From contig NZ_CP113343.1 of assembly GCF_026683955.1 (NCBI RefSeq), forward strand, positions 2,914,001 to 2,978,000: a DNA stretch of 64,000 nt, written 5' to 3'. Of the stretch, positions 1 through 64,000 are shown in pieces (the stretch's first letter is position 1; each line of letters begins with the position of its first letter). The position numbers and the translations under genes were made by a program. The notes beneath the pieces are model-generated. The model was not told where the DNA came from and searched no databases. It saw nothing but the letters and a program-made list of their open reading frames with translations. The stretch is from Arthrobacter sp. MMS18-M83 (GTDB lineage: Bacteria > Actinomycetota > Actinomycetes > Actinomycetales > Micrococcaceae).

Positions 1-343
1 TCGAGTTAGCCTGGTCCGTTGCCTTCAGCCCGATCATGGCGCGTGCGTAGTCATTTCGGTTGGCGTCGACGTGCTCGATCTTGGATGAAGAAACCGCCTC
101 GCTGCGAAGGAGAAATCCGCTGACGGCCGTCATGCGGGTGCCGGCTGTTACATCCAAAGATGCGATGGCAACTGCAGCCTCTTCGAGCGCCACGATGGTT
201 TCACGTCCTGGCTCGAACCAGAGATCCGCTATGAGCGGTGGCAGCGACACCTCTACCTCTGTGAACTCCCGATCCTCGCGGGGCGGTCGTCCGGATGACT
301 TCCATGGCACAATCTTGCTTCCGTGCGCGGGCCAAGTAGCCAT
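1..343 (-). CDS. Fic family protein, N-terminal part (runs off the window)
   Basis: The reading frame opens at an ATG preceded by AGGAGG and stays open to the window edge (114 codons). The translation has the layout of the Fic N-terminal domain: PPLIADL near residues 36-42, an ALEEAAVAIASLD helix, and LLRSEAVSSSKIE near 79-91. In Fic enzymes, which transfer AMP or another nucleotide phosphate to target proteins, an inhibitory S/T-x3-E-G/N motif sits in this segment. Here SSKIE is followed by His instead of Gly or Asn. The catalytic HPFxxGNGR motif would lie outside the window, so activity cannot be judged. Family assignment is from motif recognition only. Confidence 0.7.
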   Translation of the reverse strand, partial: MATWPAHGSKIVPWKSSGRPPREDREFTEVEVSLPPLIADLWFEPGRETIVALEEAAVAIASLDVTAGTRMTAVSGFLLRSEAVSSSKIEHVDANRNDYARAMIGLKATDQANS

Positions 344-445
344 GTAGCCTCCTGAAAACCGTGAATTAGTGGCTCGTTATTCACATTTTATGGCAAAAAA
401 GTGAGTAATAGCGATCTTGGTCGTCATTTCTCACACGGAGAAGCC

Positions 446-3400
446 CTACTCCGCGAACAGCCCCGCCAGGTCCTCCGCCGTCAGAGCACCGCCGGCCAGG
501 GCATCGCCTTCCATGACATCGGCGAACAGCTGTGACTTCTTGGCCTTGAGCGCCATGACCTTTTCCTCGATGGTGTCCTTTGCCACTAGGCGGTAGACCA
601 TTACGTTCCTGGCCTGCCCGATCCTGTGGGTCCGGTCCACGGCTTGTGCCTCGGAGGCCGGGTTCCACCATGGATCCAGCAGGAATACGTAGTCGGCCTC
701 TGTCAGGTTCAGGCCGAACCCGCCGGCTTTCAAGGAAATGAGGAATACGGGCGCTGCGCCGTTCTTGAATTCGCTCACGACGTCGGCCCGGTTCCGGGTG
801 CTGCCGTCGAGGTAGCAGAACTCCGTACCTTCTTCCTCAAGACGCTGGCGGACCTTGCCCAGGAATCCAGTGAACTGGCTGAAAATGAGCGCCCTGTGCC
901 CCTCGGCGACGATGTCCTCAAGCTGCTCGAACAGCACGTCCAGCTTGGACGAGCGCACAGCGGACAGGGATTCATCCACCAGGGAAACGTCCAGGCTCAA
1001 CTGCCGGAGCAAGGTGAGCGACTGGAAGATCGTGAAGCGGTTCTTGTTGACGTCGTCGATGAGCCCAAGGATCTTCTGCCGCTCACGCTGCAAGTGGGTC
1101 TGGTACACCTTTTGGTGCCGTGGGTTGAGGACCACTTCCAGCACTTGCTCCTGCTTGGGCGGCAGGTCCTTGATGACCTGCTCTTTGGTGCGGCGCATCA
1201 TGAGCGGACGGACCCGACGGCGGAGCTTGGCGAGCTGGGCTTTGTCGCCGTTCTTTTCGACCGGCTTCTGGTAGTACTCCGCGAAGCGGCGCGGGCTGGA
1301 AAACAGCCCGGGCGCCACGATGGAGGTCAGCGCCCAGAATTCCATGAGGTTGTTTTCCAGCGGCGTTCCCGTGATGGCCAGCTTGAAAGATGCCGGGAGT
1401 TTCCGGGCGCATTGGTAGGCCTTGGACTGGTGGTTCTTCACGAACTGGGCTTCGTCGAGCATGAGCCCGGCCCACGCCTTGGCGGCATAGGCCTCGTAGT
1501 CGATCCGGAACAGCGCGTAGGAAGTGATCACGACGTCGGTTCCGGCCATGGCTTCCTGTGGATCCGTGCCGCTCTTGGCGAAGGTCTCTCCGATGGTCTT
1601 CATGCTTAGACCAGGCGCGAATCGTTGCACCTCGGCGGCCCAGTTGCCTACCACGCTGGTGGGGGCGACTACCAAGAAGGGAGCACCACCCGAACCCGCC
1701 TTGCCGAAGTCGGCGACGCCAACCCCACCGGAAGCAGACGCGGCCTCCTCCTTCGCCGCGCACATCAAGGCGATCGCCTGCACAGTCTTGCCGAGGCCCA
1801 TGTCGTCGGCCAGGACTCCGCCCAGGCTGTGCCGGTACAGGAAACTCAACCAGTTGAAGCCCTCCAGCTGGTATGGACGGAGCTCAGCGTCAAGCGAGCC
1901 CGGCAGCGGTAGCCCGGTCACGCCGTCGTCGAGCAATCCGCCCACGGCCTCGCGCCATGCGGCCGCCTGCTCGTCAACAATCCCTAGCTGCGCGAGCTCA
2001 TCCCAGAGCCCGGCCTGGAAGCGGCTGATCTGTAGGGTGCCGTGTCGGTCCGGGTTGTCCTGCAAGGACCTGGCCTCGTCGATGAGCGCACGGAGTTGGT
2101 GCAGCTCGGGTAGGTCCAGCGAGAAGTAGGCGCCGCTTGGCAGGAGCATGCGGCTCTGGCCCGCGGCGAGGGCGGAAAACACTGCGGCGAAGGACACCGG
2201 TTCGCCCTCGAGCGTGATGACGATGCCGAGATCGAACCAGTCGCGGCTGTCCGTCGCCTTGGTCGAAATGGAGACAACGGGGGCCTCGGTGGCTTCGCGG
2301 TAGTCGGCGATCTCGCCTGAGGTGTCCACGACGACGTCGGGCAGTTCCCGGAGCCGGGGCAGTACCTCCTCGGTGAAGGCCAGCGTGTCCAGCCCGTCTA
2401 GCGCCACCGAGGCCGCCAGCCGCGGGGCTCCCCATCCGCCGCTCGAGGATTCGCCCAGCGCGCCAACCGTGTCCCAAGGCCGGCCTAGGATCTCCAGGAT
2501 CCGCGCTTCCTCGGCGTCGTCGCGGTAGCCGTGATCGTCCGGGTGCCGCCAGAGGGGCTGGGCAGTCACGAGCTTGCCGGCCTTGTAGTGCCACTCCCAA
2601 TGCAACCTCACCCGGTGGTCAGCGCCGTAGTTTGCCAGCAGGGACAGCGTGGGCACGGCGAGGACCGGCAACTCCACGGAATGGTCCGCCGCCGTAACCC
2701 GGGTGGACTGCTTGAGCTTCGGAAAGAACGCCGTGAGGAATCGTTCTTCGTCCTCGGCCGGGATCTGGAGCCGGGACGCGCCCATGACGAAGTCCAGGAG
2801 TTCCTGCGACTCGCCGCCCTCCAGCGGGGCTAACGTGATGAGATTCTCGGGGGCCGAAACGCCGGGCAGATGCCCCTCGCCAGGGCCAGTGAAGAACAAG
2901 CCATGCGCCGGGCGGCCGATCAAGCCCAAGGTCGCCGGATCAAGGGCGTTCCCGCCCAAGGTCACCGACGGCGCCAGCTGCAGCCCGTCGTCGGGCCGGC
3001 TGAGGTCAAGCCCGACGACGGCGGGCTCCGCGGCAATGCGGACAGGTTCAGCACCGCCGGAGTGGATGAGCGCGACCCCCACTTTTGCGGCTTCGGCCAG
3101 AAGGTTCCACAAGTTCTTGCCAGCGAATTCATTGAGCAACATCCACATGCTGGACGTGAGCTGCCGGTAGTCCGTGGTGGAATGCGCCGCAAGGAAGTTC
3201 TGCATCCAGTCGATGTGGGCTTCGTTGAATTCGCGCTTGTAGCTGAGGTAGTTCAGGTTGGTCCAGGAGACGTCGCCGCGGATCCACTTGCCCTTGGCTC
3301 CCATCATCACCGGGCGCGCCTTGAGCTGGCGCACGCTTCGGAGAGGATCGCGCCGGCCTGTGTAGGAGAAGTGCGGGGCAGGCTCTTCCACCTCGAACGC

Positions 3401-3856
3401 CAGCGCCAAGGGGAGGCCTTGGCCTTGCGGGGCGGTTCCCGGAGTGGCGATGAGCTTGCTGAGGGCCTGTTCCCACGCCGGCCGCTGCACCGTTCCGCTG
3501 GTCTGGGCCGTCTGTCCGAACGCGGGGGCGCTGAGCAGCTGAGCCCTCACGGCAGGATGGTCCTCGGCGGCGAAGAGGAGGGCCGCCACGTGTTTGCAGT
3601 CTTTGCGGACGGGGCAACTGCACACCCCTACGGTGCAGCTCCAGCCGCCGGGCTTGCGGACCAGTTTGGCCGACGTCGAATACGCTGATGGGCCACTGCC
3701 CCGGACCTTGCCCATCATCAAACCTGTGGCCGAGTCGAAAGTGATGCTGCTGACCCGGCTTCCCATGGCATAGGCGAGGCCGGCCGCCAAGGAGCGGTCG
3801 TTAATGGCGGGTGTCTGAATCGCCAGTTCCCAGGAGTCGTCTGAGTGGGAAGGCAT
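446..3856 (-). CDS. SWIM zinc-finger SNF2-family helicase
   Basis: A 1136-residue protein. A SWIM zinc finger lies near residues 79-89 (C79-x-C81-x5-C87-x-H89). The C-terminal half is an SNF2 ATPase: Walker A DDMGLGKT near 690, a DEAQ box near 799, the ITGTPLENN motif, then the second RecA lobe with SLKAGGFGLNLTEAD and QAVDRTHRIGQ. Such proteins are DNA-dependent translocases; bacterial SWIM-SNF2 proteins have no well-established cellular role. The middle region (about 150-640) carries no motif I recognise. The gene is transcribed alone, divergent from the DMP19-like gene. No strong ribosome site precedes the ATG, so the start is probable rather than certain. Confidence 0.9.
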   Translation of the reverse strand: MPSHSDDSWELAIQTPAINDRSLAAGLAYAMGSRVSSITFDSATGLMMGKVRGSGPSAYSTSAKLVRKPGGWSCTVGVCSCPVRKDCKHVAALLFAAEDHPAVRAQLLSAPAFGQTAQTSGTVQRPAWEQALSKLIATPGTAPQGQGLPLALAFEVEEPAPHFSYTGRRDPLRSVRQLKARPVMMGAKGKWIRGDVSWTNLNYLSYKREFNEAHIDWMQNFLAAHSTTDYRQLTSSMWMLLNEFAGKNLWNLLAEAAKVGVALIHSGGAEPVRIAAEPAVVGLDLSRPDDGLQLAPSVTLGGNALDPATLGLIGRPAHGLFFTGPGEGHLPGVSAPENLITLAPLEGGESQELLDFVMGASRLQIPAEDEERFLTAFFPKLKQSTRVTAADHSVELPVLAVPTLSLLANYGADHRVRLHWEWHYKAGKLVTAQPLWRHPDDHGYRDDAEEARILEILGRPWDTVGALGESSSGGWGAPRLAASVALDGLDTLAFTEEVLPRLRELPDVVVDTSGEIADYREATEAPVVSISTKATDSRDWFDLGIVITLEGEPVSFAAVFSALAAGQSRMLLPSGAYFSLDLPELHQLRALIDEARSLQDNPDRHGTLQISRFQAGLWDELAQLGIVDEQAAAWREAVGGLLDDGVTGLPLPGSLDAELRPYQLEGFNWLSFLYRHSLGGVLADDMGLGKTVQAIALMCAAKEEAASASGGVGVADFGKAGSGGAPFLVVAPTSVVGNWAAEVQRFAPGLSMKTIGETFAKSGTDPQEAMAGTDVVITSYALFRIDYEAYAAKAWAGLMLDEAQFVKNHQSKAYQCARKLPASFKLAITGTPLENNLMEFWALTSIVAPGLFSSPRRFAEYYQKPVEKNGDKAQLAKLRRRVRPLMMRRTKEQVIKDLPPKQEQVLEVVLNPRHQKVYQTHLQRERQKILGLIDDVNKNRFTIFQSLTLLRQLSLDVSLVDESLSAVRSSKLDVLFEQLEDIVAEGHRALIFSQFTGFLGKVRQRLEEEGTEFCYLDGSTRNRADVVSEFKNGAAPVFLISLKAGGFGLNLTEADYVFLLDPWWNPASEAQAVDRTHRIGQARNVMVYRLVAKDTIEEKVMALKAKKSQLFADVMEGDALAGGALTAEDLAGLFAE

Positions 3857-3892
3857 TCTTTGGGGCTACTTTCGGCAGGAGGCTATCTATGA

Positions 3893-3921
3893 ATCCTAGT
3901 CAGCCGCGAGCGGCGCTGAAA
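3893..3921 (-). promoter_or_regulatory. Candidate promoter of the SNF2 helicase
   Basis: On the minus strand TTTCAG (3916-3921) is followed by 17 bases and TAGGAT (3893-3898). The position fits transcription of the helicase gene with a leader of about 30 bases. Consensus match only. Confidence 0.4.
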
Positions 3922-3923
3922 CT

Positions 3924-3951
3924 TTGCCGGACGTTCACCTCGGCCTAGCCT
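3924..3951 (+). promoter_or_regulatory. Candidate promoter of the DMP19-like gene
   Basis: TTGCCG (3924-3929), a 16-base spacer and TAGCCT (3946-3951) resemble an actinobacterial housekeeping promoter. The predicted start lies about 65 bases before the ATG at 4023. Confidence 0.4.
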
Positions 3952-4022
3952 GCCCGACTACCGCCCCCGCGTACGTTGAAAGGGTCCGGAGAGCACAAGC
4001 TTCCTAGCAGTGAGGAAATCCC

Positions 4023-4853
4023 ATGACCAGCATTGAGAACCCCGTCATTCTGACGAAGGACAGCATCGAGGCCGCCAACGCAGACGTTGTGGACGCGAAC
4101 GTCACCGTGGTCAACGAGATGTACGAGGAGCTCCTCAACCATGAGGAAATCGCTACCAACGCGCTGCGCAGCTACTTTGTGGACTACTACCTGACGCAGG
4201 CACTGGCCGGCGGCTTCGCCCAGTACGTATTCACCGTCCCGGAGCGCGAAGAGGTGGACACGTTTGTCCGCGAAGGCCTCGAAGCCATGGGCGCCACCGG
4301 CCACCTTGAGCTGTTCAACCGCACCGCAGCAGCATTCGACGCCCTGTCCGAGGACGACGCAGAGGCGTACCTGGACGGCGACCTTGACGAGTCGGAAGTG
4401 GCAGCGGAAGCCGTGGCCGAACTCGAAGCCCTCGACGGTGAATTCGAATCCCTCCTGGAGACCGAGGACATCATCGAACTCAACGCAGCGTGGCTCCGCA
4501 GCCAGGATGGCGTCCTCTACCTGGACGAAGAGCAGCGCAAGGCCCACATCGCCGAGCGCGTCGCCCTCATTCCGAACCTCGAAGAGCGCCAGGCCGAGGC
4601 CGCCGAAGCCGAACTCGAAAATGCCCCTGAATTCGAGCTCATCATCCGTGAACTGTGCGACGTCGCCGGCTACGAGCTGGAGAAGATCACCATGGGCGAT
4701 CCCAACTACGAGCACGACGGCGAGACGATCCTCGCCTGGCACTTCGCCACGGACCACGGCAACTACATCATGATCGAAGAGGACGACGAAGCCTTCATGA
4801 TCCACCCGGAGACGAAGGAAATCATCGCGGCCGTCGAGTTCGAAGACGCCTAA
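4023..4853 (+). CDS. Acidic DMP19/DUF4375-like protein
   Basis: A 276-residue, strongly acidic soluble protein with no signal peptide or membrane segment. The stretch ATNALRSYFVDYYLTQ...GGFAQYVF (residues about 45-70) resembles the DMP19 (DUF4375) fold, in which an N-terminal helical part ends in a GG-x-xQYF motif. The C-terminal part (about 205-276) looks like a separate small alpha/beta domain rich in Asp and Glu. DMP19 proteins have been proposed as DNA mimics, but I infer no function here. GTGAGG before the ATG serves as ribosome site. The TAA stop abuts a family 1 repeat. Confidence 0.5.
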   Translation: MTSIENPVILTKDSIEAANADVVDANVTVVNEMYEELLNHEEIATNALRSYFVDYYLTQALAGGFAQYVFTVPEREEVDTFVREGLEAMGATGHLELFNRTAAAFDALSEDDAEAYLDGDLDESEVAAEAVAELEALDGEFESLLETEDIIELNAAWLRSQDGVLYLDEEQRKAHIAERVALIPNLEERQAEAAEAELENAPEFELIIRELCDVAGYELEKITMGDPNYEHDGETILAWHFATDHGNYIMIEEDDEAFMIHPETKEIIAAVEFEDA

Positions 4854-4997
4854 AAACGCTCGCTCACCTTTAGGGCTTTTGAGGCAAACGCTCGCTCACC
4901 TTTGAGCCTTCCAAGGCAAACGCTCCTTCAGATCTGCCGGCCTGGCCGGACAGATCTGAAGGAGCGTTTGTTGTTTGGTGCTCAAAGGTGAGCGAGG
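4854..4997. repeat. Family 1 composite palindromic repeat, copy A
   Basis: Two direct units AAACGCTCGCTCACCTTT (4854-4871, 4886-4903) precede a hairpin with perfect 20-bp arms (4917-4936 and 4951-4970). The hairpin loop itself contains CCGGCC/GGCCGG. One reverse-complement unit follows (4984-4996). The element fills the whole gap between the stop codons of two convergent genes, so it may act as a bidirectional terminator. Confidence 0.9.
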
Positions 4998-5000
4998 GTT

Positions 5001-5552
5001 TCAGTAGCCCGTGCCGCCACCCTTGACCATGTCACCGGACGGGCTGACCAGGTACCAGACGCTGTTCACGCCCTGGCCCTTCACGTCACCGGCGGCCTTG
5101 TCCTGCCCGAAGTAGTAAATGGGCATTCCGTTGATGGTGATCTGCATCTTTCCGTCTGCCGTGGGGATGGTGCCGAGGGTTCCACTCACGTCCTCAGCCG
5201 TCGGCTTGCTCGACGTCGTTGTCACGGCTGGCCACGAGGTGGCGCAGCCTCCGGTGCAGGCGCTCTTGCCCGAATCTTTGACGTCCTTGGTGAAGAAGTA
5301 CACGCTCCTGCCGTTGGCGCCCACCACAATCTTGCCGGCGCTCGACGTTGCAACCTCCAGGTCATAAGCCTCAGCAGAAGCGCTCGACGACGGTGCCGGA
5401 CTCGTCGCCGTCGGGCTCGGCGCCGCGGCGCTTGAGCTCGCCGGGCTTGATGAAGTTGTAGAAGTTGTAGAAGTGCCCGGGCTGCCTCCGCAGGCACTAA
5501 GGACAATGGCCAGTGCGAGGACGCCCAGACCGGTGCCAAGTTGCTTCTTCAT
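5001..5552 (-). CDS. Secreted lipoprotein with COG4315-type repeats
   Basis: A 183-residue lipoprotein. The signal peptide ends in the lipobox LSAC with Cys21, followed by a Ser/Thr/Pro/Ala-rich linker to about residue 60. Two repeats of the secreted-repeat family PF03640 (COG4315) follow, each with a GRSVYFF or MPIYYF-like segment and a central pair of Cys residues in ACTGGCATSWP. The role of this family is not established. It is divergent from the ECF sigma gene and has the same promoter motif, so it is probably part of that regulon. GGAG precedes the ATG. Confidence 0.8.
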   Translation of the reverse strand: MKKQLGTGLGVLALAIVLSACGGSPGTSTTSTTSSSPASSSAAAPSPTATSPAPSSSASAEAYDLEVATSSAGKIVVGANGRSVYFFTKDVKDSGKSACTGGCATSWPAVTTTSSKPTAEDVSGTLGTIPTADGKMQITINGMPIYYFGQDKAAGDVKGQGVNSVWYLVSPSGDMVKGGGTGY

Positions 5553-5602
5553 GGTGTGCTCCTTTGCTTGGACCGGCCGTTGGCGTGCCGGAAACTAACC
5601 CG

Positions 5603-5631
5603 TACGACGACGTGAGGTGAAGAATGGTTCA
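5603..5631 (-). promoter_or_regulatory. ECF-type promoter of the lipoprotein gene
   Basis: On the minus strand TGAACC (5626-5631), exactly 16 bases, then CGTCGTA (5603-5609). This is identical in sequence and spacing to the promoter on the other strand, which supports control by the adjacent ECF sigma factor. Confidence 0.75.
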
Positions 5632-5637
5632 CAGGGC

Positions 5638-5666
5638 TGAACCTTTTTCGTGTCAGGCACGTCGTA
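5638..5666 (+). promoter_or_regulatory. Autoregulatory ECF-type promoter of the sigma factor gene
   Basis: TGAACC (5638-5643), exactly 16 bases, then CGTCGTA (5660-5666). The two -35 boxes of the divergent pair are only 6 bases apart. The predicted transcript starts near 5672, which rules out a translation start upstream at 5624. Confidence 0.75.
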
Positions 5667-5707
5667 TCGCTGGAGAAGGGGAAGCCGACAGGAGACAGGA
5701 GGCGCCG

Positions 5708-6208
5708 ATGCCGCTCGACGAGGACGTCGTGGCCGCGATCTACCGCGACCACGGCACAGCCCTGCGCCGCTTCGTGCTGAGCTGCACGCCGGACGCACAT
5801 CTGGCTGACGATGTGGTGCAGGAAACCATCCTTCGGGTTTGGCAGCACGCGCCTCAGATCACCGGGAGCCTCCGCAGCTATTTGTTCCGCACTGCCCGCA
5901 ACGTCATCATCGATAATTATCGGAAGGCCCAGCGGCGGCCCGCCGAGGCCGCCGAACGCGACATGGCGGACCCGGGGGAAGCCACCGAACGCGTTGACGA
6001 GCTCCTCAACCGGGTCCTCATGGAAGAAGCCCTCCTGCGGCTTAGCACTGAGCACCGGGAGGTCCTGATAGCTCTGCATTACGAACGGTTCACGGTGAAC
6101 GAGGCCGCGCTGAGGCTCAACATCCCCAGCGGAACCGTGAAATCCCGGGCCTTTTACGCCGTCAGGGCGCTTCGCACGATTCTGGACGAAATGGGGGTGC
6201 AGCGGTGA
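5708..6208 (+). CDS. ECF RNA polymerase sigma factor
   Basis: A 166-residue ECF sigma factor with region 2 (YRDHGTALRRFVLS through VVQETILRVWQ and YLFRTARNVIIDNYRK) and region 4 (LSTEHREVLIALHYE...IPSGTVKSRAFYAVRALR). The ATG at 5708 is chosen because AGGAGG lies 5 bases before it and because the upstream ATG at 5624 would precede the promoter. Its TGA overlaps the GTG start of the anti-sigma gene (GTGA), so the two are translationally coupled. It probably drives its own gene and the divergent lipoprotein gene, an arrangement reminiscent of mycobacterial SigK. Confidence 0.92.
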   Translation: MPLDEDVVAAIYRDHGTALRRFVLSCTPDAHLADDVVQETILRVWQHAPQITGSLRSYLFRTARNVIIDNYRKAQRRPAEAAERDMADPGEATERVDELLNRVLMEEALLRLSTEHREVLIALHYERFTVNEAALRLNIPSGTVKSRAFYAVRALRTILDEMGVQR

Positions 6209-6972
6209 ACGAAACAGGACTTCACCAATTGCTGGGCGCCTACCTGCTTGGCGGCTTGGAGGCTGACGAGGCACGGGCCTTTGAGGAGCACCTGGAATTC
6301 TGCGCTGATTGCCGACGCGAGCTTGGCGAGCTGGAAAGCCTTCCGGCCCTTCTCGACGCCGTCCCCGTGCCCGACGCCGTCGCGCTCGCCGCCGGGCGCC
6401 CCGCCGTCGAGCGCCCTGCCGTCGAGCGCCCTGCCGCTGGGCAATCCGCTGCGCCTTTCACGGTCGGACGCCCCGCCGTCGAACCCACTTCCGACGCTCG
6501 CTCACTTTTGCGGACCTTTTCGGAAACGCTCCCGCAGCCGATCCTCCTGAAAATGGCAGCGCGGCGGCGGAAGTCCCGACGCCGGTGGACGGCTCTGGTG
6601 AGTGCCGTGGCCGCCGCTTGCCTCGGGTTGGGAGTCCTCGCCGGGCCGCTGCTGAACCAGCCGCCCAAGCCTGACGCCAGCTACTCGGTGCAGACGGACA
6701 ACGGCCTGCAACTCACAGTGGGGCTCGTCAAGAAGTCGTGGGGGACCGAGCTGCAACTGGAAGGCCGTAGCATGCCGCTGCAGGGCACCATGTACCTGTG
6801 GGTCAAGGGCCGCGACGGCAACGAGGAATTGGCGTGCGGTTGGACCGCGACGTCCAGCGGACGCATCAAGGTGACGGGCGCGACGCCGGTCCAGCTCGCC
6901 GGGATCTCGGGCGTGGAACTGCGGGACGACGCCCAGAAGACGGTCGCGGTGATTTCGGTCCCGGGGAGCTAG
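6205..6972 (+). CDS. Membrane-anchored zinc-finger anti-sigma factor
   Basis: A 255-residue protein with a zf-HC2 type anti-sigma domain (H29-x3-C33-x2-C36), a Pro/Ala-rich linker, a basic patch and one membrane helix (about 129-150). The C-terminal domain is extracytoplasmic and RskA-like. The start is GTG, overlapping the sigma factor stop. The linker is unusual: residues about 64-92 come from tandem copies of CGCCCTGCCGTCGAG-like 15-mers encoding RPAVE repeats, and residues about 97-109 are encoded by a stretch matching the family 1 intergenic repeat unit. Confidence 0.88.
   Translation: MNETGLHQLLGAYLLGGLEADEARAFEEHLEFCADCRRELGELESLPALLDAVPVPDAVALAAGRPAVERPAVERPAAGQSAAPFTVGRPAVEPTSDARSLLRTFSETLPQPILLKMAARRRKSRRRWTALVSAVAAACLGLGVLAGPLLNQPPKPDASYSVQTDNGLQLTVGLVKKSWGTELQLEGRSMPLQGTMYLWVKGRDGNEELACGWTATSSGRIKVTGATPVQLAGISGVELRDDAQKTVAVISVPGS
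6395..6530 (+). repeat. Tandem 15-mers and a family 1 unit inside the anti-sigma gene
   Basis: About three tandem copies of CGCCCYGCCGTCGAG occur at roughly 6396-6436, with another copy near 6470. GACGCTCGCTCACTTTT (6493-6509) and AAACGCTCCC (6524-6533) then match the intergenic family 1 unit. All lie in frame within the linker of the anti-sigma factor. Confidence 0.7.
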
Positions 6973-7005
6973 GGGTCCCCGGAACCAGTTAAGGCCGCCC
7001 GCCGG

Positions 7006-7817
7006 CTACGCGGAGGCTGGTTCGTTGGCCGCAGGATCGGGCAGGTCCATTGGTTCCCACGTGGGCCTGTCCAGCCTGTTGAAGCTGTAGAGATGGATTC
7101 CCGCGACGCTGTCCGCGTGGGCCATGAGTTCGGAGACGAGGCTCTCCGGTGAGTACCTGTCGCCGCTCAAGAGCCGGCGGGCGAGAGTTCCCTTGCTGCT
7201 GAGGAACTTCAGGGACGTCCCGACGCCGATCTGGGTTGCCAGGGCCAGCAGCTTGGTCCGGGGAACCGCCCCGGCCACTCCGGCCCACACCGGCAGTTCC
7301 ACCCCTTCGCGACGCAGGAGCGCTGTGTAATCCCGGACCTTGGGTGAGGAGAAGCACATCTGTGTGACAACGTGCGTGGCCAGATGCTGTTTCGCCAACA
7401 GGGCATCCAAGAGGTCCAGCCCGCCCACGGAAGGATGACCTTCAGGGTAGCCGGCGATGCCCGCCGAAATCCTGCCGCCGGAGTATTCGGCGATATCCTC
7501 CACGAGGTGAAGGCACGATTCGTAGGGGCCAGCACCTCGCGGTCCGTCTCCACCAACGGCGAAGACCTCGGTGATCCCCGCACCTTCGCAGTCCCGGAGG
7601 ATGCCGGAAAGCTGCCCCGGTCCTCCAGCCCGCGTGCCGAGAGATGCGGAATCACGTTGTAGCCGAGGAGGCTGAGCTTCAGGGAAGCCTCCATGGTTCG
7701 CGTAATGCCGTGATGGGGCAAGCAGGTAACGGTGAGTGTTGTGGATACAGGCACCGTCGCCTGGACCTTCTCGACGATTCCGTCCGAGGGAATGATTTCA
7801 ATCCGGGTGGGGAACAT
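7006..7817 (-). pseudogene. Methylenetetrahydrofolate reductase-like gene with frameshift
   Basis: The N-terminal part (ATG at 7817, through SARGLEDRG) and the C-terminal part (QLSGILRDCEGAGITEVFAV onward) lie in different frames. Adding one base to the C-run at 7615-7618 restores one continuous protein of about 270 residues resembling the MTHFR TIM barrel. MTHFR reduces 5,10-methylene-THF to 5-methyl-THF. The gene starts 17 bases after lipA in the glycine-riboswitch operon, where it could use one-carbon units released by glycine cleavage. The shift lies in a homopolymer, so a sequencing error is as likely as a true mutation. The exact subfamily is uncertain. Confidence 0.75.
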
Positions 7818-7834
7818 GCTGGGGTCCTTACGGA

Positions 7835-8860
7835 TCAGGCCGTCGCGTGGTGTGCGAGGAGGGTGCTGGCTTCCTGGCGGGTGGTGCCGGAGTCCTGGAT
7901 GCCGTCGGCGATGTGGGCCAGGTGGGTGGGGATGTCGCGGCCTTTTTTGCGCATCGCGGTGGCCCAGAGGCGTCCGGCGCGGTAGGAGGAGCGGACCAGG
8001 GGTCCGGACATGACGCCGAGGAAGCCGATGTCCTCGGCTTCGGCGGCGAGCTCGACGAATTCCTGGGGTTTGACCCAGCGGTCCACGGGCAGGTGCCGTT
8101 CGGAGGGGCGCAGGTACTGGGTGATGGTGATCAGGTCGCAGCCCGCGGCGTGCAGGTCGGTAAGGGCTTCGGAGATTTCGGCCCGGGTTTCGCCCATGCC
8201 CAGGATCAGGTTGGATTTGGTGACCATGCCGGCGTCCCGGCCCTGGGTGATGACGTCCAGGGAGCGGTCGTAGCGGAACGCGGGGCGGATGCGCTTGAAG
8301 ATCCGGGGCACGGTCTCGACGTTGTGCGCGAAGACCTCGGGGGCGGAGTCGCAGATCGCGCTGATGTGTTCGGGTTTGCCGGAGAAGTCCGGGATGAGCA
8401 GTTCCACCCCGGTGCCGGGGTTCAGTTCGTGGATCTTGCGGACGGTTTCGGCGTAGAGCCAGACGCCCTCGTCGGCGAGGTCGTCCCGGGCGACGCCGGT
8501 GACGGTGGCGTAGCGCAGGGCCATGGCCTGGACGGAGCGGGCGACCTTGGTGGGTTCGAACATGTCCACGGGGGAGGGTTTGCCGGTGTCGATCTGGCAG
8601 AAGTCGCAGCGGCGGGTGCATTCGGAGCCGCCGATCAGGAAGGTTGCTTCCTTGTCTTCCCAGCACTCGAAGATGTTCGGGCAGCCGGCTTCCTCGCAGA
8701 CGGTGTGCAGGCCTTCCTTTTTCACGAGGTTCTTCAGGCCCACGAATTCCGGGCCCATCTGGACCTTGGCCTTGATCCACTCGGGCTTGCGTTCGACCGG
8801 GACGGCTTTGTTGCGCTGTTCAACGCGCAGCAGCTTACGGCCTTCAGGTACCAGGGTCAT
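7835..8860 (-). CDS. lipA: Lipoyl synthase
   Basis: A radical-SAM lipoyl synthase, 341 residues from the ATG at 8860. It inserts two sulfurs into octanoyl groups on lipoyl domains such as glycine cleavage H protein. The auxiliary cluster ligands are C55-x4-C60-x5-C66 and the radical-SAM ligands are C81-x3-C85-x2-C88. RSSY near the C-terminus is the conserved Ser motif. The start at 8860 is preferred over 8872 because GGAG lies just upstream and the product then begins [14 protein letters not shown], typical for actinobacterial LipA. A tandem glycine riboswitch precedes it, suggesting this copy serves the glycine cleavage system. Confidence 0.93.
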
Positions 8861-8924
8861 GAGGAACTCCATAATTCAGGTGGCGCGGACGCGCCACGAT
8901 GATTCGGTTCCTCCCCGCTCTGTA

Positions 8925-9110
8925 TTGGACCTGAGAGTTTCCGCGCCACCCCGCCTTCGCGGCTGGACGCTTGCACCGTCGGTGAGTCCGGTTGCCCGGG
9001 CTGCTTTCCAGAGTTGCCTTGCCGCGGCGGTACATGGGCCTGAGAGATTCCTGGGGAGGATTTGCTCCTACGGCGCCTGCTAAAACGTACCGGCAGGGCT
9101 CTCCCGCCGC
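8925..9110 (-). promoter_or_regulatory. Tandem glycine riboswitch upstream of lipA
   Basis: Read on the minus strand, two consecutive aptamers each end in the conserved CTCTCAGG element (minus-strand copies at about 9036-9046 and 8927-8938). GGGAGAG opens the first (about 9099-9108) and ACTCTGGAAAGC opens the second; GCCGTAGGAGCAA and CGCGAAGGCGGGG are the internal loops. The arrangement matches gcvT-type tandem aptamers, which usually turn genes on with glycine. A GTGGCGC/GCGCCAC hairpin (about 8880-8898) lies between the aptamers and the lipA start and may be part of the expression platform. Confidence 0.88.
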
Positions 9111-9256
9111 AGATCATAAGCACGTGCCACCTTTCGGTGACACGTCTCACATGGTATCCGGTGCCCGGACGGTGCGCAAAGAGTCGGCTGTTCAACCGGA
9201 ACTCCGGATGCGCGGGTACGGCTCAAACTTGTACCCGCGCTTCTCGGAGAACATTT

Positions 9257-9775
9257 TTAGCGAGTGACTCCGTGCATCTCGGAGGTCGGCGGGTAGAAGG
9301 GAATCTCCGGCTTTTTCGCACCGATGATTACGCAGATCAGCGCATCATCTTCGCTGACGGTGCGAAGGCTCCGGGGAACGCCTGCAGGAACGCGAATCAG
9401 GTCGCGGTAGCCCAAAACACGACTGGCCGTCTTTGTACCGTCCTCGACATCGTGGACGCTGAACTCCACCTGCCCCTCGAGGACAAAGAACACCTCTTCG
9501 ACGTCAGGGTGAGTGTGCTCCGGTCCTACGCACCCGGCCGGCAGAACCATGTTAGAGAACGTGAAGTGCTCGGCCTGGAGGATGTTGTTATCGTCCGAGT
9601 GGTCCCCGGTAGCCCCGGAGCCGATGTAACGGACCTGGCCACGCCGGAATTTGTCTCCCATTTTTGTCTGGAATTTCAGAGTGTCAAAGTCAACAACACG
9701 GCTCTCACGGGACGCGATAGACGAATCGATGAGCTCTTCGAGATCTGTTGTCGGTGCACTTACGGTTTCACTCAT
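9257..9775 (-). CDS. Cupin-domain protein
   Basis: A single cupin domain, 172 residues. The first metal-binding motif is GPEHTHPDVEEVFFVLEG; the second motif is degenerate (VPAGVPRSLRTV, lacking the final His). Such proteins may be metal-dependent dioxygenases or isomerases, or small-molecule sensors. The ATG at 9775 has GAGAGG 7 bases upstream, better than the further upstream ATG. It is divergent from the MarR gene at the edge of the catabolic island, so a role in that pathway is likely but the reaction is unknown. Confidence 0.75.
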   Translation of the reverse strand: MSETVSAPTTDLEELIDSSIASRESRVVDFDTLKFQTKMGDKFRRGQVRYIGSGATGDHSDDNNILQAEHFTFSNMVLPAGCVGPEHTHPDVEEVFFVLEGQVEFSVHDVEDGTKTASRVLGYRDLIRVPAGVPRSLRTVSEDDALICVIIGAKKPEIPFYPPTSEMHGVTR

Positions 9776-9973
9776 TGTTAAACCTCTCTGACTGGGGCGA
9801 TGTAAACCAAAAATTGGCAGCAAAGCTCAGGAGTGACTCCCTCAACTCTAACTATCTCAACACTAAGGTAAATTGAACTAAGTAACAAGACCTTGAGTGG
9901 AACTAGACTGAGTTAATTGATTGCTGAAAAGCTCAATGTTTAGATGCATCACCTACATCCAAAGGACGGGTCC

Positions 9974-10519
9974 ATGCCTGACGATTCAACTGAAGCCGAC
10001 GCCATTGACCGCATTCTGGCGGATTGGCTGCGTGAACGGCCGGACTTGGATGCGAGCTCAATTGGCGTCCTCGGGCGGCTCTTGCGGCTGGCCAATCAGG
10101 TCCGCGCTGTCGAAAGTTCCTACTTTGATGCGTACGGTCTGACACTTGCGTCCTTCGACGTCCTGGCCAATCTGCGCCGCTCCGGGCCACCGCACCGGAA
10201 GACGGCCGGCGAGCTCGCGACCTCCTCCATGCTCACGACCGGTGGTATTACTTTCCGGTTGGACAGGATGGAGGAGCAGAACCTCATCGAGAGAGTTCGG
10301 ACCCGCGAAGACCGTCGGGTTGTGTACGCCCAGCTGACCGCACATGGTAAGGCTGTTATCGATGAGGCATTCGGAAAGCATTTAGACAAGCAACGTCAAA
10401 TGTTGAGCGGTCTGACACCATCGGAGCTCGATCAACTCGCAGCGCTGTTAAAGAAGGCGGAGGCATCGGTGGTCGCTTTTGATGTCAATGCGATGGAAGC
10501 GGTTGGCCGAGGCTCCTGA
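9974..10519 (+). CDS. MarR-family transcriptional regulator
   Basis: A 181-residue winged-helix regulator. The recognition helix lies in TAGELATSSMLTTGGITFRLDRMEEQNLIERV, followed by the wing REDRRVVYAQLT. The ATG at 9974 follows AAAGGACGG and is preferred over 9944. It sits between the divergent cupin gene and the convergent end of the catabolic operon, the usual place for a ligand-responsive repressor of aromatic catabolism. The ligand is unknown. The upstream region (9776-9973) is AT-rich with repeated ACTAAG and CTCAAC words, but I cannot define an operator. Confidence 0.88.
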   Translation: MPDDSTEADAIDRILADWLRERPDLDASSIGVLGRLLRLANQVRAVESSYFDAYGLTLASFDVLANLRRSGPPHRKTAGELATSSMLTTGGITFRLDRMEEQNLIERVRTREDRRVVYAQLTAHGKAVIDEAFGKHLDKQRQMLSGLTPSELDQLAALLKKAEASVVAFDVNAMEAVGRGS

Positions 10520-10569
10520 AACGCTTACTGCCCGATGCGGGAGGCTGTAGTTCGAGGCGGTTCCTGCAC

Positions 10570-11370
10570 TCATATCAACCCACCCCGGCCACCGATAATG
10601 GAGTCCAGAGATCGTAGTACGGCGAACGGTACTACACCGCTTGTCCTCGGATTGTCCTCAGAAGGCTTGTTGCGGATTTCGAACCGGTATTCCCCCATGT
10701 TTCCAGAAGCTTCGATGACGTGGCTGGTCAGTTCCGCCGCGGGGTCTGCCCTTACTCTGACCGTCACAGCGTCCCAGTTGTTAACAGCGATGGCAACGGC
10801 GGCGCCAGCGTTTAGGGACTTGGGGAATAACAGCGCGGCCTCAGCGGCCGATCCTTTATAAATGTCCAGTGGGCCACGAGCATTGCGTATCTCCTCAACC
10901 AAAGCCTCGTTCATCCAGGGCTGGACAAGGGAGTCCGGCAGTTTCGTCGTCGTAATCGTGACTCTGTCATAGCCTGCCGCCCGGGCGCCTGAGGACAAAA
11001 GGTCGAGGCCGCCAACTGCGCCAGATGTCAGGAAGAGCCGCCCGGGCCCGGCGGCGTTGAGCTGCTTTGAGAATTCTCTATCCGCCAGGGCACCAACCGA
11101 CGTCACGAGCAGGTCAACACCCGCGCGGAGGACAAACTCGGCGTGTTCGACGAGTGCTTCCTGACCTGCACATTCAACCAGCAAGTCGCAGCATTCCAGA
11201 GCCTCCGTCAGGGTGAGCTGCTTCACCGGGGCACTGCTTAGCAGGCTCCGGGAGATGACCCCTTCCAAGACAGCCCCTGCGACCCGTCCCTTGGTAATCC
11301 CAGCAACGACGGGTACTCCGATGGCGCCGTAACCGATAACTCCGACTCGGCAGGTGCGTGCTGACTTCAT
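10570..11370 (-). CDS. L-aspartate dehydrogenase-like oxidoreductase
   Basis: A 266-residue protein with an N-terminal Rossmann motif (GVIGYGAIGVPV) and a C-terminal domain like that of L-aspartate dehydrogenase (DUF108): SGAVGGLDLLSSGA and a KGSAAEAALLFPKSLN-like segment. Authentic enzymes reduce an imino acid or oxidise aspartate for NAD synthesis. Here the gene is last in a ring-cleavage operon, so a catabolic imine substrate is more plausible than NAD synthesis; that is inference. The ATG at 11370 is chosen because it places the GxGxxG near the N-terminus. The upstream gap holds a strong hairpin. Confidence 0.75.
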   Translation of the reverse strand: MKSARTCRVGVIGYGAIGVPVVAGITKGRVAGAVLEGVISRSLLSSAPVKQLTLTEALECCDLLVECAGQEALVEHAEFVLRAGVDLLVTSVGALADREFSKQLNAAGPGRLFLTSGAVGGLDLLSSGARAAGYDRVTITTTKLPDSLVQPWMNEALVEEIRNARGPLDIYKGSAAEAALLFPKSLNAGAAVAIAVNNWDAVTVRVRADPAAELTSHVIEASGNMGEYRFEIRNKPSEDNPRTSGVVPFAVLRSLDSIIGGRGGLI

Positions 11371-11475
11371 AATGTCCTTCAAGTCTTGATAGTAGGCAGT
11401 TAGTTCCGCTCGCACTCTGAACTACCGGTGCTTTCACGCGCTCTACAGCGCCTTAGCGGGAGAGGAGGTTGGCGG

Positions 11476-11518
11476 CCCCCGAAAGTCGGATTGCCAATTA
11501 CATTCCGACTTTCGGAGG
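11476..11518 (-). repeat. 15-bp inverted repeat after the Rieske gene
   Basis: Arms at 11476-11490 and 11504-11518 pair over 15 bases with one mismatch around a 13-base loop. There is no T-run. It lies 6 bases beyond the oxygenase stop and could block read-through or stabilise the upstream message. Confidence 0.7.
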
Positions 11519-11523
11519 CTCTA

Positions 11524-12612
11524 TTAAAGGCCTTCCCCTCTGAGGACGGCGGCCTGCTTTTCAGCGTCGGCTTCGTATACACGCCTGATCCGTGCGACGC
11601 CGAGATCGTGCTGATAGAGGTGTTCGTCTTTGTCAGCGTCGGCGGCGAGAGCTTCGAGGACTTCTCGGTCCTGTTCCAAGACTGCCCAGTGTTTTTCTTC
11701 AAGGGTCGTCTTGTACATGAACCGCCAGACGTCGCGCTCCCAGTCGGAGACGGTGCGGGTGCGCCAATGGAAAATTGCCGAGTTGTTTGCATCAATGGGA
11801 GTGGCCATGCCGACGATGCCAAAAGTCCCGCCGGGTCCTGCGGACTCGGCATAGGGGATTTCCAGATCGACGTAGTCCATGGCTTCGCGGCAGTACTCGA
11901 CCCAGTCGAAGTTCACGCCGCGCTGGTCCGTCTTCTCAAAGAAGAAGCCACGGTCGGTTTCGCGGATGCGGAAGCGGGCGCTGGTGTCTCCGCCGAACAT
12001 TGAGTGTGAGTCGCGGTGAAGGAAAGCGCCGTGCATCGGATCCAGGACGTTGTCCATGTAGAAACGCCAGGGCCCCTTCCATTCCGCGAAGTTCGAGAAC
12101 CAGGAAATTTCCGGATTGGCCAAGCGGTCCGGCAGCTTGAACTCCGTTACCTCGGAATCAGTTGTCAGTGGCATGAACGCAAAGATGGTATCGGCTGCTT
12201 CTGCAACTGCCAGCGACGTCGTGACGGTTCGGCCTTCGAGGGCACATCCGGGCATGCCAGGAACGGAAATTACCGTACCGTTTCCATCGACCTGTACTCC
12301 GTGATATTTGCAGGCCACGCGGTCTCCGAGGTGCTGACCGACCGAGAGGGGGGCACTGCGGTGGGGGCAGCGGTCCTCGAGCATACGAATACGTCCGGTG
12401 GCGTCGCGGAACAGCAGCCAGTCCACGCCCAGGCGCTTGACCTTGACCATGTCCCCAACGCCGACGAAACGGGAGGGGTAGACGGGGTACCAGCGGTCCC
12501 GCAAGCCCATCACTGCCAGTTCCTTGGCATCGACTTCGTGGCGGACGCCGACGACGTTCTTTGTCTTGCTCTTGCCGCCGGTGGGGCGTGCGGTTTGTGT
12601 TGTAGTTGTCAT
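11524..12612 (-). CDS. Rieske non-heme iron oxygenase, alpha subunit
   Basis: A 362-residue aromatic ring-hydroxylating or O-demethylating oxygenase. The Rieske ligands are C82-x-H84 and C101-x2-H104. The mononuclear iron site is D191-x2-H194-x4-H199 with Asp315 as the likely third ligand (EQDREVLE). Length and the absence of a beta-subunit gene point to the one-component alpha-type group (vanillate, dicamba or phthalate type), which takes electrons from a VanB-like reductase. Such a reductase is encoded at 18629 in the same operon. GGGAG precedes the ATG. It probably performs the first attack on the substrate. Confidence 0.9.
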   Translation of the reverse strand: MTTTTQTARPTGGKSKTKNVVGVRHEVDAKELAVMGLRDRWYPVYPSRFVGVGDMVKVKRLGVDWLLFRDATGRIRMLEDRCPHRSAPLSVGQHLGDRVACKYHGVQVDGNGTVISVPGMPGCALEGRTVTTSLAVAEAADTIFAFMPLTTDSEVTEFKLPDRLANPEISWFSNFAEWKGPWRFYMDNVLDPMHGAFLHRDSHSMFGGDTSARFRIRETDRGFFFEKTDQRGVNFDWVEYCREAMDYVDLEIPYAESAGPGGTFGIVGMATPIDANNSAIFHWRTRTVSDWERDVWRFMYKTTLEEKHWAVLEQDREVLEALAADADKDEHLYQHDLGVARIRRVYEADAEKQAAVLRGEGL

Positions 12613-12615
12613 TTC

Positions 12616-12834
12616 TTATTCTCCCAATCGTCGCATTTCGGCGCGGAAACGGGCTTCGTCCCACGGGCTGCCATCCGGAGCATTTAGACCGAGGCCGTTC
12701 AAACCTGCAACCACTCGCGGCAGATCTTTTGTGCCGCCAGCGAAGATCTCGCTGAGTGCCCCGGCGAGTTTCTTCTCGTAGGGAGTCACACGCCCGGTGC
12801 GGGCCTGATTCGGTTCTAGGTATTGTTCAGTCAC
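12616..12834 (-). CDS. Small helix-turn-helix-like protein beside the oxygenase
   Basis: A 72-residue protein ending 4 bases before the oxygenase start and overlapping the upstream gene by 8 bases, so firmly within the operon. The second half (VVAGLNGLGLNAPDGSPWDEARFRAEMRRLG) resembles the short recombinase-like helix-turn-helix segment found in some proteins linked to Rieske oxygenases. No catalytic motif is visible. A role as small accessory subunit or regulator is possible; I do not assign one. Confidence 0.6.
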   Translation of the reverse strand: MTEQYLEPNQARTGRVTPYEKKLAGALSEIFAGGTKDLPRVVAGLNGLGLNAPDGSPWDEARFRAEMRRLGE

Positions 12835-13441
12835 GGAAATCCTCCTCCGATTCGGCGAAGGTGTGCAGGCCTTCGGCGATGTTCATGAATGATGTGGCCC
12901 ACTCGTTGAAAGAGTCAGCCCTTGTTCGGTGTGCGGGGACGGCGGTATTTTCGATAATGACGAAGACCCCATTGTCGATGCCGCCGGCAATGCTCTGGGG
13001 CTTGGCGATGTCGGTGTCTGCCTGCGGCGCGGCGGCGATAACCAGCGATGGGGCTTGAACGAGCTGGAGCGAATGGGCATATCCCTCGATGGAGGTGTCA
13101 ACCTCCGGGTCACCGAGAATCATGCTTTTGACCAGCTCGGGATAACGGCCGGCGAGCACGATCGTGCCGTAGACGGTACGGCCGGAAGCCACTAGGTGCA
13201 CCGGGGTGACCCCGCCGTCCCGCAGCGCTGCGGCAGCAGCTGTGACCCATCCTTCAAGCTGGTCTTCTGGGGCGGTGGCACCCAGATCGTTGCCATCCAA
13301 GGTTTGGGCATCGTAGGCGGCCACCTGCCGTGTGTACCATTCCCCGGCTCCGGAGCCGTTGTGGAGACAGACGACCCGGTGCCGGATCTGCCGTGTGTCC
13401 GCTTGTGGACTGTCCAGAGTCGGTGGTTCTGTGTGTGCCAT
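12827..13441 (-). CDS. Alpha/beta-hydrolase-like protein lacking the nucleophile
   Basis: A 204-residue protein with alpha/beta-hydrolase layout: VVCLHNGSGAGEWY (oxyanion strand region), then HLVASGRTVYG at the nucleophile elbow and YPELVKSMILGDP after it. The elbow normally reads GxSxG; here it is A85-S86-G87-R88-T89, so the catalytic serine position is Gly. The protein is also short for the fold. It may be non-catalytic or use another residue. The start at 13441 follows GAAGAGG; it lies 16 bases after the ThDP enzyme gene. Confidence 0.65.
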   Translation of the reverse strand: MAHTEPPTLDSPQADTRQIRHRVVCLHNGSGAGEWYTRQVAAYDAQTLDGNDLGATAPEDQLEGWVTAAAAALRDGGVTPVHLVASGRTVYGTIVLAGRYPELVKSMILGDPEVDTSIEGYAHSLQLVQAPSLVIAAAPQADTDIAKPQSIAGGIDNGVFVIIENTAVPAHRTRADSFNEWATSFMNIAEGLHTFAESEEDFRD

Positions 13442-13457
13442 TTTTCCTCTTCGTCCT

Positions 13458-15122
13458 TTAGTGGTTCCGGCTGGGGATATGCACCGGCAGCACAAACGCT
13501 CCCGGGGCTGGGTCCAGGGCCGTGACGTCAATTTCGATTACCGCCGGTCCTCGGACTGCCAGCGCTTCCTCCAGCGCCTGGTCGAACTGTCCGGAACCAC
13601 GGACCCGCCAGAACGGCAGGTGAAGTGATTGGGCCAACAGATCGAAGTCCGGTGTGTGAAGGTTCACGCCGGCTTCGGCGAAGCCGTTGGCCTTTTGCAT
13701 GTTCCGAAGGACTCCGTAGCCGCTGTCATTGAAGACCAGGGCTACGCACCAGGCACCCGAACCTGCTAGGGAGGCGAGCTCACCGAGGTGGACCGCCAGT
13801 CCGCCGTCGCCGACGATCACCGCTGTGGGGATCCCGGGCCGGGCGCAGGCGGCGCCGATGCCCATGGCGAGTCCCTGACCGATCCCGCCGCCGAGCGGGA
13901 AAATGTTCGTTTCCCGAGAGTAGATTTCCAGCAGGCGGTTGCCCCATTGGCTGGAGGGGATCGTCACGTCCCGGGCGATCACCGATTCGCGGTCAAGCCG
14001 CCGGCGAAGGCTTTCGCAGATCTCGGCATACCCGCCGATGTATTCGGTCAGGGCGGCACGGACGTTCCGGCGCGTCGCGCGCACCCGCTCGGTCCAGCCC
14101 GTCTCGACGCAGGGGGCGGAGAGTTTCCTGACGATCTGCTCGAGCAGGATTCGGGAATCCCCCTCCAGCCCGACATCAGCCGGGTAGACACGGCCGATGG
14201 CGGCAGGATCAATGTCAAGCTGGATGTGCGTGCTGGGCAGTGCCATAGAGTAGTGCTTCGTTTCGTTGGAACGGAAATGCGTTCCAACACTCAGCAGCAC
14301 GTCCGCGTCTTCGAGGAGTGCCAGCGCCTCGGGCGTGGTTGCGAAGTTTCCGATTACCTGATCGTCGTCTTCGGGCACCACGCCTCTGCCTGAATTGCTG
14401 GTCAGCAACCCGGCCCCGAGGCGGTGCAGCAGCTCTGCGAGAGCCGTACCGGCACCTGCGGCCCCGCCACCTGCCCAGATGAGGGGCCTCTTGGCCTGCG
14501 AGAGCAGTTCAACGGCTTCGGCCACGGCTTCATGGTCGATGGAGACTTCAGGCCGGCTGGGTGGGTCCGCTGGTCGCTGGTCCTCTGGCAGGGCCAGGTA
14601 CTGAAGGTCAATGGGCCATTCCAGGCTGGACGGAGTATGCGGGACGGACAGCAGGTGCGCAATAGCTTCCTCCAGGTCCGCTTCGGCATCTTTGGCGTTG
14701 AAAATGGTCCGTGCGTAGCCCGATACTGCCTGAAGCATTTGCAGCTGGCGTGGGACCTCATGGATCACTCCCCGGTTGCTTCCGAGGAATTCACTGTCAA
14801 TCTGGCCGGTGATGTGTAGCACGCGGCTGCCTGCAGTCAGTGCCTCCACCATCGACCCGGCAGCGTTGCCGGCACCTGTCCCGGTGCTGGTCAGGGCTAC
14901 TCCGAACTTGCCCGAAGCGCGCGCGTAAGCATCCGCCGCATTCACGGCCGCAGCTTCATGGCGGACGGCGACGAAGTTAAGTTCCCGGTCCACGGCCTCG
15001 ATCAGGGGAAGATTGTGGATGCTGATCACCCCGAAAGCGGTGTCAACGCCGTGCCTGCGCATGACCCGGACGAGGATGTCACCGCCGGTAGGGTTTTGGG
15101 GTATTTTCGTTCCTTGTTCCAT
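13458..15122 (-). CDS. Thiamine-diphosphate-dependent enzyme (decarboxylase/synthase type)
   Basis: A 554-residue member of the acetolactate synthase/benzoylformate decarboxylase superfamily. The PYR-domain catalytic Glu is E56 (AVRHEAAAV), and the ThDP/Mg motif begins GDGGLAVHLGEL near residue 437 and continues to FNDSGYGVLRN. Such enzymes decarboxylate 2-oxo acids or ligate aldehydes. In the operon it could decarboxylate a 2-oxo acid released by ring-fission hydrolysis, giving an aldehyde for the dehydrogenase at 20059. That role is inference. Confidence 0.85.
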   Translation of the reverse strand: MEQGTKIPQNPTGGDILVRVMRRHGVDTAFGVISIHNLPLIEAVDRELNFVAVRHEAAAVNAADAYARASGKFGVALTSTGTGAGNAAGSMVEALTAGSRVLHITGQIDSEFLGSNRGVIHEVPRQLQMLQAVSGYARTIFNAKDAEADLEEAIAHLLSVPHTPSSLEWPIDLQYLALPEDQRPADPPSRPEVSIDHEAVAEAVELLSQAKRPLIWAGGGAAGAGTALAELLHRLGAGLLTSNSGRGVVPEDDDQVIGNFATTPEALALLEDADVLLSVGTHFRSNETKHYSMALPSTHIQLDIDPAAIGRVYPADVGLEGDSRILLEQIVRKLSAPCVETGWTERVRATRRNVRAALTEYIGGYAEICESLRRRLDRESVIARDVTIPSSQWGNRLLEIYSRETNIFPLGGGIGQGLAMGIGAACARPGIPTAVIVGDGGLAVHLGELASLAGSGAWCVALVFNDSGYGVLRNMQKANGFAEAGVNLHTPDFDLLAQSLHLPFWRVRGSGQFDQALEEALAVRGPAVIEIDVTALDPAPGAFVLPVHIPSRNH

Positions 15123-15192
15123 GGATATGACTCATCTCTTTCGTAGATCAAGGCTGGGCAGGCGATTCAATGTGAGCCAGATGGCAGGCGCC

Positions 15193-15981
15193 TTACACAT
15201 AGCGGCCAACACCGCCGCCGACATCGATCGTGGCTCCTGTTGTATAGCCGCTTAGCGGGGATAGAAGGGTGAGAATGTGGAAGGCGACTTCCTCAGCTGT
15301 GCCGAAGCGGCCCAGTTTTACCCCCCGGTCTTTGGTGATCTCGGCGCTCCAGTCCGCGAAGTCCAGCCCGCTGCCTGATTGCTCGAATCGGCGGCGCCAC
15401 TGGCCGGTGTCGATCAATCCGAGCAGCACTGAGTTGACCCGGGTACCGTCCGCGGCGAGGTCTTCAGACAGTGAGTGGCTCAGGTTCAACAACCCGGCAC
15501 GCGCGGCTGAAGTAGCGGCCAGGCGCAGCTCAGGCTGGCGGGACAGGATGGCATTGACGTTAACCACTGAGCCGTGCGGTGACGCTGCCAGGGCAGCCCG
15601 CGCCGAGCGCACTATGTTCAACACCCCGAAAATCTTGAGGTCGAATTCTTCGCGGAACTGTTCGTCAGCCGTCTCATCCAACGTGGCCATAAGGGAACGG
15701 CCGGCATTGCACACCAGCCCGTCAACAGCCCCGAAGTTCTCCAAGGCCCCGGCAACAAATGCGTCGGTGGCTTTGCGGTCGGTGACGTCGCAGCTAGCCA
15801 GGTAGATCGAGTCCCGATCAGTCCAGACACACTGATCGAAAGCTGCCGCGAGGCGCCCGGCATCCCGGGCGCAAGCAGCTACTTTGGCGCCTTCTGCGAG
15901 CAGGTAACGGGCGGTAGCCAGCCCGACCCCGGAACTCGCTCCGGTCACAATGACGGTGCGGTCCATTAATTGCAGATCCAT
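15193..15981 (-). CDS. SDR-family protein with altered catalytic residues
   Basis: A 262-residue short-chain dehydrogenase/reductase fold: cofactor motif TGASSGVG (13-20), CNAG (91-94), C-terminal GATIDVGGG. The usual Ser-Tyr-Lys is replaced by Asn143 (NVNAILS), Thr157 and Arg161 (ATSAARAG). A subgroup of BKR-like SDRs is known to lack the tetrad, so this may be a family trait rather than decay. Its reaction is unknown. It lies 70 bases upstream of the ThDP enzyme gene in the same operon. Confidence 0.8.
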   Translation of the reverse strand: MDLQLMDRTVIVTGASSGVGLATARYLLAEGAKVAACARDAGRLAAAFDQCVWTDRDSIYLASCDVTDRKATDAFVAGALENFGAVDGLVCNAGRSLMATLDETADEQFREEFDLKIFGVLNIVRSARAALAASPHGSVVNVNAILSRQPELRLAATSAARAGLLNLSHSLSEDLAADGTRVNSVLLGLIDTGQWRRRFEQSGSGLDFADWSAEITKDRGVKLGRFGTAEEVAFHILTLLSPLSGYTTGATIDVGGGVGRYV

Positions 15982-16066
15982 CTGTTGGTCTCCTTGATCA
16001 TCAGCCGGAGCCCGGCATCGTGGGTAGTTTTGGGAATGGGGGATGTTTCAGCCGGTGATGACCGTC

Positions 16067-16810
16067 TTAATGCCCCATGACAAAGCCGCCATCCACCACG
16101 ATGTTCTGACCGGTGATGAACGCCGCAGCGTCCGAGAGCAGAAACTGGACAACCCCTGAGATATCCTCGGGCACCTGGTCCCTTTCCAGCACCCTGTTCT
16201 CCCCGTAAAGCCGGTAGCGGGAGGACGGCACGGATTCGGTTGCCTCGACCCTGATCAGGCCCGGCGAGACAGCATTTACACGGACCCCGGCTGCTCCCGC
16301 ATCACGGGCCATGGTCCGGGTCATCGCCAAGACGGCTCCTTTGGAGCCGACATAGTGGACCAGACGCGGCGAGCCATACAGCGCGGCGTCGGAAGCGACG
16401 TTCACGATGGCCCCTGCCTGCTTTTGTGCCAGCTGCGGATAGAAGTGCTTGCTCACCAGCCATGTACCGAAGGCGTTCACACTCATGACCCGCTGGAAGA
16501 AATCTTCTTCAAGGTCCCAGAAGGTGTCACCGCCAACCCCGTCAGCAAGAGCCGCATTGTTGACAAGACCATCTGCCCCGCCCAGTTTCCGGACGGCATC
16601 GGCTAAGGCGGCAACGGAGGCCTTGTCCGCAATATCGGTAATGATTGCCGTAGCATCGAAGCCGCGTTCCCGCAGCGTGACTGCTGCATGTTCTGCGATC
16701 TCGGCGTTTTTCTCAGCAATTACGATGCGATCACCTCCGGCTGCCAGCCGTTCAGCGATACTGAACCCCAGTCCGCGTCCAGAGCCGGTGATTACTATCA
16801 ACCGTGTCAT
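16067..16810 (-). CDS. SDR-family NAD(P)-dependent oxidoreductase
   Basis: A 247-residue classical SDR: TGSGRGLG (8-15), NNAA, catalytic Ser140, Tyr153 and Lys157 (HYVGSKGAV), and the C-terminal GQNIVVDGGF. The ATG at 16810 overlaps the TGA of the preceding hydrolase gene (ATGA), so translation is coupled; the upstream in-frame ATG at 16825 would overlap more. It could oxidise the cis-dihydrodiol made by the Rieske oxygenase or reduce a later carbonyl; the sequence does not decide. Confidence 0.88.
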   Translation of the reverse strand: MTRLIVITGSGRGLGFSIAERLAAGGDRIVIAEKNAEIAEHAAVTLRERGFDATAIITDIADKASVAALADAVRKLGGADGLVNNAALADGVGGDTFWDLEEDFFQRVMSVNAFGTWLVSKHFYPQLAQKQAGAIVNVASDAALYGSPRLVHYVGSKGAVLAMTRTMARDAGAAGVRVNAVSPGLIRVEATESVPSSRYRLYGENRVLERDQVPEDISGVVQFLLSDAAAFITGQNIVVDGGFVMGH

Positions 16811-17634
16811 GAAAGCCTCTTCCAAAACTCTAGAATCGATGACGCCATCTCTGCGGGCTTCTCCTGCACTGCGGCATGGCCAGCGCGGGAAACGATTTTG
16901 AAAGAAGCGTCTGTTATGGATTCAGCGAGGATCCGAGATTCAGCCACGCCGGTAACTACATCGTCTTCGCCGACCAGGACCAGCGACGGTACCTGCAGAG
17001 ACGGCAGCACATCCGATGTGTCGGTGGCTGCCATCATGGTTGCCGCGGCCGTGTAACCAGGAAGCCGGACCGCGGCCATTTCGGACCTGACCGCCGCGGC
17101 CGTGACAGCATCCGCTGAGGGCGAGAGAAGCCGGGGAGCCCGTCGGCCGGCAAAGGCTTCTGGCCCCAATTCGGCTAGTTCCGGGATGCGCGCCAACATC
17201 CTGTCCGCCGAATCCCCGGTAACAGCCGAACCCCTGGTGCTGTCCGCTAGAACCAGAGAGCGGACAGCATCCGGTGCTTGTGCTGCCGCTTTAGTGGCGA
17301 TAACTCCTCCCCACGAGGTCCCGATCAGGTGGGCGGGTCCGACGGCGAGGGAAGCCAAAATCTGCAAGACGAGCCCGGAGTGGTCCACCGGTCCCCGCGG
17401 ATCCGTAGATTCCCCGTAGCCGGGCGCATCCCAGCAGAACGTGCGGTAACCGGCCTCACTGAGCAGTTGCGCCAACGCCCCGCAAGACGAGGCATTTCCC
17501 CCGATGCCATGCAGCAGGAAGACAGGCGCTCCTTCACCGCGGACCACCAGCGATACGTTGTGGAGGGAAATACGGCTGTCCAGGTTTCCGGTGGTGGTAG
17601 CTACCTCAGTGGGCAACTGCATGGCTTGCTGCAT
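16807..17634 (-). CDS. Alpha/beta hydrolase, candidate C-C bond (meta-cleavage product) hydrolase
   Basis: A 275-residue alpha/beta hydrolase with an intact triad: Ser107 in GTSWGG, Asp in VGEDDVV (about 231) and His in RAGHAAV (about 258), plus the oxyanion motif LLHGIGGNASS. The gene overlaps the extradiol-type dioxygenase gene by 29 bases (17 if Met5 is the start). That pairing is typical of meta-cleavage pathways, where the hydrolase splits the ring-fission product. Assignment to the reaction is by context. Confidence 0.82.
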   Translation of the reverse strand: MQQAMQLPTEVATTTGNLDSRISLHNVSLVVRGEGAPVFLLHGIGGNASSCGALAQLLSEAGYRTFCWDAPGYGESTDPRGPVDHSGLVLQILASLAVGPAHLIGTSWGGVIATKAAAQAPDAVRSLVLADSTRGSAVTGDSADRMLARIPELAELGPEAFAGRRAPRLLSPSADAVTAAAVRSEMAAVRLPGYTAAATMMAATDTSDVLPSLQVPSLVLVGEDDVVTGVAESRILAESITDASFKIVSRAGHAAVQEKPAEMASSILEFWKRLS

Positions 17635-18601
17635 TTACCGAGGGGACGGTGAAGTAATCGGCGCTACCCGGAACAACCAGCGAGCGGTAGCCGTCATCGG
17701 GGATTCCGGCCATAGCGGTGCGAACATTTACGGTGGGCGGCCCGGCGGTTCCCCATTGGTCCGACAGCTCGGGAGTCCGCTTCCAGGTACGGCACAGCCA
17801 GCTGTCTTCATCAACCTGCGCCACTTCAGAGGTGTACTCACAAACAAGGCCTGCGGGATCGGTGAAGTAGGAGAAGGTGTTATCCCCGGGACCGTGGCGG
17901 CCCGGACCCCACTGGGGGGCAATACCGTGGGTTTTGAGTGACCCGATGCCGCGCATGAAATGGTCGATACTCTGCATTTCGTAGGCCACGTGGTTGACCG
18001 CTGTCCAGGGGGCCTGATTGAAAGCGATGACATGGTGCTCTGAATTGCACCGAAGAAATGACATCTGATGCTCGGACCAGTCCGAGACCCGCATCCCCAA
18101 AACTTGGGTGTAGAACGCCGTAGCCCGGTCAATGTCAATAGTGTTCAGCACGACGTGGGCGATCTTGCGTGGGATGGCCCGCCGCCCCGCAGGCTCTTGG
18201 TTGAGGACGGCGTGAACATCAGCGGAAAGTTCAACAAGTCTTCCCTCAGGGTCAACCAGCTGCAGGCCGTAACCGCCCGCAGCGTCGTCCAATGGTCCTG
18301 GCTCGCGGAAGAGGGGAATCCCCAGAGCGGTGAGCTTAACTGCGGCCTGGTCCACCTCGTGGGGCGTAGCGAGGGCGAAGGCCACGCCGCCGAGAGCATT
18401 CTGCTGGCCCTTTTCCAGCTTCAGAATGTGGTGCTCCGAGCCGGTCCCACGGAGCCAGAAACGGTCACTGTCTTCGTCAACGGTGGAAAGGCCCCAGACC
18501 TCGTGATAGAAATCCTTGGCACGCGCCGTTTCCGGTACCTTCAAGGACACTGACCGAAGAGACCGCAATTTACACACAGGCTCTGCTGCAAAGAAATTCA
18601 T
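17606..18601 (-). CDS. VOC-family extradiol-type ring-cleavage dioxygenase
   Basis: A 331-residue two-domain VOC protein of type I extradiol dioxygenase size. Likely metal ligands in the C-terminal domain are the His of KIAHVVLNT, the His of AVNHVAYEM and the Glu of VCEYTSEV. The GPGRHGPGDN...YFTDPAG segment matches the fingerprint region, although the second His of the BphC-type signature is replaced by Asp. It would open a catechol-like ring next to the diol. Members of this subgroup act on substituted catechols; the substrate is not readable. Confidence 0.82.
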   Translation of the reverse strand: MNFFAAEPVCKLRSLRSVSLKVPETARAKDFYHEVWGLSTVDEDSDRFWLRGTGSEHHILKLEKGQQNALGGVAFALATPHEVDQAAVKLTALGIPLFREPGPLDDAAGGYGLQLVDPEGRLVELSADVHAVLNQEPAGRRAIPRKIAHVVLNTIDIDRATAFYTQVLGMRVSDWSEHQMSFLRCNSEHHVIAFNQAPWTAVNHVAYEMQSIDHFMRGIGSLKTHGIAPQWGPGRHGPGDNTFSYFTDPAGLVCEYTSEVAQVDEDSWLCRTWKRTPELSDQWGTAGPPTVNVRTAMAGIPDDGYRSLVVPGSADYFTVPSVNAASHAVAH

Positions 18602-18628
18602 GGGGCTACCTTCTTACTTTTCTAGGGT

Positions 18629-19663
18629 TTAGAGGTCAAGGATCAGTTCGGCCGAACGGCAACGCGAGACGCACACGAACATGGACTTGTTTGCGGCCTG
18701 CTCAGCCTGGCTGAGGAGAAAATCACGGTGTTCCACGTCGCCGCTGATGACACGGGTTTCGCACGTACCGCAGATTCCCTCCGCACATGAGCTGGGAACG
18801 TCTATGCCGGCGTTGTTGAGAGCATCAAGGACAGATTCATCAGGCCTCACAGGGATGCGTTGGCCGCTGCTGTTGCACACCACGTCAAACGCTGATTCGT
18901 TTTCCCTCGCGACGACGGCCTTCTCCGGTGCCTTGAACCGCTCGATCCGGAGCTGGGCTTCGTCCTGCATGGCCCCGGCAACAGCCCTCAACAGTGGTTC
19001 CGGACCGCAGGCGTAAACCAGCGCATCGGGGCTGAGGGTTCCGACCGCCGCGGCCAGGTCAGGGTAACTGCCGTTGGCCTCGTCATCAGCGTGGATGGTA
19101 ATCCGGTCTCGAGGAAGGGCCACGATCTCAGACAGAAAGGCCATAGTGGCGCGGGACCGGCCGGTGTAGAGCAGCGACCAGTCCGCCCCTGCCGCCTGAA
19201 GCTCCCGCGCCATGGAGATGATCGGTGTGATGCCGATCCCGCCAGCGACCAGTACGTAGCGTCCAGCATCTTCCAACGCGAAGTTATTGCGCGGGCCTTC
19301 GACCTTGAGCAAAGACCCTACCGGCAGGCCATCGTGGACCAACTGGCTGCCGCCGCGTGAATCAGGCGTCCGCAGGACAGCCACTGTCCAGCTGGTCGGA
19401 TCCAGCGGATTCGAGCACAGCGAATACTCGCGTATCAGCCCGTTGGGCAGATGAAGACTCAGGTGCGAACCTGGCTTCCATTGGGGCAATCTCGCCCCGG
19501 AGGGATCAGCGAACGTGACACTGGTGACCCCGTCTGCTTCCCAGGTCTTCTGCTGTACCCTCAGGGTCCGTGCGGATGGCTCCTCGTTGACGGCCCGGTC
19601 ACTGTTGGCAACTGGCCGGGATGATTCTTCCGCTCCCCGTGCGTCCAAAGTGGCGATAGTCAT
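18629..19663 (-). CDS. VanB/phthalate-dioxygenase-reductase type oxidoreductase
   Basis: A 344-residue electron-transfer protein in the order FMN domain (REYSLCSNP), NAD domain (VAGGIGITPIISMA and YACGPEPLL) and C-terminal plant-type [2Fe-2S] ferredoxin (CAEGICGTC with a last Cys near the end). This layout is that of VanB and phthalate dioxygenase reductase, partners of one-component Rieske oxygenases. It is the evident electron donor for the oxygenase at 11524. It lies 27 bases upstream of the dioxygenase gene. Confidence 0.9.
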   Translation of the reverse strand: MTIATLDARGAEESSRPVANSDRAVNEEPSARTLRVQQKTWEADGVTSVTFADPSGARLPQWKPGSHLSLHLPNGLIREYSLCSNPLDPTSWTVAVLRTPDSRGGSQLVHDGLPVGSLLKVEGPRNNFALEDAGRYVLVAGGIGITPIISMARELQAAGADWSLLYTGRSRATMAFLSEIVALPRDRITIHADDEANGSYPDLAAAVGTLSPDALVYACGPEPLLRAVAGAMQDEAQLRIERFKAPEKAVVARENESAFDVVCNSSGQRIPVRPDESVLDALNNAGIDVPSSCAEGICGTCETRVISGDVEHRDFLLSQAEQAANKSMFVCVSRCRSAELILDL

Positions 19664-19666
19664 TGT

Positions 19667-20062
19667 TCACTCCTCGCCCCGGTGCGCTATGGCTTCAATT
19701 TCAACCGTCGCACCGTACGGCAGAGCAGTAACCTCTACGAAGGTCCGGGCTGGCCGGGGCTCACTGAAGAGCCGTTCATAGTGGCTGTTGGCCTCTTCCC
19801 GCAAGGTCAGGTCCGTGACGAAGTAGGTGGTTTTGACGATGTCCTGCAGGGACATGCCGATGGTTCCCAGCCGCTCCGAGAGCCTGGTTGCAGCGGCCTC
19901 AATGGCTTCGAGACGGCCACTGACGGGCTTGTAGTTTTCATCAACGGACAACGCCCCGGATACAAAGCCGAAACCTCCGGCCTGGTATGCCGGGCTATAC
20001 GGGTGAGCACTCACTGACTTGCCTTTCATCGGGGATGGATCGATAACTGCTGCGGATTTCAT
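19667..20062 (-). CDS. RidA-family protein (possible enamine/imine deaminase)
   Basis: A 131-residue RidA/YjgF protein with the PARTFVEV motif containing the carboxylate-binding Arg. The ATG at 20062 overlaps the aldehyde dehydrogenase stop (ATGA), so translation is coupled. RidA proteins hydrolyse enamines and imines, and 2-aminomuconate deaminases of aromatic pathways belong to this family. Coupling to an aldehyde dehydrogenase mirrors the 2-aminomuconate semialdehyde pair, suggesting a nitrogen-bearing ring-fission product. A general imine-scavenging role is the alternative. Confidence 0.85.
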   Translation of the reverse strand: MKSAAVIDPSPMKGKSVSAHPYSPAYQAGGFGFVSGALSVDENYKPVSGRLEAIEAAATRLSERLGTIGMSLQDIVKTTYFVTDLTLREEANSHYERLFSEPRPARTFVEVTALPYGATVEIEAIAHRGEE

Positions 20063-21621
20063 GCGCCGGCCCACGGCAAAGGTGTTCCGGAAAGATCCAC
20101 GTAAATGCTCTTCTGGCGCATATAGGAACGGATACCGTCCCTCCCTTTTTCGGTTCCCAGACCGCTTTCCTTGATCCCGCTGAAGGGGGTAGCGATGCTG
20201 AACTGCTTATACGTGTTGATCCAGACGGTGCCGGCAGCAACGGCACGAGCAATGCGCCATGCCCGCCGGTAGTCTGCCGTCCAGACGCCGCAGGCGAGAC
20301 CAAAAACACTGTCATTGGCTTGGGTGAGCAGATCAGCTTCATCATCAAAGGGAAGGACGACTGCCACCGGACCGAAGATCTCCTCCTGGCAGATCAGGTT
20401 TGAGTTCGCCACACCGGCGATGATGGTCGGCAGGTAGTATGCGCCCTGCTGTAGTTCCCGCTCGCTAGGCCGTGCACCGCCGCAAAGGACCTGTGCCCCG
20501 GCGGACCGTGCGTCCTCGACCACCTTTTCAACGAAATCTCGGTGGGCGTGGGCAACCAGCGGTGCAACCTGCGTGTCCGGATTGGTTCCAGGACCCACCC
20601 GCAGGGCTTTCGCACCTTCGACCAGGCGCGCCAGGACTGTTTCGTAGATGGCGCGCTGGATGAACACCCGCGAACCAGCGATGCAGCTCTGGCCGCTGGA
20701 GGAAAAGATGCCGTAAAGCACCCCGGCGACGGCCTGGTCCAGATCCGCGTCCGAAAAGATTATGGTCGGCGATTTTCCGCCCAGTTCCAGCGTGATCGGC
20801 ATGATTTTCTCGGCTGCGATATGGCCCAGCTGCCGGCCGGTCGACGTGCCGCCGGTGAAGGAGACCTTGCCGACATCCCTGTGCCGTGCCAACGCATCCC
20901 CGACGGTCCGCCCCGGGCCCGGAAGCACCGAAAGCAGACCCGACGGAAGTCCGGACTCGTCGCAGATCCGGGCGAGTAGCAGCGACACCCATGGTGCCCA
21001 TACCGGGGGTTTGATCACGACGGCGTTGCCGGCGGCAAGCGCGGGGGCAACCTTTTGCGCGTCACTGGCAATCGGGGAGTTCCACGGCGTAATAGCAGCC
21101 ACCACACCGATATGTTCATAGGTGGAGATGCTTAAGTAATCCCCGCGAGGCGGCGTTAGTGAATCCTCCATGGTTTCAAGGGCCGACGCGGTGAAACGGA
21201 ACGTGGCCGCAGCGCTCATTGCCAACGCTCGCGTCTCTTTGAGGGTTTTACCCGTGTCCCGGGTCTGCAGAAAAGCGATCCGGGCCGCGTTGGCTTCGAT
21301 AGCCGAACCGATCCGGTGCAACACAGCTGCACGTTCGTGCGGCATCTTACGGGCCCAGCCTGACTCTTCGATGGCCGCAAGGCCGGCCGCGACGGCCACA
21401 TCTACATCTTCAACAGTGGCGCCATGGAGAGTTGCGAAGACCTCGGCGGTTGCGGGATCAACGGACTCGATCGGCGCACCTGCTCCCCGAGCCCAGACCC
21501 CGCCGACATAAATTTCATCCAGCATGTCCATACCCGGTTCGAAGCCGCCAGAGGGGACGAATCCATCAGGATTCGTACCGGCCGGCCGGTCCACGATGCC
21601 CGCGCTGCTCAGCGTTGTCAT
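20059..21621 (-). CDS. NAD(P)-dependent aldehyde dehydrogenase
   Basis: A 520-residue aldehyde dehydrogenase, first gene of the catabolic operon. Motifs: TPWNSP, cofactor-binding FTGGTSTGR, LELGGKSP with the general-base Glu, catalytic Cys313 in GQSCIAG, and EEIFGPV. The family oxidises aldehydes or semialdehydes to acids. Close coupling to RidA suggests a muconic semialdehyde-like substrate; the ThDP enzyme could also supply the aldehyde. The ribosome site is weak. Confidence 0.92.
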   Translation of the reverse strand: MTTLSSAGIVDRPAGTNPDGFVPSGGFEPGMDMLDEIYVGGVWARGAGAPIESVDPATAEVFATLHGATVEDVDVAVAAGLAAIEESGWARKMPHERAAVLHRIGSAIEANAARIAFLQTRDTGKTLKETRALAMSAAATFRFTASALETMEDSLTPPRGDYLSISTYEHIGVVAAITPWNSPIASDAQKVAPALAAGNAVVIKPPVWAPWVSLLLARICDESGLPSGLLSVLPGPGRTVGDALARHRDVGKVSFTGGTSTGRQLGHIAAEKIMPITLELGGKSPTIIFSDADLDQAVAGVLYGIFSSSGQSCIAGSRVFIQRAIYETVLARLVEGAKALRVGPGTNPDTQVAPLVAHAHRDFVEKVVEDARSAGAQVLCGGARPSERELQQGAYYLPTIIAGVANSNLICQEEIFGPVAVVLPFDDEADLLTQANDSVFGLACGVWTADYRRAWRIARAVAAGTVWINTYKQFSIATPFSGIKESGLGTEKGRDGIRSYMRQKSIYVDLSGTPLPWAGA

Positions 21622-22026
21622 CCTCAGGGTCCACCAATCTCTATAGCCACTCGTGCTGGCCGTCGACGTTGTTTGCGACTTGTCACGCAGGCCGTAGAAA
21701 CGACCGAAATGTGAATTAGGTCATGCCAAAGAATATCAGCATTAAGATACTTTGTGTCAAGGAAATGGATGCTTGACCTTTAAGCGCTAAGGAGATAAAA
21801 CTAACGCAGTGCCATGATCTTCATCACACCTGCGCACTTCGCCAGCCGGCTTCTGTGGCTGGGCCGACAGCGAGAGAACACATGTCGGGCTTGAACGGGG
21901 AAACCCCGTGACGTAGCTCGCGACGCGTGCGCCTCTTCCACGGCCTCGACTGGCGAGCCGCCAATGACGGTGGCATGCCCCGCTTCGAAACTGCATTCGA
22001 AGCCCTCACAACCTTAAGGATGTCCG
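21622..22026. other. Divergent intergenic region between catabolic operon and transporter
   Basis: About 405 bases without a credible gene. The left part is AT-rich and carries a promoter for the operon. An imperfect palindrome centred on AGCGCT (about 21778-21793) could be an operator. The right part leads to the transporter gene, with AAGGA 7 bases before its ATG. Confidence 0.5.
21730..21760 (-). promoter_or_regulatory. Candidate sigma-70-type promoter of the catabolic operon
   Basis: On the minus strand TTGACA (21755-21760) is followed after 16 bases by TGATAT (21733-21738), or after 19 bases by TATTCT (21730-21735). It is about 105 bases upstream of the aldehyde dehydrogenase start. Confidence 0.5.
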
Positions 22027-23307
22027 ATGGACACGATGAGCGAACCCAAGAAGGAAGAGACCAAACCGAATTGGTGGGTACTTTGTCTCGCATGTGCCGC
22101 TGTAGTGCTCGATGGATACGACACGGTCGCGTTGGGCCTGTCCATACCGGCGATTGCTAAGGACTGGGGTGTTCAACCCTCGCACTTCACTCCTGCGCTC
22201 GCAGTGACCAGCGCTGGAGTGGCTCTGGGGTATCTGGCGGTGGGGCGCCTCGTGGCCAAGCTGGGCACTAGAAACGTCATTTTTTCGGCGGTCGTCGTGT
22301 TCACCCTGGGTTCGCTGCTAACAGCGTGGTCGGGTTCGATTGTAGAGTTGACGATTCTACGTTTCGTGACCGGCCTGGGACTGGGGGCGGTGCTGCCGGC
22401 CGCTGTCTCCCATGCGACCGCAGTCAATCCTGGTCGCATGCGTCAATCGATTGCGGTGGTCGTGATGACGGGCATCTCGCTCGGGGCTCTCATCGCAGGG
22501 CTGGCCGGGAGCGGTATCGTGGGCGCATTCGGGTGGCAATGGGTGTTCATTATCGGAGCTATCGCTTCTGCTGTACTTCTACCGTTCCTGTGGTTCGGAC
22601 TGTCCGGTAGCCACGTGTCGAGAATGCCCAACGATGCGGCCGAGGCCAAGCATCATGCGTCGGTTGCGCGTCTGTTCGATGCTTCCGTACGAAGCAGAAC
22701 GCTTCTCCTGTGGGCTTTTTCGTTCCTCATCTTCGCCGTGTTCTACGTGTTCTCGTCGTGGTTACCGACCCTGCTCACCAGCTACGGCTTCAGCACCAGT
22801 CTGGCACCGTTGGGATCGGCGGCCCTGGGCACCGGAAGCATCATCGGTGCCTGCGTACTAATCCTCGGATCGCGTCGATTCCGGATGACATCGGTCCTGG
22901 CTGGAACCTCGGCAGCAGCGATCGCGTTCCTAGCCATCTCTGCATTCCTCGGCCCGGACAAAGCGCTGCTGCTACTGGTATTCGGTGGCGTCGGCCTCGG
23001 ACTTCAGGCTGGCATGATCGGCCAGGCCGCGGTGGCAGTGACGCTGTACCGCCAAGCAACGCTGACCGCAGGCGTCGGCTGGGCGGCTTCACTGGGCCGA
23101 CTCGGATCGGTTGTCGGCCCGATCTTCGGCGGCGTCCTCATCGGACTCGGCGTAGACACCAGCATCATCGTTCTCTCAGTATGCGTGCCCGTGGTCATCG
23201 CGCTGGTGTTGGTGCTGATTCTAGGGCGGATCACGGCAGCCAAAGCACGGATTCCGATGTCTGGACACTTGGCGAAATCGCCCCTCACGGCGCCGCCTCG
23301 GACCTAG
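22027..23307 (+). CDS. MFS transporter, aromatic acid:H+ symporter type
   Basis: A 426-residue, 12-helix MFS permease. The N-terminal helix carries LDGYDTVALGLSIPAIAKDWG, typical of the AAHS group (PcaK/BenK-like), where the Asp is needed for uptake. RLVAKLGTR is the loop 2-3 motif. It is divergent from the catabolic operon and probably imports its substrate. An internal ATG at 22036 is an alternative start. Confidence 0.88.
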   Translation: MDTMSEPKKEETKPNWWVLCLACAAVVLDGYDTVALGLSIPAIAKDWGVQPSHFTPALAVTSAGVALGYLAVGRLVAKLGTRNVIFSAVVVFTLGSLLTAWSGSIVELTILRFVTGLGLGAVLPAAVSHATAVNPGRMRQSIAVVVMTGISLGALIAGLAGSGIVGAFGWQWVFIIGAIASAVLLPFLWFGLSGSHVSRMPNDAAEAKHHASVARLFDASVRSRTLLLWAFSFLIFAVFYVFSSWLPTLLTSYGFSTSLAPLGSAALGTGSIIGACVLILGSRRFRMTSVLAGTSAAAIAFLAISAFLGPDKALLLLVFGGVGLGLQAGMIGQAAVAVTLYRQATLTAGVGWAASLGRLGSVVGPIFGGVLIGLGVDTSIIVLSVCVPVVIALVLVLILGRITAAKARIPMSGHLAKSPLTAPPRT

Positions 23308-23321
23308 CGTAGCGCCTGCCC

Positions 23322-23358
23322 GCACTGCCCCTTCGGCAAGGATCTGCAGGGGCAGTGC
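23322..23358. terminator. Bidirectional terminator-like hairpin
   Basis: Perfect 10-bp arms GCACTGCCCC (23322-23331) and GGGGCAGTGC (23349-23358) between the convergent transporter and trmB genes. There is no clear T-run. Confidence 0.65.
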
Positions 23359-23399
23359 GCGACTCCTAAGCCGCCTCACGATCCCCACAAATCGTGTGG

Positions 23400-24323
23400 C
23401 TAGATCCTGCGGTAACTGAGGTCGAAGATCATGCGGCCTGCCTCGTGGGCCTTGTTTTCGAAGCTCGTCCGGATGCGGCCATCGAAGCGCGGAGCCCATC
23501 CGCCCACGTGGTCCACTCCCTCGTTGGGGCCGGTGTGTTCGGTGCTGACCGGTGCCCGGCCTTCCTTGACGGGTGCTCCGCCCACCATGGATTCGACGCC
23601 GGATTCCCAGACTTGGGTGAGGGGGCTGTCTGCGCCGGTCCGCTCGCCGTCGTGCAGGTTTTCAAACTCAGCGGAACCGGCAAGGACCTCGCGGACGTGG
23701 ATGGCGTAGTTGGACCAGTCGGTGGCGATCCGCCACAGGCCACCCGTCTTGAGGGACCGCGCCGCGAGTTCGGCGAATGCGGGCTGAATGAGGCGGCGCT
23801 TGTGGTGCCGGGACTTGTGCCAAGGGTCGGGGAAAAAGACCCAGAGCTCGCTGACCGAACCCGCGGGGAGCATAGTGGCCAGGACCTCGGGGGCGTTGGC
23901 TTCCACCACTCGAACGTTGCTGAGGCCGCGGCTGTTGATCTTGATCATGGTGTTGGCAAGTCCAGGGGTATAGACCTCGACGGCGAGGAAATCCTTGTCC
24001 GGGTTTTCCTCCGCCGCGTGGCATACCGCGTCGCCGAGTCCTGAACCGATTTCGACGATCAGCGGCGCCTTGCGCCCAAATTCCGCTTCGGCGTCGAATA
24101 CGTAATCCGGGTGCACCGAAGTGTTGGCCACGTGCCGTGGAACCTGGATGGCCCAGCGGTCCGAGTGCTCTTCCCACGCGGCCTGGCGACGGCCTTGAAG
24201 GCGCGTCCCGCGGCGCACGAAACTGACCGGCCGGCCGCCATAGGTGCCGAAGGAGGCTTGGCTGCCGGGGGTCACAGGGCGCGGGGACTGCGGTGTTTCA
24301 GGGGATTCTGGGGTTTCACTCAT
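23400..24323 (-). CDS. trmB: tRNA (guanine-N7-)-methyltransferase
   Basis: A 307-residue TrmB, which methylates G46 of tRNA with SAM. Motifs: VEIGSGLGDAV (SAM site), VEVYTPGLAN, ELWVFFPDPWHKSRHHKRRL (family signature around the catalytic Asp) and ATDWSNYA. The N-terminal extension (about residues 1-40) is Pro/Ser-rich and the C-terminal FENKAHEAGRMIFDL is typical of the family. The start overlaps upstream sequence of the divergent permease gene. Confidence 0.95.
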   Translation of the reverse strand: MSETPESPETPQSPRPVTPGSQASFGTYGGRPVSFVRRGTRLQGRRQAAWEEHSDRWAIQVPRHVANTSVHPDYVFDAEAEFGRKAPLIVEIGSGLGDAVCHAAEENPDKDFLAVEVYTPGLANTMIKINSRGLSNVRVVEANAPEVLATMLPAGSVSELWVFFPDPWHKSRHHKRRLIQPAFAELAARSLKTGGLWRIATDWSNYAIHVREVLAGSAEFENLHDGERTGADSPLTQVWESGVESMVGGAPVKEGRAPVSTEHTGPNEGVDHVGGWAPRFDGRIRTSFENKAHEAGRMIFDLSYRRI

Positions 24324-24373
24324 CCCCTTCAGAATACCTTCGCACAGTCAAAGCCCCGCGGCGGAGCCAGCGT

Positions 24374-25687
24374 ATGTGGACAAACTGCCAGAATGGGTTG
24401 GTGACCCCCGCCTCAAGCACTTCCAAGAACACCAAGCCGCATTCCGGCGTTCCGGATATCCTCGTCGATGCTGAGATCGATGAGGTTCCCGCCGCCGAAC
24501 CCACGCAAGTCAAGACTCGCCGTGGACTGGTCTTCCTGGGGATCTGCCTGGTGCTCATCGGACTGAACCTACGGACGGTGTTCTCGAGCTTTTCGGCGGT
24601 CCTTCCGGAAGTTACTGCCGACGCCGGACTGCCGGGCTGGGCTGTGGTGGTGCTCACTACCGTGCCAGTGACGTTGTTGGGTTTTTTCGCGCCGCTCGCC
24701 CCGATTCTGGCGCGCCGTTTCGGTGCGGAGAGGGTGTTGCTCGGCGCGATGGCGGTGCTGACGGCCGGGCTGTTGCTGCGTCCCGTGGACCTCGCCGGTG
24801 CCGGACATTTGCCCGCCCTACTCGCCGGGACGGCAGGGTGTGGCGCCGCGATAGCCCTGTGCAACGTGCTTCTGCCCGGTGTGGTTAAGCGCGATTTCCC
24901 GCACCGGCTCGGACTCATGGGTGGCCTGTATACGACGGCGATCTGCGCTTCTGCCGCGCTGGGCGCCGGTTTCACCTACCCCGTGTTCACGGCTACCGGG
25001 CGATGGACCTCGGCGCTGTGGTTCTGGGCACTGCCCGCCGCCGTCGTACTTTTGCTTTTCTTGCCGCTGGCGATTCGTCAGCATCCCGTTCGCCACAACG
25101 CCGCCGACGGCGGTGCGAACGTTTGGCGTTCCGCCGTCGCCTGGCAGGTCACCATTTTCATGGTGCTGCAGGCCATGATGTCCTTCAGTGTGTTTGCCTG
25201 GCTGGCGCCGATTCTGCGTGATCGGGGGATCGACGGCGGGACGGCTGGCTTGATCGTGTCCGTGTCGATTGTGCTGCAAATGGTGGGTTCGTTCCTGGCA
25301 CCCGGGCTGGCCGCCCGTTTCAAGGACCAGCGCGTCATCAACACCCTGGTGGCCCTGATGACCGGTGGCGGCTTCGCCCTGAGCATCTTCGGCCCGACGG
25401 AACTGATCTGGCTCTGGACCGGGCTGCTGGGCCTGGGCCAGGGCAGCCTCACGGCCGTGGCTCTGACCATGATCATGCTGCGTACCCGTGATTCCCACAC
25501 GGCCGCGCATCTTTCAGGCATGATGCAGGGCGTCGGCTACGGGTTGGGGTCTACTGGAACGCTGTTGGTCGGCCAGTTGCACCAAGCTACGGGTGGCTTC
25601 GCGGCGGCCGGCATCCTGTTCCTCGTGGTGGGTTCGTTGGCTGCTTTCTTCGGTTTCCGCGCGGGCCGGAACCGTTACGTCGACTAA
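24374..25687 (+). CDS. MFS transporter of the CynX/NimT type
   Basis: A 437-residue permease with about 12 hydrophobic helices beginning at GLVFLGICLVLIGLNLRT, a segment typical of the CynX/NimT (cyanate/2-nitroimidazole transport) branch. The N-terminal 45 residues are hydrophilic. The ATG at 24374 is chosen because GGCGGAG lies 7 bases upstream and because an earlier ATG would lie inside trmB. The substrate is unknown; proteins of this group usually export small molecules. Confidence 0.82.
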   Translation: MWTNCQNGLVTPASSTSKNTKPHSGVPDILVDAEIDEVPAAEPTQVKTRRGLVFLGICLVLIGLNLRTVFSSFSAVLPEVTADAGLPGWAVVVLTTVPVTLLGFFAPLAPILARRFGAERVLLGAMAVLTAGLLLRPVDLAGAGHLPALLAGTAGCGAAIALCNVLLPGVVKRDFPHRLGLMGGLYTTAICASAALGAGFTYPVFTATGRWTSALWFWALPAAVVLLLFLPLAIRQHPVRHNAADGGANVWRSAVAWQVTIFMVLQAMMSFSVFAWLAPILRDRGIDGGTAGLIVSVSIVLQMVGSFLAPGLAARFKDQRVINTLVALMTGGGFALSIFGPTELIWLWTGLLGLGQGSLTAVALTMIMLRTRDSHTAAHLSGMMQGVGYGLGSTGTLLVGQLHQATGGFAAAGILFLVVGSLAAFFGFRAGRNRYVD

Positions 25688-25753
25688 CCCAAGTAACTAG
25701 CAGTAGGTGTCGTTATGAGGGCTCATAACGACACCTACTGCGAGTCAGTTGGG
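25688..25753. repeat. Family 2 palindromic repeat, copy A (66 bp)
   Basis: Exactly 66 bp. The inner arms 25700-25719 and 25722-25741 form a perfect 20-bp inverted repeat around GG; the outer arms begin CCCAA and end TTGGG. It sits between convergent genes directly after the TAA at 25685-25687. Confidence 0.9.
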
Positions 25754-25759
25754 TGAGTT

Positions 25760-27052
25760 TTAGTGCGTCAGGTCCTTGCCCTTGGTTTCCGGAATCGTGA
25801 AGGCGAACGCGATTCCGATGGCCAGCAGGATCACCGCGTAGACGTTGAACATGTTGGCCTGGCCGATGCTGCCCAACCAGGTCTGCAGGTACGGGGCAGT
25901 GCCGCCGAAAGCAGCCACGCAGATGGAGTACGGGACGCCGACGCCCACGGTACGGATCTTGGTGGGGAAGAGCTCGGCGTACACGGCCGGCACAATCGAG
26001 GCGCTGCCGGCGATGAAGAAGAGCATCACGGACATGCTGACGGCCAGCTGCCACGGAGAATCCTTCAGGAGCCACGTCATGGGGAAATGCAACAGGGCGG
26101 CGCCGGCAGAGCTCATGATCAGCACGGGTTTGCGGCCGATGCGGTCGGACAGCTTGCCCCAGAACGGGAGGGAGGCGATGAACGCGATGTTGCCGATGAC
26201 GCCTGCCCAGAGGGCTTCTCCGCGGTCCATCTTGAGGGTGGTTGCGGCATAGCTCGGCGCCACGACGCCCCAGATGTAGTAGACAACGGTGAGGCCGACG
26301 GTCAGGCCGATCACCTGCAGTGCCTGCTTGCGGTACTTGACGATCTGCGGCCACATGGGCTCTCGCTTTTCCTTCGGCGCTTCGGCTTCGAACGCCTCCG
26401 TCTCCTTCATCTTGGCGCGCATGACCAGGGCGTAGATGCCCAGGGCGCCGCCCACGAGGAACGGGATACGCCAACCCCATGCGTTCATGTCGACCTTGCT
26501 CAGGACCCCGGTCAGGACAGCGCCCAGCAAGGTTCCTGCGAGGATGCCGGCGGTGCCGGAGGTGTAGATGAGGGTCGCCCAGAAGCCGCGCTTTTCCTTG
26601 GGCGCCATTTCGGACAGATACGTTTGCGACGACGGCAACTCGCCACCATGGGCGAGGCCCTGGATGAGGCGGGCCACCAGAAGCATGACCGAGGCCAGGG
26701 CCCCGACGGCCTGGAACGTCGGCGCGATGCCGATCAGCAGGCTGCCGAAGGCCGCCAGGCCGACGGCGAATGTCATGGAGGTCTTGCGGCCGATCCTGTC
26801 ACCGATCCAACCAAAGACGAAGCCGCCGAACGGCCGGGCCACGAATCCGACGGCGAAGATCGCCAGGGTGGAGAGGACCGCGGACGTGGGGTCGGCATTG
26901 CTGAAGAGGGCGCTGGCAATGAAGGGCGAAAACGTGGCATAAATAGCCCAGTCGTACCATTCGACGGCGTTTCCGATGCCGGTGCCAATGAGGGTCCGCA
27001 GATGGGACTTGTGAACCTGAACGGTGGCTGATGCGCCTACGGTGGCGGTCAT
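25760..27052 (-). CDS. MFS transporter, metabolite:H+ symporter (MHS) family
   Basis: A 430-residue permease of the MHS group: GNAVEWYDWAIYATFSPFIA in helix 1, DRIGRKTSM in loop 2-3 and DRIGRKPVL in loop 8-9, with RLIQGLAHGGELPSSQTYL in helix 4. MHS proteins import organic acids or osmolytes. The ATG at 27052 has GGAG upstream. It lies 28 bases after the M20 hydrolase gene in the same operon, so it probably imports that enzyme's substrate. Confidence 0.9.
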   Translation of the reverse strand: MTATVGASATVQVHKSHLRTLIGTGIGNAVEWYDWAIYATFSPFIASALFSNADPTSAVLSTLAIFAVGFVARPFGGFVFGWIGDRIGRKTSMTFAVGLAAFGSLLIGIAPTFQAVGALASVMLLVARLIQGLAHGGELPSSQTYLSEMAPKEKRGFWATLIYTSGTAGILAGTLLGAVLTGVLSKVDMNAWGWRIPFLVGGALGIYALVMRAKMKETEAFEAEAPKEKREPMWPQIVKYRKQALQVIGLTVGLTVVYYIWGVVAPSYAATTLKMDRGEALWAGVIGNIAFIASLPFWGKLSDRIGRKPVLIMSSAGAALLHFPMTWLLKDSPWQLAVSMSVMLFFIAGSASIVPAVYAELFPTKIRTVGVGVPYSICVAAFGGTAPYLQTWLGSIGQANMFNVYAVILLAIGIAFAFTIPETKGKDLTH

Positions 27053-27080
27053 GTCTTGCTCCAAGTGGCTGGGGTGGTGG

Positions 27081-28310
27081 TTAGTTGCCGGCGGCGAGGG
27101 CGGCGATGCGGGACACTGCGAGCTCTGCGTAAAGCGCCGCACCGTCGGACAGGACGCCGTCGTCGAAGGTGGCGTAGGGGGAGTGGTTGAACGGTGAGGT
27201 GGTGTGGTCCACGCCCCGCGGCACGGCGCTGAGGCCCACGAACGTTCCCGGGACTTCGGCGAGGACCCGGGAGAAATCCTCCGAACCACTGATTGGCGTG
27301 GCCCAGCGGGAGAGCCGCGAATCGCCGAACATGCCGGAGATGACGTTCTCCGCGGTGTGGGTCTCGTCCTCGTCAGTGATGGTCATGGGGTATTCGCCGC
27401 GGTAGTCGACATCCACCTCAAGGCCATGTGCGGAGGCGATGCCCGTGAGGAGCTGCGGTATGGCGGTCATCATCCGGTCGCGGGAGGCTTCCGAGAAGGT
27501 GCGGATGGTGGCTTCGAAACGCGCAGATTCCGGGATGACGTTGCGCTTGGTACCGGCCTGCAGCAAGCCCACGGTCAGGACTACGGGATCGAACATGTTG
27601 AACTGCCGCGTGATCATGACCTGCAGCGCAGTCACCATTTCTGCGGCTGCCGTGACGGGATCCTTGGCCGAATGGGGCGCCGAACCGTGCCCGCCGGCAC
27701 CCAGGACCGTGACGAAAAGCCCGTCAGAGGCGCTCATCATCACTCCAGGCTTGGTGCAGAACTGGCCATACGGTTCCAGGGAGGAGAAGACATGCATGCC
27801 ATAGGCGGCGTCAACCCGGCGGCCTGCAGCGTCCAGGACGCCTTCGCGGATCATGTGGCCCGCGCCGTCGAAGCCTTCTTCGCCCGGTTGGAACATCAGG
27901 ACCACATCGCCGGCCAGCTGATGGCGCCGTTCGGCCAGCAGGGTAGCGGCTCCGGCGAGCATGGACGTGTGGAGGTCGTGGCCACAGGCGTGCATCGCGC
28001 CGTCGATCTTCGAGGAGAACTCGACGCCGGTGCGCTCCTGGACGGGGAGGCCGTCCATGTCGGCGCGGAGCAACACCGCTGGCTTCTGCGCTGAAGCGTG
28101 CGGCGCACCGGGTGCGGTGCCGCGCAAGACTGCCGTGACCGACGTCGTGCTCTCGCCGAGGGTGATTTCGTACGGGAGTCCGTCGAGGGCCTTGATCACC
28201 TTTTCCTGGGTGCGCGGGAGGTCCAGGCCGATTTCCGGGTTCTGGTGGAGCTCGTGGCGGAACCGGGCGATTTCTCCCTGCATCTCTTTGGCGTCTGCGG
28301 CGATCGACAT
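27081..28310 (-). CDS. M20-family amidohydrolase/aminoacylase
   Basis: A 409-residue M20D metallohydrolase with a di-metal site: HACGHDLHT (residues about 105-113) and QPGEEG (about 140), and the dimerisation domain with GGHGSAPHSAKDP. Relatives hydrolyse N-acyl amino acids, hippurate or IAA-amino acid conjugates. First gene of an operon with the MHS transporter, divergent from an Lrp-type regulator. Probably scavenges an amide-linked amino acid. Confidence 0.9.
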   Translation of the reverse strand: MSIAADAKEMQGEIARFRHELHQNPEIGLDLPRTQEKVIKALDGLPYEITLGESTTSVTAVLRGTAPGAPHASAQKPAVLLRADMDGLPVQERTGVEFSSKIDGAMHACGHDLHTSMLAGAATLLAERRHQLAGDVVLMFQPGEEGFDGAGHMIREGVLDAAGRRVDAAYGMHVFSSLEPYGQFCTKPGVMMSASDGLFVTVLGAGGHGSAPHSAKDPVTAAAEMVTALQVMITRQFNMFDPVVLTVGLLQAGTKRNVIPESARFEATIRTFSEASRDRMMTAIPQLLTGIASAHGLEVDVDYRGEYPMTITDEDETHTAENVISGMFGDSRLSRWATPISGSEDFSRVLAEVPGTFVGLSAVPRGVDHTTSPFNHSPYATFDDGVLSDGAALYAELAVSRIAALAAGN

Positions 28311-28352
28311 CTGCTCTCCTGTTTCCTGAACGTTTGGTAAGTACCCATAGTC

Positions 28353-28403
28353 ATTGTGGAGTGATTAGCCTCACAATCTTCTAAAGCCCTGAAAAAATTC
28401 AGG
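28353..28403. promoter_or_regulatory. Candidate operators in the amidohydrolase/Lrp intergenic region
   Basis: Two palindromes: ATTGTG...CACAAT (28353-28377) and CCTGAA-AAAA-TTCAGG (28388-28403, perfect 6-bp arms). Their place between the divergent regulator and target operon fits binding sites for the Lrp-type protein. Confidence 0.45.
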
Positions 28404-28453
28404 AACATGCCAGAATTAGCAGGATTCACGCACCGTCTAGGAGAGGATCGCTC

Positions 28454-29509
28454 ATGGAACTCAGTGAAGAGGACCTCCGGCTGATCAATGCCCTCCAGAT
28501 CTCGCCGCGGATCAGCTGGTCCGACGCCGCCGAAGTCCTCGACGTCCATGCCACTACGTTGGCCTCCAGATGGGACCGGCTGCGCGAGTCCGGAGCGGCT
28601 TGGACCACAGCGCACCTCATGGGCGATCCCAAGAATGCCTGCCTGGCACTGATAGACGTGGATTGCGAGATGCACCTCAGGCCCGAGGTCACGGCCGCGC
28701 TCGCTGCGATTCCGGAGGTCATCACGGTTGAGGAGGCCGCCAGCAACCGGGACCTCATGCTGACCGTGATCACCCAGGACCTGAGCGAGTTCAGCACCCG
28801 GCTATTGCCTCAGCTCAAGGAAATCCGGGGGCTCACCAAGTACCGGACCTCGCTCTGCACGCGGATCCACACCAGCGGCTATGCTTGGCGGCTCAACGTA
28901 CTTAGCCGGGCGGAGCAGCAGGCGCTGCGTGCCCTTGCCGGGCCGGAAGCGGCCAATCCGTCCGCCCCCTACGCGGCGGTGACCCCGCTGCCGGCGAGCC
29001 ACATGGCACTTCTTCCCTTCCTCGCCCGGGATGGCAGGGCCTCCGCCGCGGAAATCGCACGTGCCCTGGGGCGCCACCCTGCCACGGTGCAGCGGCAGCT
29101 CGGCCGCGTGCTCGCGAGCCGGATGCTGTCCTTCCGCTGCGAAATTGCCCAGAAATTCTCCGGCTTTCCCATGACGTGCCAGTGGTTCGCGAATGTTCCG
29201 GCGGGACAGCATGAAGCCGCGGCCGCCGAGCTACGGGCCATCAGGAACGTCCGGTTCACTGCCTCCACCACCGGCAGCACCAACTTTGTGATCATCATGT
29301 GGCTGCGTTCACTGGCAGAGATCATGGAGATGGAACTAGCAATCCAGCAGCGCATTCCCGGGATCGAACTCGTCGAAAGCGTCGTGATGCTGAGCACGGC
29401 CAAGCGGGTCGGCTGGATGCTGAACCCCGACTCGACGGCGACTGGCGCCGTCGTACCCACCGCCGCCGGTGGGCCGGTCCGCGCAATCGAGCTGACGACG
29501 ACGGCGTAA
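28454..29509 (+). CDS. Lrp/AsnC-family regulator with two DNA-binding units
   Basis: A 351-residue protein with two AsnC-type helix-turn-helix regions (LRLINALQISPRISWSDAAEV near the N-terminus and LLPFLARDGRASAAEIARAL near 190), each followed by a RAM-like ligand domain. This double Lrp layout is about twice the length of Lrp. Divergence from the amidohydrolase/transporter operon suggests it regulates that operon in response to an amino acid or conjugate. Confidence 0.85.
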   Translation: MELSEEDLRLINALQISPRISWSDAAEVLDVHATTLASRWDRLRESGAAWTTAHLMGDPKNACLALIDVDCEMHLRPEVTAALAAIPEVITVEEAASNRDLMLTVITQDLSEFSTRLLPQLKEIRGLTKYRTSLCTRIHTSGYAWRLNVLSRAEQQALRALAGPEAANPSAPYAAVTPLPASHMALLPFLARDGRASAAEIARALGRHPATVQRQLGRVLASRMLSFRCEIAQKFSGFPMTCQWFANVPAGQHEAAAAELRAIRNVRFTASTTGSTNFVIIMWLRSLAEIMEMELAIQQRIPGIELVESVVMLSTAKRVGWMLNPDSTATGAVVPTAAGGPVRAIELTTTA

Positions 29510-29537
29510 CTGCGGTACTCGCGGTGCGGAGCCCGGC

Positions 29538-30689
29538 CTAGAGGCCGGCGTTGTAGACGTCGAGTCCGAAGCGGTTCAGCCCAGGGGTGGCTGCGTAGCC
29601 GAGGTACGGAAGGGCGAAGGTGTCCTCAATGCTGGCCAGCAGGCTGTAGTGGTTGTAGGGGGTGGTGGACCAGGTGCCACCCTTGGTGAAGGGCGAGATG
29701 ACCAGGGCGCCGACGCGGCCGCCGCCCTGCCCCACGATCCCGGGAAGCGGGGAGTTCGGTCCCGGGCCTTCACCGCAGCACGCGCTGGCGTCCGATTGGG
29801 GGCTGTCGGATTCGTCGAAGGTGATCACCAGGACACCGTCTTGGCGGAACGCGGGAGACGAGGTGATCAGCGGAACATACTGCTTAAGCCATGCATCCGC
29901 GCTGGTCAGGCCCCCGGGCTGTCCGTCCACGCAAGGGGAATCGTGTCCGTCGTGGCAGAGGTTCGGGGTGATCATGGACAGGTTTGGGGTGGTGGAGGCA
30001 GAAGCAAGATCATTCTTCAGGGCGCCGAGGTCCACATCGTTCTTGGCGCAGTCCGGTGATCCCGTGATCCCGGCGAAGTAGACAAAGGGATTGTGGCGGG
30101 CGGCGTACTGGTCCCCGACCTTCGCCTTCTGGGTGTCATCAGGTGCGCCGAGGGCGGGGTGCCGGCATGGCGTACCCATGTCCTCCATGTAGCCTTTCCA
30201 GGTCTTCCCGGCTGCCGTCAATTGGCCGGCCACCGTGGGCACATCAGCCGGGAAGACGCAGCCATCTCCAACGGCCTGGCCAGGAGTTGCCGTCCCGGTC
30301 TTCACGAACGGGGAGTAGGTCTGGCAGTCTGCCTGCATCTGCGGGTTGGGGCCTTGTCCGGAAATCTGGGCGACGTAGTTCGGTTGGGAGTTGTGTGCGG
30401 TGCCGAAGTACTGGTTCAACAGGACGCCCTGGCTGCGCAGCGTGGTGGAAAGGTACGGCGCGGCCGAACTTGGTCCCCACGTGGTGTCGTAGCCCTTGTT
30501 TTCGAGATTGATCACGAACACATGCTTGGCGCCGGGGAGATAGCCCGCGCCCTGGGTCGTCGGGGGTTGGCTTGCTTGGGCCTGCGTCTGGTGGATGCCG
30601 AATGCAATACCGGAAACGGTCAGCAAGACAACCATCAGGGCCGCAAATCCGAGCCGGAGCCTGGAAATGGTGAAGGTTTTGAATGTCAT
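29538..30689 (-). CDS. Secreted phosphoesterase-family protein (acid phosphatase/phospholipase type)
   Basis: A 383-residue exported protein. A Sec-type signal peptide (helix LGFAALMVVLLTVSGIAFGI) ends near residue 38. The mature part has HVFVINLENKGYD at its start and VLVITFDESDSPQSDASACCG and PYNHYSLLASIEDTF further on, as in the PLC/AcpA phosphoesterase family. The ATG at 30689 overlaps the TGA of the preceding gene (ATGA), so the two are co-translated. Substrate unknown. Confidence 0.82.
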   Translation of the reverse strand: MTFKTFTISRLRLGFAALMVVLLTVSGIAFGIHQTQAQASQPPTTQGAGYLPGAKHVFVINLENKGYDTTWGPSSAAPYLSTTLRSQGVLLNQYFGTAHNSQPNYVAQISGQGPNPQMQADCQTYSPFVKTGTATPGQAVGDGCVFPADVPTVAGQLTAAGKTWKGYMEDMGTPCRHPALGAPDDTQKAKVGDQYAARHNPFVYFAGITGSPDCAKNDVDLGALKNDLASASTTPNLSMITPNLCHDGHDSPCVDGQPGGLTSADAWLKQYVPLITSSPAFRQDGVLVITFDESDSPQSDASACCGEGPGPNSPLPGIVGQGGGRVGALVISPFTKGGTWSTTPYNHYSLLASIEDTFALPYLGYAATPGLNRFGLDVYNAGL

Positions 30690-31951
30690 GGCAGGATCCA
30701 TCCGTCCGCAAGAGCTTTTTGTTTCAAACCGGCCCACTCTTCTTCCGCGGGCGGTCCGACGGGAGAACATGCCGGTCCAGCGACATAGGGGGGTACGAGG
30801 TACGTCGGGGCCGCGAGATTCGGTGCTGATTGGAAATCGAGCACCTCGGCGATGTTCCGGGCAGCGTTGTCCCGCGGCGTCAGGGGTTGGAGTCCCCAGC
30901 GCCACTCGATGGCCTTCAAGATTGAGGTGTGGTCGTACTTATCGTGTGCAACGTACCGCCTGCGGGCCCGGGGTGAAACCACCAAGGACGGGACGCGGAA
31001 GCCACGCCTGGCGGTATCCGGATTGGTGTCCGGTGCTGTTTCCGGCGGCACGTGGTCGTAGAATCCGCCCCACTCGTCGTAATTGACCACCAGCATCGTG
31101 TTGGCCCAGTTGGGGCTCTTGGTCACTGCGTTGTAGACCTCGGCCAGGAAGAGCTCGCCGGAGCGGATGTCAGCGTGCGGGTGGTCATCGCCGGAGGTTC
31201 CGCTGGATTCATCCATGAAGCGCGGATCCACGAAGGAGACTGCGGGAAGTTTCCCGGAACTACAATCGCTGAGGAATTCAGCGTAGGGCCTGGAGATTCC
31301 GAGGTACTTGGTTCCCCAGAGCGCGGTGAAGGGAATGTCGCCGTAGTAGTACTTGCCCTGTACGCCGGCAGCTGCCAGGCGGTCCCAAATCGTGGGCATG
31401 GTGCTGGTGACGGTCGAGTTGTGGAGCCTGTCTGTGGCCGCCGAGTGCTGATAGAAACGATTCGGATAGGTCTCGGCCATCGTGGCAGCGAAATAGCGGT
31501 CGCAGACGGTCCAGTCGGGGCCTGCCTGGCGCCAAAAGTCTATGTCGCTTGAGTCGTAGTACCCGACCGCGAATTCATCGTTCTCACCGGCTCGTAGCCA
31601 GCCATCGTTCTTGCCGTTGTTGAACTGGATCCGGCCGCCCTCATAAGAATGATCGGGGTCGGGATGGGCGCAGCCCTGGTAATCCGTCAGGTGGTGCGTC
31701 GTGTGGGGAATCCCGTAGCGGTCAATGTACGTCAGGCCGGATTGCTTTCCATCAGCCCCGGGCATCCAGCCAAGAAAATGGTCGAAGGAGCGGTTTTCCA
31801 TCATCACCACAATGATGTGGTCGATGCCCGAAGCGCCGGGTTGAGGGAGTGGGGTCGCAGCAGGAGCGGTTCCCATGGTCGCCCCGCTGACAAGCGTGGC
31901 GGCCGTGGCAGATCCGGCAACTGACAGGAAATTGCGTCTTGTGAAGTTCAC
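30686..31951 (-). CDS. Tat-exported phospholipase C-like phosphoesterase
   Basis: A 421-residue protein with a Tat signal (TRRNFLSVAG) and the phospholipase C/phosphoesterase start IDHIIVVMMENRSFDHFLG, where Glu and Asn bind metal. NYDEWGGFYDHVPPE and DKYDHTSILKAIEWRWG are further family signatures. Probably hydrolyses phosphodiesters outside the cell to release phosphate. Its short length (no C-terminal duplicated domain) separates it from large hemolytic PLCs. The upstream region contains GTTCACC-like words, but I do not call a Pho box. Confidence 0.88.
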   Translation of the reverse strand: MNFTRRNFLSVAGSATAATLVSGATMGTAPAATPLPQPGASGIDHIIVVMMENRSFDHFLGWMPGADGKQSGLTYIDRYGIPHTTHHLTDYQGCAHPDPDHSYEGGRIQFNNGKNDGWLRAGENDEFAVGYYDSSDIDFWRQAGPDWTVCDRYFAATMAETYPNRFYQHSAATDRLHNSTVTSTMPTIWDRLAAAGVQGKYYYGDIPFTALWGTKYLGISRPYAEFLSDCSSGKLPAVSFVDPRFMDESSGTSGDDHPHADIRSGELFLAEVYNAVTKSPNWANTMLVVNYDEWGGFYDHVPPETAPDTNPDTARRGFRVPSLVVSPRARRRYVAHDKYDHTSILKAIEWRWGLQPLTPRDNAARNIAEVLDFQSAPNLAAPTYLVPPYVAGPACSPVGPPAEEEWAGLKQKALADGWILP

Positions 31952-32090
31952 CCCAAGAGTCGATCACGGAATGATTACGGGGACAATCGATAGTTGGCTA
32001 TTTAATAAAGTGTTCGCCAACAGTTAATTTCAGGTGAACGTTAATCACTTGAATGGATTTTCATGGTGGCCCCAACCTCGTTTGGGCTTC

Positions 32091-32096
32091 TAGGCT
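32091..32096 (+). promoter_or_regulatory. -10 element of a probable leaderless transcript
   Basis: TAGGCT lies 6 bases before the ATG at 32103, the geometry expected for a leaderless mRNA. The same hexamer occurs 7 bases before the starts at 39871 and 61096 on the other strand. Confidence 0.5.
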
Positions 32097-32102
32097 GGGA
32101 TG

Positions 32103-33572
32103 ATGACTAGCCACGACGCGACAGCCGGCATCCTGCAACGCCCCTACCTTTTGGCCACCGTGGGTTCCTGCGCGCTGGTCTTCCTGGCAGCCTTCGAATC
32201 CATGGCCGTCACCACCATCATGCCGGTGGTGAGCCGTGAACTGAATGGCGCCGGACTCTATGCCCTGGCGTTCGCTGGGCCCCTCGCCACGAGCGTCATT
32301 GGGATGGTTGTCGCAGGGAATTGGGCGGACCGGCGTGGTCCGGCCGCTCCGCTGTACGCGTCTGTAGCGCTGTTCGCAGCAGGACTGCTTATCGCCGGCA
32401 CCGCGGTTTCCATGCCGATGCTCGTCGCTGGGCGGCTCGTCCAAGGCCTCGGCATCGGCGCCATGACGGTCGCACTGTACGTGGTGATTGCAAGGGTTTA
32501 CCCCGCCAGGCTGCACGCCCAGGTCTTTGCAGCGTTCTCGGCGGCCTGGGTCATACCTTCGATGATCGGGCCTTTCGCTGCCGGCGTGGTTGCCCAGTTG
32601 AGCAGCTGGCACTGGGTTTTCCTGGGCGTCGTCGGTCTGGTGGTTCCGGCGTTGGCAATGATCCTGCCTGCCATGCGCGGCATGCGTTCCGCACCGGGCG
32701 TGCGCGAGGCAGGTTCCCCGAAGACCGGGCTGCGCCAAGCAAAGCCCAACGCAGCGGAGGTCCCTTGGGCGTTCGGCCGCATGGGATGGGCCGCGCTCGC
32801 AGCCCTTTCCGTCCTCGGCCTGAACCTGTCCGGGCAGGTGCCCGGCGTGGGCTGGGTGATCGCCGCCGTCGCGCTCGTCATCGCGATGCTGGCCGTGAAG
32901 CCATTGGTTCCCCGCGGCACCCTCGGCGCACACCGCGGATTGCCGAGCGTCATCCTGATGCGTGGAATCGCCTCGGCCGCGTTCTTCGGCGCCGAGGTCT
33001 ACGTTCCGTACCTTCTCACGGAGCGGTACTCCTTCACCCCGGCGTTCGCCGGACTCGCGCTGACCGGATCGGCCCTCGCCTGGGCAGGAGCGTCCGCTGT
33101 CCAGGGCCGGCTGGGTTCCAGGCTCGGGAATGCCTTGGCTGTCCGGATCGGTTCTGCGCTGGTTCTTGGTTCCGTGGCCGTTGTCCTTGTGACCACGGTG
33201 TTCGTCTGGCCGGCCGCGGTGGCGATTGCAGGCTGGCTCTTCGCTGGCGCCGGTATGGGACTGATGTACCCGCGCCTAAGCGTCATGACCCTGGCCCTCT
33301 CGCGCCCCGAGGACCAAGGCTTCAACAGTTCGGCAATGTCCATCGCCGATTCCCTCGGAGGCGCCCTTTCGCTCGCCGTGACGGGACTCGTCTTCAGTGC
33401 GCTGACGACGACGGTGGCCTCCTTCGCAGGCGTCTTCGCACTGACGTCCGGGATCGCCGTCGTCGGACTCATCATTGCGCCGCGCGTGGTGGGCAGGCGA
33501 CCTTCGGGCGGTCCGCGTGGTCAGGGCGCGGAGGCTCACCGCGCCGAGGAAGCCGACGACGTAAGAGCCTAA
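32103..33572 (+). CDS. MFS multidrug-type transporter (14-helix/DHA2-like)
   Basis: A 489-residue permease with about 13-14 hydrophobic segments. Motifs: helix 1 ALVFLAAFESMAVTTIMP, loop 2-3 GNWADRRGP, helix 5 SAAWVIPSMIGPFAAG. Resembles DHA2-type drug exporters; substrate unknown. The start at 32103 (second of two adjacent ATG codons) is favoured by the leaderless -10 geometry; 32100 is the alternative. The stop overlaps the convergent methyltransferase stop by about 4 bases. Confidence 0.82.
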   Translation: MTSHDATAGILQRPYLLATVGSCALVFLAAFESMAVTTIMPVVSRELNGAGLYALAFAGPLATSVIGMVVAGNWADRRGPAAPLYASVALFAAGLLIAGTAVSMPMLVAGRLVQGLGIGAMTVALYVVIARVYPARLHAQVFAAFSAAWVIPSMIGPFAAGVVAQLSSWHWVFLGVVGLVVPALAMILPAMRGMRSAPGVREAGSPKTGLRQAKPNAAEVPWAFGRMGWAALAALSVLGLNLSGQVPGVGWVIAAVALVIAMLAVKPLVPRGTLGAHRGLPSVILMRGIASAAFFGAEVYVPYLLTERYSFTPAFAGLALTGSALAWAGASAVQGRLGSRLGNALAVRIGSALVLGSVAVVLVTTVFVWPAAVAIAGWLFAGAGMGLMYPRLSVMTLALSRPEDQGFNSSAMSIADSLGGALSLAVTGLVFSALTTTVASFAGVFALTSGIAVVGLIIAPRVVGRRPSGGPRGQGAEAHRAEEADDVRA

Positions 33573-34243
33573 GATTTTCTGTGGGCCCGGAGCACGCTGT
33601 CGACGGTGGTGGCCTGCTGACCGTCCGGACCGTTCACCACGCGTTCCCGGGAATCGGCGACGTTGATCCTCCACGAGCCAGGGCCGCGGGTGAGCGCTTC
33701 CACTAAGTCCTCGGGAGTGAAGAACTTGTCCTTCATTTCCTTGTGCGCGCTCCACGGAGTCAGGCCCTCCGGGTGATGCCCGACCACCAGCAAAGCCCCG
33801 CCGGGAGCCACGGCTGCTGCGGCCGAGGCAAGGGAATCGCGCCACGGAAGAAGCGGAGTGTGAAGGAATTGGGCGGACACCAGATCAAAGGCTTCGTCCG
33901 GACGCCATGTTGCGAAGTCCCTCTGCAACCAAGTGATCCGGTCCTGTAGCCCCGCTTCGATCGCGTGGGCTGCTGCCCGTTCAAGCGCGACGGCGGAGAC
34001 GTCCACAGCGGTCACCGTCCAGCCATGCTGGGCGAGCCAGATGGCGTCCGCGCCCTCGCCGCAGCCCAGGTCCAAGGCGGTGCCAGGGGGCAGGCCGGCG
34101 GCTTCCGCGATCAGCTGCGGATTGGGATTCCCGCTCCACCTCTTCGCCTTTTCCTGGTACACCTCGTCCCAAAACTGCGCTGCGTCAACGCCGTGGTTCG
34201 GTTCGCTGTGAAGGTGGGCTCCGCCGTCGTGCTGGTGCGTCAT
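33569..34243 (-). CDS. Class I SAM-dependent methyltransferase
   Basis: A 224-residue methyltransferase: motif I ALDLGCGEGADAIWLA, motif II VTAVDVS, FDLVSAQFLHTP and GGALLVVGHHP. The His-rich N-terminus (MTHQHDGGAHLHSEPNHG) may bind metal. The family resembles thiopurine/tellurite-type methyltransferases (FWDEVYQEKAKRWSGNPNPQL); substrate unknown. It is convergent with the MFS gene with overlapping stops. Confidence 0.85.
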   Translation of the reverse strand: MTHQHDGGAHLHSEPNHGVDAAQFWDEVYQEKAKRWSGNPNPQLIAEAAGLPPGTALDLGCGEGADAIWLAQHGWTVTAVDVSAVALERAAAHAIEAGLQDRITWLQRDFATWRPDEAFDLVSAQFLHTPLLPWRDSLASAAAAVAPGGALLVVGHHPEGLTPWSAHKEMKDKFFTPEDLVEALTRGPGSWRINVADSRERVVNGPDGQQATTVDSVLRAHRKS

Positions 34244-34289
34244 GGCTCAAGCGTGCCCTGACTTGCTTCCGCGAGGCAACGGCCACCCA

Positions 34290-34355
34290 CCCAACTGGCT
34301 CGCAGTTGTTGTCGTTTTCAGCCCTTAAAACGACATCTACTGCGAGCTACTTGGG
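34290..34355. repeat. Family 2 palindromic repeat, copy B (66 bp)
   Basis: Exactly 66 bp, beginning CCCAACTGGCTCGCAG and ending CTGCGAGCTACTTGGG. The inner arms are less perfect than in copy A. It lies in a divergent intergenic region, so termination cannot be its only role. Confidence 0.88.
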
Positions 34356-34393
34356 CAACAAAGACCCCCGCGGAAAGGCGGGCTGCCCGCGGA

Positions 34394-34402
34394 TGCTAGA
34401 AT
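34394..34402 (+). promoter_or_regulatory. Extended -10 promoter of the DEAD-box leader
   Basis: TGCTAGAAT, an extended -10 with TAGAAT at 34397-34402. No good -35 is present. Transcription would start near 34409. Confidence 0.5.
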
Positions 34403-34425
34403 GGATTTACTTGATGTGCAGTGAT

Positions 34426-34462
34426 GCCCGCTTAGTCCCGGATTCGGGGAGTGGGCTTTTTT
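34426..34462 (+). terminator. Attenuator-like intrinsic terminator in the helicase leader
   Basis: GCCC (34426-34429) pairs with GGGC (34453-34456), CCCG with CGGG inside, then six T (34457-34462). With the promoter at 34394 it would yield a RNA of about 55 bases or regulate read-through into the helicase gene. Confidence 0.55.
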
Positions 34463-34626
34463 CATGTGAGAGGCACATCCTGCGTCGATGAACGCGTTTT
34501 CTCTGGTCCCGGCCACGGCTTATTGCCTACCGGTCGATCACTGACTTTTTCCTCGGCGAACCCTCGGCCCAACCGGCGTCGGGGGACGATGTCCGTTGGA
34601 CACCGCCAGAAAGACCCTTGAAACAC

Positions 34627-36351
34627 ATGACTACTTTTGCTGCCCTTGGCACGCCCAAGGCCATCGCCGAGTCCCTCGCTGCAGATGGCATCGAAGAAGC
34701 CTTCCCCATCCAGGTCAAGACCCTCCCGGACACGCTCGCAGGCCGCGACGTCCTGGGCCGTGGCCGCACGGGCTCCGGCAAGACCATCGCTTTCGCTATC
34801 CCGCTTGTGGCACGTCTCGCCGAGCGCGAAGCCAAGCACTTCCGCAAGCCCGGCCGCCCCATGGGCCTGGTCCTCGCACCGACCCGCGAGCTCGCCACCC
34901 AGATCAACGCCACTATCGAACCGCTGGCCAAGGCCATGGGCCTGAACACCACGGTCATCTACGGTGGCATCTCCCAGGCCCGCCAGGAAAAGGCCCTACG
35001 TGCCGGCGTCGACATTGTCATCGCCTGCCCGGGTCGCCTTGAGGACCTCATCCGCCAGCGCATCCTGACTCTCGAAGCCGTCGAGATCACCGTCCTGGAC
35101 GAGGCCGACCACATGGCCGATCTCGGCTTCCTCCCGGTGGTCAAGAAGCTCATGGACATGACCCCCACCCAGGGCCAGCGCCTGCTCTTCTCCGCGACGT
35201 TGGACAACGGTGTTGACAAGCTCGTCAACCGTTACCTGTCCAACCCGCTGACCCACTCCGTGGACGACCCCCAGGCCGCTGTCACCACCATGGAGCACCA
35301 CGTCCTGGTGGTCAACGACCAGACCGTCAAGAAGCAGCTGATCGTCGAGTTGGCCTCCGGTGCCGGCCGCCGCCTGCTCTTCATGCGGACCAAGCACCAC
35401 GCACGCAAGCTCGCCAAAACCCTGACCGATTGCGGCATCCCCGCCGTCGATCTTCACGGCAACCTGTCGCAGAATGCCCGTGACCGTAACCTTGCCGAGT
35501 TTGCCAGCGGCGAGGTCCGGGTCCTGGTGGCCACGGACGTCGCAGCCCGCGGCGTGCACGTTGACGACGTCGAACTCGTCATCCACGTAGACCCGCCCAC
35601 AGAGCACAAGGCATACCTGCACCGCTCCGGCCGTACGGCCCGCGCAGGTTCAGACGGCACCGTGGTCACGCTGACGCTTCCCGAGCAGCAGTCCGACGTC
35701 AAGAAGCTCATGAAGGCTGCCGGCGTCGACGTCTCGTTCGAGCGCGTCACGGCCAGCTCCCCGCTGGTTGCCCAGCTCGTGGGCCAGGTTGCCGACAAGG
35801 TTGACCCCCGCACCCGTGCGGCATTGCTCGCAGCGAAGACCCAGCAGCAGGGTGGCGGCACCTCCACTGGTGCCAATGCCCAGCGCAAGCGCAACCGCCG
35901 CACCACCCAGGCTGCACCCACTGCGGGTGGCCGTGGTGGTCGCGGTGGCCGTGGCAAGGTTGGCTCCGAGCCGGTACGCACCGACATCAACCGTGCGGAT
36001 CGTCGCGCAGCAGCGAACGACGACGTCGCCCGCAGCTCGCGTGGTCGCGGCAACTCTGCTTCCACTCACCGCAACGACGTGCCCGCTGCACAGGGCCAGA
36101 ACGGTCGCAGCGGCCGTCCGGCGACTGGTCAGCGTGCTGCCGGCGGCAACCGCTCGGCGTCGGCCCCGCGTACCGAGTCCGCAACTGCTACGCGCAGCAG
36201 CGGCAACAAGTCCGTCTGGTCCTCGAACACCGGCGGCAACTCCGGTGGCTCGTACGGCTCCGGCTCGGGTAACTCGGGTTCGGGTCGCCCGGCCCGCAGC
36301 GGCCCGCGCCGTGCCTCGGCTCCGGCGTCGAACGAGCGTCGCAGCCGCTAG
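34627..36351 (+). CDS. DEAD-box RNA helicase with RGG-rich tail
   Basis: A 574-residue helicase. Motifs: Q-motif region PIQVKTLPDTLAGRDVLG, Walker A GRTGSGKT (46-53), PTRELATQ, DEAD near 158, SAT, and HRSGRTARAG near 332. Residues from about 400 on form a basic, Gly/Arg/Ser-rich disordered tail with GGRGGRGGRG, likely an RNA-binding extension. Probably acts in ribosome assembly or cold adaptation, like DeaD/RhlE. The attenuator-like leader suggests autoregulation. The ATG at 34627 is preferred over the TTG at 34618. Confidence 0.92.
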   Translation: MTTFAALGTPKAIAESLAADGIEEAFPIQVKTLPDTLAGRDVLGRGRTGSGKTIAFAIPLVARLAEREAKHFRKPGRPMGLVLAPTRELATQINATIEPLAKAMGLNTTVIYGGISQARQEKALRAGVDIVIACPGRLEDLIRQRILTLEAVEITVLDEADHMADLGFLPVVKKLMDMTPTQGQRLLFSATLDNGVDKLVNRYLSNPLTHSVDDPQAAVTTMEHHVLVVNDQTVKKQLIVELASGAGRRLLFMRTKHHARKLAKTLTDCGIPAVDLHGNLSQNARDRNLAEFASGEVRVLVATDVAARGVHVDDVELVIHVDPPTEHKAYLHRSGRTARAGSDGTVVTLTLPEQQSDVKKLMKAAGVDVSFERVTASSPLVAQLVGQVADKVDPRTRAALLAAKTQQQGGGTSTGANAQRKRNRRTTQAAPTAGGRGGRGGRGKVGSEPVRTDINRADRRAAANDDVARSSRGRGNSASTHRNDVPAAQGQNGRSGRPATGQRAAGGNRSASAPRTESATATRSSGNKSVWSSNTGGNSGGSYGSGSGNSGSGRPARSGPRRASAPASNERRSR

Positions 36352-36393
36352 GCACTCCGGCCGCTGGGCCAGCTGTGCTCTAGGTACTCCGCA

Positions 36394-36472
36394 GGACATG
36401 CTCAACGTTGGTAGCAAGGAGTGGACATATTCCTGATATGTCCACTCCCGGGCTCGAAGAATGAGCATGTCC
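36394..36472. repeat. Family 3 nested palindrome
   Basis: Outer arms GGACATGCTCA (36394-36404) and TGAGCATGTCC (36462-36472) are perfect. Inner arms GAGTGGACATAT (36419-36430) and ATATGTCCACTC (36436-36447) are also perfect around TCCTG. It lies between convergent genes. Confidence 0.88.
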
Positions 36473-36479
36473 CTAGGGA

Positions 36480-37130
36480 TTACCAGCCGCGCTCGCGCCA
36501 TTCTGCAAGGTGTGGCCGCTCCGCGCCAAGCGTCGTCGGATCTCCATGGCCAGGATGCACCACCGTGTCATCCGGGTAAGCCTCGAACAGTCGTTCCGTT
36601 ACGTCGTTCAACAGCGACGTGAAGCGGGCGGCATCGTTCTGCGTGTTGCCAACCCCTCCCGGGAACAACGAGTCGCCGCTGAAAATGTGCGTGGGCCCTT
36701 CCGGGTCCTGGTACACGTAGGCGATTGAACCCGGGGTATGGCCGCGCAAGTGCACCGAAGTGATGTCGAAACCGTCGAAGTTTCCCACATCGCCATGGTG
36801 CAGCGGTACGGCCACGGGTACCGGCAGCGCGGCCGCGTCGTCCGCTCCGGCCGAGGTCTTAGCGCCCGTGGCTTCCACCAACCCGGGAAGCGCGCGGACG
36901 TGGTCCCAATGCTGGTGCGTCGTGGCGATCAGGGCCAGCTTCGGTGTGGCCTTGGTGTCCGCGGCCGAGTCCTCGATCATCTGTTGGATGGCCGGAAGGT
37001 CGTCCGCGGCGTCGATCAGGAGCTGCGCACCGCTTGCCTTCGCGGTGAGCAGGTACACGTTGTTGTTCATCTCGCTGACCGAGATTCGCCGGATGGTGAT
37101 GTCACGCAGTGAATGAATGAGTGAGTCCAT
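36480..37130 (-). CDS. MBL-fold metallohydrolase (glyoxalase II-like)
   Basis: A 216-residue metallo-beta-lactamase fold hydrolase with TTHQHWDH (His72, His74, Asp76, His77), HLRGHTPGS, SGDSLFPGG and HPGHGDPTT providing the remaining metal ligands. Relatives are glyoxalase II-like thioesterases; the Gln in HQHWDH instead of the usual small residue is a common variant. Substrate unknown. Monocistronic. Confidence 0.88.
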   Translation of the reverse strand: MDSLIHSLRDITIRRISVSEMNNNVYLLTAKASGAQLLIDAADDLPAIQQMIEDSAADTKATPKLALIATTHQHWDHVRALPGLVEATGAKTSAGADDAAALPVPVAVPLHHGDVGNFDGFDITSVHLRGHTPGSIAYVYQDPEGPTHIFSGDSLFPGGVGNTQNDAARFTSLLNDVTERLFEAYPDDTVVHPGHGDPTTLGAERPHLAEWRERGW

Positions 37131-37166
37131 TCGTCCACTCTACGGAAGCCGCGTGCGGCCTACCGA

Positions 37167-38186
37167 CTACTCGCGGCCCTGCGAAACCCAGGTGGGATCC
37201 GCGGACCGTGAGCCGACGACGGCGTCCGCGGCGCCGTCGAGCACGTCTAGTTGGGCGGCACTCAACTGGAGGGACAGGGCGCCGAGGTTTTCGTCGATCC
37301 GGTGCGCCTTGCGTGTGCCGGGGATGGGGACCACGCTGAGCTGGAGGCGGCGGCCTTTGGCGAAAAGCCAGGCCAAAGCCAGCTGGGCGGGAGTTGCATC
37401 CCGGCCAGTGCTCTCGGACAGTTCCGCGGCGACGGCGCGAACCGCGGCGACAACCAATTGGTTGGCGTCGAGGGCGCCGTCGGCAAAACGGGGGATGCGG
37501 TGCCGGAAATCGTTCTCCCCGAGTTGATCGGCGCTGACGGTTCCGGTGAGAAAGCCCCGGCCAAGCGGCGAATAAGGTACGAAACCCACACCAAGCTCAG
37601 CCGCAGTCGGGACGACGTTGCGTTCAACGTCCCGGCTCCAGATGGACCACTCGCTCTGCACGGCGGAGATCGGGTGCACGGCGTTGGCCTCCCTCAGCTC
37701 CTCGGCTGTCACTTCCGACAAGCCCAGGTGCCGGACCTTGCCTGCCCGGACAAGCTCGGCCATGGCCTCCACGGTTTCCACAATCGGAACGCGGAGGTCA
37801 CGGCGGTGCATGTAGTAGAGGTCAATAACGTCAGTGCCCAGGCGGCGGAGGCTCGCTTCTGCCGCCTGGGTCACGTAGGCGGTATCTCCCCGGACGTCGG
37901 TGTAACCATCGCGCGGGTTGCCCACGATTCCAAACTTGGTGGCTAACTGGACCTCGTCGCGGCGATCCTGCAGCAGTTTTCCGATCAGTTCCTCGTTGTC
38001 GCCCGCGCCGTAAATATCTGCGGTGTCAATGAAGCTGATCCCGGCATCCACCGCATGGTGCAGCGTCTTGAGGGATTCGGCGGGATCCACCTCGCCATAA
38101 ACGGGCGTCAATGCCATCCCGCCGAAACCGAGGGGGCTTACGGTCAGGCCGTCGCCTAGCTGTACGTTCGTGGTTTCCGGGCTCAT
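37167..38186 (-). CDS. Aldo/keto reductase
   Basis: A 339-residue NADPH-dependent AKR. Catalytic residues are visible: Asp54 (FIDTADIYG), Tyr59, Lys in LATKFG (about 84) and His in YYMHRRD (about 127). PYSPLGRGFLTG and VPIPGTRKAHRIDENLGA are cofactor-site motifs. Family members reduce aldehydes and ketones. GGAG precedes the ATG. It follows the SMR genes on the same strand, possibly independently transcribed. Confidence 0.92.
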   Translation of the reverse strand: MSPETTNVQLGDGLTVSPLGFGGMALTPVYGEVDPAESLKTLHHAVDAGISFIDTADIYGAGDNEELIGKLLQDRRDEVQLATKFGIVGNPRDGYTDVRGDTAYVTQAAEASLRRLGTDVIDLYYMHRRDLRVPIVETVEAMAELVRAGKVRHLGLSEVTAEELREANAVHPISAVQSEWSIWSRDVERNVVPTAAELGVGFVPYSPLGRGFLTGTVSADQLGENDFRHRIPRFADGALDANQLVVAAVRAVAAELSESTGRDATPAQLALAWLFAKGRRLQLSVVPIPGTRKAHRIDENLGALSLQLSAAQLDVLDGAADAVVGSRSADPTWVSQGRE

Positions 38187-38264
38187 GGTGGTTCTCCTTC
38201 GCCGAGTGTTCGTCTCATTGCTGGCAACTCCGCGGGGCGGGGGAGTATTCCGCCTGCTTGGGGC

Positions 38265-38630
38265 TTATGGTTGGGCCGGTTCTGATACCTCATCGTGCTT
38301 CTCCGTAGGCAGGGCCTTCAGACCGGCCGCACAGCCCACGATTCCGGTAATGAACAGCAGCTTGAGCGGGCTGGCCGGTTCGACGCCGGTTGTCATCGCC
38401 CAGCCGACCGTCAGTGCCGCGCCGATCCCGACCCAGACCGCGTAGGCCGTGCCAAGGGGAATGCGCTTCACCGCGAGGCCGAGGCCGATCATGCTGAGGG
38501 CCGCCGTCACGGTGAAGACCACGGTGGGCGCGGCCTGGCTGAACCCGTCGGACAGTCCGAGGGCAGTCGCCCACACAGCTTCGAGTACGGCGGAGGCCAG
38601 CAAAATGGCCCATGCAAACTTAGGGGTCAT
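38265..38630 (-). CDS. SMR exporter subunit, second of a pair (Gdx/SugE type)
   Basis: A 121-residue small multidrug resistance protein with four membrane helices and the essential Glu17 (VLEAVWATAL). GTAYAVWVGIGA is the Gdx signature. The C-terminus (EKHDEVSEPAQP) is a hydrophilic tail not seen in the partner. Its ATG lies 2 bases after the stop of the preceding SMR gene. With the partner it probably forms a heterodimeric guanidinium exporter. Confidence 0.85.
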   Translation of the reverse strand: MTPKFAWAILLASAVLEAVWATALGLSDGFSQAAPTVVFTVTAALSMIGLGLAVKRIPLGTAYAVWVGIGAALTVGWAMTTGVEPASPLKLLFITGIVGCAAGLKALPTEKHDEVSEPAQP

Positions 38631-38632
38631 GG

Positions 38633-38947
38633 CTACGCCACCACCTTCAAGCCGACCACGCACACACCGATCCCGGCGAGCAGGAGCAGCCGTGCCGCCG
38701 TCGGGCGCTCAACTTTGGTGATCATCGCGTAAGCCGCTGTAAGAACGACACCGACTCCCACCCACACCGCGTAGGCGGTGCCGGTCGGGATGGATTGCAT
38801 CGCGAAAGCCAGGCCCGCGGTGCTCGCAATCACGGTGACCAGGAAGATGGTGGAGGGGAGCGGCTTGCGGAAGCCGTTGGAACGGTGGAGGGCTGCGGCC
38901 CAGACGGCCTCGAGGGCACCGGACAGAATGAGGATTAACCACGACAT
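38633..38947 (-). CDS. SMR exporter subunit, first of a pair (guanidinium exporter, Gdx/SugE type)
   Basis: A 104-residue SMR protein with four helices and essential Glu13 (GALEAVWAAAL), close to E. coli Gdx (formerly SugE) in the GTAYAVWVGVG segment. Gdx proteins export guanidinium. A guanidine-III riboswitch directly upstream supports this substrate. AAAGGA lies before the ATG. Two consecutive SMR genes suggest a paired (heteromeric) transporter. Confidence 0.9.
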   Translation of the reverse strand: MSWLILILSGALEAVWAAALHRSNGFRKPLPSTIFLVTVIASTAGLAFAMQSIPTGTAYAVWVGVGVVLTAAYAMITKVERPTAARLLLLAGIGVCVVGLKVVA

Positions 38948-38959
38948 GACAGATCCTTT

Positions 38960-39000
38960 GGCCAGTCTTGTCGCGTGCCGGGTACTGAACCGTCGTCCGG
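38960..39000 (-). promoter_or_regulatory. Guanidine-III (ykkC-III) riboswitch
   Basis: Read on the minus strand from 39000, the sequence contains CCGGACGA, then GTACCCGG, then GACAAGAC in the order and spacing of the compact guanidine-III aptamer, as I recall it from Thermobifida fusca. CCGG pairs with CCGG as in the pseudoknot of that class. It ends 12 bases before the SMR start, with the ribosome site AAAGGA adjoining, so translation control is likely. Confidence 0.82.
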
Positions 39001-39095
39001 AGGTCCCTGTGCGGGCCTTCCTTCTAGGCTAGCAAATCCCGACGCCGGGCGGCCAGCTTGGAGGCGAGGCTCACCCGGTCGCGAGGCTTGCCGGG

Positions 39096-39238
39096 GGGAC
39101 ATGTCCAGTCGCGAGCATTGCCAAGGGACATGTCCAGCGCTGGGCTCAGCGAGTGGGCATGTTGTGGTCACCATGAGGGACATGTCCAGCGCTGGGCTCA
39201 GCGGATGCACACGTTGGCATTATGTCCAGTGCTGGGAC
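39096..39238. repeat. Family 3 repeat cluster
   Basis: The palindrome GGACATGTCC occurs at 39097-39106, 39126-39135 and 39178-39187, and a degenerate copy at 39221-39227. Copies two and three are followed by AGCGCTGGGCTCAGCG, a second hairpin. Located between the SMR genes and the stop of hutD-like gene. Confidence 0.85.
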
Positions 39239-39871
39239 CTAGGAGTGCACATGCTCCACGCGGTCGATCGAGATAACGGCCAGGAACCCACGGCCCAGGA
39301 TTTCGGGGCTGCGGGTGTCCGAACCTACTACGGCGTCGTAGCGGGCGAGTTCGACTGGCTCGGACGCGGTAAGCGCGGCCTCAGCTTCACCGTCCGCGGC
39401 GTCGGCAGGCTCCGCCCCGGGTGTGACAGAAGCCTTGCCCTCCAAGAGGACGGCCATCTGACCTTCGAACACCGGGTGCGCGCGCTTCTTCGAGAGCTCG
39501 ATGATGGACGTGTAACCCTTGAATTCGCCCGCCCGGGCAATCACGTTGAGGTCCCGGATGTCGCCGGTGGGGAGTGAGCTGGAAGAGGCTGCCTCACCCG
39601 AGAACCGGAAGGGCCGATACTTTTCCAACGGGTGCTCTTCGCCGGCCACCGTGAGCAGCAGCAACTCGCCGTCGATCACTGTGATGACGCGCTCCATGCC
39701 GGGGAACGTCGAGAAATCGCCGGCCGATCCGACGTCGGCGATGCTGACGCGCCAGTCCCACGCGCCGTCCTGCGCCGATGCTGCTTTCGGATGGCTGGCC
39801 AGTTCGCGGGTCACCCCGCCGCCGTTGCGCCACGGTTCAGGTCTGAGCTCGGCAAAACGGATGATCTCCAT
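39239..39871 (-). CDS. HutD/Ves-family protein
   Basis: A 210-residue cupin-like protein of the HutD family (IIRFAELRPEPWRNGGGVTREL at the start, DWRVSIADV, FPGMERVITVIDGELLLL). HutD is linked to histidine degradation in some bacteria but its action is not established. The ATG at 39871 is chosen because TAGGCT lies 7 bases upstream (leaderless geometry) and GGAG is adjacent. No hut gene is nearby. Confidence 0.82.
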   Translation of the reverse strand: MEIIRFAELRPEPWRNGGGVTRELASHPKAASAQDGAWDWRVSIADVGSAGDFSTFPGMERVITVIDGELLLLTVAGEEHPLEKYRPFRFSGEAASSSSLPTGDIRDLNVIARAGEFKGYTSIIELSKKRAHPVFEGQMAVLLEGKASVTPGAEPADAADGEAEAALTASEPVELARYDAVVGSDTRSPEILGRGFLAVISIDRVEHVHS

Positions 39872-40004
39872 ATGCTCCAGCCTAGCCCGAGCCCGCCTTT
39901 GGCCGGCTGAACGCTCGCGTAACATCGGCGCAATCTTGGCACGGTTCAACAATCGCTGGGGCCCTTGCTAACGTCGTAGGGAGATAAACGGTTGGAGGCA
40001 CGGA

Positions 40005-40601
40005 ATGTTCGTCAAAGTGTGTGGCTTGAGCACGCCTGAATCCGTGCAGGCCGCCGTCGAGTCCGGCGCAGACGCCGTGGGTTTCGTACTGACGAAGAGT
40101 CCGCGCGAGGTATCGCCCGACCGTGCCCGAGACTTGCTGGTCCATGTACCGGAAGGTGTCGCCGCCGTCGGAGTCTTCCGCCACGAGACCGCCGCCGACG
40201 CCGTCGCAACCGCCCGCGAGGCCGGTCTCGAATGGGTCCAGTTGCACGGAAGCCGCACGCCGGAAGATATTAAGGCCGTGCACGACGCCGGGATGCGGCT
40301 GGTCAGGGCCGTCACCATGGGTGCCGCTCCGGAGGAGTTCGAGGAGTGGGGCGAGGAACTGCTCCTGATCGACGCCGCCGTGCCCGGCTCGGGGGAGTCG
40401 TGGGACTATTCATCAGTCCGGAAACTGGGCCTGGGTGAGCGCCAATGGTTGTTGGCCGGAGGGTTGACCCCGTCCAATGTCGGAGCGGCAGCGCGGGAAG
40501 CCGAAGCCTGGGGCGTTGACGTGTCCAGCGGAGTGGAGTCGTCCCGTGGCGTGAAGGACCTCGACCTCGTGCGTGCCTTCGTCAAGGCCGCGAAAGCCTG
40601 A
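40005..40601 (+). CDS. trpF: Phosphoribosylanthranilate isomerase
   Basis: A 198-residue (beta/alpha)8 enzyme of tryptophan synthesis. MFVKVCGL carries the catalytic Cys6, LLIDAAVPGSG the catalytic Asp, and GGLTPSNV and GVDVSSGVE the phosphate-binding end. It stands alone, away from other trp genes, which is common in actinobacteria. GGAGG precedes the ATG. The stop is followed by family 1 copy C. Confidence 0.93.
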   Translation: MFVKVCGLSTPESVQAAVESGADAVGFVLTKSPREVSPDRARDLLVHVPEGVAAVGVFRHETAADAVATAREAGLEWVQLHGSRTPEDIKAVHDAGMRLVRAVTMGAAPEEFEEWGEELLLIDAAVPGSGESWDYSSVRKLGLGERQWLLAGGLTPSNVGAAAREAEAWGVDVSSGVESSRGVKDLDLVRAFVKAAKA

Positions 40602-40613
40602 CGCCCCCCACCC

Positions 40614-40739
40614 AAACGCTCGCTCACCTTTGGTGCGTTTTGGACGCTCGCTCACCTATAGAGCGCCTTTGGCGCGATGCTCCTGCAGATGATGTGATCG
40701 AGGGTTCGAGGATTGGCCCCCAAAAGTGAGCGAGCGTCG
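40614..40739. repeat. Family 1 composite repeat, copy C (decayed core)
   Basis: Two direct units (40614-40631, 40643-40658), a half-palindrome containing CTCCTGCAGATGATGTGATC where one arm has been lost, and one reverse unit AAAAGTGAGCGAGCGTC (40722-40738). Follows the trpF stop. Confidence 0.85.
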
Positions 40740-40826
40740 CAAGAAACCTTTGACAGCCGTCGTTCGGCGTCGCATATTTAACATATCAATTAATTAGCGG
40801 CATGGTTAAATCCAGAGGCCCCAAAC

Positions 40827-41177
40827 ATGTCCACAGATCGGCTCAGTCTCATCTTCTCGGCCCTCGCCGACCCCACCCGAAGGGCAATTCTGGCCCGGCT
40901 TTCGGAGGGTGAAGCCACCGTGAACGAGCTCGCCGAACCGTTCGACATCAGCCTTCCCGCCGTCTCGCGGCACCTCAAAGTCCTGGAAATCGCAGGGCTG
41001 ATCAGCCGGAGCCGGAATGCGCAATGGAGATCTTCCAAATTGGAAGCGGAACCACTGCGCGAAGCCACCGAATGGATGGACACATACAGGCGATTCTGGG
41101 ATGCGAGCTTTACCCGCCTCGATGCCCACCTACGCAAGATTCAGCACGATTCAAAGGATCCAGGAGTCAAGCAATGA
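40827..41177 (+). CDS. ArsR-family regulator
   Basis: A 116-residue winged-helix protein: IFSALADPTRRAILARLSEGEATVNELAEPF and recognition helix SLPAVSRHLKVLEIAGLI. No metal-site Cys pair is evident. The TGA overlaps the ATG of the following SRPBCC gene (ATGA). Such ArsR-AHSA1 pairs are frequent; the regulator probably represses its own operon. Confidence 0.9.
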   Translation: MSTDRLSLIFSALADPTRRAILARLSEGEATVNELAEPFDISLPAVSRHLKVLEIAGLISRSRNAQWRSSKLEAEPLREATEWMDTYRRFWDASFTRLDAHLRKIQHDSKDPGVKQ

Positions 41178-41635
41178 ACAAGGAACAGCACATCCTCACC
41201 ATGACCCGCGAGTTCGATGCCCCACGGGAGCTCGTCTTCGAGGCATTCATGGATCCCGATCAGCTCGCCGCATGGTTCGGGCCCGTGGGTGTTGCTTCGC
41301 CGCGCGACCGGATTGTCGTGGAACCCAGGGTGGGCGGCGTCTGGCAGCTCGTCATGACCTGGAATGAGGACGGCGCCCCCAAGGAATCGCCTATTGACGC
41401 TGTCATCACCGCTTACGATCCGCCCGCCTTGCTGGTCGCCACGCAAAAAGCAGAGCCCGACGCCGGGATCACGCTTCTGCTGGAAATGCGCCTTGAGTTC
41501 GAGGTGTTGGAGGGCGACCGCACTCTGCTTCATCTCACCCAAGGGCCCTTTGACTCCGACGAATGGGTTGAAATGACCCGCGAGGGGTGGGGTACCTCGT
41601 TCACCAAGCTGGACACCCTGCTGGTGCGGGATTAG
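41174..41635 (+). CDS. SRPBCC/AHSA1-domain protein
   Basis: A 153-residue START-like protein (REFDAPRELVFEAFMDPDQLAAWFGPVGV at the start; GWGTSFTKLDTLL at the end), coupled to the ArsR gene. The fold binds hydrophobic ligands; specific role unknown. Confidence 0.88.
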   Translation: MNKEQHILTMTREFDAPRELVFEAFMDPDQLAAWFGPVGVASPRDRIVVEPRVGGVWQLVMTWNEDGAPKESPIDAVITAYDPPALLVATQKAEPDAGITLLLEMRLEFEVLEGDRTLLHLTQGPFDSDEWVEMTREGWGTSFTKLDTLLVRD

Positions 41636-41765
41636 GGAAGCGGGCCAAAGGGCGCCAGAAGTCAACTTGGAAGGTCGGGGACCGTTCGGGCTACACTCCA
41701 CGGCGGGGACAGAATGCCATTGACTCTGGAGACCGAACGGTTCCGGAGACAGACGATCAAGCAGA

Positions 41766-41800
41766 ATGCGACCTTTGAAAATCCTTGTGAAACCTTTTAA
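41766..41800 (+). pseudogene. 5' fragment of a lipoprotein gene split by the IS element
   Basis: ATG at 41766 begins MRPLKILVKPF and runs into the TTAA at 41797-41800 where the IS inserts. Joined to 43540 onward, it makes a continuous lipoprotein signal peptide. A 9-bp inverted repeat ACCGTTCGG/CCGAACGGT (41681-41689, 41730-41738) lies upstream and may be regulatory. Confidence 0.8.
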
Positions 41801-43539
41801 CCCGGGGTTTTCGTGGCCAGCTGGCGCGAGTGGCGCGTTAAAGCAGTGAAAGGGTGCTCTGAGCTGGGAAAATAGTGGTATTCGACGCCATATTTTCCTG
41901 ATCGTGAGGAGCACCCTTTCGATGCATCATTTTACCCGGCTTTTCCCTGCTGCAGCGGTTGGCTTCACCGGCCAGTCACTGGTGTCCCACGCCGGAACGA
42001 AGATTCTGACGGAATTGATCGACGCGCTGGGTTTCCGCGGACTCTGCGAGGACCGGCTTGGCCAGTTCGCTCCTTCCGGCGCCCGACACCGGCCCGGCCG
42101 GCTCATCGCTTCCCTGGCCCTGATGCTCGCTGGCGGCGGCGAGCACGTCAGCGACCTGGACATGCTGCGTTCCTCGCCCGGGATCTTCGGGCCGGTGCCC
42201 TCGAACGCGACCGTGTCCCGGTTTTTCGAACGCACCGTCGCCAACCCCGAACTGTTCAGCTACGGCTTCGAGACCCTGACCCGGGAACTGCGGTCCAGGG
42301 CCTGGGACGCTGCAGGGAACTTCGAACCCGGCGGCCAGGCAACCGCCGCCGATCCCTTGATCGTTGACTTGGATGCCACGTTGGTGACCTCGCACAGTGA
42401 CAAGGAACTGGCCGCGGGCACGTACAAAGGCGGGTACGGTTTCTCCCCGTTCATCGCCAGCATCGATTACGGCACGGGCAACGGCACCGGGGAAATCCTC
42501 GCCTGCGTGTTGCGGCCCGGCAGCGCGGGGGCGAACAGCGCCGATGACCATATCCGTGTCTTCGAGACCGCCACGGCCCAGTTGCCCGAGAGCTTCTTCC
42601 CCGATGGGAAGCTGGACGGGCAGAGGATCCTGGTCCGCACCGACAGTGCCGGCGCCTCGCGGAAGTTCCTCTGGCACCTGCACTCCTTGGGCGTGCAGTT
42701 CTCCGTCTCGTATCCGGTCCCGGCAGCCAAAGCCCACATGATCGACTGGATCAACGACAAACAGTACTGGCAACCGGCCCTGGACCAGCACGGGACCGAC
42801 CGCACGAACGCGTGGGTCATCAACGCCACCGAAGTGATCCCGCTGAAGGACTACCCGCCGGGCACGAACATCTACCTGCGGGCCGAGCCGCTGCACCCCG
42901 GCGCGGCCCCGACCCTGCTGGATCTGGACGGGCACCGCATCACCGCGTTCCTGACGAACGCACCGCGCTGGCACGGACCGTTCCTGGATGCCCGGCACCG
43001 GGCCCGGGGCCGGTGCGAGAACCGGATCAAGACCCTGAAGAACACCGGCCTGGGCAAGCTGCCGTTCTACGATTTCGCCGCGAACCAGGCCTGGGCCAAC
43101 ATCGCCGCCCTGGCATTGAACCTCACCTCCTGGCTGCAGCTCACCGCCCTCCCGGAAGGCCACCACGCCAGGTCCTGGGACATCAAACGCTGGCGCTACC
43201 GGCTCTTCGCGACCGCCGGGAAAATCATCACCCGCGCCCGCCGGAGGACCTTGCTCCTGCCAGACAGGGCACCGGAGAAACAGCTCATCACCGTCCTGCT
43301 GGACCGGATCAAAGACCTCCCAGCGCGACTGAAAAGCGCCCCGGCAAAGCCTACGTAGCCAGGTCCAAGGTTCCAACCGCCACGACACAGAACAAACACC
43401 CAACGGAGAAGTGGAAATCCGCGCCGATCCCGGCGGCACCAGGGCCACTCCAGCCCCGCCAAAATCCAGATCACAGCCGATCAGCGATCAACGCCGCCCC
43501 CGGCCGGCCCACCAGCGGCAGATGAAAAATCTGGGTTAA
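41797..43539. mobile_element. IS1380-family insertion sequence with TTAA target duplication
   Basis: The element spans 41801-43535 (1735 bp) and is flanked by TTAA on both sides (41797-41800, 43536-43539). The terminal inverted repeats begin CCC and match at about 17 of the first 26 positions. One transposase gene is inside. Insertion splits a lipoprotein gene. Confidence 0.88.
41904..43358 (+). CDS. IS1380-family transposase
   Basis: A 484-residue transposase, apparently intact. Candidate DDE residues lie in IVDLDATLVTSHSDKE (first Asp), ILVRTDSAGASRKF (second Asp) and CENRIKTLKNTGLGKL (Glu), the IS1380 arrangement related to piggyBac. An alternative start is at 41922 (MHHFTRLFPAA), near GAGGAGC, which gives a more typical N-terminus. 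Confidence 0.92.
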   Translation: MRSTLSMHHFTRLFPAAAVGFTGQSLVSHAGTKILTELIDALGFRGLCEDRLGQFAPSGARHRPGRLIASLALMLAGGGEHVSDLDMLRSSPGIFGPVPSNATVSRFFERTVANPELFSYGFETLTRELRSRAWDAAGNFEPGGQATAADPLIVDLDATLVTSHSDKELAAGTYKGGYGFSPFIASIDYGTGNGTGEILACVLRPGSAGANSADDHIRVFETATAQLPESFFPDGKLDGQRILVRTDSAGASRKFLWHLHSLGVQFSVSYPVPAAKAHMIDWINDKQYWQPALDQHGTDRTNAWVINATEVIPLKDYPPGTNIYLRAEPLHPGAAPTLLDLDGHRITAFLTNAPRWHGPFLDARHRARGRCENRIKTLKNTGLGKLPFYDFAANQAWANIAALALNLTSWLQLTALPEGHHARSWDIKRWRYRLFATAGKIITRARRRTLLLPDRAPEKQLITVLLDRIKDLPARLKSAPAKPT

Positions 43540-43981
43540 CGGCCCTATCCGCTACCTGCCAGTCGCCTTTTTTGCCGCTTTGGCATTATCTGGCTGCTCT
43601 TCGCAGGCAGGCACCGCCTCGGCGGGCACGCCGTCGCCCTCTTCCGTGAGCGATTCCGCATCTGCAAGCCCAACGCCGTCGTCGGGGCCCTTTGGAGGCT
43701 TCGCTTCGGCGGCCGAGATGTGCTCCACCATTTCGCAACAGGCCACGGGAGCTTCGTTGCTGCCTATGTCTGCGGCGCAGGGAAAGACCGCTGAACTGGA
43801 GCAATACAAAGCCGAGCTCGCCGCGACGGCTCAGCGCGTCCCAGATGCGCTCAAAGCCGATTTCACCAACCTGAAGGACATCGCGATCGCAGGTTTGAAG
43901 GACCAAACCGTGTACTCGAGCGGCAAGTTCGAAAAAGCGATGGCTCCCGTTACAACCTGGCTGGGCGCCAACTGCAAGTAG
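43540..43981 (+). pseudogene. 3' part of the IS-interrupted lipoprotein gene
   Basis: In frame with the fragment at 41766, joining at TTAA gives a 158-residue protein whose signal peptide ends in the lipobox LSGC with Cys31. The mature part has a Ser/Ala/Pro-rich linker and an EMCSTISQQATGASLL...GANCK domain with a likely disulfide. The fragment alone could start at the TTG at 43580, but would lack a full signal peptide. I do not recognise the domain. Confidence 0.8.
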
Positions 43982-44303
43982 GCCCTGGCCCGCAGCCCCC
44001 GCGGGGAAGGCCTGCCCTGGCGCTCGTAGGTGAGCGGGCGTCAGTGAAGAGGGCCGCGTAGGTGAGCGAGCGTCAGCCAAAAGGTCAACATAGGTGAGTG
44101 AGCGTTGCGGCGGCGTGACGCTCGCTCACCTTTGGGCTAAAAGTAGAGCGCCCGCCTTCAGATGATCTGCAGGAGGGTGCCGCCGTTTGGGCTCATATGT
44201 GAGTGAGCGTCGGGGGAAAGGGCCATATATGTGAGCGGGGATCGGAAGATCAGGGGGATTTCAGGGCGAACCCCTAGGCCTTGGCCGCATCCCGCAAGGG
44301 ACA
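43982..44303. other. Intergenic region filled by family 1 repeats
   Basis: About 320 bases between the interrupted lipoprotein gene and the YccF gene. Most is family 1 copy D; the last 60 bases lead to AAGGGACA before the ATG at 44304. Confidence 0.7.
44021..44242. repeat. Family 1 composite repeat, copy D (rearranged)
   Basis: Three reverse units (44027-44042, 44059-44074, 44091-44106; 32-bp period), then one direct unit (44117-44133), a core with GATGATCTGCAGGAGGG, and two more reverse units with ATATGTGAG variants (about 44197-44211, 44226-44240). The order differs from copies A and F, suggesting two elements merged. Confidence 0.85.
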
Positions 44304-44714
44304 ATGGAAGACATGAAAACGCTGCTTAACATCATTTGGCTCGTCTTCGGCGGCTTCGTTCTGGCCTTGGGGTACTTCATGGCCGGAATTGTCTGCTGCT
44401 TGTTGATTGTCACCATCCCGTGGGGCATCGCGTCGTTCCGGATAGCCTCGTACACGCTGTGGCCTTTTGGACGGATGGTTGTCGACAAGCCGGGAGGCGG
44501 GGGAGTCTTCCCGCTCATCGGCAACGTCATCTGGCTGCTGGTTGCGGGCATTTGGATCGCGATCGGCCACGTGGTTACAGCTTTCGCCATGGCCATCACC
44601 ATTATCGGGATCCCGCTGGCCATCGCCAACCTGAAGCTCATTCCGGTATCGCTCATGCCGCTGGGCAAGCAGATCGTGCCCAGCAACCGCCCGTTCGTCA
44701 GCACCTACCGCTAG
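44304..44714 (+). CDS. YccF-domain membrane protein
   Basis: A 136-residue inner-membrane protein with two YccF repeats: WLVFGGFVLALGYFMAGIVCCLLIVTIPWGIASFRIA and the matching second half ending ITIIGIPLAIANLKLI. Each half has two hydrophobic helices and a TIPWG or IIGIP turn. Function unknown. A second ATG at 44313 is an alternative start. Confidence 0.88.
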   Translation: MEDMKTLLNIIWLVFGGFVLALGYFMAGIVCCLLIVTIPWGIASFRIASYTLWPFGRMVVDKPGGGGVFPLIGNVIWLLVAGIWIAIGHVVTAFAMAITIIGIPLAIANLKLIPVSLMPLGKQIVPSNRPFVSTYR

Positions 44715-44795
44715 CCTCCCCGCATAAGGCACCACGAACTGTTCCGGAGTAGCGTAGGCCGTGTCTGCACTGCCTCCCCTCGAAAGGAACAGTCC

Positions 44796-46532
44796 ATGTC
44801 CGCCGCCAGGAACACCGTTGCCAAGAACATCGTCGCCACCCTCAAAGCCAACAATGTCCAGCGCGTCTACGGGATACCCGGAGATTCGCTGAACGGATTC
44901 ACGGACGCGCTGAGGGAGGAAGAGAGCATCCGGTGGGTCCATGTCCGGCACGAGGAAGCGGCCGCGCTGGCAGCCGCGGCCGAGGCGGGTCTCACGGACG
45001 AGTTGGCTGTGTGCGCCGGTTCCTGCGGCCCTGGCAATCTCCATCTGATCAATGGGCTCTACGATGCCAACAAGTCCAGGGTCCCCGTGTTGGCCATCGC
45101 CGCGCACATTCCGAGCGAAGAGATCGGCAGCCAGTACTTCCAGGAGACGCATCCCCAGGAGTTGTTCCGGGAATGCAGCGTTTACGTCGAGCACGTCGCA
45201 CATCCCAGCCAGATGCCCAGGATCCTGGAAATCGCCATGCGGACCGCGGTCGAGAAGCGGGGCGTCGCCGTCGTCGTGATTCCCGGTGATGTTGCCCTCG
45301 CGGAGGCGCAAAGCGACCGGACCGCGGTGGTCCGGGCCGCCCGCCCGGAGATCCGCCCCAACCCACAGGAGCTCGTCGAGGCGGCAGACATGCTCAACAC
45401 GGCCGGCAAAGTCACGATCCTCGCGGGTGCCGGCACCGCGGGTGCGCACGCGGAGGTCATGGCGTTGGCGGACGGGTTGGGGGCGCCGATCGTCCACGCG
45501 ATGCGGGGCAAGGAACACATCGAATACGACAACCCGTTCGACGTCGGCATGACCGGCCTTTTGGGGTTCAGTTCCGGCTACCGCGCTATGGAGAGCTGTG
45601 AGGCCTTGCTCATGCTGGGCACCGACTTTCCGTACCAGCAGTTCTACCCGGAGAACGCGAAGATCATCCAAGTGGACATCAGGGGCGAGCAGCTCGGCAG
45701 GCGCGCCAGGATCGATCTTGGACTCGTGGGCACGGTCAAGGACACGGCGGCCTCGCTCCTGCCTTCGATCAAGCGCAAGACGAAACGAACACACCTCCAA
45801 GCTTCGCTCAAGCACTACGCGAAGTCGCGCGCCAAGCTCGATGACCTCGCCTCTCCGGCGAAGGACGGCCAGCCCATCCATCCGCAGTACGTTGGGAGGC
45901 TAGTCGATGAGTTGGCGGCCCCGGATGCGGTATTCACGTGCGACGTCGGATCCCCGACGGTGTGGGCCGCCCGCTATCTGACCATGAACGGCCGACGCCG
46001 GCTTCTCGGCTCGTTCAACCACGGAACCATGGCCAACGCCCTGTCGCACGGCATCGGAGCGGCGGCTGCGTATCCCGGGCGCCAAGTGGTTGCCCTGGCC
46101 GGCGACGGCGGGCTGACCATGCTGCTCGGCGAGCTGATCACCTTGGTGCAGAACAAGCTCCCGGTCAAAGTGGTGGTCTTCAACAACTCCTCGCTGAACT
46201 TCGTGGAGCTCGAAATGAAGGCCGCGGGCTTCGTCAACTACGGCACGGACTTGGAGAACCCGGATTTCGCTAAACTCGCCGACTCCCTGGGCATCCGCGG
46301 CATCCGCGTGGACGACTCCTCCGGGCTGAAAGCGGGATTGGCTGAAGCTTTCGCGCACGACGGCCCGGCCCTCATCGACGTCCGCACGGCCCGGCAAGAA
46401 CTGTCCATTCCACCTGCAATCAGCGCCGAACAAGTCAAGGGGTTCACGCTCTACGCGATCCGGACTGTACTCTCCGGCCGTGGCGACCAGCTGATCGACC
46501 TCGCGAAGACCAACATCCGCCAGATTTTCTAG
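44796..46532 (+). CDS. poxB: Pyruvate dehydrogenase (quinone)/pyruvate oxidase
   Basis: A 578-residue ThDP- and FAD-dependent enzyme that oxidises pyruvate to acetate and CO2 at the membrane. E53 (HVRHEEAAA) is the ThDP-activating Glu. LAGDGGLTMLLGEL...FNNSSLNFVELE is the ThDP/Mg motif and GTDFPYQQFYPENAKIIQVDI lies in the FAD domain. The C-terminal tail (QLIDLAKTNIRQIF) is the probable lipid-binding segment. CGAAAGGA precedes the ATG. Confidence 0.9.
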   Translation: MSAARNTVAKNIVATLKANNVQRVYGIPGDSLNGFTDALREEESIRWVHVRHEEAAALAAAAEAGLTDELAVCAGSCGPGNLHLINGLYDANKSRVPVLAIAAHIPSEEIGSQYFQETHPQELFRECSVYVEHVAHPSQMPRILEIAMRTAVEKRGVAVVVIPGDVALAEAQSDRTAVVRAARPEIRPNPQELVEAADMLNTAGKVTILAGAGTAGAHAEVMALADGLGAPIVHAMRGKEHIEYDNPFDVGMTGLLGFSSGYRAMESCEALLMLGTDFPYQQFYPENAKIIQVDIRGEQLGRRARIDLGLVGTVKDTAASLLPSIKRKTKRTHLQASLKHYAKSRAKLDDLASPAKDGQPIHPQYVGRLVDELAAPDAVFTCDVGSPTVWAARYLTMNGRRRLLGSFNHGTMANALSHGIGAAAAYPGRQVVALAGDGGLTMLLGELITLVQNKLPVKVVVFNNSSLNFVELEMKAAGFVNYGTDLENPDFAKLADSLGIRGIRVDDSSGLKAGLAEAFAHDGPALIDVRTARQELSIPPAISAEQVKGFTLYAIRTVLSGRGDQLIDLAKTNIRQIF

Positions 46533-46546
46533 GTGGAACCGCCACG

Positions 46547-48259
46547 CTAGCGAGCCGTCACAGCTCCGGTGCGCAGATCGAAACTGAAGCTGCGCTCCAC
46601 GGCCCGCGTGCCGCCGTCGTACGTTGCGGCGAAAGTCAGCTCGAGCGAGTCCAGCGCCAGGTCCTCCTCGGTGACCGTGTACACGGGCGTGAAGTAGAGC
46701 GCCTCCGCGCCCGGCGCCAGATCGGCGGTCGGGAAGTCCTCCGGGTTGGAGTGCGGTCCCAAGAGTACGACGCCGGACGCCGCTTGGGTGCCTAGGTTGC
46801 GGGCCCGTCCGGTGAAAGCGAGGATGTCCCCGGCTTTGTAGCCCGGAATGATGGGCCCGTAGTTGAGGTCCTGGGCTTCGCGCGTACCGAGGACCTGCGC
46901 CTGCTCCGCTGAGTAGCCCTGGCCGACTTCCTTCCAGGTCTGCACGTCCCAATCGCCGTCGTTGTCAGGTGATATGACATGGAATTCGCCGGCGTTCTGC
47001 CAAACAGCGGGCCGGCCGGGGGTGATGGAGCGCAGTTCCATGTGAAACTCGAGGCCCTGGGGCTGAGACTGGCGCCGGAACTGGGCTTCGGGCGCCGCGG
47101 TAGCCACGCCGGTGAGCTGCCCCGTCAGCTGCTCCACCGGTACGGATAAGAACACAATCTCGCGGTATCCCTGCCGTTCATACAGCACGCCGATGTTGCC
47201 ATCCGGAAGCCGCGCAGCGGTCGAGTATGCCGAGCTGCCCTCGCACAGGACAAGCTTGGCGGGCCAGCTGGACCCATTGTCTTTGGACAGGCTGAGGATC
47301 GTGTTGCGGCGCAGCGAGGTGTCCTGGTTGTTGCTCGCGAGCAGCCAGCTGTTCGTGGCCGGGGCGGCTAAGGACGTTACGCTCGGCAATCCGTCGAATC
47401 GGACAAGGGAGCCATTGTCGCTCGGGTCGGGGAGGTCCTCCACCGGTTCCAGCGGGCTCCACGTGTCGCCGCCGTCGTCGGAGACGGCCATGAGGCGCCG
47501 AGGTGTCGCCCGCGAGTGCAGCAGGAGGCCGCCGTCGTCGAGGCAAGCCACTTTGTTCTCGTTGGGGCCGATTCCGTCCGGCCCCGTTCCGATCAGCGAG
47601 CCGAGCGTCCACTTCTCGCCGTGGTCGTCGCTGTACGCGGAAGCCGCCATGATCTCGCCGTCCACGAGCACTACGAACTGCTGCACCAGGCGTCCGGCGA
47701 ACGGACCCGCGTGCACCTGGATTCCCTGCCCGGCAGCGGCGAAAATCCCCGTGATGCCGGGGTCGCGTGCGCCGGCACCGCGGCCTATCTTGAGCTGGGC
47801 GGTGAGCCGCCGGTGCTGCCAGGTGACGCCGTCGTCGTCGGAAATGCTGACATCGCAGTGCTGCACGTCGTCGTCCGGTTCGAGCCCGGCCACTGCCTCG
47901 AAGAATCCGGCATGCGTCCCGGCGGCGTGGAACATGAAAATCCGTCCGGTCACGACGTCCACCAGGAGGCTGGGATCGCCGTAGCCGTTGAGTCCCGAGC
48001 CTCTGCGGACCACCCGCTGCTCCTCCCAGCTATGGCCGTTGTCCGTGCTGCGCCGGAGCAGGAGGTCGATCGGATTGGGCAGGTCGTCCAGGTTCGGTCG
48101 GCCGTCATACGCGGCGAGCACTGTTCCGGCCGTGGAGACGGCCAGCGCGGGGATGCGGTACTGCCGGTAGCCTCCCGTGCCGCGTACAGCCAGGACATGC
48201 TCGACGTCGGGATGGGCTTGGGGGAGTGCGGCACCGTTGCGTTGGAGGTAGGAGGTCAC
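46547..48259 (-). CDS. Exo-alpha-sialidase (neuraminidase)-like protein
   Basis: A 570-residue six-bladed beta-propeller. The N-terminal FRIP-like motif is YRIPALAV, with Asp-box repeats STDNGHSWEE, SDDDGVTWQH, SDDHGEKWTL, SDDGGDTWSP and SKDNGSSWPA. The C-terminal 150 residues form an additional beta domain. Sialidases cleave terminal sialic acids. A GTG at 48259 is chosen because TATCAT lies 6 bases upstream (leaderless geometry); an ATG at 48325 is possible but would overlap the divergent gene's start codon. No clear signal peptide follows the GTG. Confidence 0.8.
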   Translation of the reverse strand: MTSYLQRNGAALPQAHPDVEHVLAVRGTGGYRQYRIPALAVSTAGTVLAAYDGRPNLDDLPNPIDLLLRRSTDNGHSWEEQRVVRRGSGLNGYGDPSLLVDVVTGRIFMFHAAGTHAGFFEAVAGLEPDDDVQHCDVSISDDDGVTWQHRRLTAQLKIGRGAGARDPGITGIFAAAGQGIQVHAGPFAGRLVQQFVVLVDGEIMAASAYSDDHGEKWTLGSLIGTGPDGIGPNENKVACLDDGGLLLHSRATPRRLMAVSDDGGDTWSPLEPVEDLPDPSDNGSLVRFDGLPSVTSLAAPATNSWLLASNNQDTSLRRNTILSLSKDNGSSWPAKLVLCEGSSAYSTAARLPDGNIGVLYERQGYREIVFLSVPVEQLTGQLTGVATAAPEAQFRRQSQPQGLEFHMELRSITPGRPAVWQNAGEFHVISPDNDGDWDVQTWKEVGQGYSAEQAQVLGTREAQDLNYGPIIPGYKAGDILAFTGRARNLGTQAASGVVLLGPHSNPEDFPTADLAPGAEALYFTPVYTVTEEDLALDSLELTFAATYDGGTRAVERSFSFDLRTGAVTAR

Positions 48260-48323
48260 ACCTCCATGATACGAGGTGTCGTCTTGGGCTCCAGCAGCCG
48301 CGGCCAGGCTTATGGTTACTGCC

Positions 48324-48683
48324 ATGGGCAATAGAAATCCAGAAGTGGACACCTGGCTTCAGCAGTACGACAACCCGCACCGCGAATTGGTCGGTCAGAT
48401 CAGGGAATTCATCCTCTCCGTGGACCCCCGCTTGTCCGAAGCCATCAAATGGCAGGCACCCACCTTCATTTACAAGGGAAACATTGCCTCGTTCTTTCCG
48501 CGATCAAAGAAAAACGTCACCCTGATGTTCCACCAGGGCGCGTCGATCGCCGATGAACTGGGCCTGCTCGAGGGTGACGGCGAAGTCTCCCGCGTTGCGC
48601 GTTTCGTGGACAACGCCGACTTCGAGGCAAAGAAGCCGGCGCTTGAAGCCGTGATCCTGGGATGGATCAAGGACAAGGGCTAG
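48324..48683 (+). CDS. DUF1801-domain protein
   Basis: A 119-residue protein of the DUF1801/YdhG-like fold (VGQIREFILSVDPRLSEAIKWQAPTFIYKGNIASF). TATGGT lies 7 bases before the ATG, suggesting a leaderless transcript divergent from the sialidase gene. Function unknown. Confidence 0.85.
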   Translation: MGNRNPEVDTWLQQYDNPHRELVGQIREFILSVDPRLSEAIKWQAPTFIYKGNIASFFPRSKKNVTLMFHQGASIADELGLLEGDGEVSRVARFVDNADFEAKKPALEAVILGWIKDKG

Positions 48684-48720
48684 CCACACGGGGCTGACCG
48701 GCACACAGGCTTGGTGGGCC

Positions 48721-49500
48721 TCAGGGCCGCCCAAACGCACCATCCCTCAACAGGGCCACAGCGAATCCGGCATCAAGTTCGGCGGCGATCTCGACGTCGT
48801 TGACGTACCCTGCGCCGATCAGCTCCCGGCCGCTTGAACAGCCTTGCAGGGCGTCGCGGAGCCGGGGCTCGGCAGCGTTGAATACTGCCATCGCGGCCTC
48901 AGCCTCCGGCGAGAAACCTTCCCTGCCGTCCTCTGGGGTGAAGCCACCCCTGCCCGCGGCTGCAAGCCCGGCGATGAAGGCCCCGGCCCCGATCTGATCC
49001 TCCACGGCGGGCCGGAGCGGACCGCCGGGCCATCGCTCACCGGCCGCGATCACCGCGACTATGGCGTCAGGGGGCAGTTCGGACGCCACCCAATCCGCGG
49101 TGGCGGCAGCGTTACGCAATGACACTGCTGCGATGAGCGGCACTTCCTGGGCGAGCTCATGGGCAAGCGCGGAACCGTTCGGCGAAGGCAGGACCACGCG
49201 ACTCAAGGCCGGTGCGTCGCGAAGGCTCGACGGCGAGAGGCTCAGTCCGCCGCCACCCCTCGGACCCGCCAACAGGGCATCATGGTGGGCTGCGAAGTCC
49301 TCTGCACTCGCATCCATCCACGGGTAAGGGAACACCGTGGCGCCGCGGTCGACGGCGACGCTCACGCACGTGGTGAAGGACAGGACGTCAACCACAACGG
49401 CAAGGTCGGCTCCGGACGATATGGCGCGGGCGCCGTCGAGCCCCCACTCAAACCTCACCGCGAACGGGAGCTGCCGGTGCACCATCGCCGCCGTGGTCAT
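48721..49500 (-). CDS. 2-phosphosulfolactate phosphatase-family (ComB-like) protein
   Basis: A 259-residue ComB-family protein (AVVVDVLSFTTCVSVAVDRGATVFPYPW; VVLPSPNGSALA; AAVSLRNAAATADW; IAAGERW). ComB hydrolyses 2-phosphosulfolactate in coenzyme M synthesis, but actinobacteria lack coenzyme M, so the true substrate is unclear. The ATG overlaps the preceding gene's TGA (ATGA). Confidence 0.82.
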   Translation of the reverse strand: MTTAAMVHRQLPFAVRFEWGLDGARAISSGADLAVVVDVLSFTTCVSVAVDRGATVFPYPWMDASAEDFAAHHDALLAGPRGGGGLSLSPSSLRDAPALSRVVLPSPNGSALAHELAQEVPLIAAVSLRNAAATADWVASELPPDAIVAVIAAGERWPGGPLRPAVEDQIGAGAFIAGLAAAGRGGFTPEDGREGFSPEAEAAMAVFNAAEPRLRDALQGCSSGRELIGAGYVNDVEIAAELDAGFAVALLRDGAFGRP

Positions 49501-50366
49501 GACAGTTCGGCCTCCAGGTTGCGTCGGGCGGCATCCAACCAAAGGCTTTTCGCCCGCTCGCTGTGGAAGAGCGGATCCAGGGCGAGCAATTGGCGGACTA
49601 CTGCGGCCCGGCCGGCGGCAAAGTCGGGATCGCTGACGTGGGCATAGTCATCGCGGACAGCCGTCAGGTAGCGCGCGTAAGCGGCGGGTTCCGCGCCGAG
49701 GATTGAGAGATCGGCGTCGCACAGGAGGGCGCCGGCATGATCGTCCGGCGCGGGGCTGTGCGTGGAGGTCAGCCTGACGAGCCGGGCAACTTCGTCCGCG
49801 ACTGACTCGGGAAGGCCCGCGATGGCGAGGCGGTCCTCGGCCAACTTGGCTGATTCTTCCTCGTCCTGTCCGGCGACTCCTTCATAGACGGCGTCGTGGA
49901 ACCACGCGGCGAGGGTAACCGAGCGCGCCGGAAGCGCGGGGTCGGTGAGGACGTCCAGGGCTTCGAGGACCGCCAGCAAATGCGTGCGGCTGTGGTACTT
50001 CCGGTGCTCCTCACCCCAGCGCTCCAGGAGTTCGAAACCCAGCTCTTCATGTCCTGGAAGCGTCGAATTCCAGCGCTCCAGCAGGGGCACCGTGAGAGCC
50101 TTGCTCCGCTCCCGGGCAGGGATGCGCAGGCCGCTCGCGATCAGCTTGCGCACCAAAATTCGGGCCTCAACGGGGACGGCCCCGGCGGACAGGAGATCCT
50201 GGTAGCGGCGCTCGGGGACGTCGTAGTGGTCGCCGTCGAAGGCTCGTTCAGGGATCCCCGCGGCCTTGGCAAAGGCATGCAGTTCGTCGAGCGATGTGTC
50301 CGAGACCAGATGGGAAAACACTGTCCCGTGCGCGGGCCACAGCGGCGGATCAACGTAGACGGCCAT
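49497..50366 (-). CDS. DUF4031-HD domain fusion protein
   Basis: A 289-residue two-domain protein. Residues 1-80 match DUF4031 (MAVYVDPPLWPAHGTVFSHLVSD...HYDVPE). The C-terminal part is an HD-type metal-dependent phosphohydrolase (YHSRTHLLAVLEAL and AAWFHDAVYEG, later LLCDADLSILG). Fusion suggests the two act on one substrate, possibly a nucleotide. The gene is coupled to the ComB-like gene by ATGA overlap. Confidence 0.85.
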   Translation of the reverse strand: MAVYVDPPLWPAHGTVFSHLVSDTSLDELHAFAKAAGIPERAFDGDHYDVPERRYQDLLSAGAVPVEARILVRKLIASGLRIPARERSKALTVPLLERWNSTLPGHEELGFELLERWGEEHRKYHSRTHLLAVLEALDVLTDPALPARSVTLAAWFHDAVYEGVAGQDEEESAKLAEDRLAIAGLPESVADEVARLVRLTSTHSPAPDDHAGALLCDADLSILGAEPAAYARYLTAVRDDYAHVSDPDFAAGRAAVVRQLLALDPLFHSERAKSLWLDAARRNLEAELS

Positions 50367-50384
50367 GGCCTGCGCCCGGACGGA

Positions 50385-50852
50385 CTACGAGTTCTTCTGG
50401 GTTGCTGCCGCAGAGAGCGAGGTCAGGCCCTTTTCGAAATCGCCGCCCACCATCTTGTCCATGTTCATGAACAGCGCGAAGATCTTGCCGATGCCTTTGT
50501 TCTCGCCCGTCATTGTCCACGTGACACGGGTGCCGTCGCCTTCCGGCACGAAGGTGAATTCTGTGGGGTTGACGGCCTTCATCGGCTTGGTGAATTCCAG
50601 GCGGATGTCGATCTTGCCGGGCTCTTCGGAGCCGACGATCTCCATGTTTCCGGTGCCGGCCTTGTTGTTGCCGCTCCAGGCATACTTTGCTCCGACGCCG
50701 GATTCGGTGCCCGAGTAGCTGCGGCTTAGCTTGGGGTCAACCGCCTCCCACGGAGACCATTTGGTCCATTCGTGGAAGTTGTTGACGAGCGGGAAGATGT
50801 CCGCGGGAGCCGCGGGGATGAGTGCATTGCGGGTGACTGTGAAGGGTGCCAT
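50385..50852 (-). CDS. SRPBCC-family protein (polyketide-cyclase-like)
   Basis: A 155-residue SRPBCC protein (PAAPADIFPLVNNFHEWTKWSPWEAVDP; VTWTMTGENKGIGKIFALFMNMDKMVGGDFEKGL). Binds a hydrophobic ligand; function unknown. The ATG at 50852 has TACGAT 6 bases upstream, matching leaderless geometry, so it is preferred to the ATG at 50858. Confidence 0.85.
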   Translation of the reverse strand: MAPFTVTRNALIPAAPADIFPLVNNFHEWTKWSPWEAVDPKLSRSYSGTESGVGAKYAWSGNNKAGTGNMEIVGSEEPGKIDIRLEFTKPMKAVNPTEFTFVPEGDGTRVTWTMTGENKGIGKIFALFMNMDKMVGGDFEKGLTSLSAAATQKNS

Positions 50853-50881
50853 GTGCATATCGTACGGCTGATGTCGGGTCA

Positions 50882-50934
50882 GTGGGTCCGGGCCGAGCGC
50901 TGCGTTCTGAATGCGGCGCTCGGCCCGGACCCAC
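50882..50934. terminator. Perfect 19-bp hairpin between SRPBCC and YciI genes
   Basis: Arms 50882-50900 and 50916-50934 are perfect over 19 GC-rich bases with a 15-base loop. There is no T-run. It lies downstream of the YciI-like gene and overlaps the -35 region of the SRPBCC gene. Confidence 0.7.
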
Positions 50935-50947
50935 GTTGTCGCGAGCG

Positions 50948-51286
50948 TTACATGCCCGGGATGTCGAGTTGTTCGTAGATGTGGATGGAGGCTTCCGGTG
51001 CCATGAGGAAATGCGGGTGGCCTTCGAGGAGCTTCAGTGCTCCGTCCATGTCCTCCGCTTGCAGGACGCTGTAGCCGCCTACGCCGGTCTCGGCATCGGA
51101 CACTCCGGAATTCCCAACGATCTTGCCTGCGCCGAGGGGTGTGCCGAGATCAACAATCCCGTCACCAGCCCGCGTGGCCCAGTCCGTCCACAGCTTCATG
51201 CCTTCGGCTGCTGCCTCGGGAGTGCTGTCGGCCATGGCCGATTCGGCCGATTGCGGGGCATTGTAGAGAACAACGAACTTCTTCAT
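50948..51286 (-). CDS. YciI-like (DGPF/YCII) protein
   Basis: A 112-residue single-domain protein of the YCII family (MKKFVVLYNAP start; VGGYSVLQAEDMDGALKLLEGHPHFL). Members have dimeric alpha/beta folds of unknown reaction. AAGGACGCGCA precedes the ATG. Confidence 0.85.
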   Translation of the reverse strand: MKKFVVLYNAPQSAESAMADSTPEAAAEGMKLWTDWATRAGDGIVDLGTPLGAGKIVGNSGVSDAETGVGGYSVLQAEDMDGALKLLEGHPHFLMAPEASIHIYEQLDIPGM

Positions 51287-51442
51287 TGCGCGTCCTTTTT
51301 CTCAGCTTGCCGGGCGGGTGATCCACCCAGTCAGAACCGATCCTAGGGCTCGGAGCCGCAAACGGCGAGGGGCTTTTCCACATAAGTGGGGTGGACTATG
51401 GACAGTAGTTTCGCCGTCGGCAAACATGGAGCGGGAGGGCCG

Positions 51443-51483
51443 GTTTCTCAAAGTTGAGCATAGTAGACTCAACTTTGAGAAAC
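51443..51483. promoter_or_regulatory. HAIR-type (HspR) operator of clpB
   Basis: Perfect 16-bp inverted arms (51443-51458 and 51468-51483) contain TTGAG-N9-CTCAA, the HspR-associated inverted repeat, 28 bases before clpB. The palindrome extends well beyond the usual HAIR arms. Confidence 0.8.
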
Positions 51484-51510
51484 AGTCATCTTCCCGAAAG
51501 GAGCTCTTCA

Positions 51511-54180
51511 ATGGACGTCAAATTCACCACCAAGAGCCAGGAGGCTCTTTCCGCAGCGGCCATGAACGCCTCCACCGCCGGAAATCCGCAATTGGAGCCG
51601 GCCCACCTGCTCAAGGCGCTCATGGACCAGCGCGAGGGCGTCGCCGTCGCGCTTTTGCGCGCGACGGGAGCGGACCCGGACGCGGTGAGCGTGCAGGCGA
51701 GTTCTGTGATCAAGGCCCTGCCGTCGTCGTCGGGCAGTTCCGTGCAGCAAGCGCAGCTCTCCCGCCCCTCCATGCAAGCCATCCAGGCCGCCCAGCACGA
51801 GGCCGAGAAACTCGGTGATTCCTTCGTGTCCACCGAGCACCTCCTTTTGGGACTTTCTGCCGGAAGCGACGCCGTAGGGAAACTACTGCGCGACGCCGGC
51901 GCCTCCCATGAAGCGCTCCTCGCCGCCTTGCCGGGTGTCCGCGGAGACCGGAAGGTAACCTCCGCGGACCCCGAAAACACCTTCCAAGCGCTGGAGAAAT
52001 ACGGTATGGACCTCACCGCCGTGGCGCGCTCCGGCAAGCTGGATCCCGTGATCGGGCGGGACAGTGAAATTCGGCGAGTCGTCCAGGTCCTAAGCCGCCG
52101 CACCAAGAACAACCCGGTGCTGATCGGTGAACCCGGCGTGGGTAAGACGGCCGTGGTCGAAGGCCTCGCCCAGCGTATGGTGGCCGGGGACGTCCCGGAA
52201 AGCCTGCGCGGCAAGACCCTGATCGCATTGGACCTCGCTTCGATGGTGGCCGGAGCCAAGTACCGCGGCGAGTTCGAGGAACGCCTCAAGGCCGTACTGG
52301 AGGAGATCAAGAACTCCAACGGTCAGATCGTCACGTTTATCGACGAAATCCACACCGTTGTGGGCGCCGGGGCCACGGGCGAAAGTGCAATGGACGCCGG
52401 CAATATGCTCAAGCCGATGCTGGCCCGCGGCGAGCTCCGGCTCATCGGCGCCACCACGCTGGACGAGTACCGCGAGAACGTCGAGAAGGATCCGGCCCTG
52501 GAACGCCGATTCCAGCAGGTCTACGTCGGTGAGCCGAGCGTGGAGGACACCATCGGGATCCTCCGGGGCCTCAAGGAACGCTACGAGGCCCACCACAAAG
52601 TGGCTATCGCAGACTCTGCCCTGGTAGCCGCCGCCACGCTCTCAAACCGGTACATCTCGGGCCGCCAGTTGCCGGACAAGGCGATCGACCTCGTGGACGA
52701 GGCCGCGTCACGGTTGCGTATGGAGATCGATTCCGCTCCCGAGGAAATCGACCAGCTTCGCCGGGCCGTAGACCGCCTCACCATGGAAGAGTTGGCCCTC
52801 GCCCGCGAGACTGATGCCGCCTCGGTGGAGCGTCTCGCAGCCCTCCGCGCTGACAAGGCGGACAAGAAGGAAACCCTGGCGGCATTGAACGCCCGCTGGG
52901 AATCTGAGAAGGCCGGGCTCAACCGGGTTGGTGACCTCAAAGCGAAAATCGACGAATTGCGATCCGCCGCCGAAAAGTACCAGCGCGAAGGCGACCTTGA
53001 GGCTGCCTCGCGCATTCTCTACGGCGAGCTGCCGGCGTTGGAGCGCGAGCTCAGTGCGGCAGCCGAGGAGGAATCCGCCAGGGAGGCGCGGGGCGAAGCA
53101 AAGCCTGCGTTGATGGTCGCCGACGAAGTCACGGCGGACGATATTGCCGAAGTCATTTCCGCCTGGACCGGCATCCCCGCAGGCCGCATGCTGCAAGGCG
53201 AATCCCAGAAGCTGCTGCACATGGAAGAGGAGATCGGCAAGCGGCTGATCGGCCAATCCAAGGCCGTGGCCGCCGTTTCCGACGCCGTCCGCCGCGCCCG
53301 CGCGGGTATCAGCGACCCCAACCGCCCCACGGGTTCGTTCTTGTTCCTCGGCCCCACCGGCGTCGGGAAGACCGAACTGGCCAAAGCGCTGGCCGACTTC
53401 CTCTTCGATGATGAACGCGCCATGGTGCGGATCGACATGTCCGAGTACGGGGAGAAGCACTCCGTGGCCCGCCTGGTCGGTGCTCCTCCCGGATATGTCG
53501 GCTACGAGGAAGGCGGTCAGCTCACGGAAGCCGTCCGGCGCCGCCCGTACTCCGTGATCCTGCTCGACGAGGTAGAGAAGGCCCACCCGGAAGTCTTCGA
53601 CATCCTCCTCCAAGTGCTCGACGACGGCCGCCTCACCGACGGTCAAGGCCGCACTGTGGACTTCCGGAACACCATCCTGGTGCTGACCTCAAACCATGGC
53701 AGCCAGTTCCTCGTGGATCCAACCTTGGACGCCGCGTCGAAGCGAAATGCGGTCATGGCCGTGGTCAACGCTTCGTTCAAGCCGGAATTCCTCAACCGGC
53801 TCGATGAGATCGTCTTGTTTGATGCCCTCACCGTAGACGAGCTGGCCAAGATCGTTGAGCTGCACGTGGACGAGCTGACCAAGAGGCTGCACGACCGCCG
53901 GCTCATCCTCGAGGTCACCGACGGCGCCCGTGCCTGGCTCGCGATGTCCGGTTACGATCTCGCCTACGGCGCCCGTCCGTTGCGCAGGCTGGTTCAACGA
54001 GAGATCGGAGACCGCCTGGCCAAGGAAATCCTCGCCGGGGAGATCGCGGACGGCGACACCGTGCTGGTGGACACAGCGGCCGACGTCGACGAACTCACCA
54101 TCGAGGGGCTCGAGGCTCTGTCAGGTCCCGACGGCGGCGCTCCGGCAGGTAGCGGCCTCACGGTGAGGCGGAAGGGCTAG
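51511..54180 (+). CDS. clpB: ATP-dependent chaperone ClpB
   Basis: An 889-residue Hsp100 disaggregase. Order: N domain (1-145), NBD1 with Walker A GEPGVGKT (206-213), a middle coiled coil (about 400-520, [11 protein letters not shown]...), NBD2 with Walker A GPTGVGKT (614-621), and a C-terminal domain. It rescues aggregated proteins with DnaK. AAGGAG precedes the ATG at 51511; a further upstream in-frame ATG lies within the operator and is rejected. Repression by HspR is expected from the HAIR operator. Confidence 0.96.
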
Positions 54181-54185
54181 CAGGG

Positions 54186-54881
54186 CTACTTCTGAAGTAC
54201 TGATTCCTTGAGCGTGTTACCCGAGTCCACCACAATGAAGCAGTCCACGCGGCGGTCGCCCTTGTCCCAGCTGGCGGAGCTCGGATAGACGTTTTGTTGG
54301 AGCAGCACGTACTTGCTGGATGCCTCGTTGAGCATCATCGTCCGGCAGATTTCGCGGCCTTTGTCCCGCAGTGCTGTAGCGCCGGGAAAAGAGTCCTCGG
54401 CTTTGTAGCGGAAAATGGCGCCGAGCTGGGCGGAATGGTCGGTGTTGCATTCCACGACCCTCGCCTTGCTTGCGTTGGAGTCGAAGTCAGCGAAGCAATC
54501 GCCCAACTGGTAGTCCTTGGCCTCCACGTCCGCCGGAAGGGGCCCGCGGCTGGTGGACGTGGCGGGTTCGGGAGTGACATCGGCCACCGGACGGTTGGCC
54601 AAGGCTCCAACGAGGACCCAGATCACTACGCCGATGAGGACCAACACACCCAGCACGATGCCGCCAAGGATGAGCCGTTGCCGCGTCATGGTATCCAGTG
54701 TGGTCCGCTGCCGGGACTCTTTTCCGGCGGGACCGGTGAACTCCGGCTCATAGTGGGCAGGTTCGGCGTTCTCCGGATCAACGCCCGTAATCCCCGGTTC
54801 CTCGGCCCCTGAATCCGGGTCTACCGGCGACTCATCGTCCCTTGTACCGTTGTTGCCCGGGAAGGTGTTGTCCTGGCCCAT
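54186..54881 (-). CDS. Septum-formation-domain membrane protein
   Basis: A 231-residue protein: acidic N-terminus, one membrane helix (ILGGIVLGVLVLIGVVIWVLVG, about 71-92), and an extracytoplasmic septum-formation-type domain (PF13845-like) with DYQLGDCFADF, VVECNTDHSAQ and VDCFIVV, the Cys residues likely forming disulfides. Exact role not established. Convergent with clpB, stops 5 bases apart. Confidence 0.75.
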   Translation of the reverse strand: MGQDNTFPGNNGTRDDESPVDPDSGAEEPGITGVDPENAEPAHYEPEFTGPAGKESRQRTTLDTMTRQRLILGGIVLGVLVLIGVVIWVLVGALANRPVADVTPEPATSTSRGPLPADVEAKDYQLGDCFADFDSNASKARVVECNTDHSAQLGAIFRYKAEDSFPGATALRDKGREICRTMMLNEASSKYVLLQQNVYPSSASWDKGDRRVDCFIVVDSGNTLKESVLQK

Positions 54882-55123
54882 GTCTGGTTTTGCGCCTCTC
54901 CTGCGTGTGGCCCGATATTAGGGCGACTCTACCCAAGTTTTTCATGCCGATGAATGTTGAGGCTGCCGGGTGGGACTGTGACGCTGCTTTCGTGAACGTC
55001 GTGGCAAGCAGTTGCTCCGGAAAGCATGTAATCTAGACATACGACAAATTGACCAAACATTCCGGGGCCTCACCGATCGCCAAGGTGACCACCTCCGGTC
55101 CAAGTACAAAAGGGGGTCACGCC

Positions 55124-55357
55124 ATGGGGCGCGGCCGTCAAAAGGCAAAAGCTACCAAGCAGGCTCGGGACATTAAGTACTACTCCCCGAACACTGACTA
55201 TTCGGCCCTTCAGCGCGAGCTGACGGGTCCATCAAGTCGTGCGACGAGCCGATTCGCGGATGATCCGCCGGAGCCGGACTACTCGGCTTATGAGGACAAG
55301 TACGCACAGGACTTGGAAGACGATGACGACGAGGTAGACACCCGCCGCATCGGATAG
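55124..55357 (+). CDS. DUF3073 protein
   Basis: A 77-residue conserved actinobacterial protein: basic start MGRGRQKAKATKQARDIKYY and an acidic C-terminal tail (YAQDLEDDDDEVDTRR). AAAGGGGG precedes the ATG. It lies near purM and purF, as in other actinobacteria. Function unknown. Confidence 0.9.
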   Translation: MGRGRQKAKATKQARDIKYYSPNTDYSALQRELTGPSSRATSRFADDPPEPDYSAYEDKYAQDLEDDDDEVDTRRIG

Positions 55358-55411
55358 CTGTCGCGACCATCAGGTGCCTTCCGGCATCGAGTTGCGTACC
55401 GCCGTCGTACA

Positions 55412-55497
55412 CTAGGTCATTTGGCATCCCCGGATGCCACGCAAGCGATTGAGCCCGTGGGGCCCGCCATGATTGGCGTGCCCCACGGGCTTTTTTC
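55412..55497 (+). ncRNA. Candidate small RNA ending in an intrinsic terminator
   Basis: After TACACT (about 55405-55410), a 16-base hairpin GGCATCCCCGGATGCC and then a strong terminator form a transcript of about 85 bases. Two C-rich hairpins recall the actinobacterial 6C RNA, but I cannot confirm homology. It could also be only the DUF3073 terminator. Confidence 0.35.
55452..55496 (+). terminator. Intrinsic terminator downstream of DUF3073
   Basis: AGCCCGTGGGGC (55452-55463) pairs perfectly with GCCCCACGGGCT (55480-55491) followed by a T-run to 55496. Confidence 0.9.
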
Positions 55498-55561
55498 GTT
55501 CCCTTGTCGATGAGGCGTGTCCGCCGTGCTGTAGTCGTTGGTAGTGCGCTCTCGAAAGCCG

Positions 55562-55591
55562 TTGACAGAATGCGTTAGTGACGGCTAACGT
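55562..55591 (+). promoter_or_regulatory. Promoter with overlapping operator of the ArsR operon
   Basis: TTGACA (55562-55567), 18 bases, TAACGT (55586-55591), 7 bases before the ATG at 55599, so a leaderless mRNA. The perfect inverted repeat CGTTAG-N6-CTAACG (55573-55590) overlaps the -10 element and is the likely ArsR operator. Confidence 0.65.
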
Positions 55592-55598
55592 ATTAATC

Positions 55599-55928
55599 AT
55601 GCTCGACCCACTGGAAGTCGCCGCGGAGCCGAACAGGCGGCGCCTGCTGCAAATGCTTGCGGCGGGCGAGCGCACCGTGACGGAGCTGGCTGGCGAATTC
55701 ACGGTGAGCAGGTCCGCCGTTTCGCAGCACTTGTTGCTGCTGGAGCAGGTAGGCCTCGTTGCGGCCCGCAAAGAGGGACGCAACCGCTTCTATCGTTTGG
55801 ACAACGCTGGCATGAGAGAACTCCGGATGCTTTTTGAGCAGTTCTGGACCACGGAGCTGGACATGCTCCTTGCTGACGCCCAAAACTTCACCACCGACCG
55901 CCTTCAAACAACAGAGGAATCATCATGA
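55599..55928 (+). CDS. ArsR-family regulator
   Basis: A 109-residue winged-helix protein (LDPLEVAAEPNRRRLLQMLAAGERTVTELAGEFTVSRSAVSQHLLLLEQVGLV). The ATG at 55599 is favoured over the GTG at 55578 by the promoter geometry, since the GTG lies within the operator. ATGA overlap couples it to the next gene. Confidence 0.88.
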   Translation: MLDPLEVAAEPNRRRLLQMLAAGERTVTELAGEFTVSRSAVSQHLLLLEQVGLVAARKEGRNRFYRLDNAGMRELRMLFEQFWTTELDMLLADAQNFTTDRLQTTEESS

Positions 55929-56905
55929 TTTATGACAAGACCGTTCTTCTTCCCCTCAACGTCGACCAGGCGTTCGAACTCATCACCCAGCCCGCACGCC
56001 TCCGCCGCTGGCAGACCGTTGCCGCCCGCGTCGACCTGCAGGTAGGCGGCGCGTACCGCTGGACCGTCACTCCGGGCCACCACGCGGCCGGAACCTTCAC
56101 CGAAATCGAACCGGGCAAGCGCGTCGTCTTCACCTGGGCCTGGGAGCAGCCTGAAGCGCCGGCGGACAACGTCTCCACCGTAGCCATCACCCTTGAGCCG
56201 GCCGACGGCGGCACCACGGTCCGCTTTGTGCACGAAGGACTTCCGACGCCCGAAGCCGTCGCAGCCCACTCCGAGGGCTGGAACCACTACCTCGATCGTC
56301 TCCTCGCCGCGGCATCCACGGGCGACGCCGGTGCCGACGAATGGGCAGCGGCCCCTGCCGATCTCAACGAGCTCACCAGTGCGGACGCAACGCTTGCCAT
56401 CGTGCAGCGCGTGCTGGCGCACGTCACCGAAGCTGACGCACAGACCCAGACTCCGTGCGCCGATTTCAACGTGTCGCAGTTGCTTGACCACCTCGCCGGC
56501 TCGATTTCCGGCATCGCCAAGGCCCTGGGTGCCGACGTAGCCGACGACGCCGGAAAGTCGCCTGAGGTGCGCATCGCAGATCTCGCGCAGCCCACACTGG
56601 AAGCCTTCTACCGCCGCGGGCTCGAGGGCACCATCGACATGGGCTTCGCCGAACTGCCGGCTCCGATGGTAGCTTCCATCCTCAACCTCGAGTTCCTGGT
56701 CCACGCCTGGGACTTCTCCAAGGCCCTGGGCCTTGAGGTGTCGGTGGCAGATGAACTCACCGATTACGTCGAGGTCCTCGCGCAGAACACCATCAGCGAG
56801 CAGGTCCGCGCAAGCGGCAGCTTCGCTCCTGCCCAGGAAGTCGCAGAGTCGGCATCCAGCCTGGACCGCTTGGTCGCATTCACGGGCCGGGCAGTTCACG
56901 CATAG
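55925..56905 (+). CDS. SRPBCC-TIGR03086 (mycothiol-dependent-enzyme-like) fusion protein
   Basis: A 326-residue protein with an N-terminal AHSA1/SRPBCC domain (MIYDKTVLLPLNVDQAFELITQPARLRRW, to about 140) and a C-terminal DinB-like metal-binding domain of the TIGR03086 type (residues about 160-325, with CADFNVSQLLDHLAG and LNLEFLVHAWD containing likely metal-binding His). Relatives include mycothiol-dependent maleylpyruvate isomerase. Substrate unknown. Coupled to the ArsR gene. Confidence 0.8.
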   Translation: MIYDKTVLLPLNVDQAFELITQPARLRRWQTVAARVDLQVGGAYRWTVTPGHHAAGTFTEIEPGKRVVFTWAWEQPEAPADNVSTVAITLEPADGGTTVRFVHEGLPTPEAVAAHSEGWNHYLDRLLAAASTGDAGADEWAAAPADLNELTSADATLAIVQRVLAHVTEADAQTQTPCADFNVSQLLDHLAGSISGIAKALGADVADDAGKSPEVRIADLAQPTLEAFYRRGLEGTIDMGFAELPAPMVASILNLEFLVHAWDFSKALGLEVSVADELTDYVEVLAQNTISEQVRASGSFAPAQEVAESASSLDRLVAFTGRAVHA

Positions 56906-56947
56906 AGGACTACGAGGGGCTCCAAGCGGGTCCGCCCGCGCTGGCTG

Positions 56948-56976
56948 TTGTCAGTGTCGGACCCCCGTACTAGTTT
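56948..56976 (+). promoter_or_regulatory. Candidate promoter of the VOC gene
   Basis: TTGTCA (56948-56953), 17 bases, TAGTTT (56971-56976), followed by a leader of about 45 bases to the ATG at 57027. Confidence 0.5.
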
Positions 56977-57026
56977 GAACGTGGTATCCGCTGGCGTATG
57001 CCGGCATCTTCAACGAAGGGATAGCA

Positions 57027-57812
57027 ATGCCGCAGGTTGATAGCTACAAGCAGGGAACTCCGTGTTGGGTGGACCTGTCGTCGTCGGACATCGAGGCTTC
57101 CAAGGCCTTCTACGGTGATCTGTTCGGCTGGGAATTGGACGCGATGGATGCCGGCAACGGCGTGACCTACTACATGGCCAAGCTGCAGGACCGCTACGTA
57201 GCGGGCATGATGCAGCAGATGCCGGACATGGCTGCGGCAGGTGCGCCGTCCTACTGGGCCAACTACCTCGCCGTCGATTCGGTCGACGATGCAGCTGAGC
57301 GAGCGGCGGCGGCCGGCGGCAACATCCTCTTCCCGCCGGACAGCGTCCCCAACGGGAGCGGCCGGATGTTCTTCGCCGCCGATCCAACGGGTGCGCAGAT
57401 TGGTTTCTGGGAAGCCGGAAGCCACCACGGCGCCGGGTTGGTCAATGAGCCGGGCACGGTGGTCTGGAGCGAGCTGCAGACAAACGACGTCTCCAAGGCG
57501 GTGGCCTTCTATGAGGCCGTGACGGGGTGCTCCACCGAGACGGCCGCGGCCGGTGATCTGCAGGAGTACACGCAGTTCGTCGTAGATGGAACGTCCGTGG
57601 CCGGAGCCATGAAGCAGCCCATGGAAGGTGTGCCGCCGTTCTGGATGACGTACTTCAATGTGGCCGACGTCAATGAATCCGTGGCGAAGGCCGTGGAACT
57701 CGGGGCCCAGGTCTTCGCTCCTGCCTTCGACGTTCCCGGCATCGGCCGCATGGCAGTTCTCGGTGATCCCGCCGGAGCGGCCTTCAGCGTGATGGCCGGC
57801 GAAAGCAGCTAG
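57027..57812 (+). CDS. Two-domain VOC family protein
   Basis: A 261-residue protein with two glyoxalase/bleomycin-resistance-type modules (TPCWVDLSSSDIEASKAFYGDLFGW and TVVWSELQTNDVSKAVAFYEAVTG). Resembles proteins annotated as glyoxalase-like or antibiotic-binding; no ring-cleavage context here. GAAGGGA precedes the ATG. Confidence 0.88.
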   Translation: MPQVDSYKQGTPCWVDLSSSDIEASKAFYGDLFGWELDAMDAGNGVTYYMAKLQDRYVAGMMQQMPDMAAAGAPSYWANYLAVDSVDDAAERAAAAGGNILFPPDSVPNGSGRMFFAADPTGAQIGFWEAGSHHGAGLVNEPGTVVWSELQTNDVSKAVAFYEAVTGCSTETAAAGDLQEYTQFVVDGTSVAGAMKQPMEGVPPFWMTYFNVADVNESVAKAVELGAQVFAPAFDVPGIGRMAVLGDPAGAAFSVMAGESS

Positions 57813-57821
57813 GCCTTAAAC

Positions 57822-57872
57822 AAACGAGTGCCCACCCAACCGCCAGATCGGCAATTGGATGGGCACTCGTTT
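57822..57872. terminator. Bidirectional terminator between VOC and purM genes
   Basis: Perfect 13-bp arms AAACGAGTGCCCA (57822-57834) and TGGGCACTCGTTT (57860-57872), with T-runs on both strands. Confidence 0.85.
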
Positions 57873-57885
57873 TGGGTAAGAACCC

Positions 57886-59046
57886 TTAGGCGTAAGCGTT
57901 GACCAGGCGGACCGCGCCGCCATCGACGCCCTTGGCACCCTGGACGTAGTCCGGGCCGCTCTTGTCCACGGATGCGGAATCCGCGGCAACAGTACCCATG
58001 ACCCAGGACGGCAGGCCGCGCTCGTTGAGGCGGGAAACAGCGGCGTCGGCGATCTCCGGCGACACGATGGCCACCATGCCGACGCCCAGGTTGAGTGTGC
58101 GCTCGAGATCGGCCAGGGGCACATTGCCGAGCTCGGACACCAGCTTGAAGATGGCCGGCAGTTCCCACGTGGCGCGGTCAACCGTGGCCACGAGGCCCTG
58201 TGGCAGGACGCGGGCCAGGTTGGCTGCCAAGCCGCCGCCGGTGACGTGGCTGAAGCCATGCACTGCACCAACCGCTGTGCCGAGGCCGGAAACCGGGAAG
58301 GTGCGGGTGAGGTCCAGGCAATCGGCGGCGTAGACGCGGGTCGGCTCCAGCAGCTCTTCACCCAAGGTGCGGCCGAGTTCGGAGACCTGGCGGTCCAAGG
58401 CCCAACCAGCGTGGTTGATGACGCGGCGGACCAGGGAGTAGCCGTTGGAGTGCAGGCCGGAGGACGCCATGCCGATCACGACGTCGCCGGCGCGGACGCG
58501 GTCCGGGCCGAGCAAAGCGTCGGCTTCGACAACACCGGTAGCTGCACCGGCGACGTCGTACTCGTGCTCACCCAGCAGGCCAGGGTGCTCAGCGGTTTCG
58601 CCGCCCACCAGTGCGGTTCCGGCAACGGAACAGGCGGCTGCGATGCCTCGGACGATGTCCGCGATGCGCTCGGGGACAACCTTGCCGCAAGCGATGTAGT
58701 CGGTCATGAAGAGCGGCTCGGCACCCACCACCACGATGTCGTCCACTACCATGCCGACCAGGTCGAAGCCGATGGTGTCGTGGATGTCCATGGCCTGGGC
58801 GATAGCCACCTTGGTGCCGACGCCGTCAGTGGACGTGGCCAGCAGGGGCCTCTTGTACGTGAGCAGCTTGGAGACGTCGTACAGGCCGGCGAAACCGCCG
58901 ACGCCGCCGAGCACCGAGCTGTTGTGGGTCGCCTTGACGGCGTCCTTCATGAGTTCGACGGCGCGGTCGCCCGCTTCGACGTCGACGCCCGCGGACGCGT
59001 AGGTGATGCCGGTTGTGTTCTCAGCGGCGGAGGATGCGGAGGTCAT
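57886..59046 (-). CDS. purM: Phosphoribosylformylglycinamidine cyclo-ligase
   Basis: A 386-residue AIR synthetase, which closes the imidazole ring in purine synthesis using ATP. Family motifs: TYASAGVDVEAGDRAVELM, LLATSTDGVGTK, GMVVDDIVVVGAEPLFMTDYI, GGETAEHPG, GMASSGLHSNGYSLVR and THVTGGGLAANL-like HVTGGGLAANLARVLP. ATGA overlap with purF (59043-59046) couples translation. Confidence 0.95.
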   Translation of the reverse strand: MTSASSAAENTTGITYASAGVDVEAGDRAVELMKDAVKATHNSSVLGGVGGFAGLYDVSKLLTYKRPLLATSTDGVGTKVAIAQAMDIHDTIGFDLVGMVVDDIVVVGAEPLFMTDYIACGKVVPERIADIVRGIAAACSVAGTALVGGETAEHPGLLGEHEYDVAGAATGVVEADALLGPDRVRAGDVVIGMASSGLHSNGYSLVRRVINHAGWALDRQVSELGRTLGEELLEPTRVYAADCLDLTRTFPVSGLGTAVGAVHGFSHVTGGGLAANLARVLPQGLVATVDRATWELPAIFKLVSELGNVPLADLERTLNLGVGMVAIVSPEIADAAVSRLNERGLPSWVMGTVAADSASVDKSGPDYVQGAKGVDGGAVRLVNAYA

Positions 59047-60662
59047 ACAGACTCTTTCTTATCGGCGTCGGTCAGCAGGTTCTCAAACTCGGCGTCGGGT
59101 CCGGGATCGCAGCCCGTGGCGCCGGGCTTGTTGGCCGGGTCGTCCAAGTCTGCGCTGTCGGTTCCGCCAGAAATGCCCGACGTCGGCAGCCCGCCGAGGT
59201 CGGTGCGCTCCAGCAGGTTCTTGCCCAGTTTGTCCGAGCCCGGAAGTTCGATGGGGTACTGGCCCGTGAAGCAGGCCGTACAGAGGCGTTCGCGGGGCTG
59301 CTGGGTGGCGCCGATCATGCCGTCTTCGGAAATGTAGGCGAGGGAGTCAGCGCCAATGGCGTGGGAGATTTCCTCGATGGTGGCACCGTTGGCGATCAGT
59401 TCAGCGCGGGAGGCGAAATCGATGCCGTAGAAGCAGGGCCACTGGACCGGCGGGGAGGAGATCTTGATGTGGACGGCCGCGGCGCCGGCCTCGCGGAGCA
59501 TCCGGACGATGGCGCGCTGGGTGTTGCCGCGGACGATCGAGTCATCCACAACCACCACGCGCTTGCCGCGGATCACGGATTCGAGGGCGTTGAGCTTGAG
59601 CCGGATGCCGAGCTGGCGCAGGGTCTGCGAGGGCTGGATGAACGTACGGCCTACGTAGGAGTTCTTGACGAAGCCATGGGCGAACGGGATACCGGACTCC
59701 TCGGCGTAGCCGACTGCGGCAGGGGTGCCGGATTCCGGGACCGGGATGACGATGTCCGCTGCCTGGGTGTTTTCGCGGGCCAGCTGGCGGCCCATTTCCA
59801 CCCGGGACTCGTACACGGAGCGCCCGGCAATGGAAGCGTCGGGGCGCGCAAGGTAGACGTACTCGAAAACGCAACCGGCCGGCGTCGCGTCCGCGAAGCG
59901 CTGGGAGCGGACGCCGTTCTCATCGATCGCGATGAACTCGCCGGGCTCGATCTCGCGGATGAAGCTCGCGCCGACCGTGGCCAGGGCAGACTGCTCGGAG
60001 GCGACAACCCAGCCGCGTTCGAGGCGCCCCAAGCACAAGGGGCGGATGCCGTAGGTGTCGCGGGCCGCGTAGAGCGTGCCTTCGTCCATGAAGACGAAAC
60101 AGAAACCGCCGCGGATCTTGGGCAACAGCTCAAGGGCGGTCTGTTCGAGGGTCTTGCCTTCTTCGCCTTCGAGGAGGGCGGTGACCAGAGCGGTATCCGA
60201 GGTGTTGCCCTGCTTCATTTCGCCGGTCAACTGGCCGCCATTGAGCTCGAGGATCATTTCCCTGAGTTCGGCGGTGTTGGTCAGGTTGCCGTTGTGGGCG
60301 AGGGCCACGGTCCCAGTGGAAGTTGCGCCGAGGGTGGGCTGTGCGTTGGCCCAGTGGCTCGCTCCGGTGGTGGAGTAGCGGCAGTGGCCGACGGCGAGGT
60401 GCCCGGTGAGGGTGTTCAGCGTCGTCTCGTCGAAGACCTGGGACACGAGGCCCATGTCCTTGTAGACATTGATGCGCTTGCCGTCACTGGTAGCAATACC
60501 GGCCGATTCTTGTCCGCGGTGCTGCAGCGCATACAGCCCGTAATAGGTGAGTTTTGCTACTTCTTCGCCCGGCGCCCAGACCCCGAAGACGCCACAAGCG
60601 TCCTGAGGTCCTTTTTCGTCGGGGAGAAGATCATGAGAAAGTTTTCCGTCGCCACGTGCCAC
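59043..60662 (-). CDS. purF: Amidophosphoribosyltransferase
   Basis: A 539-residue glutamine-PRPP amidotransferase, first committed step of purine synthesis. The propeptide precedes catalytic Cys23 (DACGVFGVW). YALQHRGQESAG, GHCRYSTTG and HNGNLTN belong to the glutaminase, VVVVDDSIVRGNT is the PRPP loop, and CTACFTGQYPIELP is a C-terminal Cys motif. The start is GTG with a weak ribosome site; GACAAT lies 6 bases upstream, possibly a leaderless mRNA. Confidence 0.95.
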   Translation of the reverse strand: MARGDGKLSHDLLPDEKGPQDACGVFGVWAPGEEVAKLTYYGLYALQHRGQESAGIATSDGKRINVYKDMGLVSQVFDETTLNTLTGHLAVGHCRYSTTGASHWANAQPTLGATSTGTVALAHNGNLTNTAELREMILELNGGQLTGEMKQGNTSDTALVTALLEGEEGKTLEQTALELLPKIRGGFCFVFMDEGTLYAARDTYGIRPLCLGRLERGWVVASEQSALATVGASFIREIEPGEFIAIDENGVRSQRFADATPAGCVFEYVYLARPDASIAGRSVYESRVEMGRQLARENTQAADIVIPVPESGTPAAVGYAEESGIPFAHGFVKNSYVGRTFIQPSQTLRQLGIRLKLNALESVIRGKRVVVVDDSIVRGNTQRAIVRMLREAGAAAVHIKISSPPVQWPCFYGIDFASRAELIANGATIEEISHAIGADSLAYISEDGMIGATQQPRERLCTACFTGQYPIELPGSDKLGKNLLERTDLGGLPTSGISGGTDSADLDDPANKPGATGCDPGPDAEFENLLTDADKKESV

Positions 60663-60724
60663 TGGTCAATTGTCGCATGATGTTGGCGTGGTATTTTCCC
60701 TCACGCGTCTTTGTGACCCGGATC

Positions 60725-61096
60725 CTATGCTTCGGCGTCGTCCTCGTTTGAGTCCGGCACGGACTCGACGACGGCGCGCTGGGAACGCCGCACGCTGACC
60801 TTGTCCAGGACGAGCGCGGCGATGGAACCCAGGAGCACGCCGCCGCCAGCGAAGGCCACGAGGAAGAAGCCGAAGACTGCGCCGCGGTCAAAGCTGGGGT
60901 CGCCGGGGAGTCCATAGGCCACGAAGGCGGCTGCGATGATGCCGACAACCCCGCCCAGCGCCAGGAACGGAACGAACTTGGGAGCGCGGCGGACCGTGAT
61001 TCCGCGGCGTTCGGGCCCGCCGTCGTGTGCCGTGCCATTCTGCGCCGTGCCGTTGTTTGGCGTGCCGCTGGCGGTGTTCGAGTCGTCGGAAATCAT
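60725..61096 (-). CDS. Small two-helix membrane protein
   Basis: A 123-residue protein with an Asn/Thr/Gly-rich N-terminus, two membrane helices (FVPFLALGGVVGIIAAAFVAYGL and AVFGFFLVAFAGGGVLLGSIAALVL) and an acidic C-terminal tail. I do not recognise the family. TAGGCT lies 7 bases before the ATG at 61096, supporting that start as leaderless. Confidence 0.75.
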   Translation of the reverse strand: MISDDSNTASGTPNNGTAQNGTAHDGGPERRGITVRRAPKFVPFLALGGVVGIIAAAFVAYGLPGDPSFDRGAVFGFFLVAFAGGGVLLGSIAALVLDKVSVRRSQRAVVESVPDSNEDDAEA

Positions 61097-61138
61097 GCCT
61101 TCCAGCCTACCGTTTCGAGGCATGCCTGGCTCCGCCGA

Positions 61139-61204
61139 CCCAACTAGCTCGCATTAGGTGTCGTTTTGAGCCGCTATAACGACAACAACTGCGAGCTAGT
61201 TGGG
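61139..61204. repeat. Family 2 palindromic repeat, copy C (66 bp)
   Basis: Exactly 66 bp, beginning CCCAACTAGCTCGCATTAG and ending CTGCGAGCTAGTTGGG. Located between two genes on the same strand. Confidence 0.88.
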
Positions 61205-61220
61205 CAGCCATGCGGAGTTG

Positions 61221-61562
61221 TTAGCTGCCCCGGTACGTGGAGAACGCGAAGGGGCTGAGCAGCAACGGCACGTGGTAGTGCTCGCCGGCGTCGGACACCG
61301 TGAAGCTCAAGTCCACTTCCGGGAAAAAGGTGTCCACGCCTTGTGCCTTGTAATACGGACCGGTCGCAAAGTTCAAGCGGTAGCTGCCGCCGTCGACCCT
61401 TTCCGGGCCCAGATCCTTGATCCGACCATCCGCATCGGTGGTGCCACTAGCTACGCGCCTCCAGTCGTCGCCATCGCGCACTGAGAGAACGACGGCGACG
61501 CCCGCCGCCGGGCGGCCGGAGCCGGTGTCCAGGATGTGGGTGGTTATCTGGGAAACGCTCAT
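61221..61562 (-). CDS. uraH: 5-hydroxyisourate hydrolase
   Basis: A 113-residue transthyretin-like HIU hydrolase, step after urate oxidation. ITTHILDTGSGRPA carries His9, and the C-terminal tetrapeptide YRGS is the family hallmark. Overlaps the stop of the upstream OHCU decarboxylase gene by ATGA (61559-61562). Confidence 0.94.
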   Translation of the reverse strand: MSVSQITTHILDTGSGRPAAGVAVVLSVRDGDDWRRVASGTTDADGRIKDLGPERVDGGSYRLNFATGPYYKAQGVDTFFPEVDLSFTVSDAGEHYHVPLLLSPFAFSTYRGS

Positions 61563-62089
61563 TTGTTGGGCACTCCTTCGCTGATCGCGCTGGACTCATT
61601 GATCACGCCGGCAATCCGCAGCAACGCGATTTCGCGCAACTGTCCTGCCACGATGATGTCCTCTTCTTCCACGGTGTGGGCCAATCGTTCGTGGAGGGAC
61701 GCCAGGATTTCCCCGGCAGTCCGGCCCGCGGCGCGGATCAGGAAGACGCGGCCGAACTTGGCCTCGTACTCACGGTTGCCTTCGGCCAAAGCGGTGACGA
61801 CGCCGTCGTCGCTGGGGTCGACGCCGGCTTGTTCGGAGCGGGACATCGCGGCCTCGGTGGTCCGAGCCTTGGGCCGTTCACCGATCCGGGGGTGATGGGC
61901 CATGGCGGCGGCCACTTCGTCCGGCGTGAACGGCTCGGCGGTTTCCCGGGCGAAGTGGAGCAGGGAGTCCAGGCTCCTGAAAGGGCGCGCATCGGCGATG
62001 TGCTCCACCCAGCGCTGGATGTCGAGGCATGGGCGGAGGACGTTGATGGCGTCCGCACGGCCCACACTGTTGAAAACTTCAAGCTGCAT
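61559..62089 (-). CDS. uraD: OHCU decarboxylase
   Basis: A 176-residue 2-oxo-4-hydroxy-4-carboxy-5-ureidoimidazoline decarboxylase, which makes S-allantoin. AMAHHPRIGE with His65/His66 and the C-terminal ELLRIAGV-like region (REIALLRIAGVI) identify it. GAGGAA precedes the ATG. With the HIU hydrolase gene it forms a two-gene urate degradation operon; no urate oxidase is in the window. Confidence 0.92.
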   Translation of the reverse strand: MQLEVFNSVGRADAINVLRPCLDIQRWVEHIADARPFRSLDSLLHFARETAEPFTPDEVAAAMAHHPRIGERPKARTTEAAMSRSEQAGVDPSDDGVVTALAEGNREYEAKFGRVFLIRAAGRTAGEILASLHERLAHTVEEEDIIVAGQLREIALLRIAGVINESSAISEGVPNK

Positions 62090-62384
62090 GCTTGTTCATT
62101 CCTCGTGCGAGTGCTGGCATCCATGGTGTTGGCTATGCGGAACTCCGGTGATTCCTGCCGGATGGGCCTGCGCGCCTCCGCACCTCAGACCTTCCACATC
62201 ATGGAACTGTTATTTCAGCATACGTAATAGTGAATCCAAAGACCGCCGTGGTGTCAAGAGAATACCGCAGGTACGCCCCTCCCGCCCTCCGACGCTCGCT
62301 CACCTTTGGTGCCTTCTACGGAAACGCTCGCTCACCTTTGCTGTCTGGTGGACAATGTCAGCAACGAGCCAAAGGAGTTCTGCG
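62090..62384. other. Divergent intergenic region with family 1 copy E
   Basis: About 295 bases between uraD and the aminotransferase gene. The centre (62210-62240) is AT-rich with TTATTTCAGCATACGTAATA, a possible operator or -10 region. The right half carries family 1 copy E, 46 bases before the aminotransferase start. Confidence 0.55.
62291..62339 (+). repeat. Family 1 repeat, copy E (two direct units only)
   Basis: Units at 62291-62307 and 62322-62339, period 31 bases, no hairpin and no reverse unit. It is immediately upstream of the aminotransferase ribosome site. Confidence 0.85.
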
Positions 62385-63478
62385 ATGCCCGAGGTCCTGA
62401 CTTCCCGGTATCTCTTCGGACCGGGTCCCAGCAATTGCTATCCGGAAGTGACTGCGGCGCTGGCCTATCCGGTGATCGGGCATCTGGATCCTGTGTTCAT
62501 CGAGCGACTTGATCGGACATGCGGGGGGCTTCGGACAGTGTGGGGGACCCGGAACGCCCGCACGTTGCCGCTGAGCGCCACCGGCTCCGGCGGGATGGAA
62601 GCGGCCTTTGTTAATACAGTGTCCGACGGCGACGTCGCGGTGATTGCCGTCAATGGCCTTTTCGGGGAGCGCATGTGCGAGGTTGCTCGGCGCTGCGGGG
62701 CCACGGTGGTACGCGTCGACCACGAATGGGGCCAGCCCGTGGATGCGGAGCGGGTCCTTGCCGCGCACCCCCATCCCAAGGTGATAGCCGCCGTCCATGC
62801 CGAGACCTCCACAGGTGTCCTGTCCGACGTCGCGCCCCTCGGCGCCGGCAAAGGCGATGCTCTCCTGATCGTCGACGCGGTGACGTCCATCGGCGGGCTG
62901 GAGCTGTTGGCCGACGAGTGGGGGATCGACGTCGGCTATGCCGGCACGCAGAAGTGCCTCGGAGCGCCCCCGGCTTGTCGCCATTCACGGTATCCGAGCG
63001 TGCGTTTGATCGGCGCATCAAGGAGCCGCGTTCTTGGTACCTGGATATCGGTCTTCTCGGCGGGTATGTGGGGGCGGCGAGCGGCAGCCGGACCTATCAC
63101 CACACTGCGCCGGTGACCATGATCGCCGGGCTCGAGGCTGGACTGGACCGCATCCTCGCCGAGGGGCTCACGGCCGTTCAGGCGCGGCACCGTGCAGCCG
63201 GGGCCGAGTTGCGGGATGGCCTTGAAGCGATGGGGCTCGAGTTGTTTGCCGCCGAGGGCTCGCGATTGCCGAGCCTCACCACGGTCAAAGTGCCCGACGG
63301 CGTGGACTCGGCTGCCGTTCGCGCTTACCTTCTGGAGAACTTCAGTATGGAAATCGGCTCCGGAGCCGGTGCGTTCACGTCGACTGTTTGGCGAATCGGC
63401 ATGATGGGCCCGAATGCAAACAGGGCCTCGGTGAAGCTGATCCTTAGCGCGTTGGAAGAAGCGATCGCGAAGGCCTGA
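62385..63478 (+). pseudogene. Class V aminotransferase (alanine/ureidoglycine-glyoxylate type) with frameshift
   Basis: The N-terminal part (YLFGPGPSNCYPEVTAAL to GTQKCLGAPP with the PLP Lys in TQKCLG) and the C-terminal part (GLSPFTVSERAF to the end) are in different frames. One more C in the run at 62967-62971 restores a single protein of about 365 residues. Next to uric-acid genes, (S)-ureidoglycine-glyoxylate aminotransferase (PucG) is the likeliest role; alanine-glyoxylate or serine-pyruvate aminotransferase is the alternative. AAAGGAG precedes the ATG. Homopolymer position means sequencing error is possible. Confidence 0.8.
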
Positions 63479-63666
63479 CGCTCACCTATAGACGTCCTAA
63501 ACCGGACGCTCGCTCACCTACAGGGGAACACGGAACCCTCCTGCAGATCATGATCTGCAGGAGGGTTCCGTCATTTGACATCAAATGTGATCGGGCGTCG
63601 GCCCGGAAGGGGTTCATATGTGAGCGGGCGTCACGCCGGGAGGCGCTATATGTGAGGGAGCGTCGG
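63477..63666. repeat. Family 1 composite repeat, copy F, with a perfect 42-bp palindrome
   Basis: Direct units at 63477-63488 (short) and 63505-63520; a perfect palindrome with no loop at 63530-63571; then CATTTG-ACAT-CAAATG, and reverse units at about 63583-63599, 63617-63632 and 63647-63664. It begins within the stop codon of the aminotransferase gene. Confidence 0.92.
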
Positions 63667-63703
63667 GGAGGGGGCGGCCGGGGGAAGGGGTCGGAAGCCG
63701 GGG

Positions 63704-64000
63704 CTAGTGCCCGTTGGCTTGGGCCTTTGTCGCCAGCATCTTGTCGAGGGGCTTGGCGTATCGCTCTTGGACGATCTTCAGGTGCAGCCAGCACTCCACG
63801 CTTGCCACGGATTTCATGGCCCGCGCCTTGTCCAGGACCTCGTACATTTCATCCAGGGAGCTGACGCCCACAGTGGCCACGAGGTCGTGCCGGCCAAGGC
63901 AACTGGCGATGAACTCCACGCCGGGTGTCGCCGCGAAAAAGTCGATTGCTTCCTCAGTTCCGGCCGCCGTCGAGATCCCGAAGCCAAAGGCCATAGACCT
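63704..64000 (-). CDS. Lrp/AsnC-type ligand-binding domain protein, partial
   Basis: The frame is open to the window edge on the minus strand; only the C-terminal part is visible (about 97 residues). FFAATPGVEFIASCLGRHDLVATVGVSSLDEMYEVL resembles the RAM domain of Lrp/AsnC regulators. A helix-turn-helix would lie outside. An ATG at 63994 exists but the frame continues upstream of it. It may regulate the adjacent purine genes. Confidence 0.65.
   Translation of the reverse strand, partial: RSMAFGFGISTAAGTEEAIDFFAATPGVEFIASCLGRHDLVATVGVSSLDEMYEVLDKARAMKSVASVECWLHLKIVQERYAKPLDKMLATKAQANGH

Follow-up and report, generated by a model that had tools for sequence, protein, structure and literature searches.

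The window analyzed here, a 64,000-nucleotide stretch of DNA of the soil bacterium Arthrobacter sp. MMS18-M83, contains an operon that runs on the minus strand from 21621 to 10570. It encodes an aldehyde dehydrogenase (ALDH), RidA, a VanB-type reductase, an extradiol dioxygenase, a hydrolase, two SDRs, a ThDP enzyme, a VanA-type Rieske oxygenase and an aspartate-dehydrogenase-like protein (AspDH), and it is flanked by plus-strand genes for a MarR-family regulator and an MFS transporter (Table 1). A sequence-only reading of this DNA had described an operon for aromatic catabolism equipped for ring cleavage, which is right. All the genes it named are present, and each reaches the gathering threshold of one or more Pfam models. 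Its inventory overlooked two genes, encoding proteins of 72 and 204 amino acids. The MarR, cupin and MFS genes it placed at the flanks are there, but its AAHS label for the transporter holds only below the NCBIfam cut-off (206 bits against TIGR00895, cut-off 419). The likely start codon of the cupin is the ATG at 9775 rather than the TTG at 9823; its metal-binding motif HxH...E is kept, with H87, H89 and E93/E94 conserved. Many actinobacterial loci have a MarR-like gene at the cluster or close by. A tRNA-Val predicted within the MFS gene is probably spurious.

Table 1. Genes of the cluster, with positions in the window and the basis of each assignment.
Feature	Position	Strand	Basis
Cupin	9257..9775	-	PF07883
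MarR-family regulator	9944..10519	+	PF12802/PF01047
AspDH-like, proposed iminosuccinate reductase	10570..11415	-	PF01958
VanA-type Rieske oxygenase, proposed kynurenate 7,8-dioxygenase	11524..12612	-	PF00355 + PF19112
72-aa protein, possible oxygenase partner	12616..12834	-	Orthologues beside Rieske gene
Alpha/beta-hydrolase-like protein, 204 aa, without conserved nucleophile	12827..13441	-	Structure match
ThDP enzyme, proposed 2-oxo-acid decarboxylase, 554 aa	13458..15122	-	Three TPP domains, NF005470
SDR1, proposed C=C reductase	15193..15981	-	NF005468
SDR2, proposed cis-dihydrodiol dehydrogenase	16067..16825	-	PF13561/PF00106
Alpha/beta hydrolase, proposed ring-opening/C-C hydrolase	16807..17634	-	PF00561
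Extradiol dioxygenase, proposed 7,8-dihydroxykynurenate 8,8a-dioxygenase	17606..18601	-	PF00903
FNR-Fer2 (VanB-type) reductase of the oxygenase	18629..19663	-	PF00111 + PF00175
RidA, proposed imine hydrolase	19667..20059	-	PF01042
Aldehyde dehydrogenase	20059..21621	-	PF00171, 523 bits
MFS transporter, AAHS-like, proposed uptake	22027..23307	+	PF07690

Fifty-five loci were gathered, and 43 of them, all actinobacterial, form a long set (at least 19 kb, with the oxygenase present). The VanB-type reductase occurs in all 43 and seven further core enzymes (ALDH, cupin, extradiol dioxygenase, hydrolase, SDR2, SDR1 and ThDP enzyme) in 42, so the genes are associated far beyond chance. The same core is found in several Proteobacteria. 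The gene set is thus a conserved module and is not strain-specific: the combination of ThDP enzyme, AspDH, (RidA), Rieske oxygenase and extradiol enzyme, which had been called unusual, is shared by Actinobacteria and Proteobacteria. ThDP matches in G306 and G382, small genomes belonging to the same family, proved to be isolated paralogues with no cluster around them. An empty site in relatives could not be demonstrated from the flanking genes lipA and trmB, because at least 460 kb lies between them in G355 and G248, the two relatives where a single contig carries both, they are on different contigs in four others, and in G331 lipA has no match.

The oxygenase and its reductase have the features of a VanA/VanB-type Rieske system: the CxH/CxxH motif, a His/His/Asp iron site, a VanA_C domain and an FNR-Fer2 reductase. 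C82, H84, C101 and H104 of the oxygenase are conserved, as are D191, H194, H199 and D315. Its solved relatives, among them the carbazole, 2-oxoquinoline and dicamba oxygenases, are only distant (best E 2.6e-14). The 72-aa protein has orthologues in 56 of 65 loci (four of the 65 being unrelated), and its gene is also annotated next to the Rieske gene in Proteobacteria; its relatives are annotated as "recombinase-like helix-turn-helix," and it is possibly a partner of the oxygenase. The 204-aa protein matches neither a Pfam nor an NCBIfam family at E<=0.001. For its AlphaFold2 model (pLDDT 87.4), Foldseek ranks the predicted hydrolase 3bdi first (E 5.7e-07), and the model suggests an alpha/beta-hydrolase-like protein, in which the alignment finds no conserved nucleophile.

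Catalytic residues are also conserved in the remaining enzymes. The extradiol dioxygenase has the type I His/His/Glu metal site (H149, H204 and E255) together with H190, H236 and Y245, and it scores 106 bits, below the cut-off, against the HpaD model. The Ser-Asp-His triad of the alpha/beta hydrolase (S107, D225 and H253) is conserved, as are C313 and E279 of ALDH and E56 and the GDG...N motif of the ThDP enzyme, which passes NF005470 (697 bits, cut-off 495). SDR2 has the canonical Ser, Tyr and Lys (S145, Y158 and K162). SDR1 passes NF005468 (343 bits, cut-off 266), and its best solved relative is 3lf1/Q9HYA2; here Thr157 and Arg161, both conserved, replace the YxxxK motif. By its sequence, SDR1 is the one SDR of the cluster that is not an ordinary alcohol dehydrogenase.

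AspDH passes PF01958 (81 bits) and has the C-terminal domain and catalytic His of its family: H232 is conserved and aligns with a His of the A. fulgidus enzyme (chain 2dc1). The best NCBIfam subfamily gives 166.5 bits against a cut-off of 177, which it misses; AspDH is a divergent member of the family. RidA has the PF01042 domain and a conserved R105, the Arg that RidA requires (Arg105 in E. coli). In all 19 genomes where the distance was measured, AspDH is no more than 18.2 kb away from the oxygenase, and only 2 of 21 placed matches are away from the cluster. It is wholly absent from 17 of 46 cluster genomes, of which 16 have RidA in the locus and the 17th has a second RidA; conversely, all five long loci without RidA1 have AspDH. 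No complete cluster examined lacks both. This pattern fits a single imino-acid product, and AspDH would imply a carboxyl group adjacent to the ring nitrogen, as in kynurenate.

Kynurenic acid, a metabolite of tryptophan, acts on both the nervous and the immune system, and its bacterial breakdown was reportedly worked out by enzymology around 1960. The older work on Pseudomonas fluorescens is said to have given glutamate, alanine and acetate as products. To our knowledge, there is no sequence for kynurenate 7,8-dioxygenase, its dihydrodiol dehydrogenase or 7,8-dihydroxykynurenate 8,8a-dioxygenase (step names follow KEGG). The pathway itself has been suggested before (Taniuchi and Hayaishi, 1963, as cited in an excerpt of PMC5610271). 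For its genes, no published report was found in the open-licence literature, outside which most subscription journals lie. The view that the cluster matches no described pathway holds to the extent that the searchable open-licence literature contains no characterized cluster with this gene set; its chemistry, however, does match the old kynurenate pathway of P. fluorescens.

We propose, giving it an even chance, that the cluster encodes the breakdown of kynurenic acid (4-hydroxyquinoline-2-carboxylate), or else of a very close quinoline-2-carboxylate. The substrate, the order of steps and each individual reaction are predicted from gene content, conservation, linkage and conserved active sites. 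Kynurenate would be taken up by the MFS transporter and converted by the Rieske oxygenase and its VanB-type reductase (with the 72-aa partner) to the 7,8-cis-dihydrodiol, which SDR2 would oxidize to 7,8-dihydroxykynurenate. The extradiol enzyme would then cut between C8 and C8a to give 5-(3-carboxy-3-oxopropenyl)-4,6-dihydroxypicolinate. SDR1, which is without the usual Tyr and Lys, would reduce the side-chain C=C bond, decarboxylation of the 2-oxo acid by the ThDP enzyme would give the formylethyl compound, and ALDH would yield 5-(2-carboxyethyl)-4,6-dihydroxypicolinate. Finally, the alpha/beta hydrolase, perhaps helped by the cupin, would open and split the pyridone into glutarate and 2-aminofumarate/iminosuccinate, and this imine would become aspartate through AspDH or, through hydrolysis by RidA, oxaloacetate and ammonium.

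The kynurenate reading draws on the presence of a fitting enzyme class for each step of the pathway, with all the expected catalytic residues conserved. The oxygenase with its reductase, a dihydrodiol dehydrogenase and an extradiol enzyme, all of which the pathway requires, are present with intact active sites, and the classes of SDR1, the ThDP enzyme and ALDH would fit side-chain reduction, decarboxylation and aldehyde oxidation. It also draws on the complementary pattern of AspDH and RidA and on a three-subunit molybdenum hydroxylase, a class of enzyme that hydroxylates N-heteroaromatics. In the source Rhodococcus genome and eight other actinobacterial genomes, a distance of 11.5-14.4 kb separates this enzyme from the oxygenase; among the 31-33 genomes or records searched, it was found in these nine actinobacterial genomes, always linked to the cluster. 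It also adjoins a partial second cluster copy in Caballeronia NK8. Conversely, the kynurenate reading is weakened because the best solved relative of this hydroxylase is 4-hydroxybenzoyl-CoA reductase and no quinoline enzyme, and because the Arthrobacter sp. MMS18-M83 genome has no match to it at E<=1e-100. Tryptophan dioxygenase, which 22 of the 54 genomes or records contain, weakens it as well: in none of the 12 genomes with both placed is it near the oxygenase (same contig but at least 366 kb off in three, other contigs in nine). Such linkage would favour the kynurenate pathway, although the pathway does not depend on it. So do the absence of CsiD (glutarate oxidation) from the Arthrobacter sp. 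MMS18-M83 genome and the LysR, CoA-transferase and acyl-CoA dehydrogenase genes beside the Pseudosulfitobacter cluster, which were considered as a glutaryl-CoA pair and rejected, all scores being below cut-offs.

The same logic could serve another N-heteroaromatic acid, such as xanthurenate, an isoquinoline- or indole-carboxylate or a pyridine derivative, and this, though rather unlikely, is the most probable alternative to kynurenate. The Rieske oxygenase, SDR2 and the extradiol enzyme would open the carbocycle, and the remaining enzymes would take the N-ring to an imino acid. The molybdenum hydroxylase and the AspDH/RidA pattern require only an N-heteroaromatic with a carboxyl next to the nitrogen, and in Janibacter corallicola neighbouring genes resemble those of nicotinate breakdown: one for an EutA/arylmalonate-decarboxylase-like protein and one for a flavin monooxygenase, neither of which reaches its cut-off, and one resembling NicX by eye, with no family match. 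The ThDP enzyme, ALDH and SDR1, however, fit the kynurenate pathway readily and have no obvious role with smaller pyridines. The label "aromatic" can with fair probability be narrowed to "N-heteroaromatic."

A carbocyclic aromatic acid, aromatic amine or amino acid, with AspDH and RidA serving a side-chain nitrogen or being housekeeping passengers, seems improbable. The AAHS-like transporter, the HpaD- and HpaE-like enzymes and the relationship of the molybdenum hydroxylase to 4-hydroxybenzoyl-CoA reductase would suit it, but AspDH is bound to the cluster, and its alternation with RidA would not be expected of passengers. The scavenging of an organosulphur aromatic (e.g. a sulphonate), with the cluster in a sulphur regulon, is more improbable still. 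Three genes of A. baumannii AB5075 (ABUW_2942, 2943 and 2946; ALDH, AspDH and cupin), matched to the cluster by likeness of annotation, are tabulated among sulphur-acquisition genes raised by vitamin B12 in the excerpt of PMC12892962, which also tells against kynurenate. By eye, TauT/NitT-like ABC transporters lie close to several clusters and an SsuD-like gene close to one Rhodococcus cluster (L119). However, similar A. baumannii genes (A1S_0954 and 0956-0958) rise with mucin, together with benzoate and phenylacetate genes, in the excerpt of PMC5757984; moreover, no gene needs a desulphonating step, and AspDH and RidA would be left unexplained.

If kynurenate is the substrate, a broader and more tentative proposal follows: the cluster may supply the missing kynurenate-pathway genes in Actinobacteria and Proteobacteria, with a novel ending in which the ring nitrogen leaves as iminosuccinate to a dedicated AspDH or RidA, the 72-aa protein as a new small Rieske partner and SDR1 as a C=C reductase that lacks Tyr and Lys. 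Were the cluster the kynurenate pathway, kynurenate consumers, including host-associated bacteria, could be read from genomes and metagenomes, several enzymes without a sequence would become testable together, and AspDH genes in catabolic clusters would be explained as an exit for ring nitrogen.

Among known systems, the iad auxin locus and the lum riboflavin operon share keywords with the cluster (MarR, Rieske oxygenase and reductase for iad; Rieske oxygenase, thiamin enzyme, extradiol enzyme and molybdenum hydroxylase for lum), yet identity with either is barely conceivable, and we consider it refuted by the oxygenase architecture. The iad locus of Variovorax, for indole-3-acetate, likewise combines a MarR regulator with a Rieske oxygenase and reductase acting on an N-aromatic acid, but IadD/IadE is an alpha/beta dioxygenase, and the excerpts of the iad papers mention no AspDH or thiamin enzyme (PMC10374108; PMC9613470; PMC11630574). 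The lum operon of the actinobacterium Nocardioides simplex, for lumichrome/riboflavin, likewise has a molybdenum hydroxylase and a Rieske oxygenase, and it breaks down an N-heteroaromatic with thiamin-dependent decarboxylation and extradiol cleavage. It differs in its alpha/beta dioxygenase LumC/D, in needing a P450 and the two-subunit thiamin enzyme LumK/L, and in its amidases, with no mention of AspDH or RidA in the excerpt of the lum paper (PMC12746152). The cluster, by comparison, has a single-chain ThDP enzyme and a VanA-type oxygenase that is not among the genome's four PF00848 matches. This oxygenase shares its Rieske and VanA_C domains and FNR-Fer2 reductase with the VanAB-type two-component oxygenases of carbazole, 2-oxoquinoline and dicamba, and differs from the solved ones in its distant sequence and conserved 72-aa neighbour. 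With kynurenate degradation in P. fluorescens, the cluster shares the enzyme classes for dihydroxylation, dihydrodiol dehydrogenation and extradiol-type cleavage and has classes that would fit side-chain reduction, decarboxylation and aldehyde oxidation, whereas the final imine step and the products glutarate and iminosuccinate are proposed here.

The aromatic catabolic island in the 5.1-Mb genome of Arthrobacter sp. MMS18-M83 (window at 2914001-2978000 of contig 1) is a real, widely conserved catabolic module. Read along the minus strand (21621 to 10570), it encodes an aldehyde dehydrogenase (ALDH), RidA, a VanB-type reductase, an extradiol dioxygenase, an alpha/beta hydrolase, SDR2, SDR1, a ThDP enzyme, a protein without family match, a 72-aa ORF, a Rieske oxygenase and AspDH. 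Pfam and NCBIfam scans confirmed all genes that the sequence-only reading had named; the 72-aa ORF and the protein without family match were absent from its list. ARAGORN calls a tRNA-Val at window positions 22320-22410 (+), within the MFS gene, and this call is probably spurious.

Positions of cluster genes and flanking genes in the window
Feature	Position	Strand
Cupin	9257-9775	-
MarR	9944-10519	+
Rieske oxygenase (VanA-type)	11524-12612	-
72-aa ORF	12616-12834	-
Protein without family match	12827-13441	-
ThDP enzyme	13458-15122	-
SDR1	15193-15981	-
SDR2	16067-16825	-
MFS gene, AAHS-like	22027-23307	+

Named GTDB genomes were scanned with the oxygenase as query, a search that picks up close relatives only, and 55 loci were recovered, all actinobacterial by title, with Arthrobacter as the nearest named relatives. 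Among the 43 loci of at least 19 kb with the oxygenase present, ALDH, cupin, extradiol dioxygenase, hydrolase, SDR2, SDR1 and ThDP enzyme occur together in 42, the reductase in all 43, the family-less protein in 39, RidA in 38 and AspDH in 26 (counted inside the fetched stretch). In the one remaining locus (L052), oxygenase, reductase, MarR and RidA are the only cluster genes seen. In plasmid and secondary-replicon records, 27 match at least 80% of the oxygenase length, and in 26 of these the identity is at least 42%; ThDP matches at E ≤ 1e-60 come from 25 records, all within these 26, and lie about 11 kb or less from the oxygenase in each. Annotated examples (Klebsiella, Acinetobacter, Caballeronia, Novosphingobium, Pseudosulfitobacter, Nitratireductor and Paracoccus) have, in variable order, Rieske, 'recombinase-like helix-turn-helix', SDR, VOC, hydrolase, cupin, ThDP, AspDH and ALDH neighbors, and cluster genes were detected by tblastn in Streptomyces, Burkholderia and Cupriavidus records that lack usable annotation there. 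What differs between clusters is the set of regulators, transporters and electron-transfer proteins; the core enzymes are constant.

The ThDP family was found in 3 of a sample of 120 same-family genomes, the own genome being one and the other two being small genomes with isolated paralogues (L107 and L108; 53-54% identity), around which no cluster was found. The NtRootA1 cluster is at 2.58 Mb, distant from trmB and both lipA copies, the genes that flank the cluster in the own genome. This different location, together with the lower G+C of the cluster stretch (60.6% vs 63.5% for the window), points to horizontal movement.

In alignments across relatives, the positions that we take from family knowledge to be catalytic are conserved (at least 95% of rows having a residue at the position): C82/H84/C101/H104 and D191/H194/H199/D315 in the Rieske oxygenase, H149/H204/E255 plus H190/H236/Y245 in the extradiol dioxygenase, S107/D225/H253 in the hydrolase, E56 and GDG...N465 in the ThDP enzyme, C313/E279 in ALDH, H232 in AspDH, R105 in RidA and S145/Y158/K162 in SDR2. 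SDR1 is probably no ordinary alcohol dehydrogenase, because Thr157 and Arg161, which are equally conserved, replace the Tyr and Lys of YxxxK; its closest solved relative (3lf1/Q9HYA2) reportedly has an atypical catalytic center. The family-less protein has a predicted alpha/beta hydrolase fold (pLDDT 87.4; top Foldseek match 3bdi), an N-terminus that is shorter in Gordonia and Williamsia, and no conserved nucleophile in the alignment of relatives; it may be a hydrolase in decay or put to another use. Orthologues of the 72-aa protein were found in 56 of 65 loci, four of the 65 being unrelated loci. Just downstream of the oxygenase, many relatives and Caballeronia M1242 carry an unlabelled protein of about 111 aa (L027:11083-11418) and a second RidA-like protein (L027:11415-11819) in which the expected Arg seems, by eye, to be missing; neither gene is in the window.

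The AspDH family (PF01958) has 31 hits in the 46 cluster genomes, spread over 29 of them. All 19 AspDH genomes whose oxygenase position is known have a copy no more than 18.2 kb from it, and of their 21 hits only two are found elsewhere. In the 17 genomes lacking AspDH, RidA1, the RidA of the cluster, is at the locus in 16 and a second RidA in 14, counts made at the loci only and among relatives that are not independent. The one genome without visible RidA1 (L039, whose stretch ends at the oxygenase) has the second RidA. Conversely, all five long loci without RidA1 (L011, L035, L037, L038 and L050) have AspDH. AspDH is also present in all five Streptomyces stretches and every proteobacterial stretch inspected except L062, a partial second copy; among these stretches RidA occurs in Caballeronia M1242 only. 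No complete cluster among those examined lacks both imine reductase and imine hydrolase. Such a distribution is what one expects if AspDH and RidA act on one imine.

More distant cluster relatives carry a three-subunit molybdenum hydroxylase in their flanks. The Rhodococcus large subunit was used as query (match, E ≤ 1e-100) against 33 genomes or records picked from the cluster carriers, a subset of all available: the own genome, 25 of the named actinobacterial genomes, five from a single further genus of the class (g29), a Streptomyces record (W06) and the Caballeronia NK8 record (W03). It matched in 10 of the 33, namely the Rhodococcus source, eight other actinobacteria (67-85% identity) and Caballeronia NK8 (36%), and in neither the own genome nor the remaining 22. 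The distance between this enzyme and the oxygenase is 11.5-14.4 kb in all nine actinobacterial genomes having it; the Rhodococcus source genome also has a paralogue (37%) that is 109 kb away. All three subunits lie beyond the transporter gene, on its far side, in NtRootA1, and Gordonia L042 has the medium and small subunits at the locus edge. The NK8 enzyme comes after a second, partial cluster copy: on plasmid pNK84 (L102, L062), the cluster is followed by ferredoxin, HTH, Rieske, ThDP and VOC genes running into the three subunits, possibly a module serving a related substrate. The solved relatives are, best first, 4-hydroxybenzoyl-CoA reductase, 6-hydroxypseudooxynicotine dehydrogenase and quinoline 2-oxidoreductase. 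N-heteroaromatic rings are frequent substrates for hydroxylation by this enzyme class, so a natural reading, though not proof, is an optional entry reaction, for instance from quinaldate to kynurenate.

Other observations count against kynurenate. Of 54 genomes or records, 22 have tryptophan dioxygenase, and it is near the oxygenase in none of the 12 with both placed (same contig at a distance of at least 366 kb in three, another contig in nine); glutarate catabolism was looked for and not demonstrated. Two Acinetobacter baumannii gene sets, likened to the cluster by annotation and putatively equivalent, appear in excerpts of expression studies: AB5075 ABUW_2942, 2943 and 2946 (ALDH, AspDH, cupin) share a table with sulphur-acquisition genes and are up with vitamin B12 (PMC12892962), and A1S_0954 and A1S_0956-0958 (hydrolase, AspDH, ALDH, 'acetolactate synthase') are up with mucin alongside other aromatic-catabolism genes (PMC5757984). 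As a side observation, in Rhodococcus sp. 14-2483-1-2 (L119:6119-9961), an ABC transporter and, by eye, an SsuD-like monooxygenase adjoin the cluster, which may be compared with the Acinetobacter sulphur co-expression. In Novosphingobium resinovorum (L064, L106), the genes immediately upstream of the one for the ThDP enzyme encode a GH3 glycosidase and a TonB-dependent receptor, which would suit a substrate derived from a glycoside. Also noted, near the Janibacter corallicola cluster (L123:557-4702), are an EutA/arylmalonate-decarboxylase-like protein, a flavin monooxygenase and a protein without family match taken by eye for NicX.

An N-heteroaromatic acid with an imine exit is the probable substrate, and kynurenate or a very close quinoline-2-carboxylate has about an even chance; kynurenate fits the conservation, active sites, molybdenum hydroxylase and imine pattern. 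According to KEGG and the Hayaishi papers, kynurenate is reportedly dihydroxylated at C7/C8, dehydrogenated and cleaved at C8-C8a, after which the side chain is said to be reduced, decarboxylated and oxidised to 5-(2-carboxyethyl)-4,6-dihydroxypicolinate. The remaining 4-hydroxy-2-pyridone is a cyclic beta-keto amide, whose C-C and amide hydrolysis would yield glutarate and 2-aminofumarate, the enamine of iminosuccinate; the latter is the AspDH substrate in the reductive direction and a plausible RidA substrate. A quinoline without the 2-carboxyl would form no AspDH substrate. These final steps (pyridone hydrolysis and imine exit) are our own proposal, drawn from chemistry. An excerpt of one source notes a kynurenate degradation pathway suggested for P. 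fluorescens, with a 1963 reference (PMC5610271), and two pathway compounds are among the tryptophan metabolites listed in excerpts of two others (PMC10543884, PMC8778235). The kind of system is itself already known; what is new is the proposed assignment of genes to the pathway.
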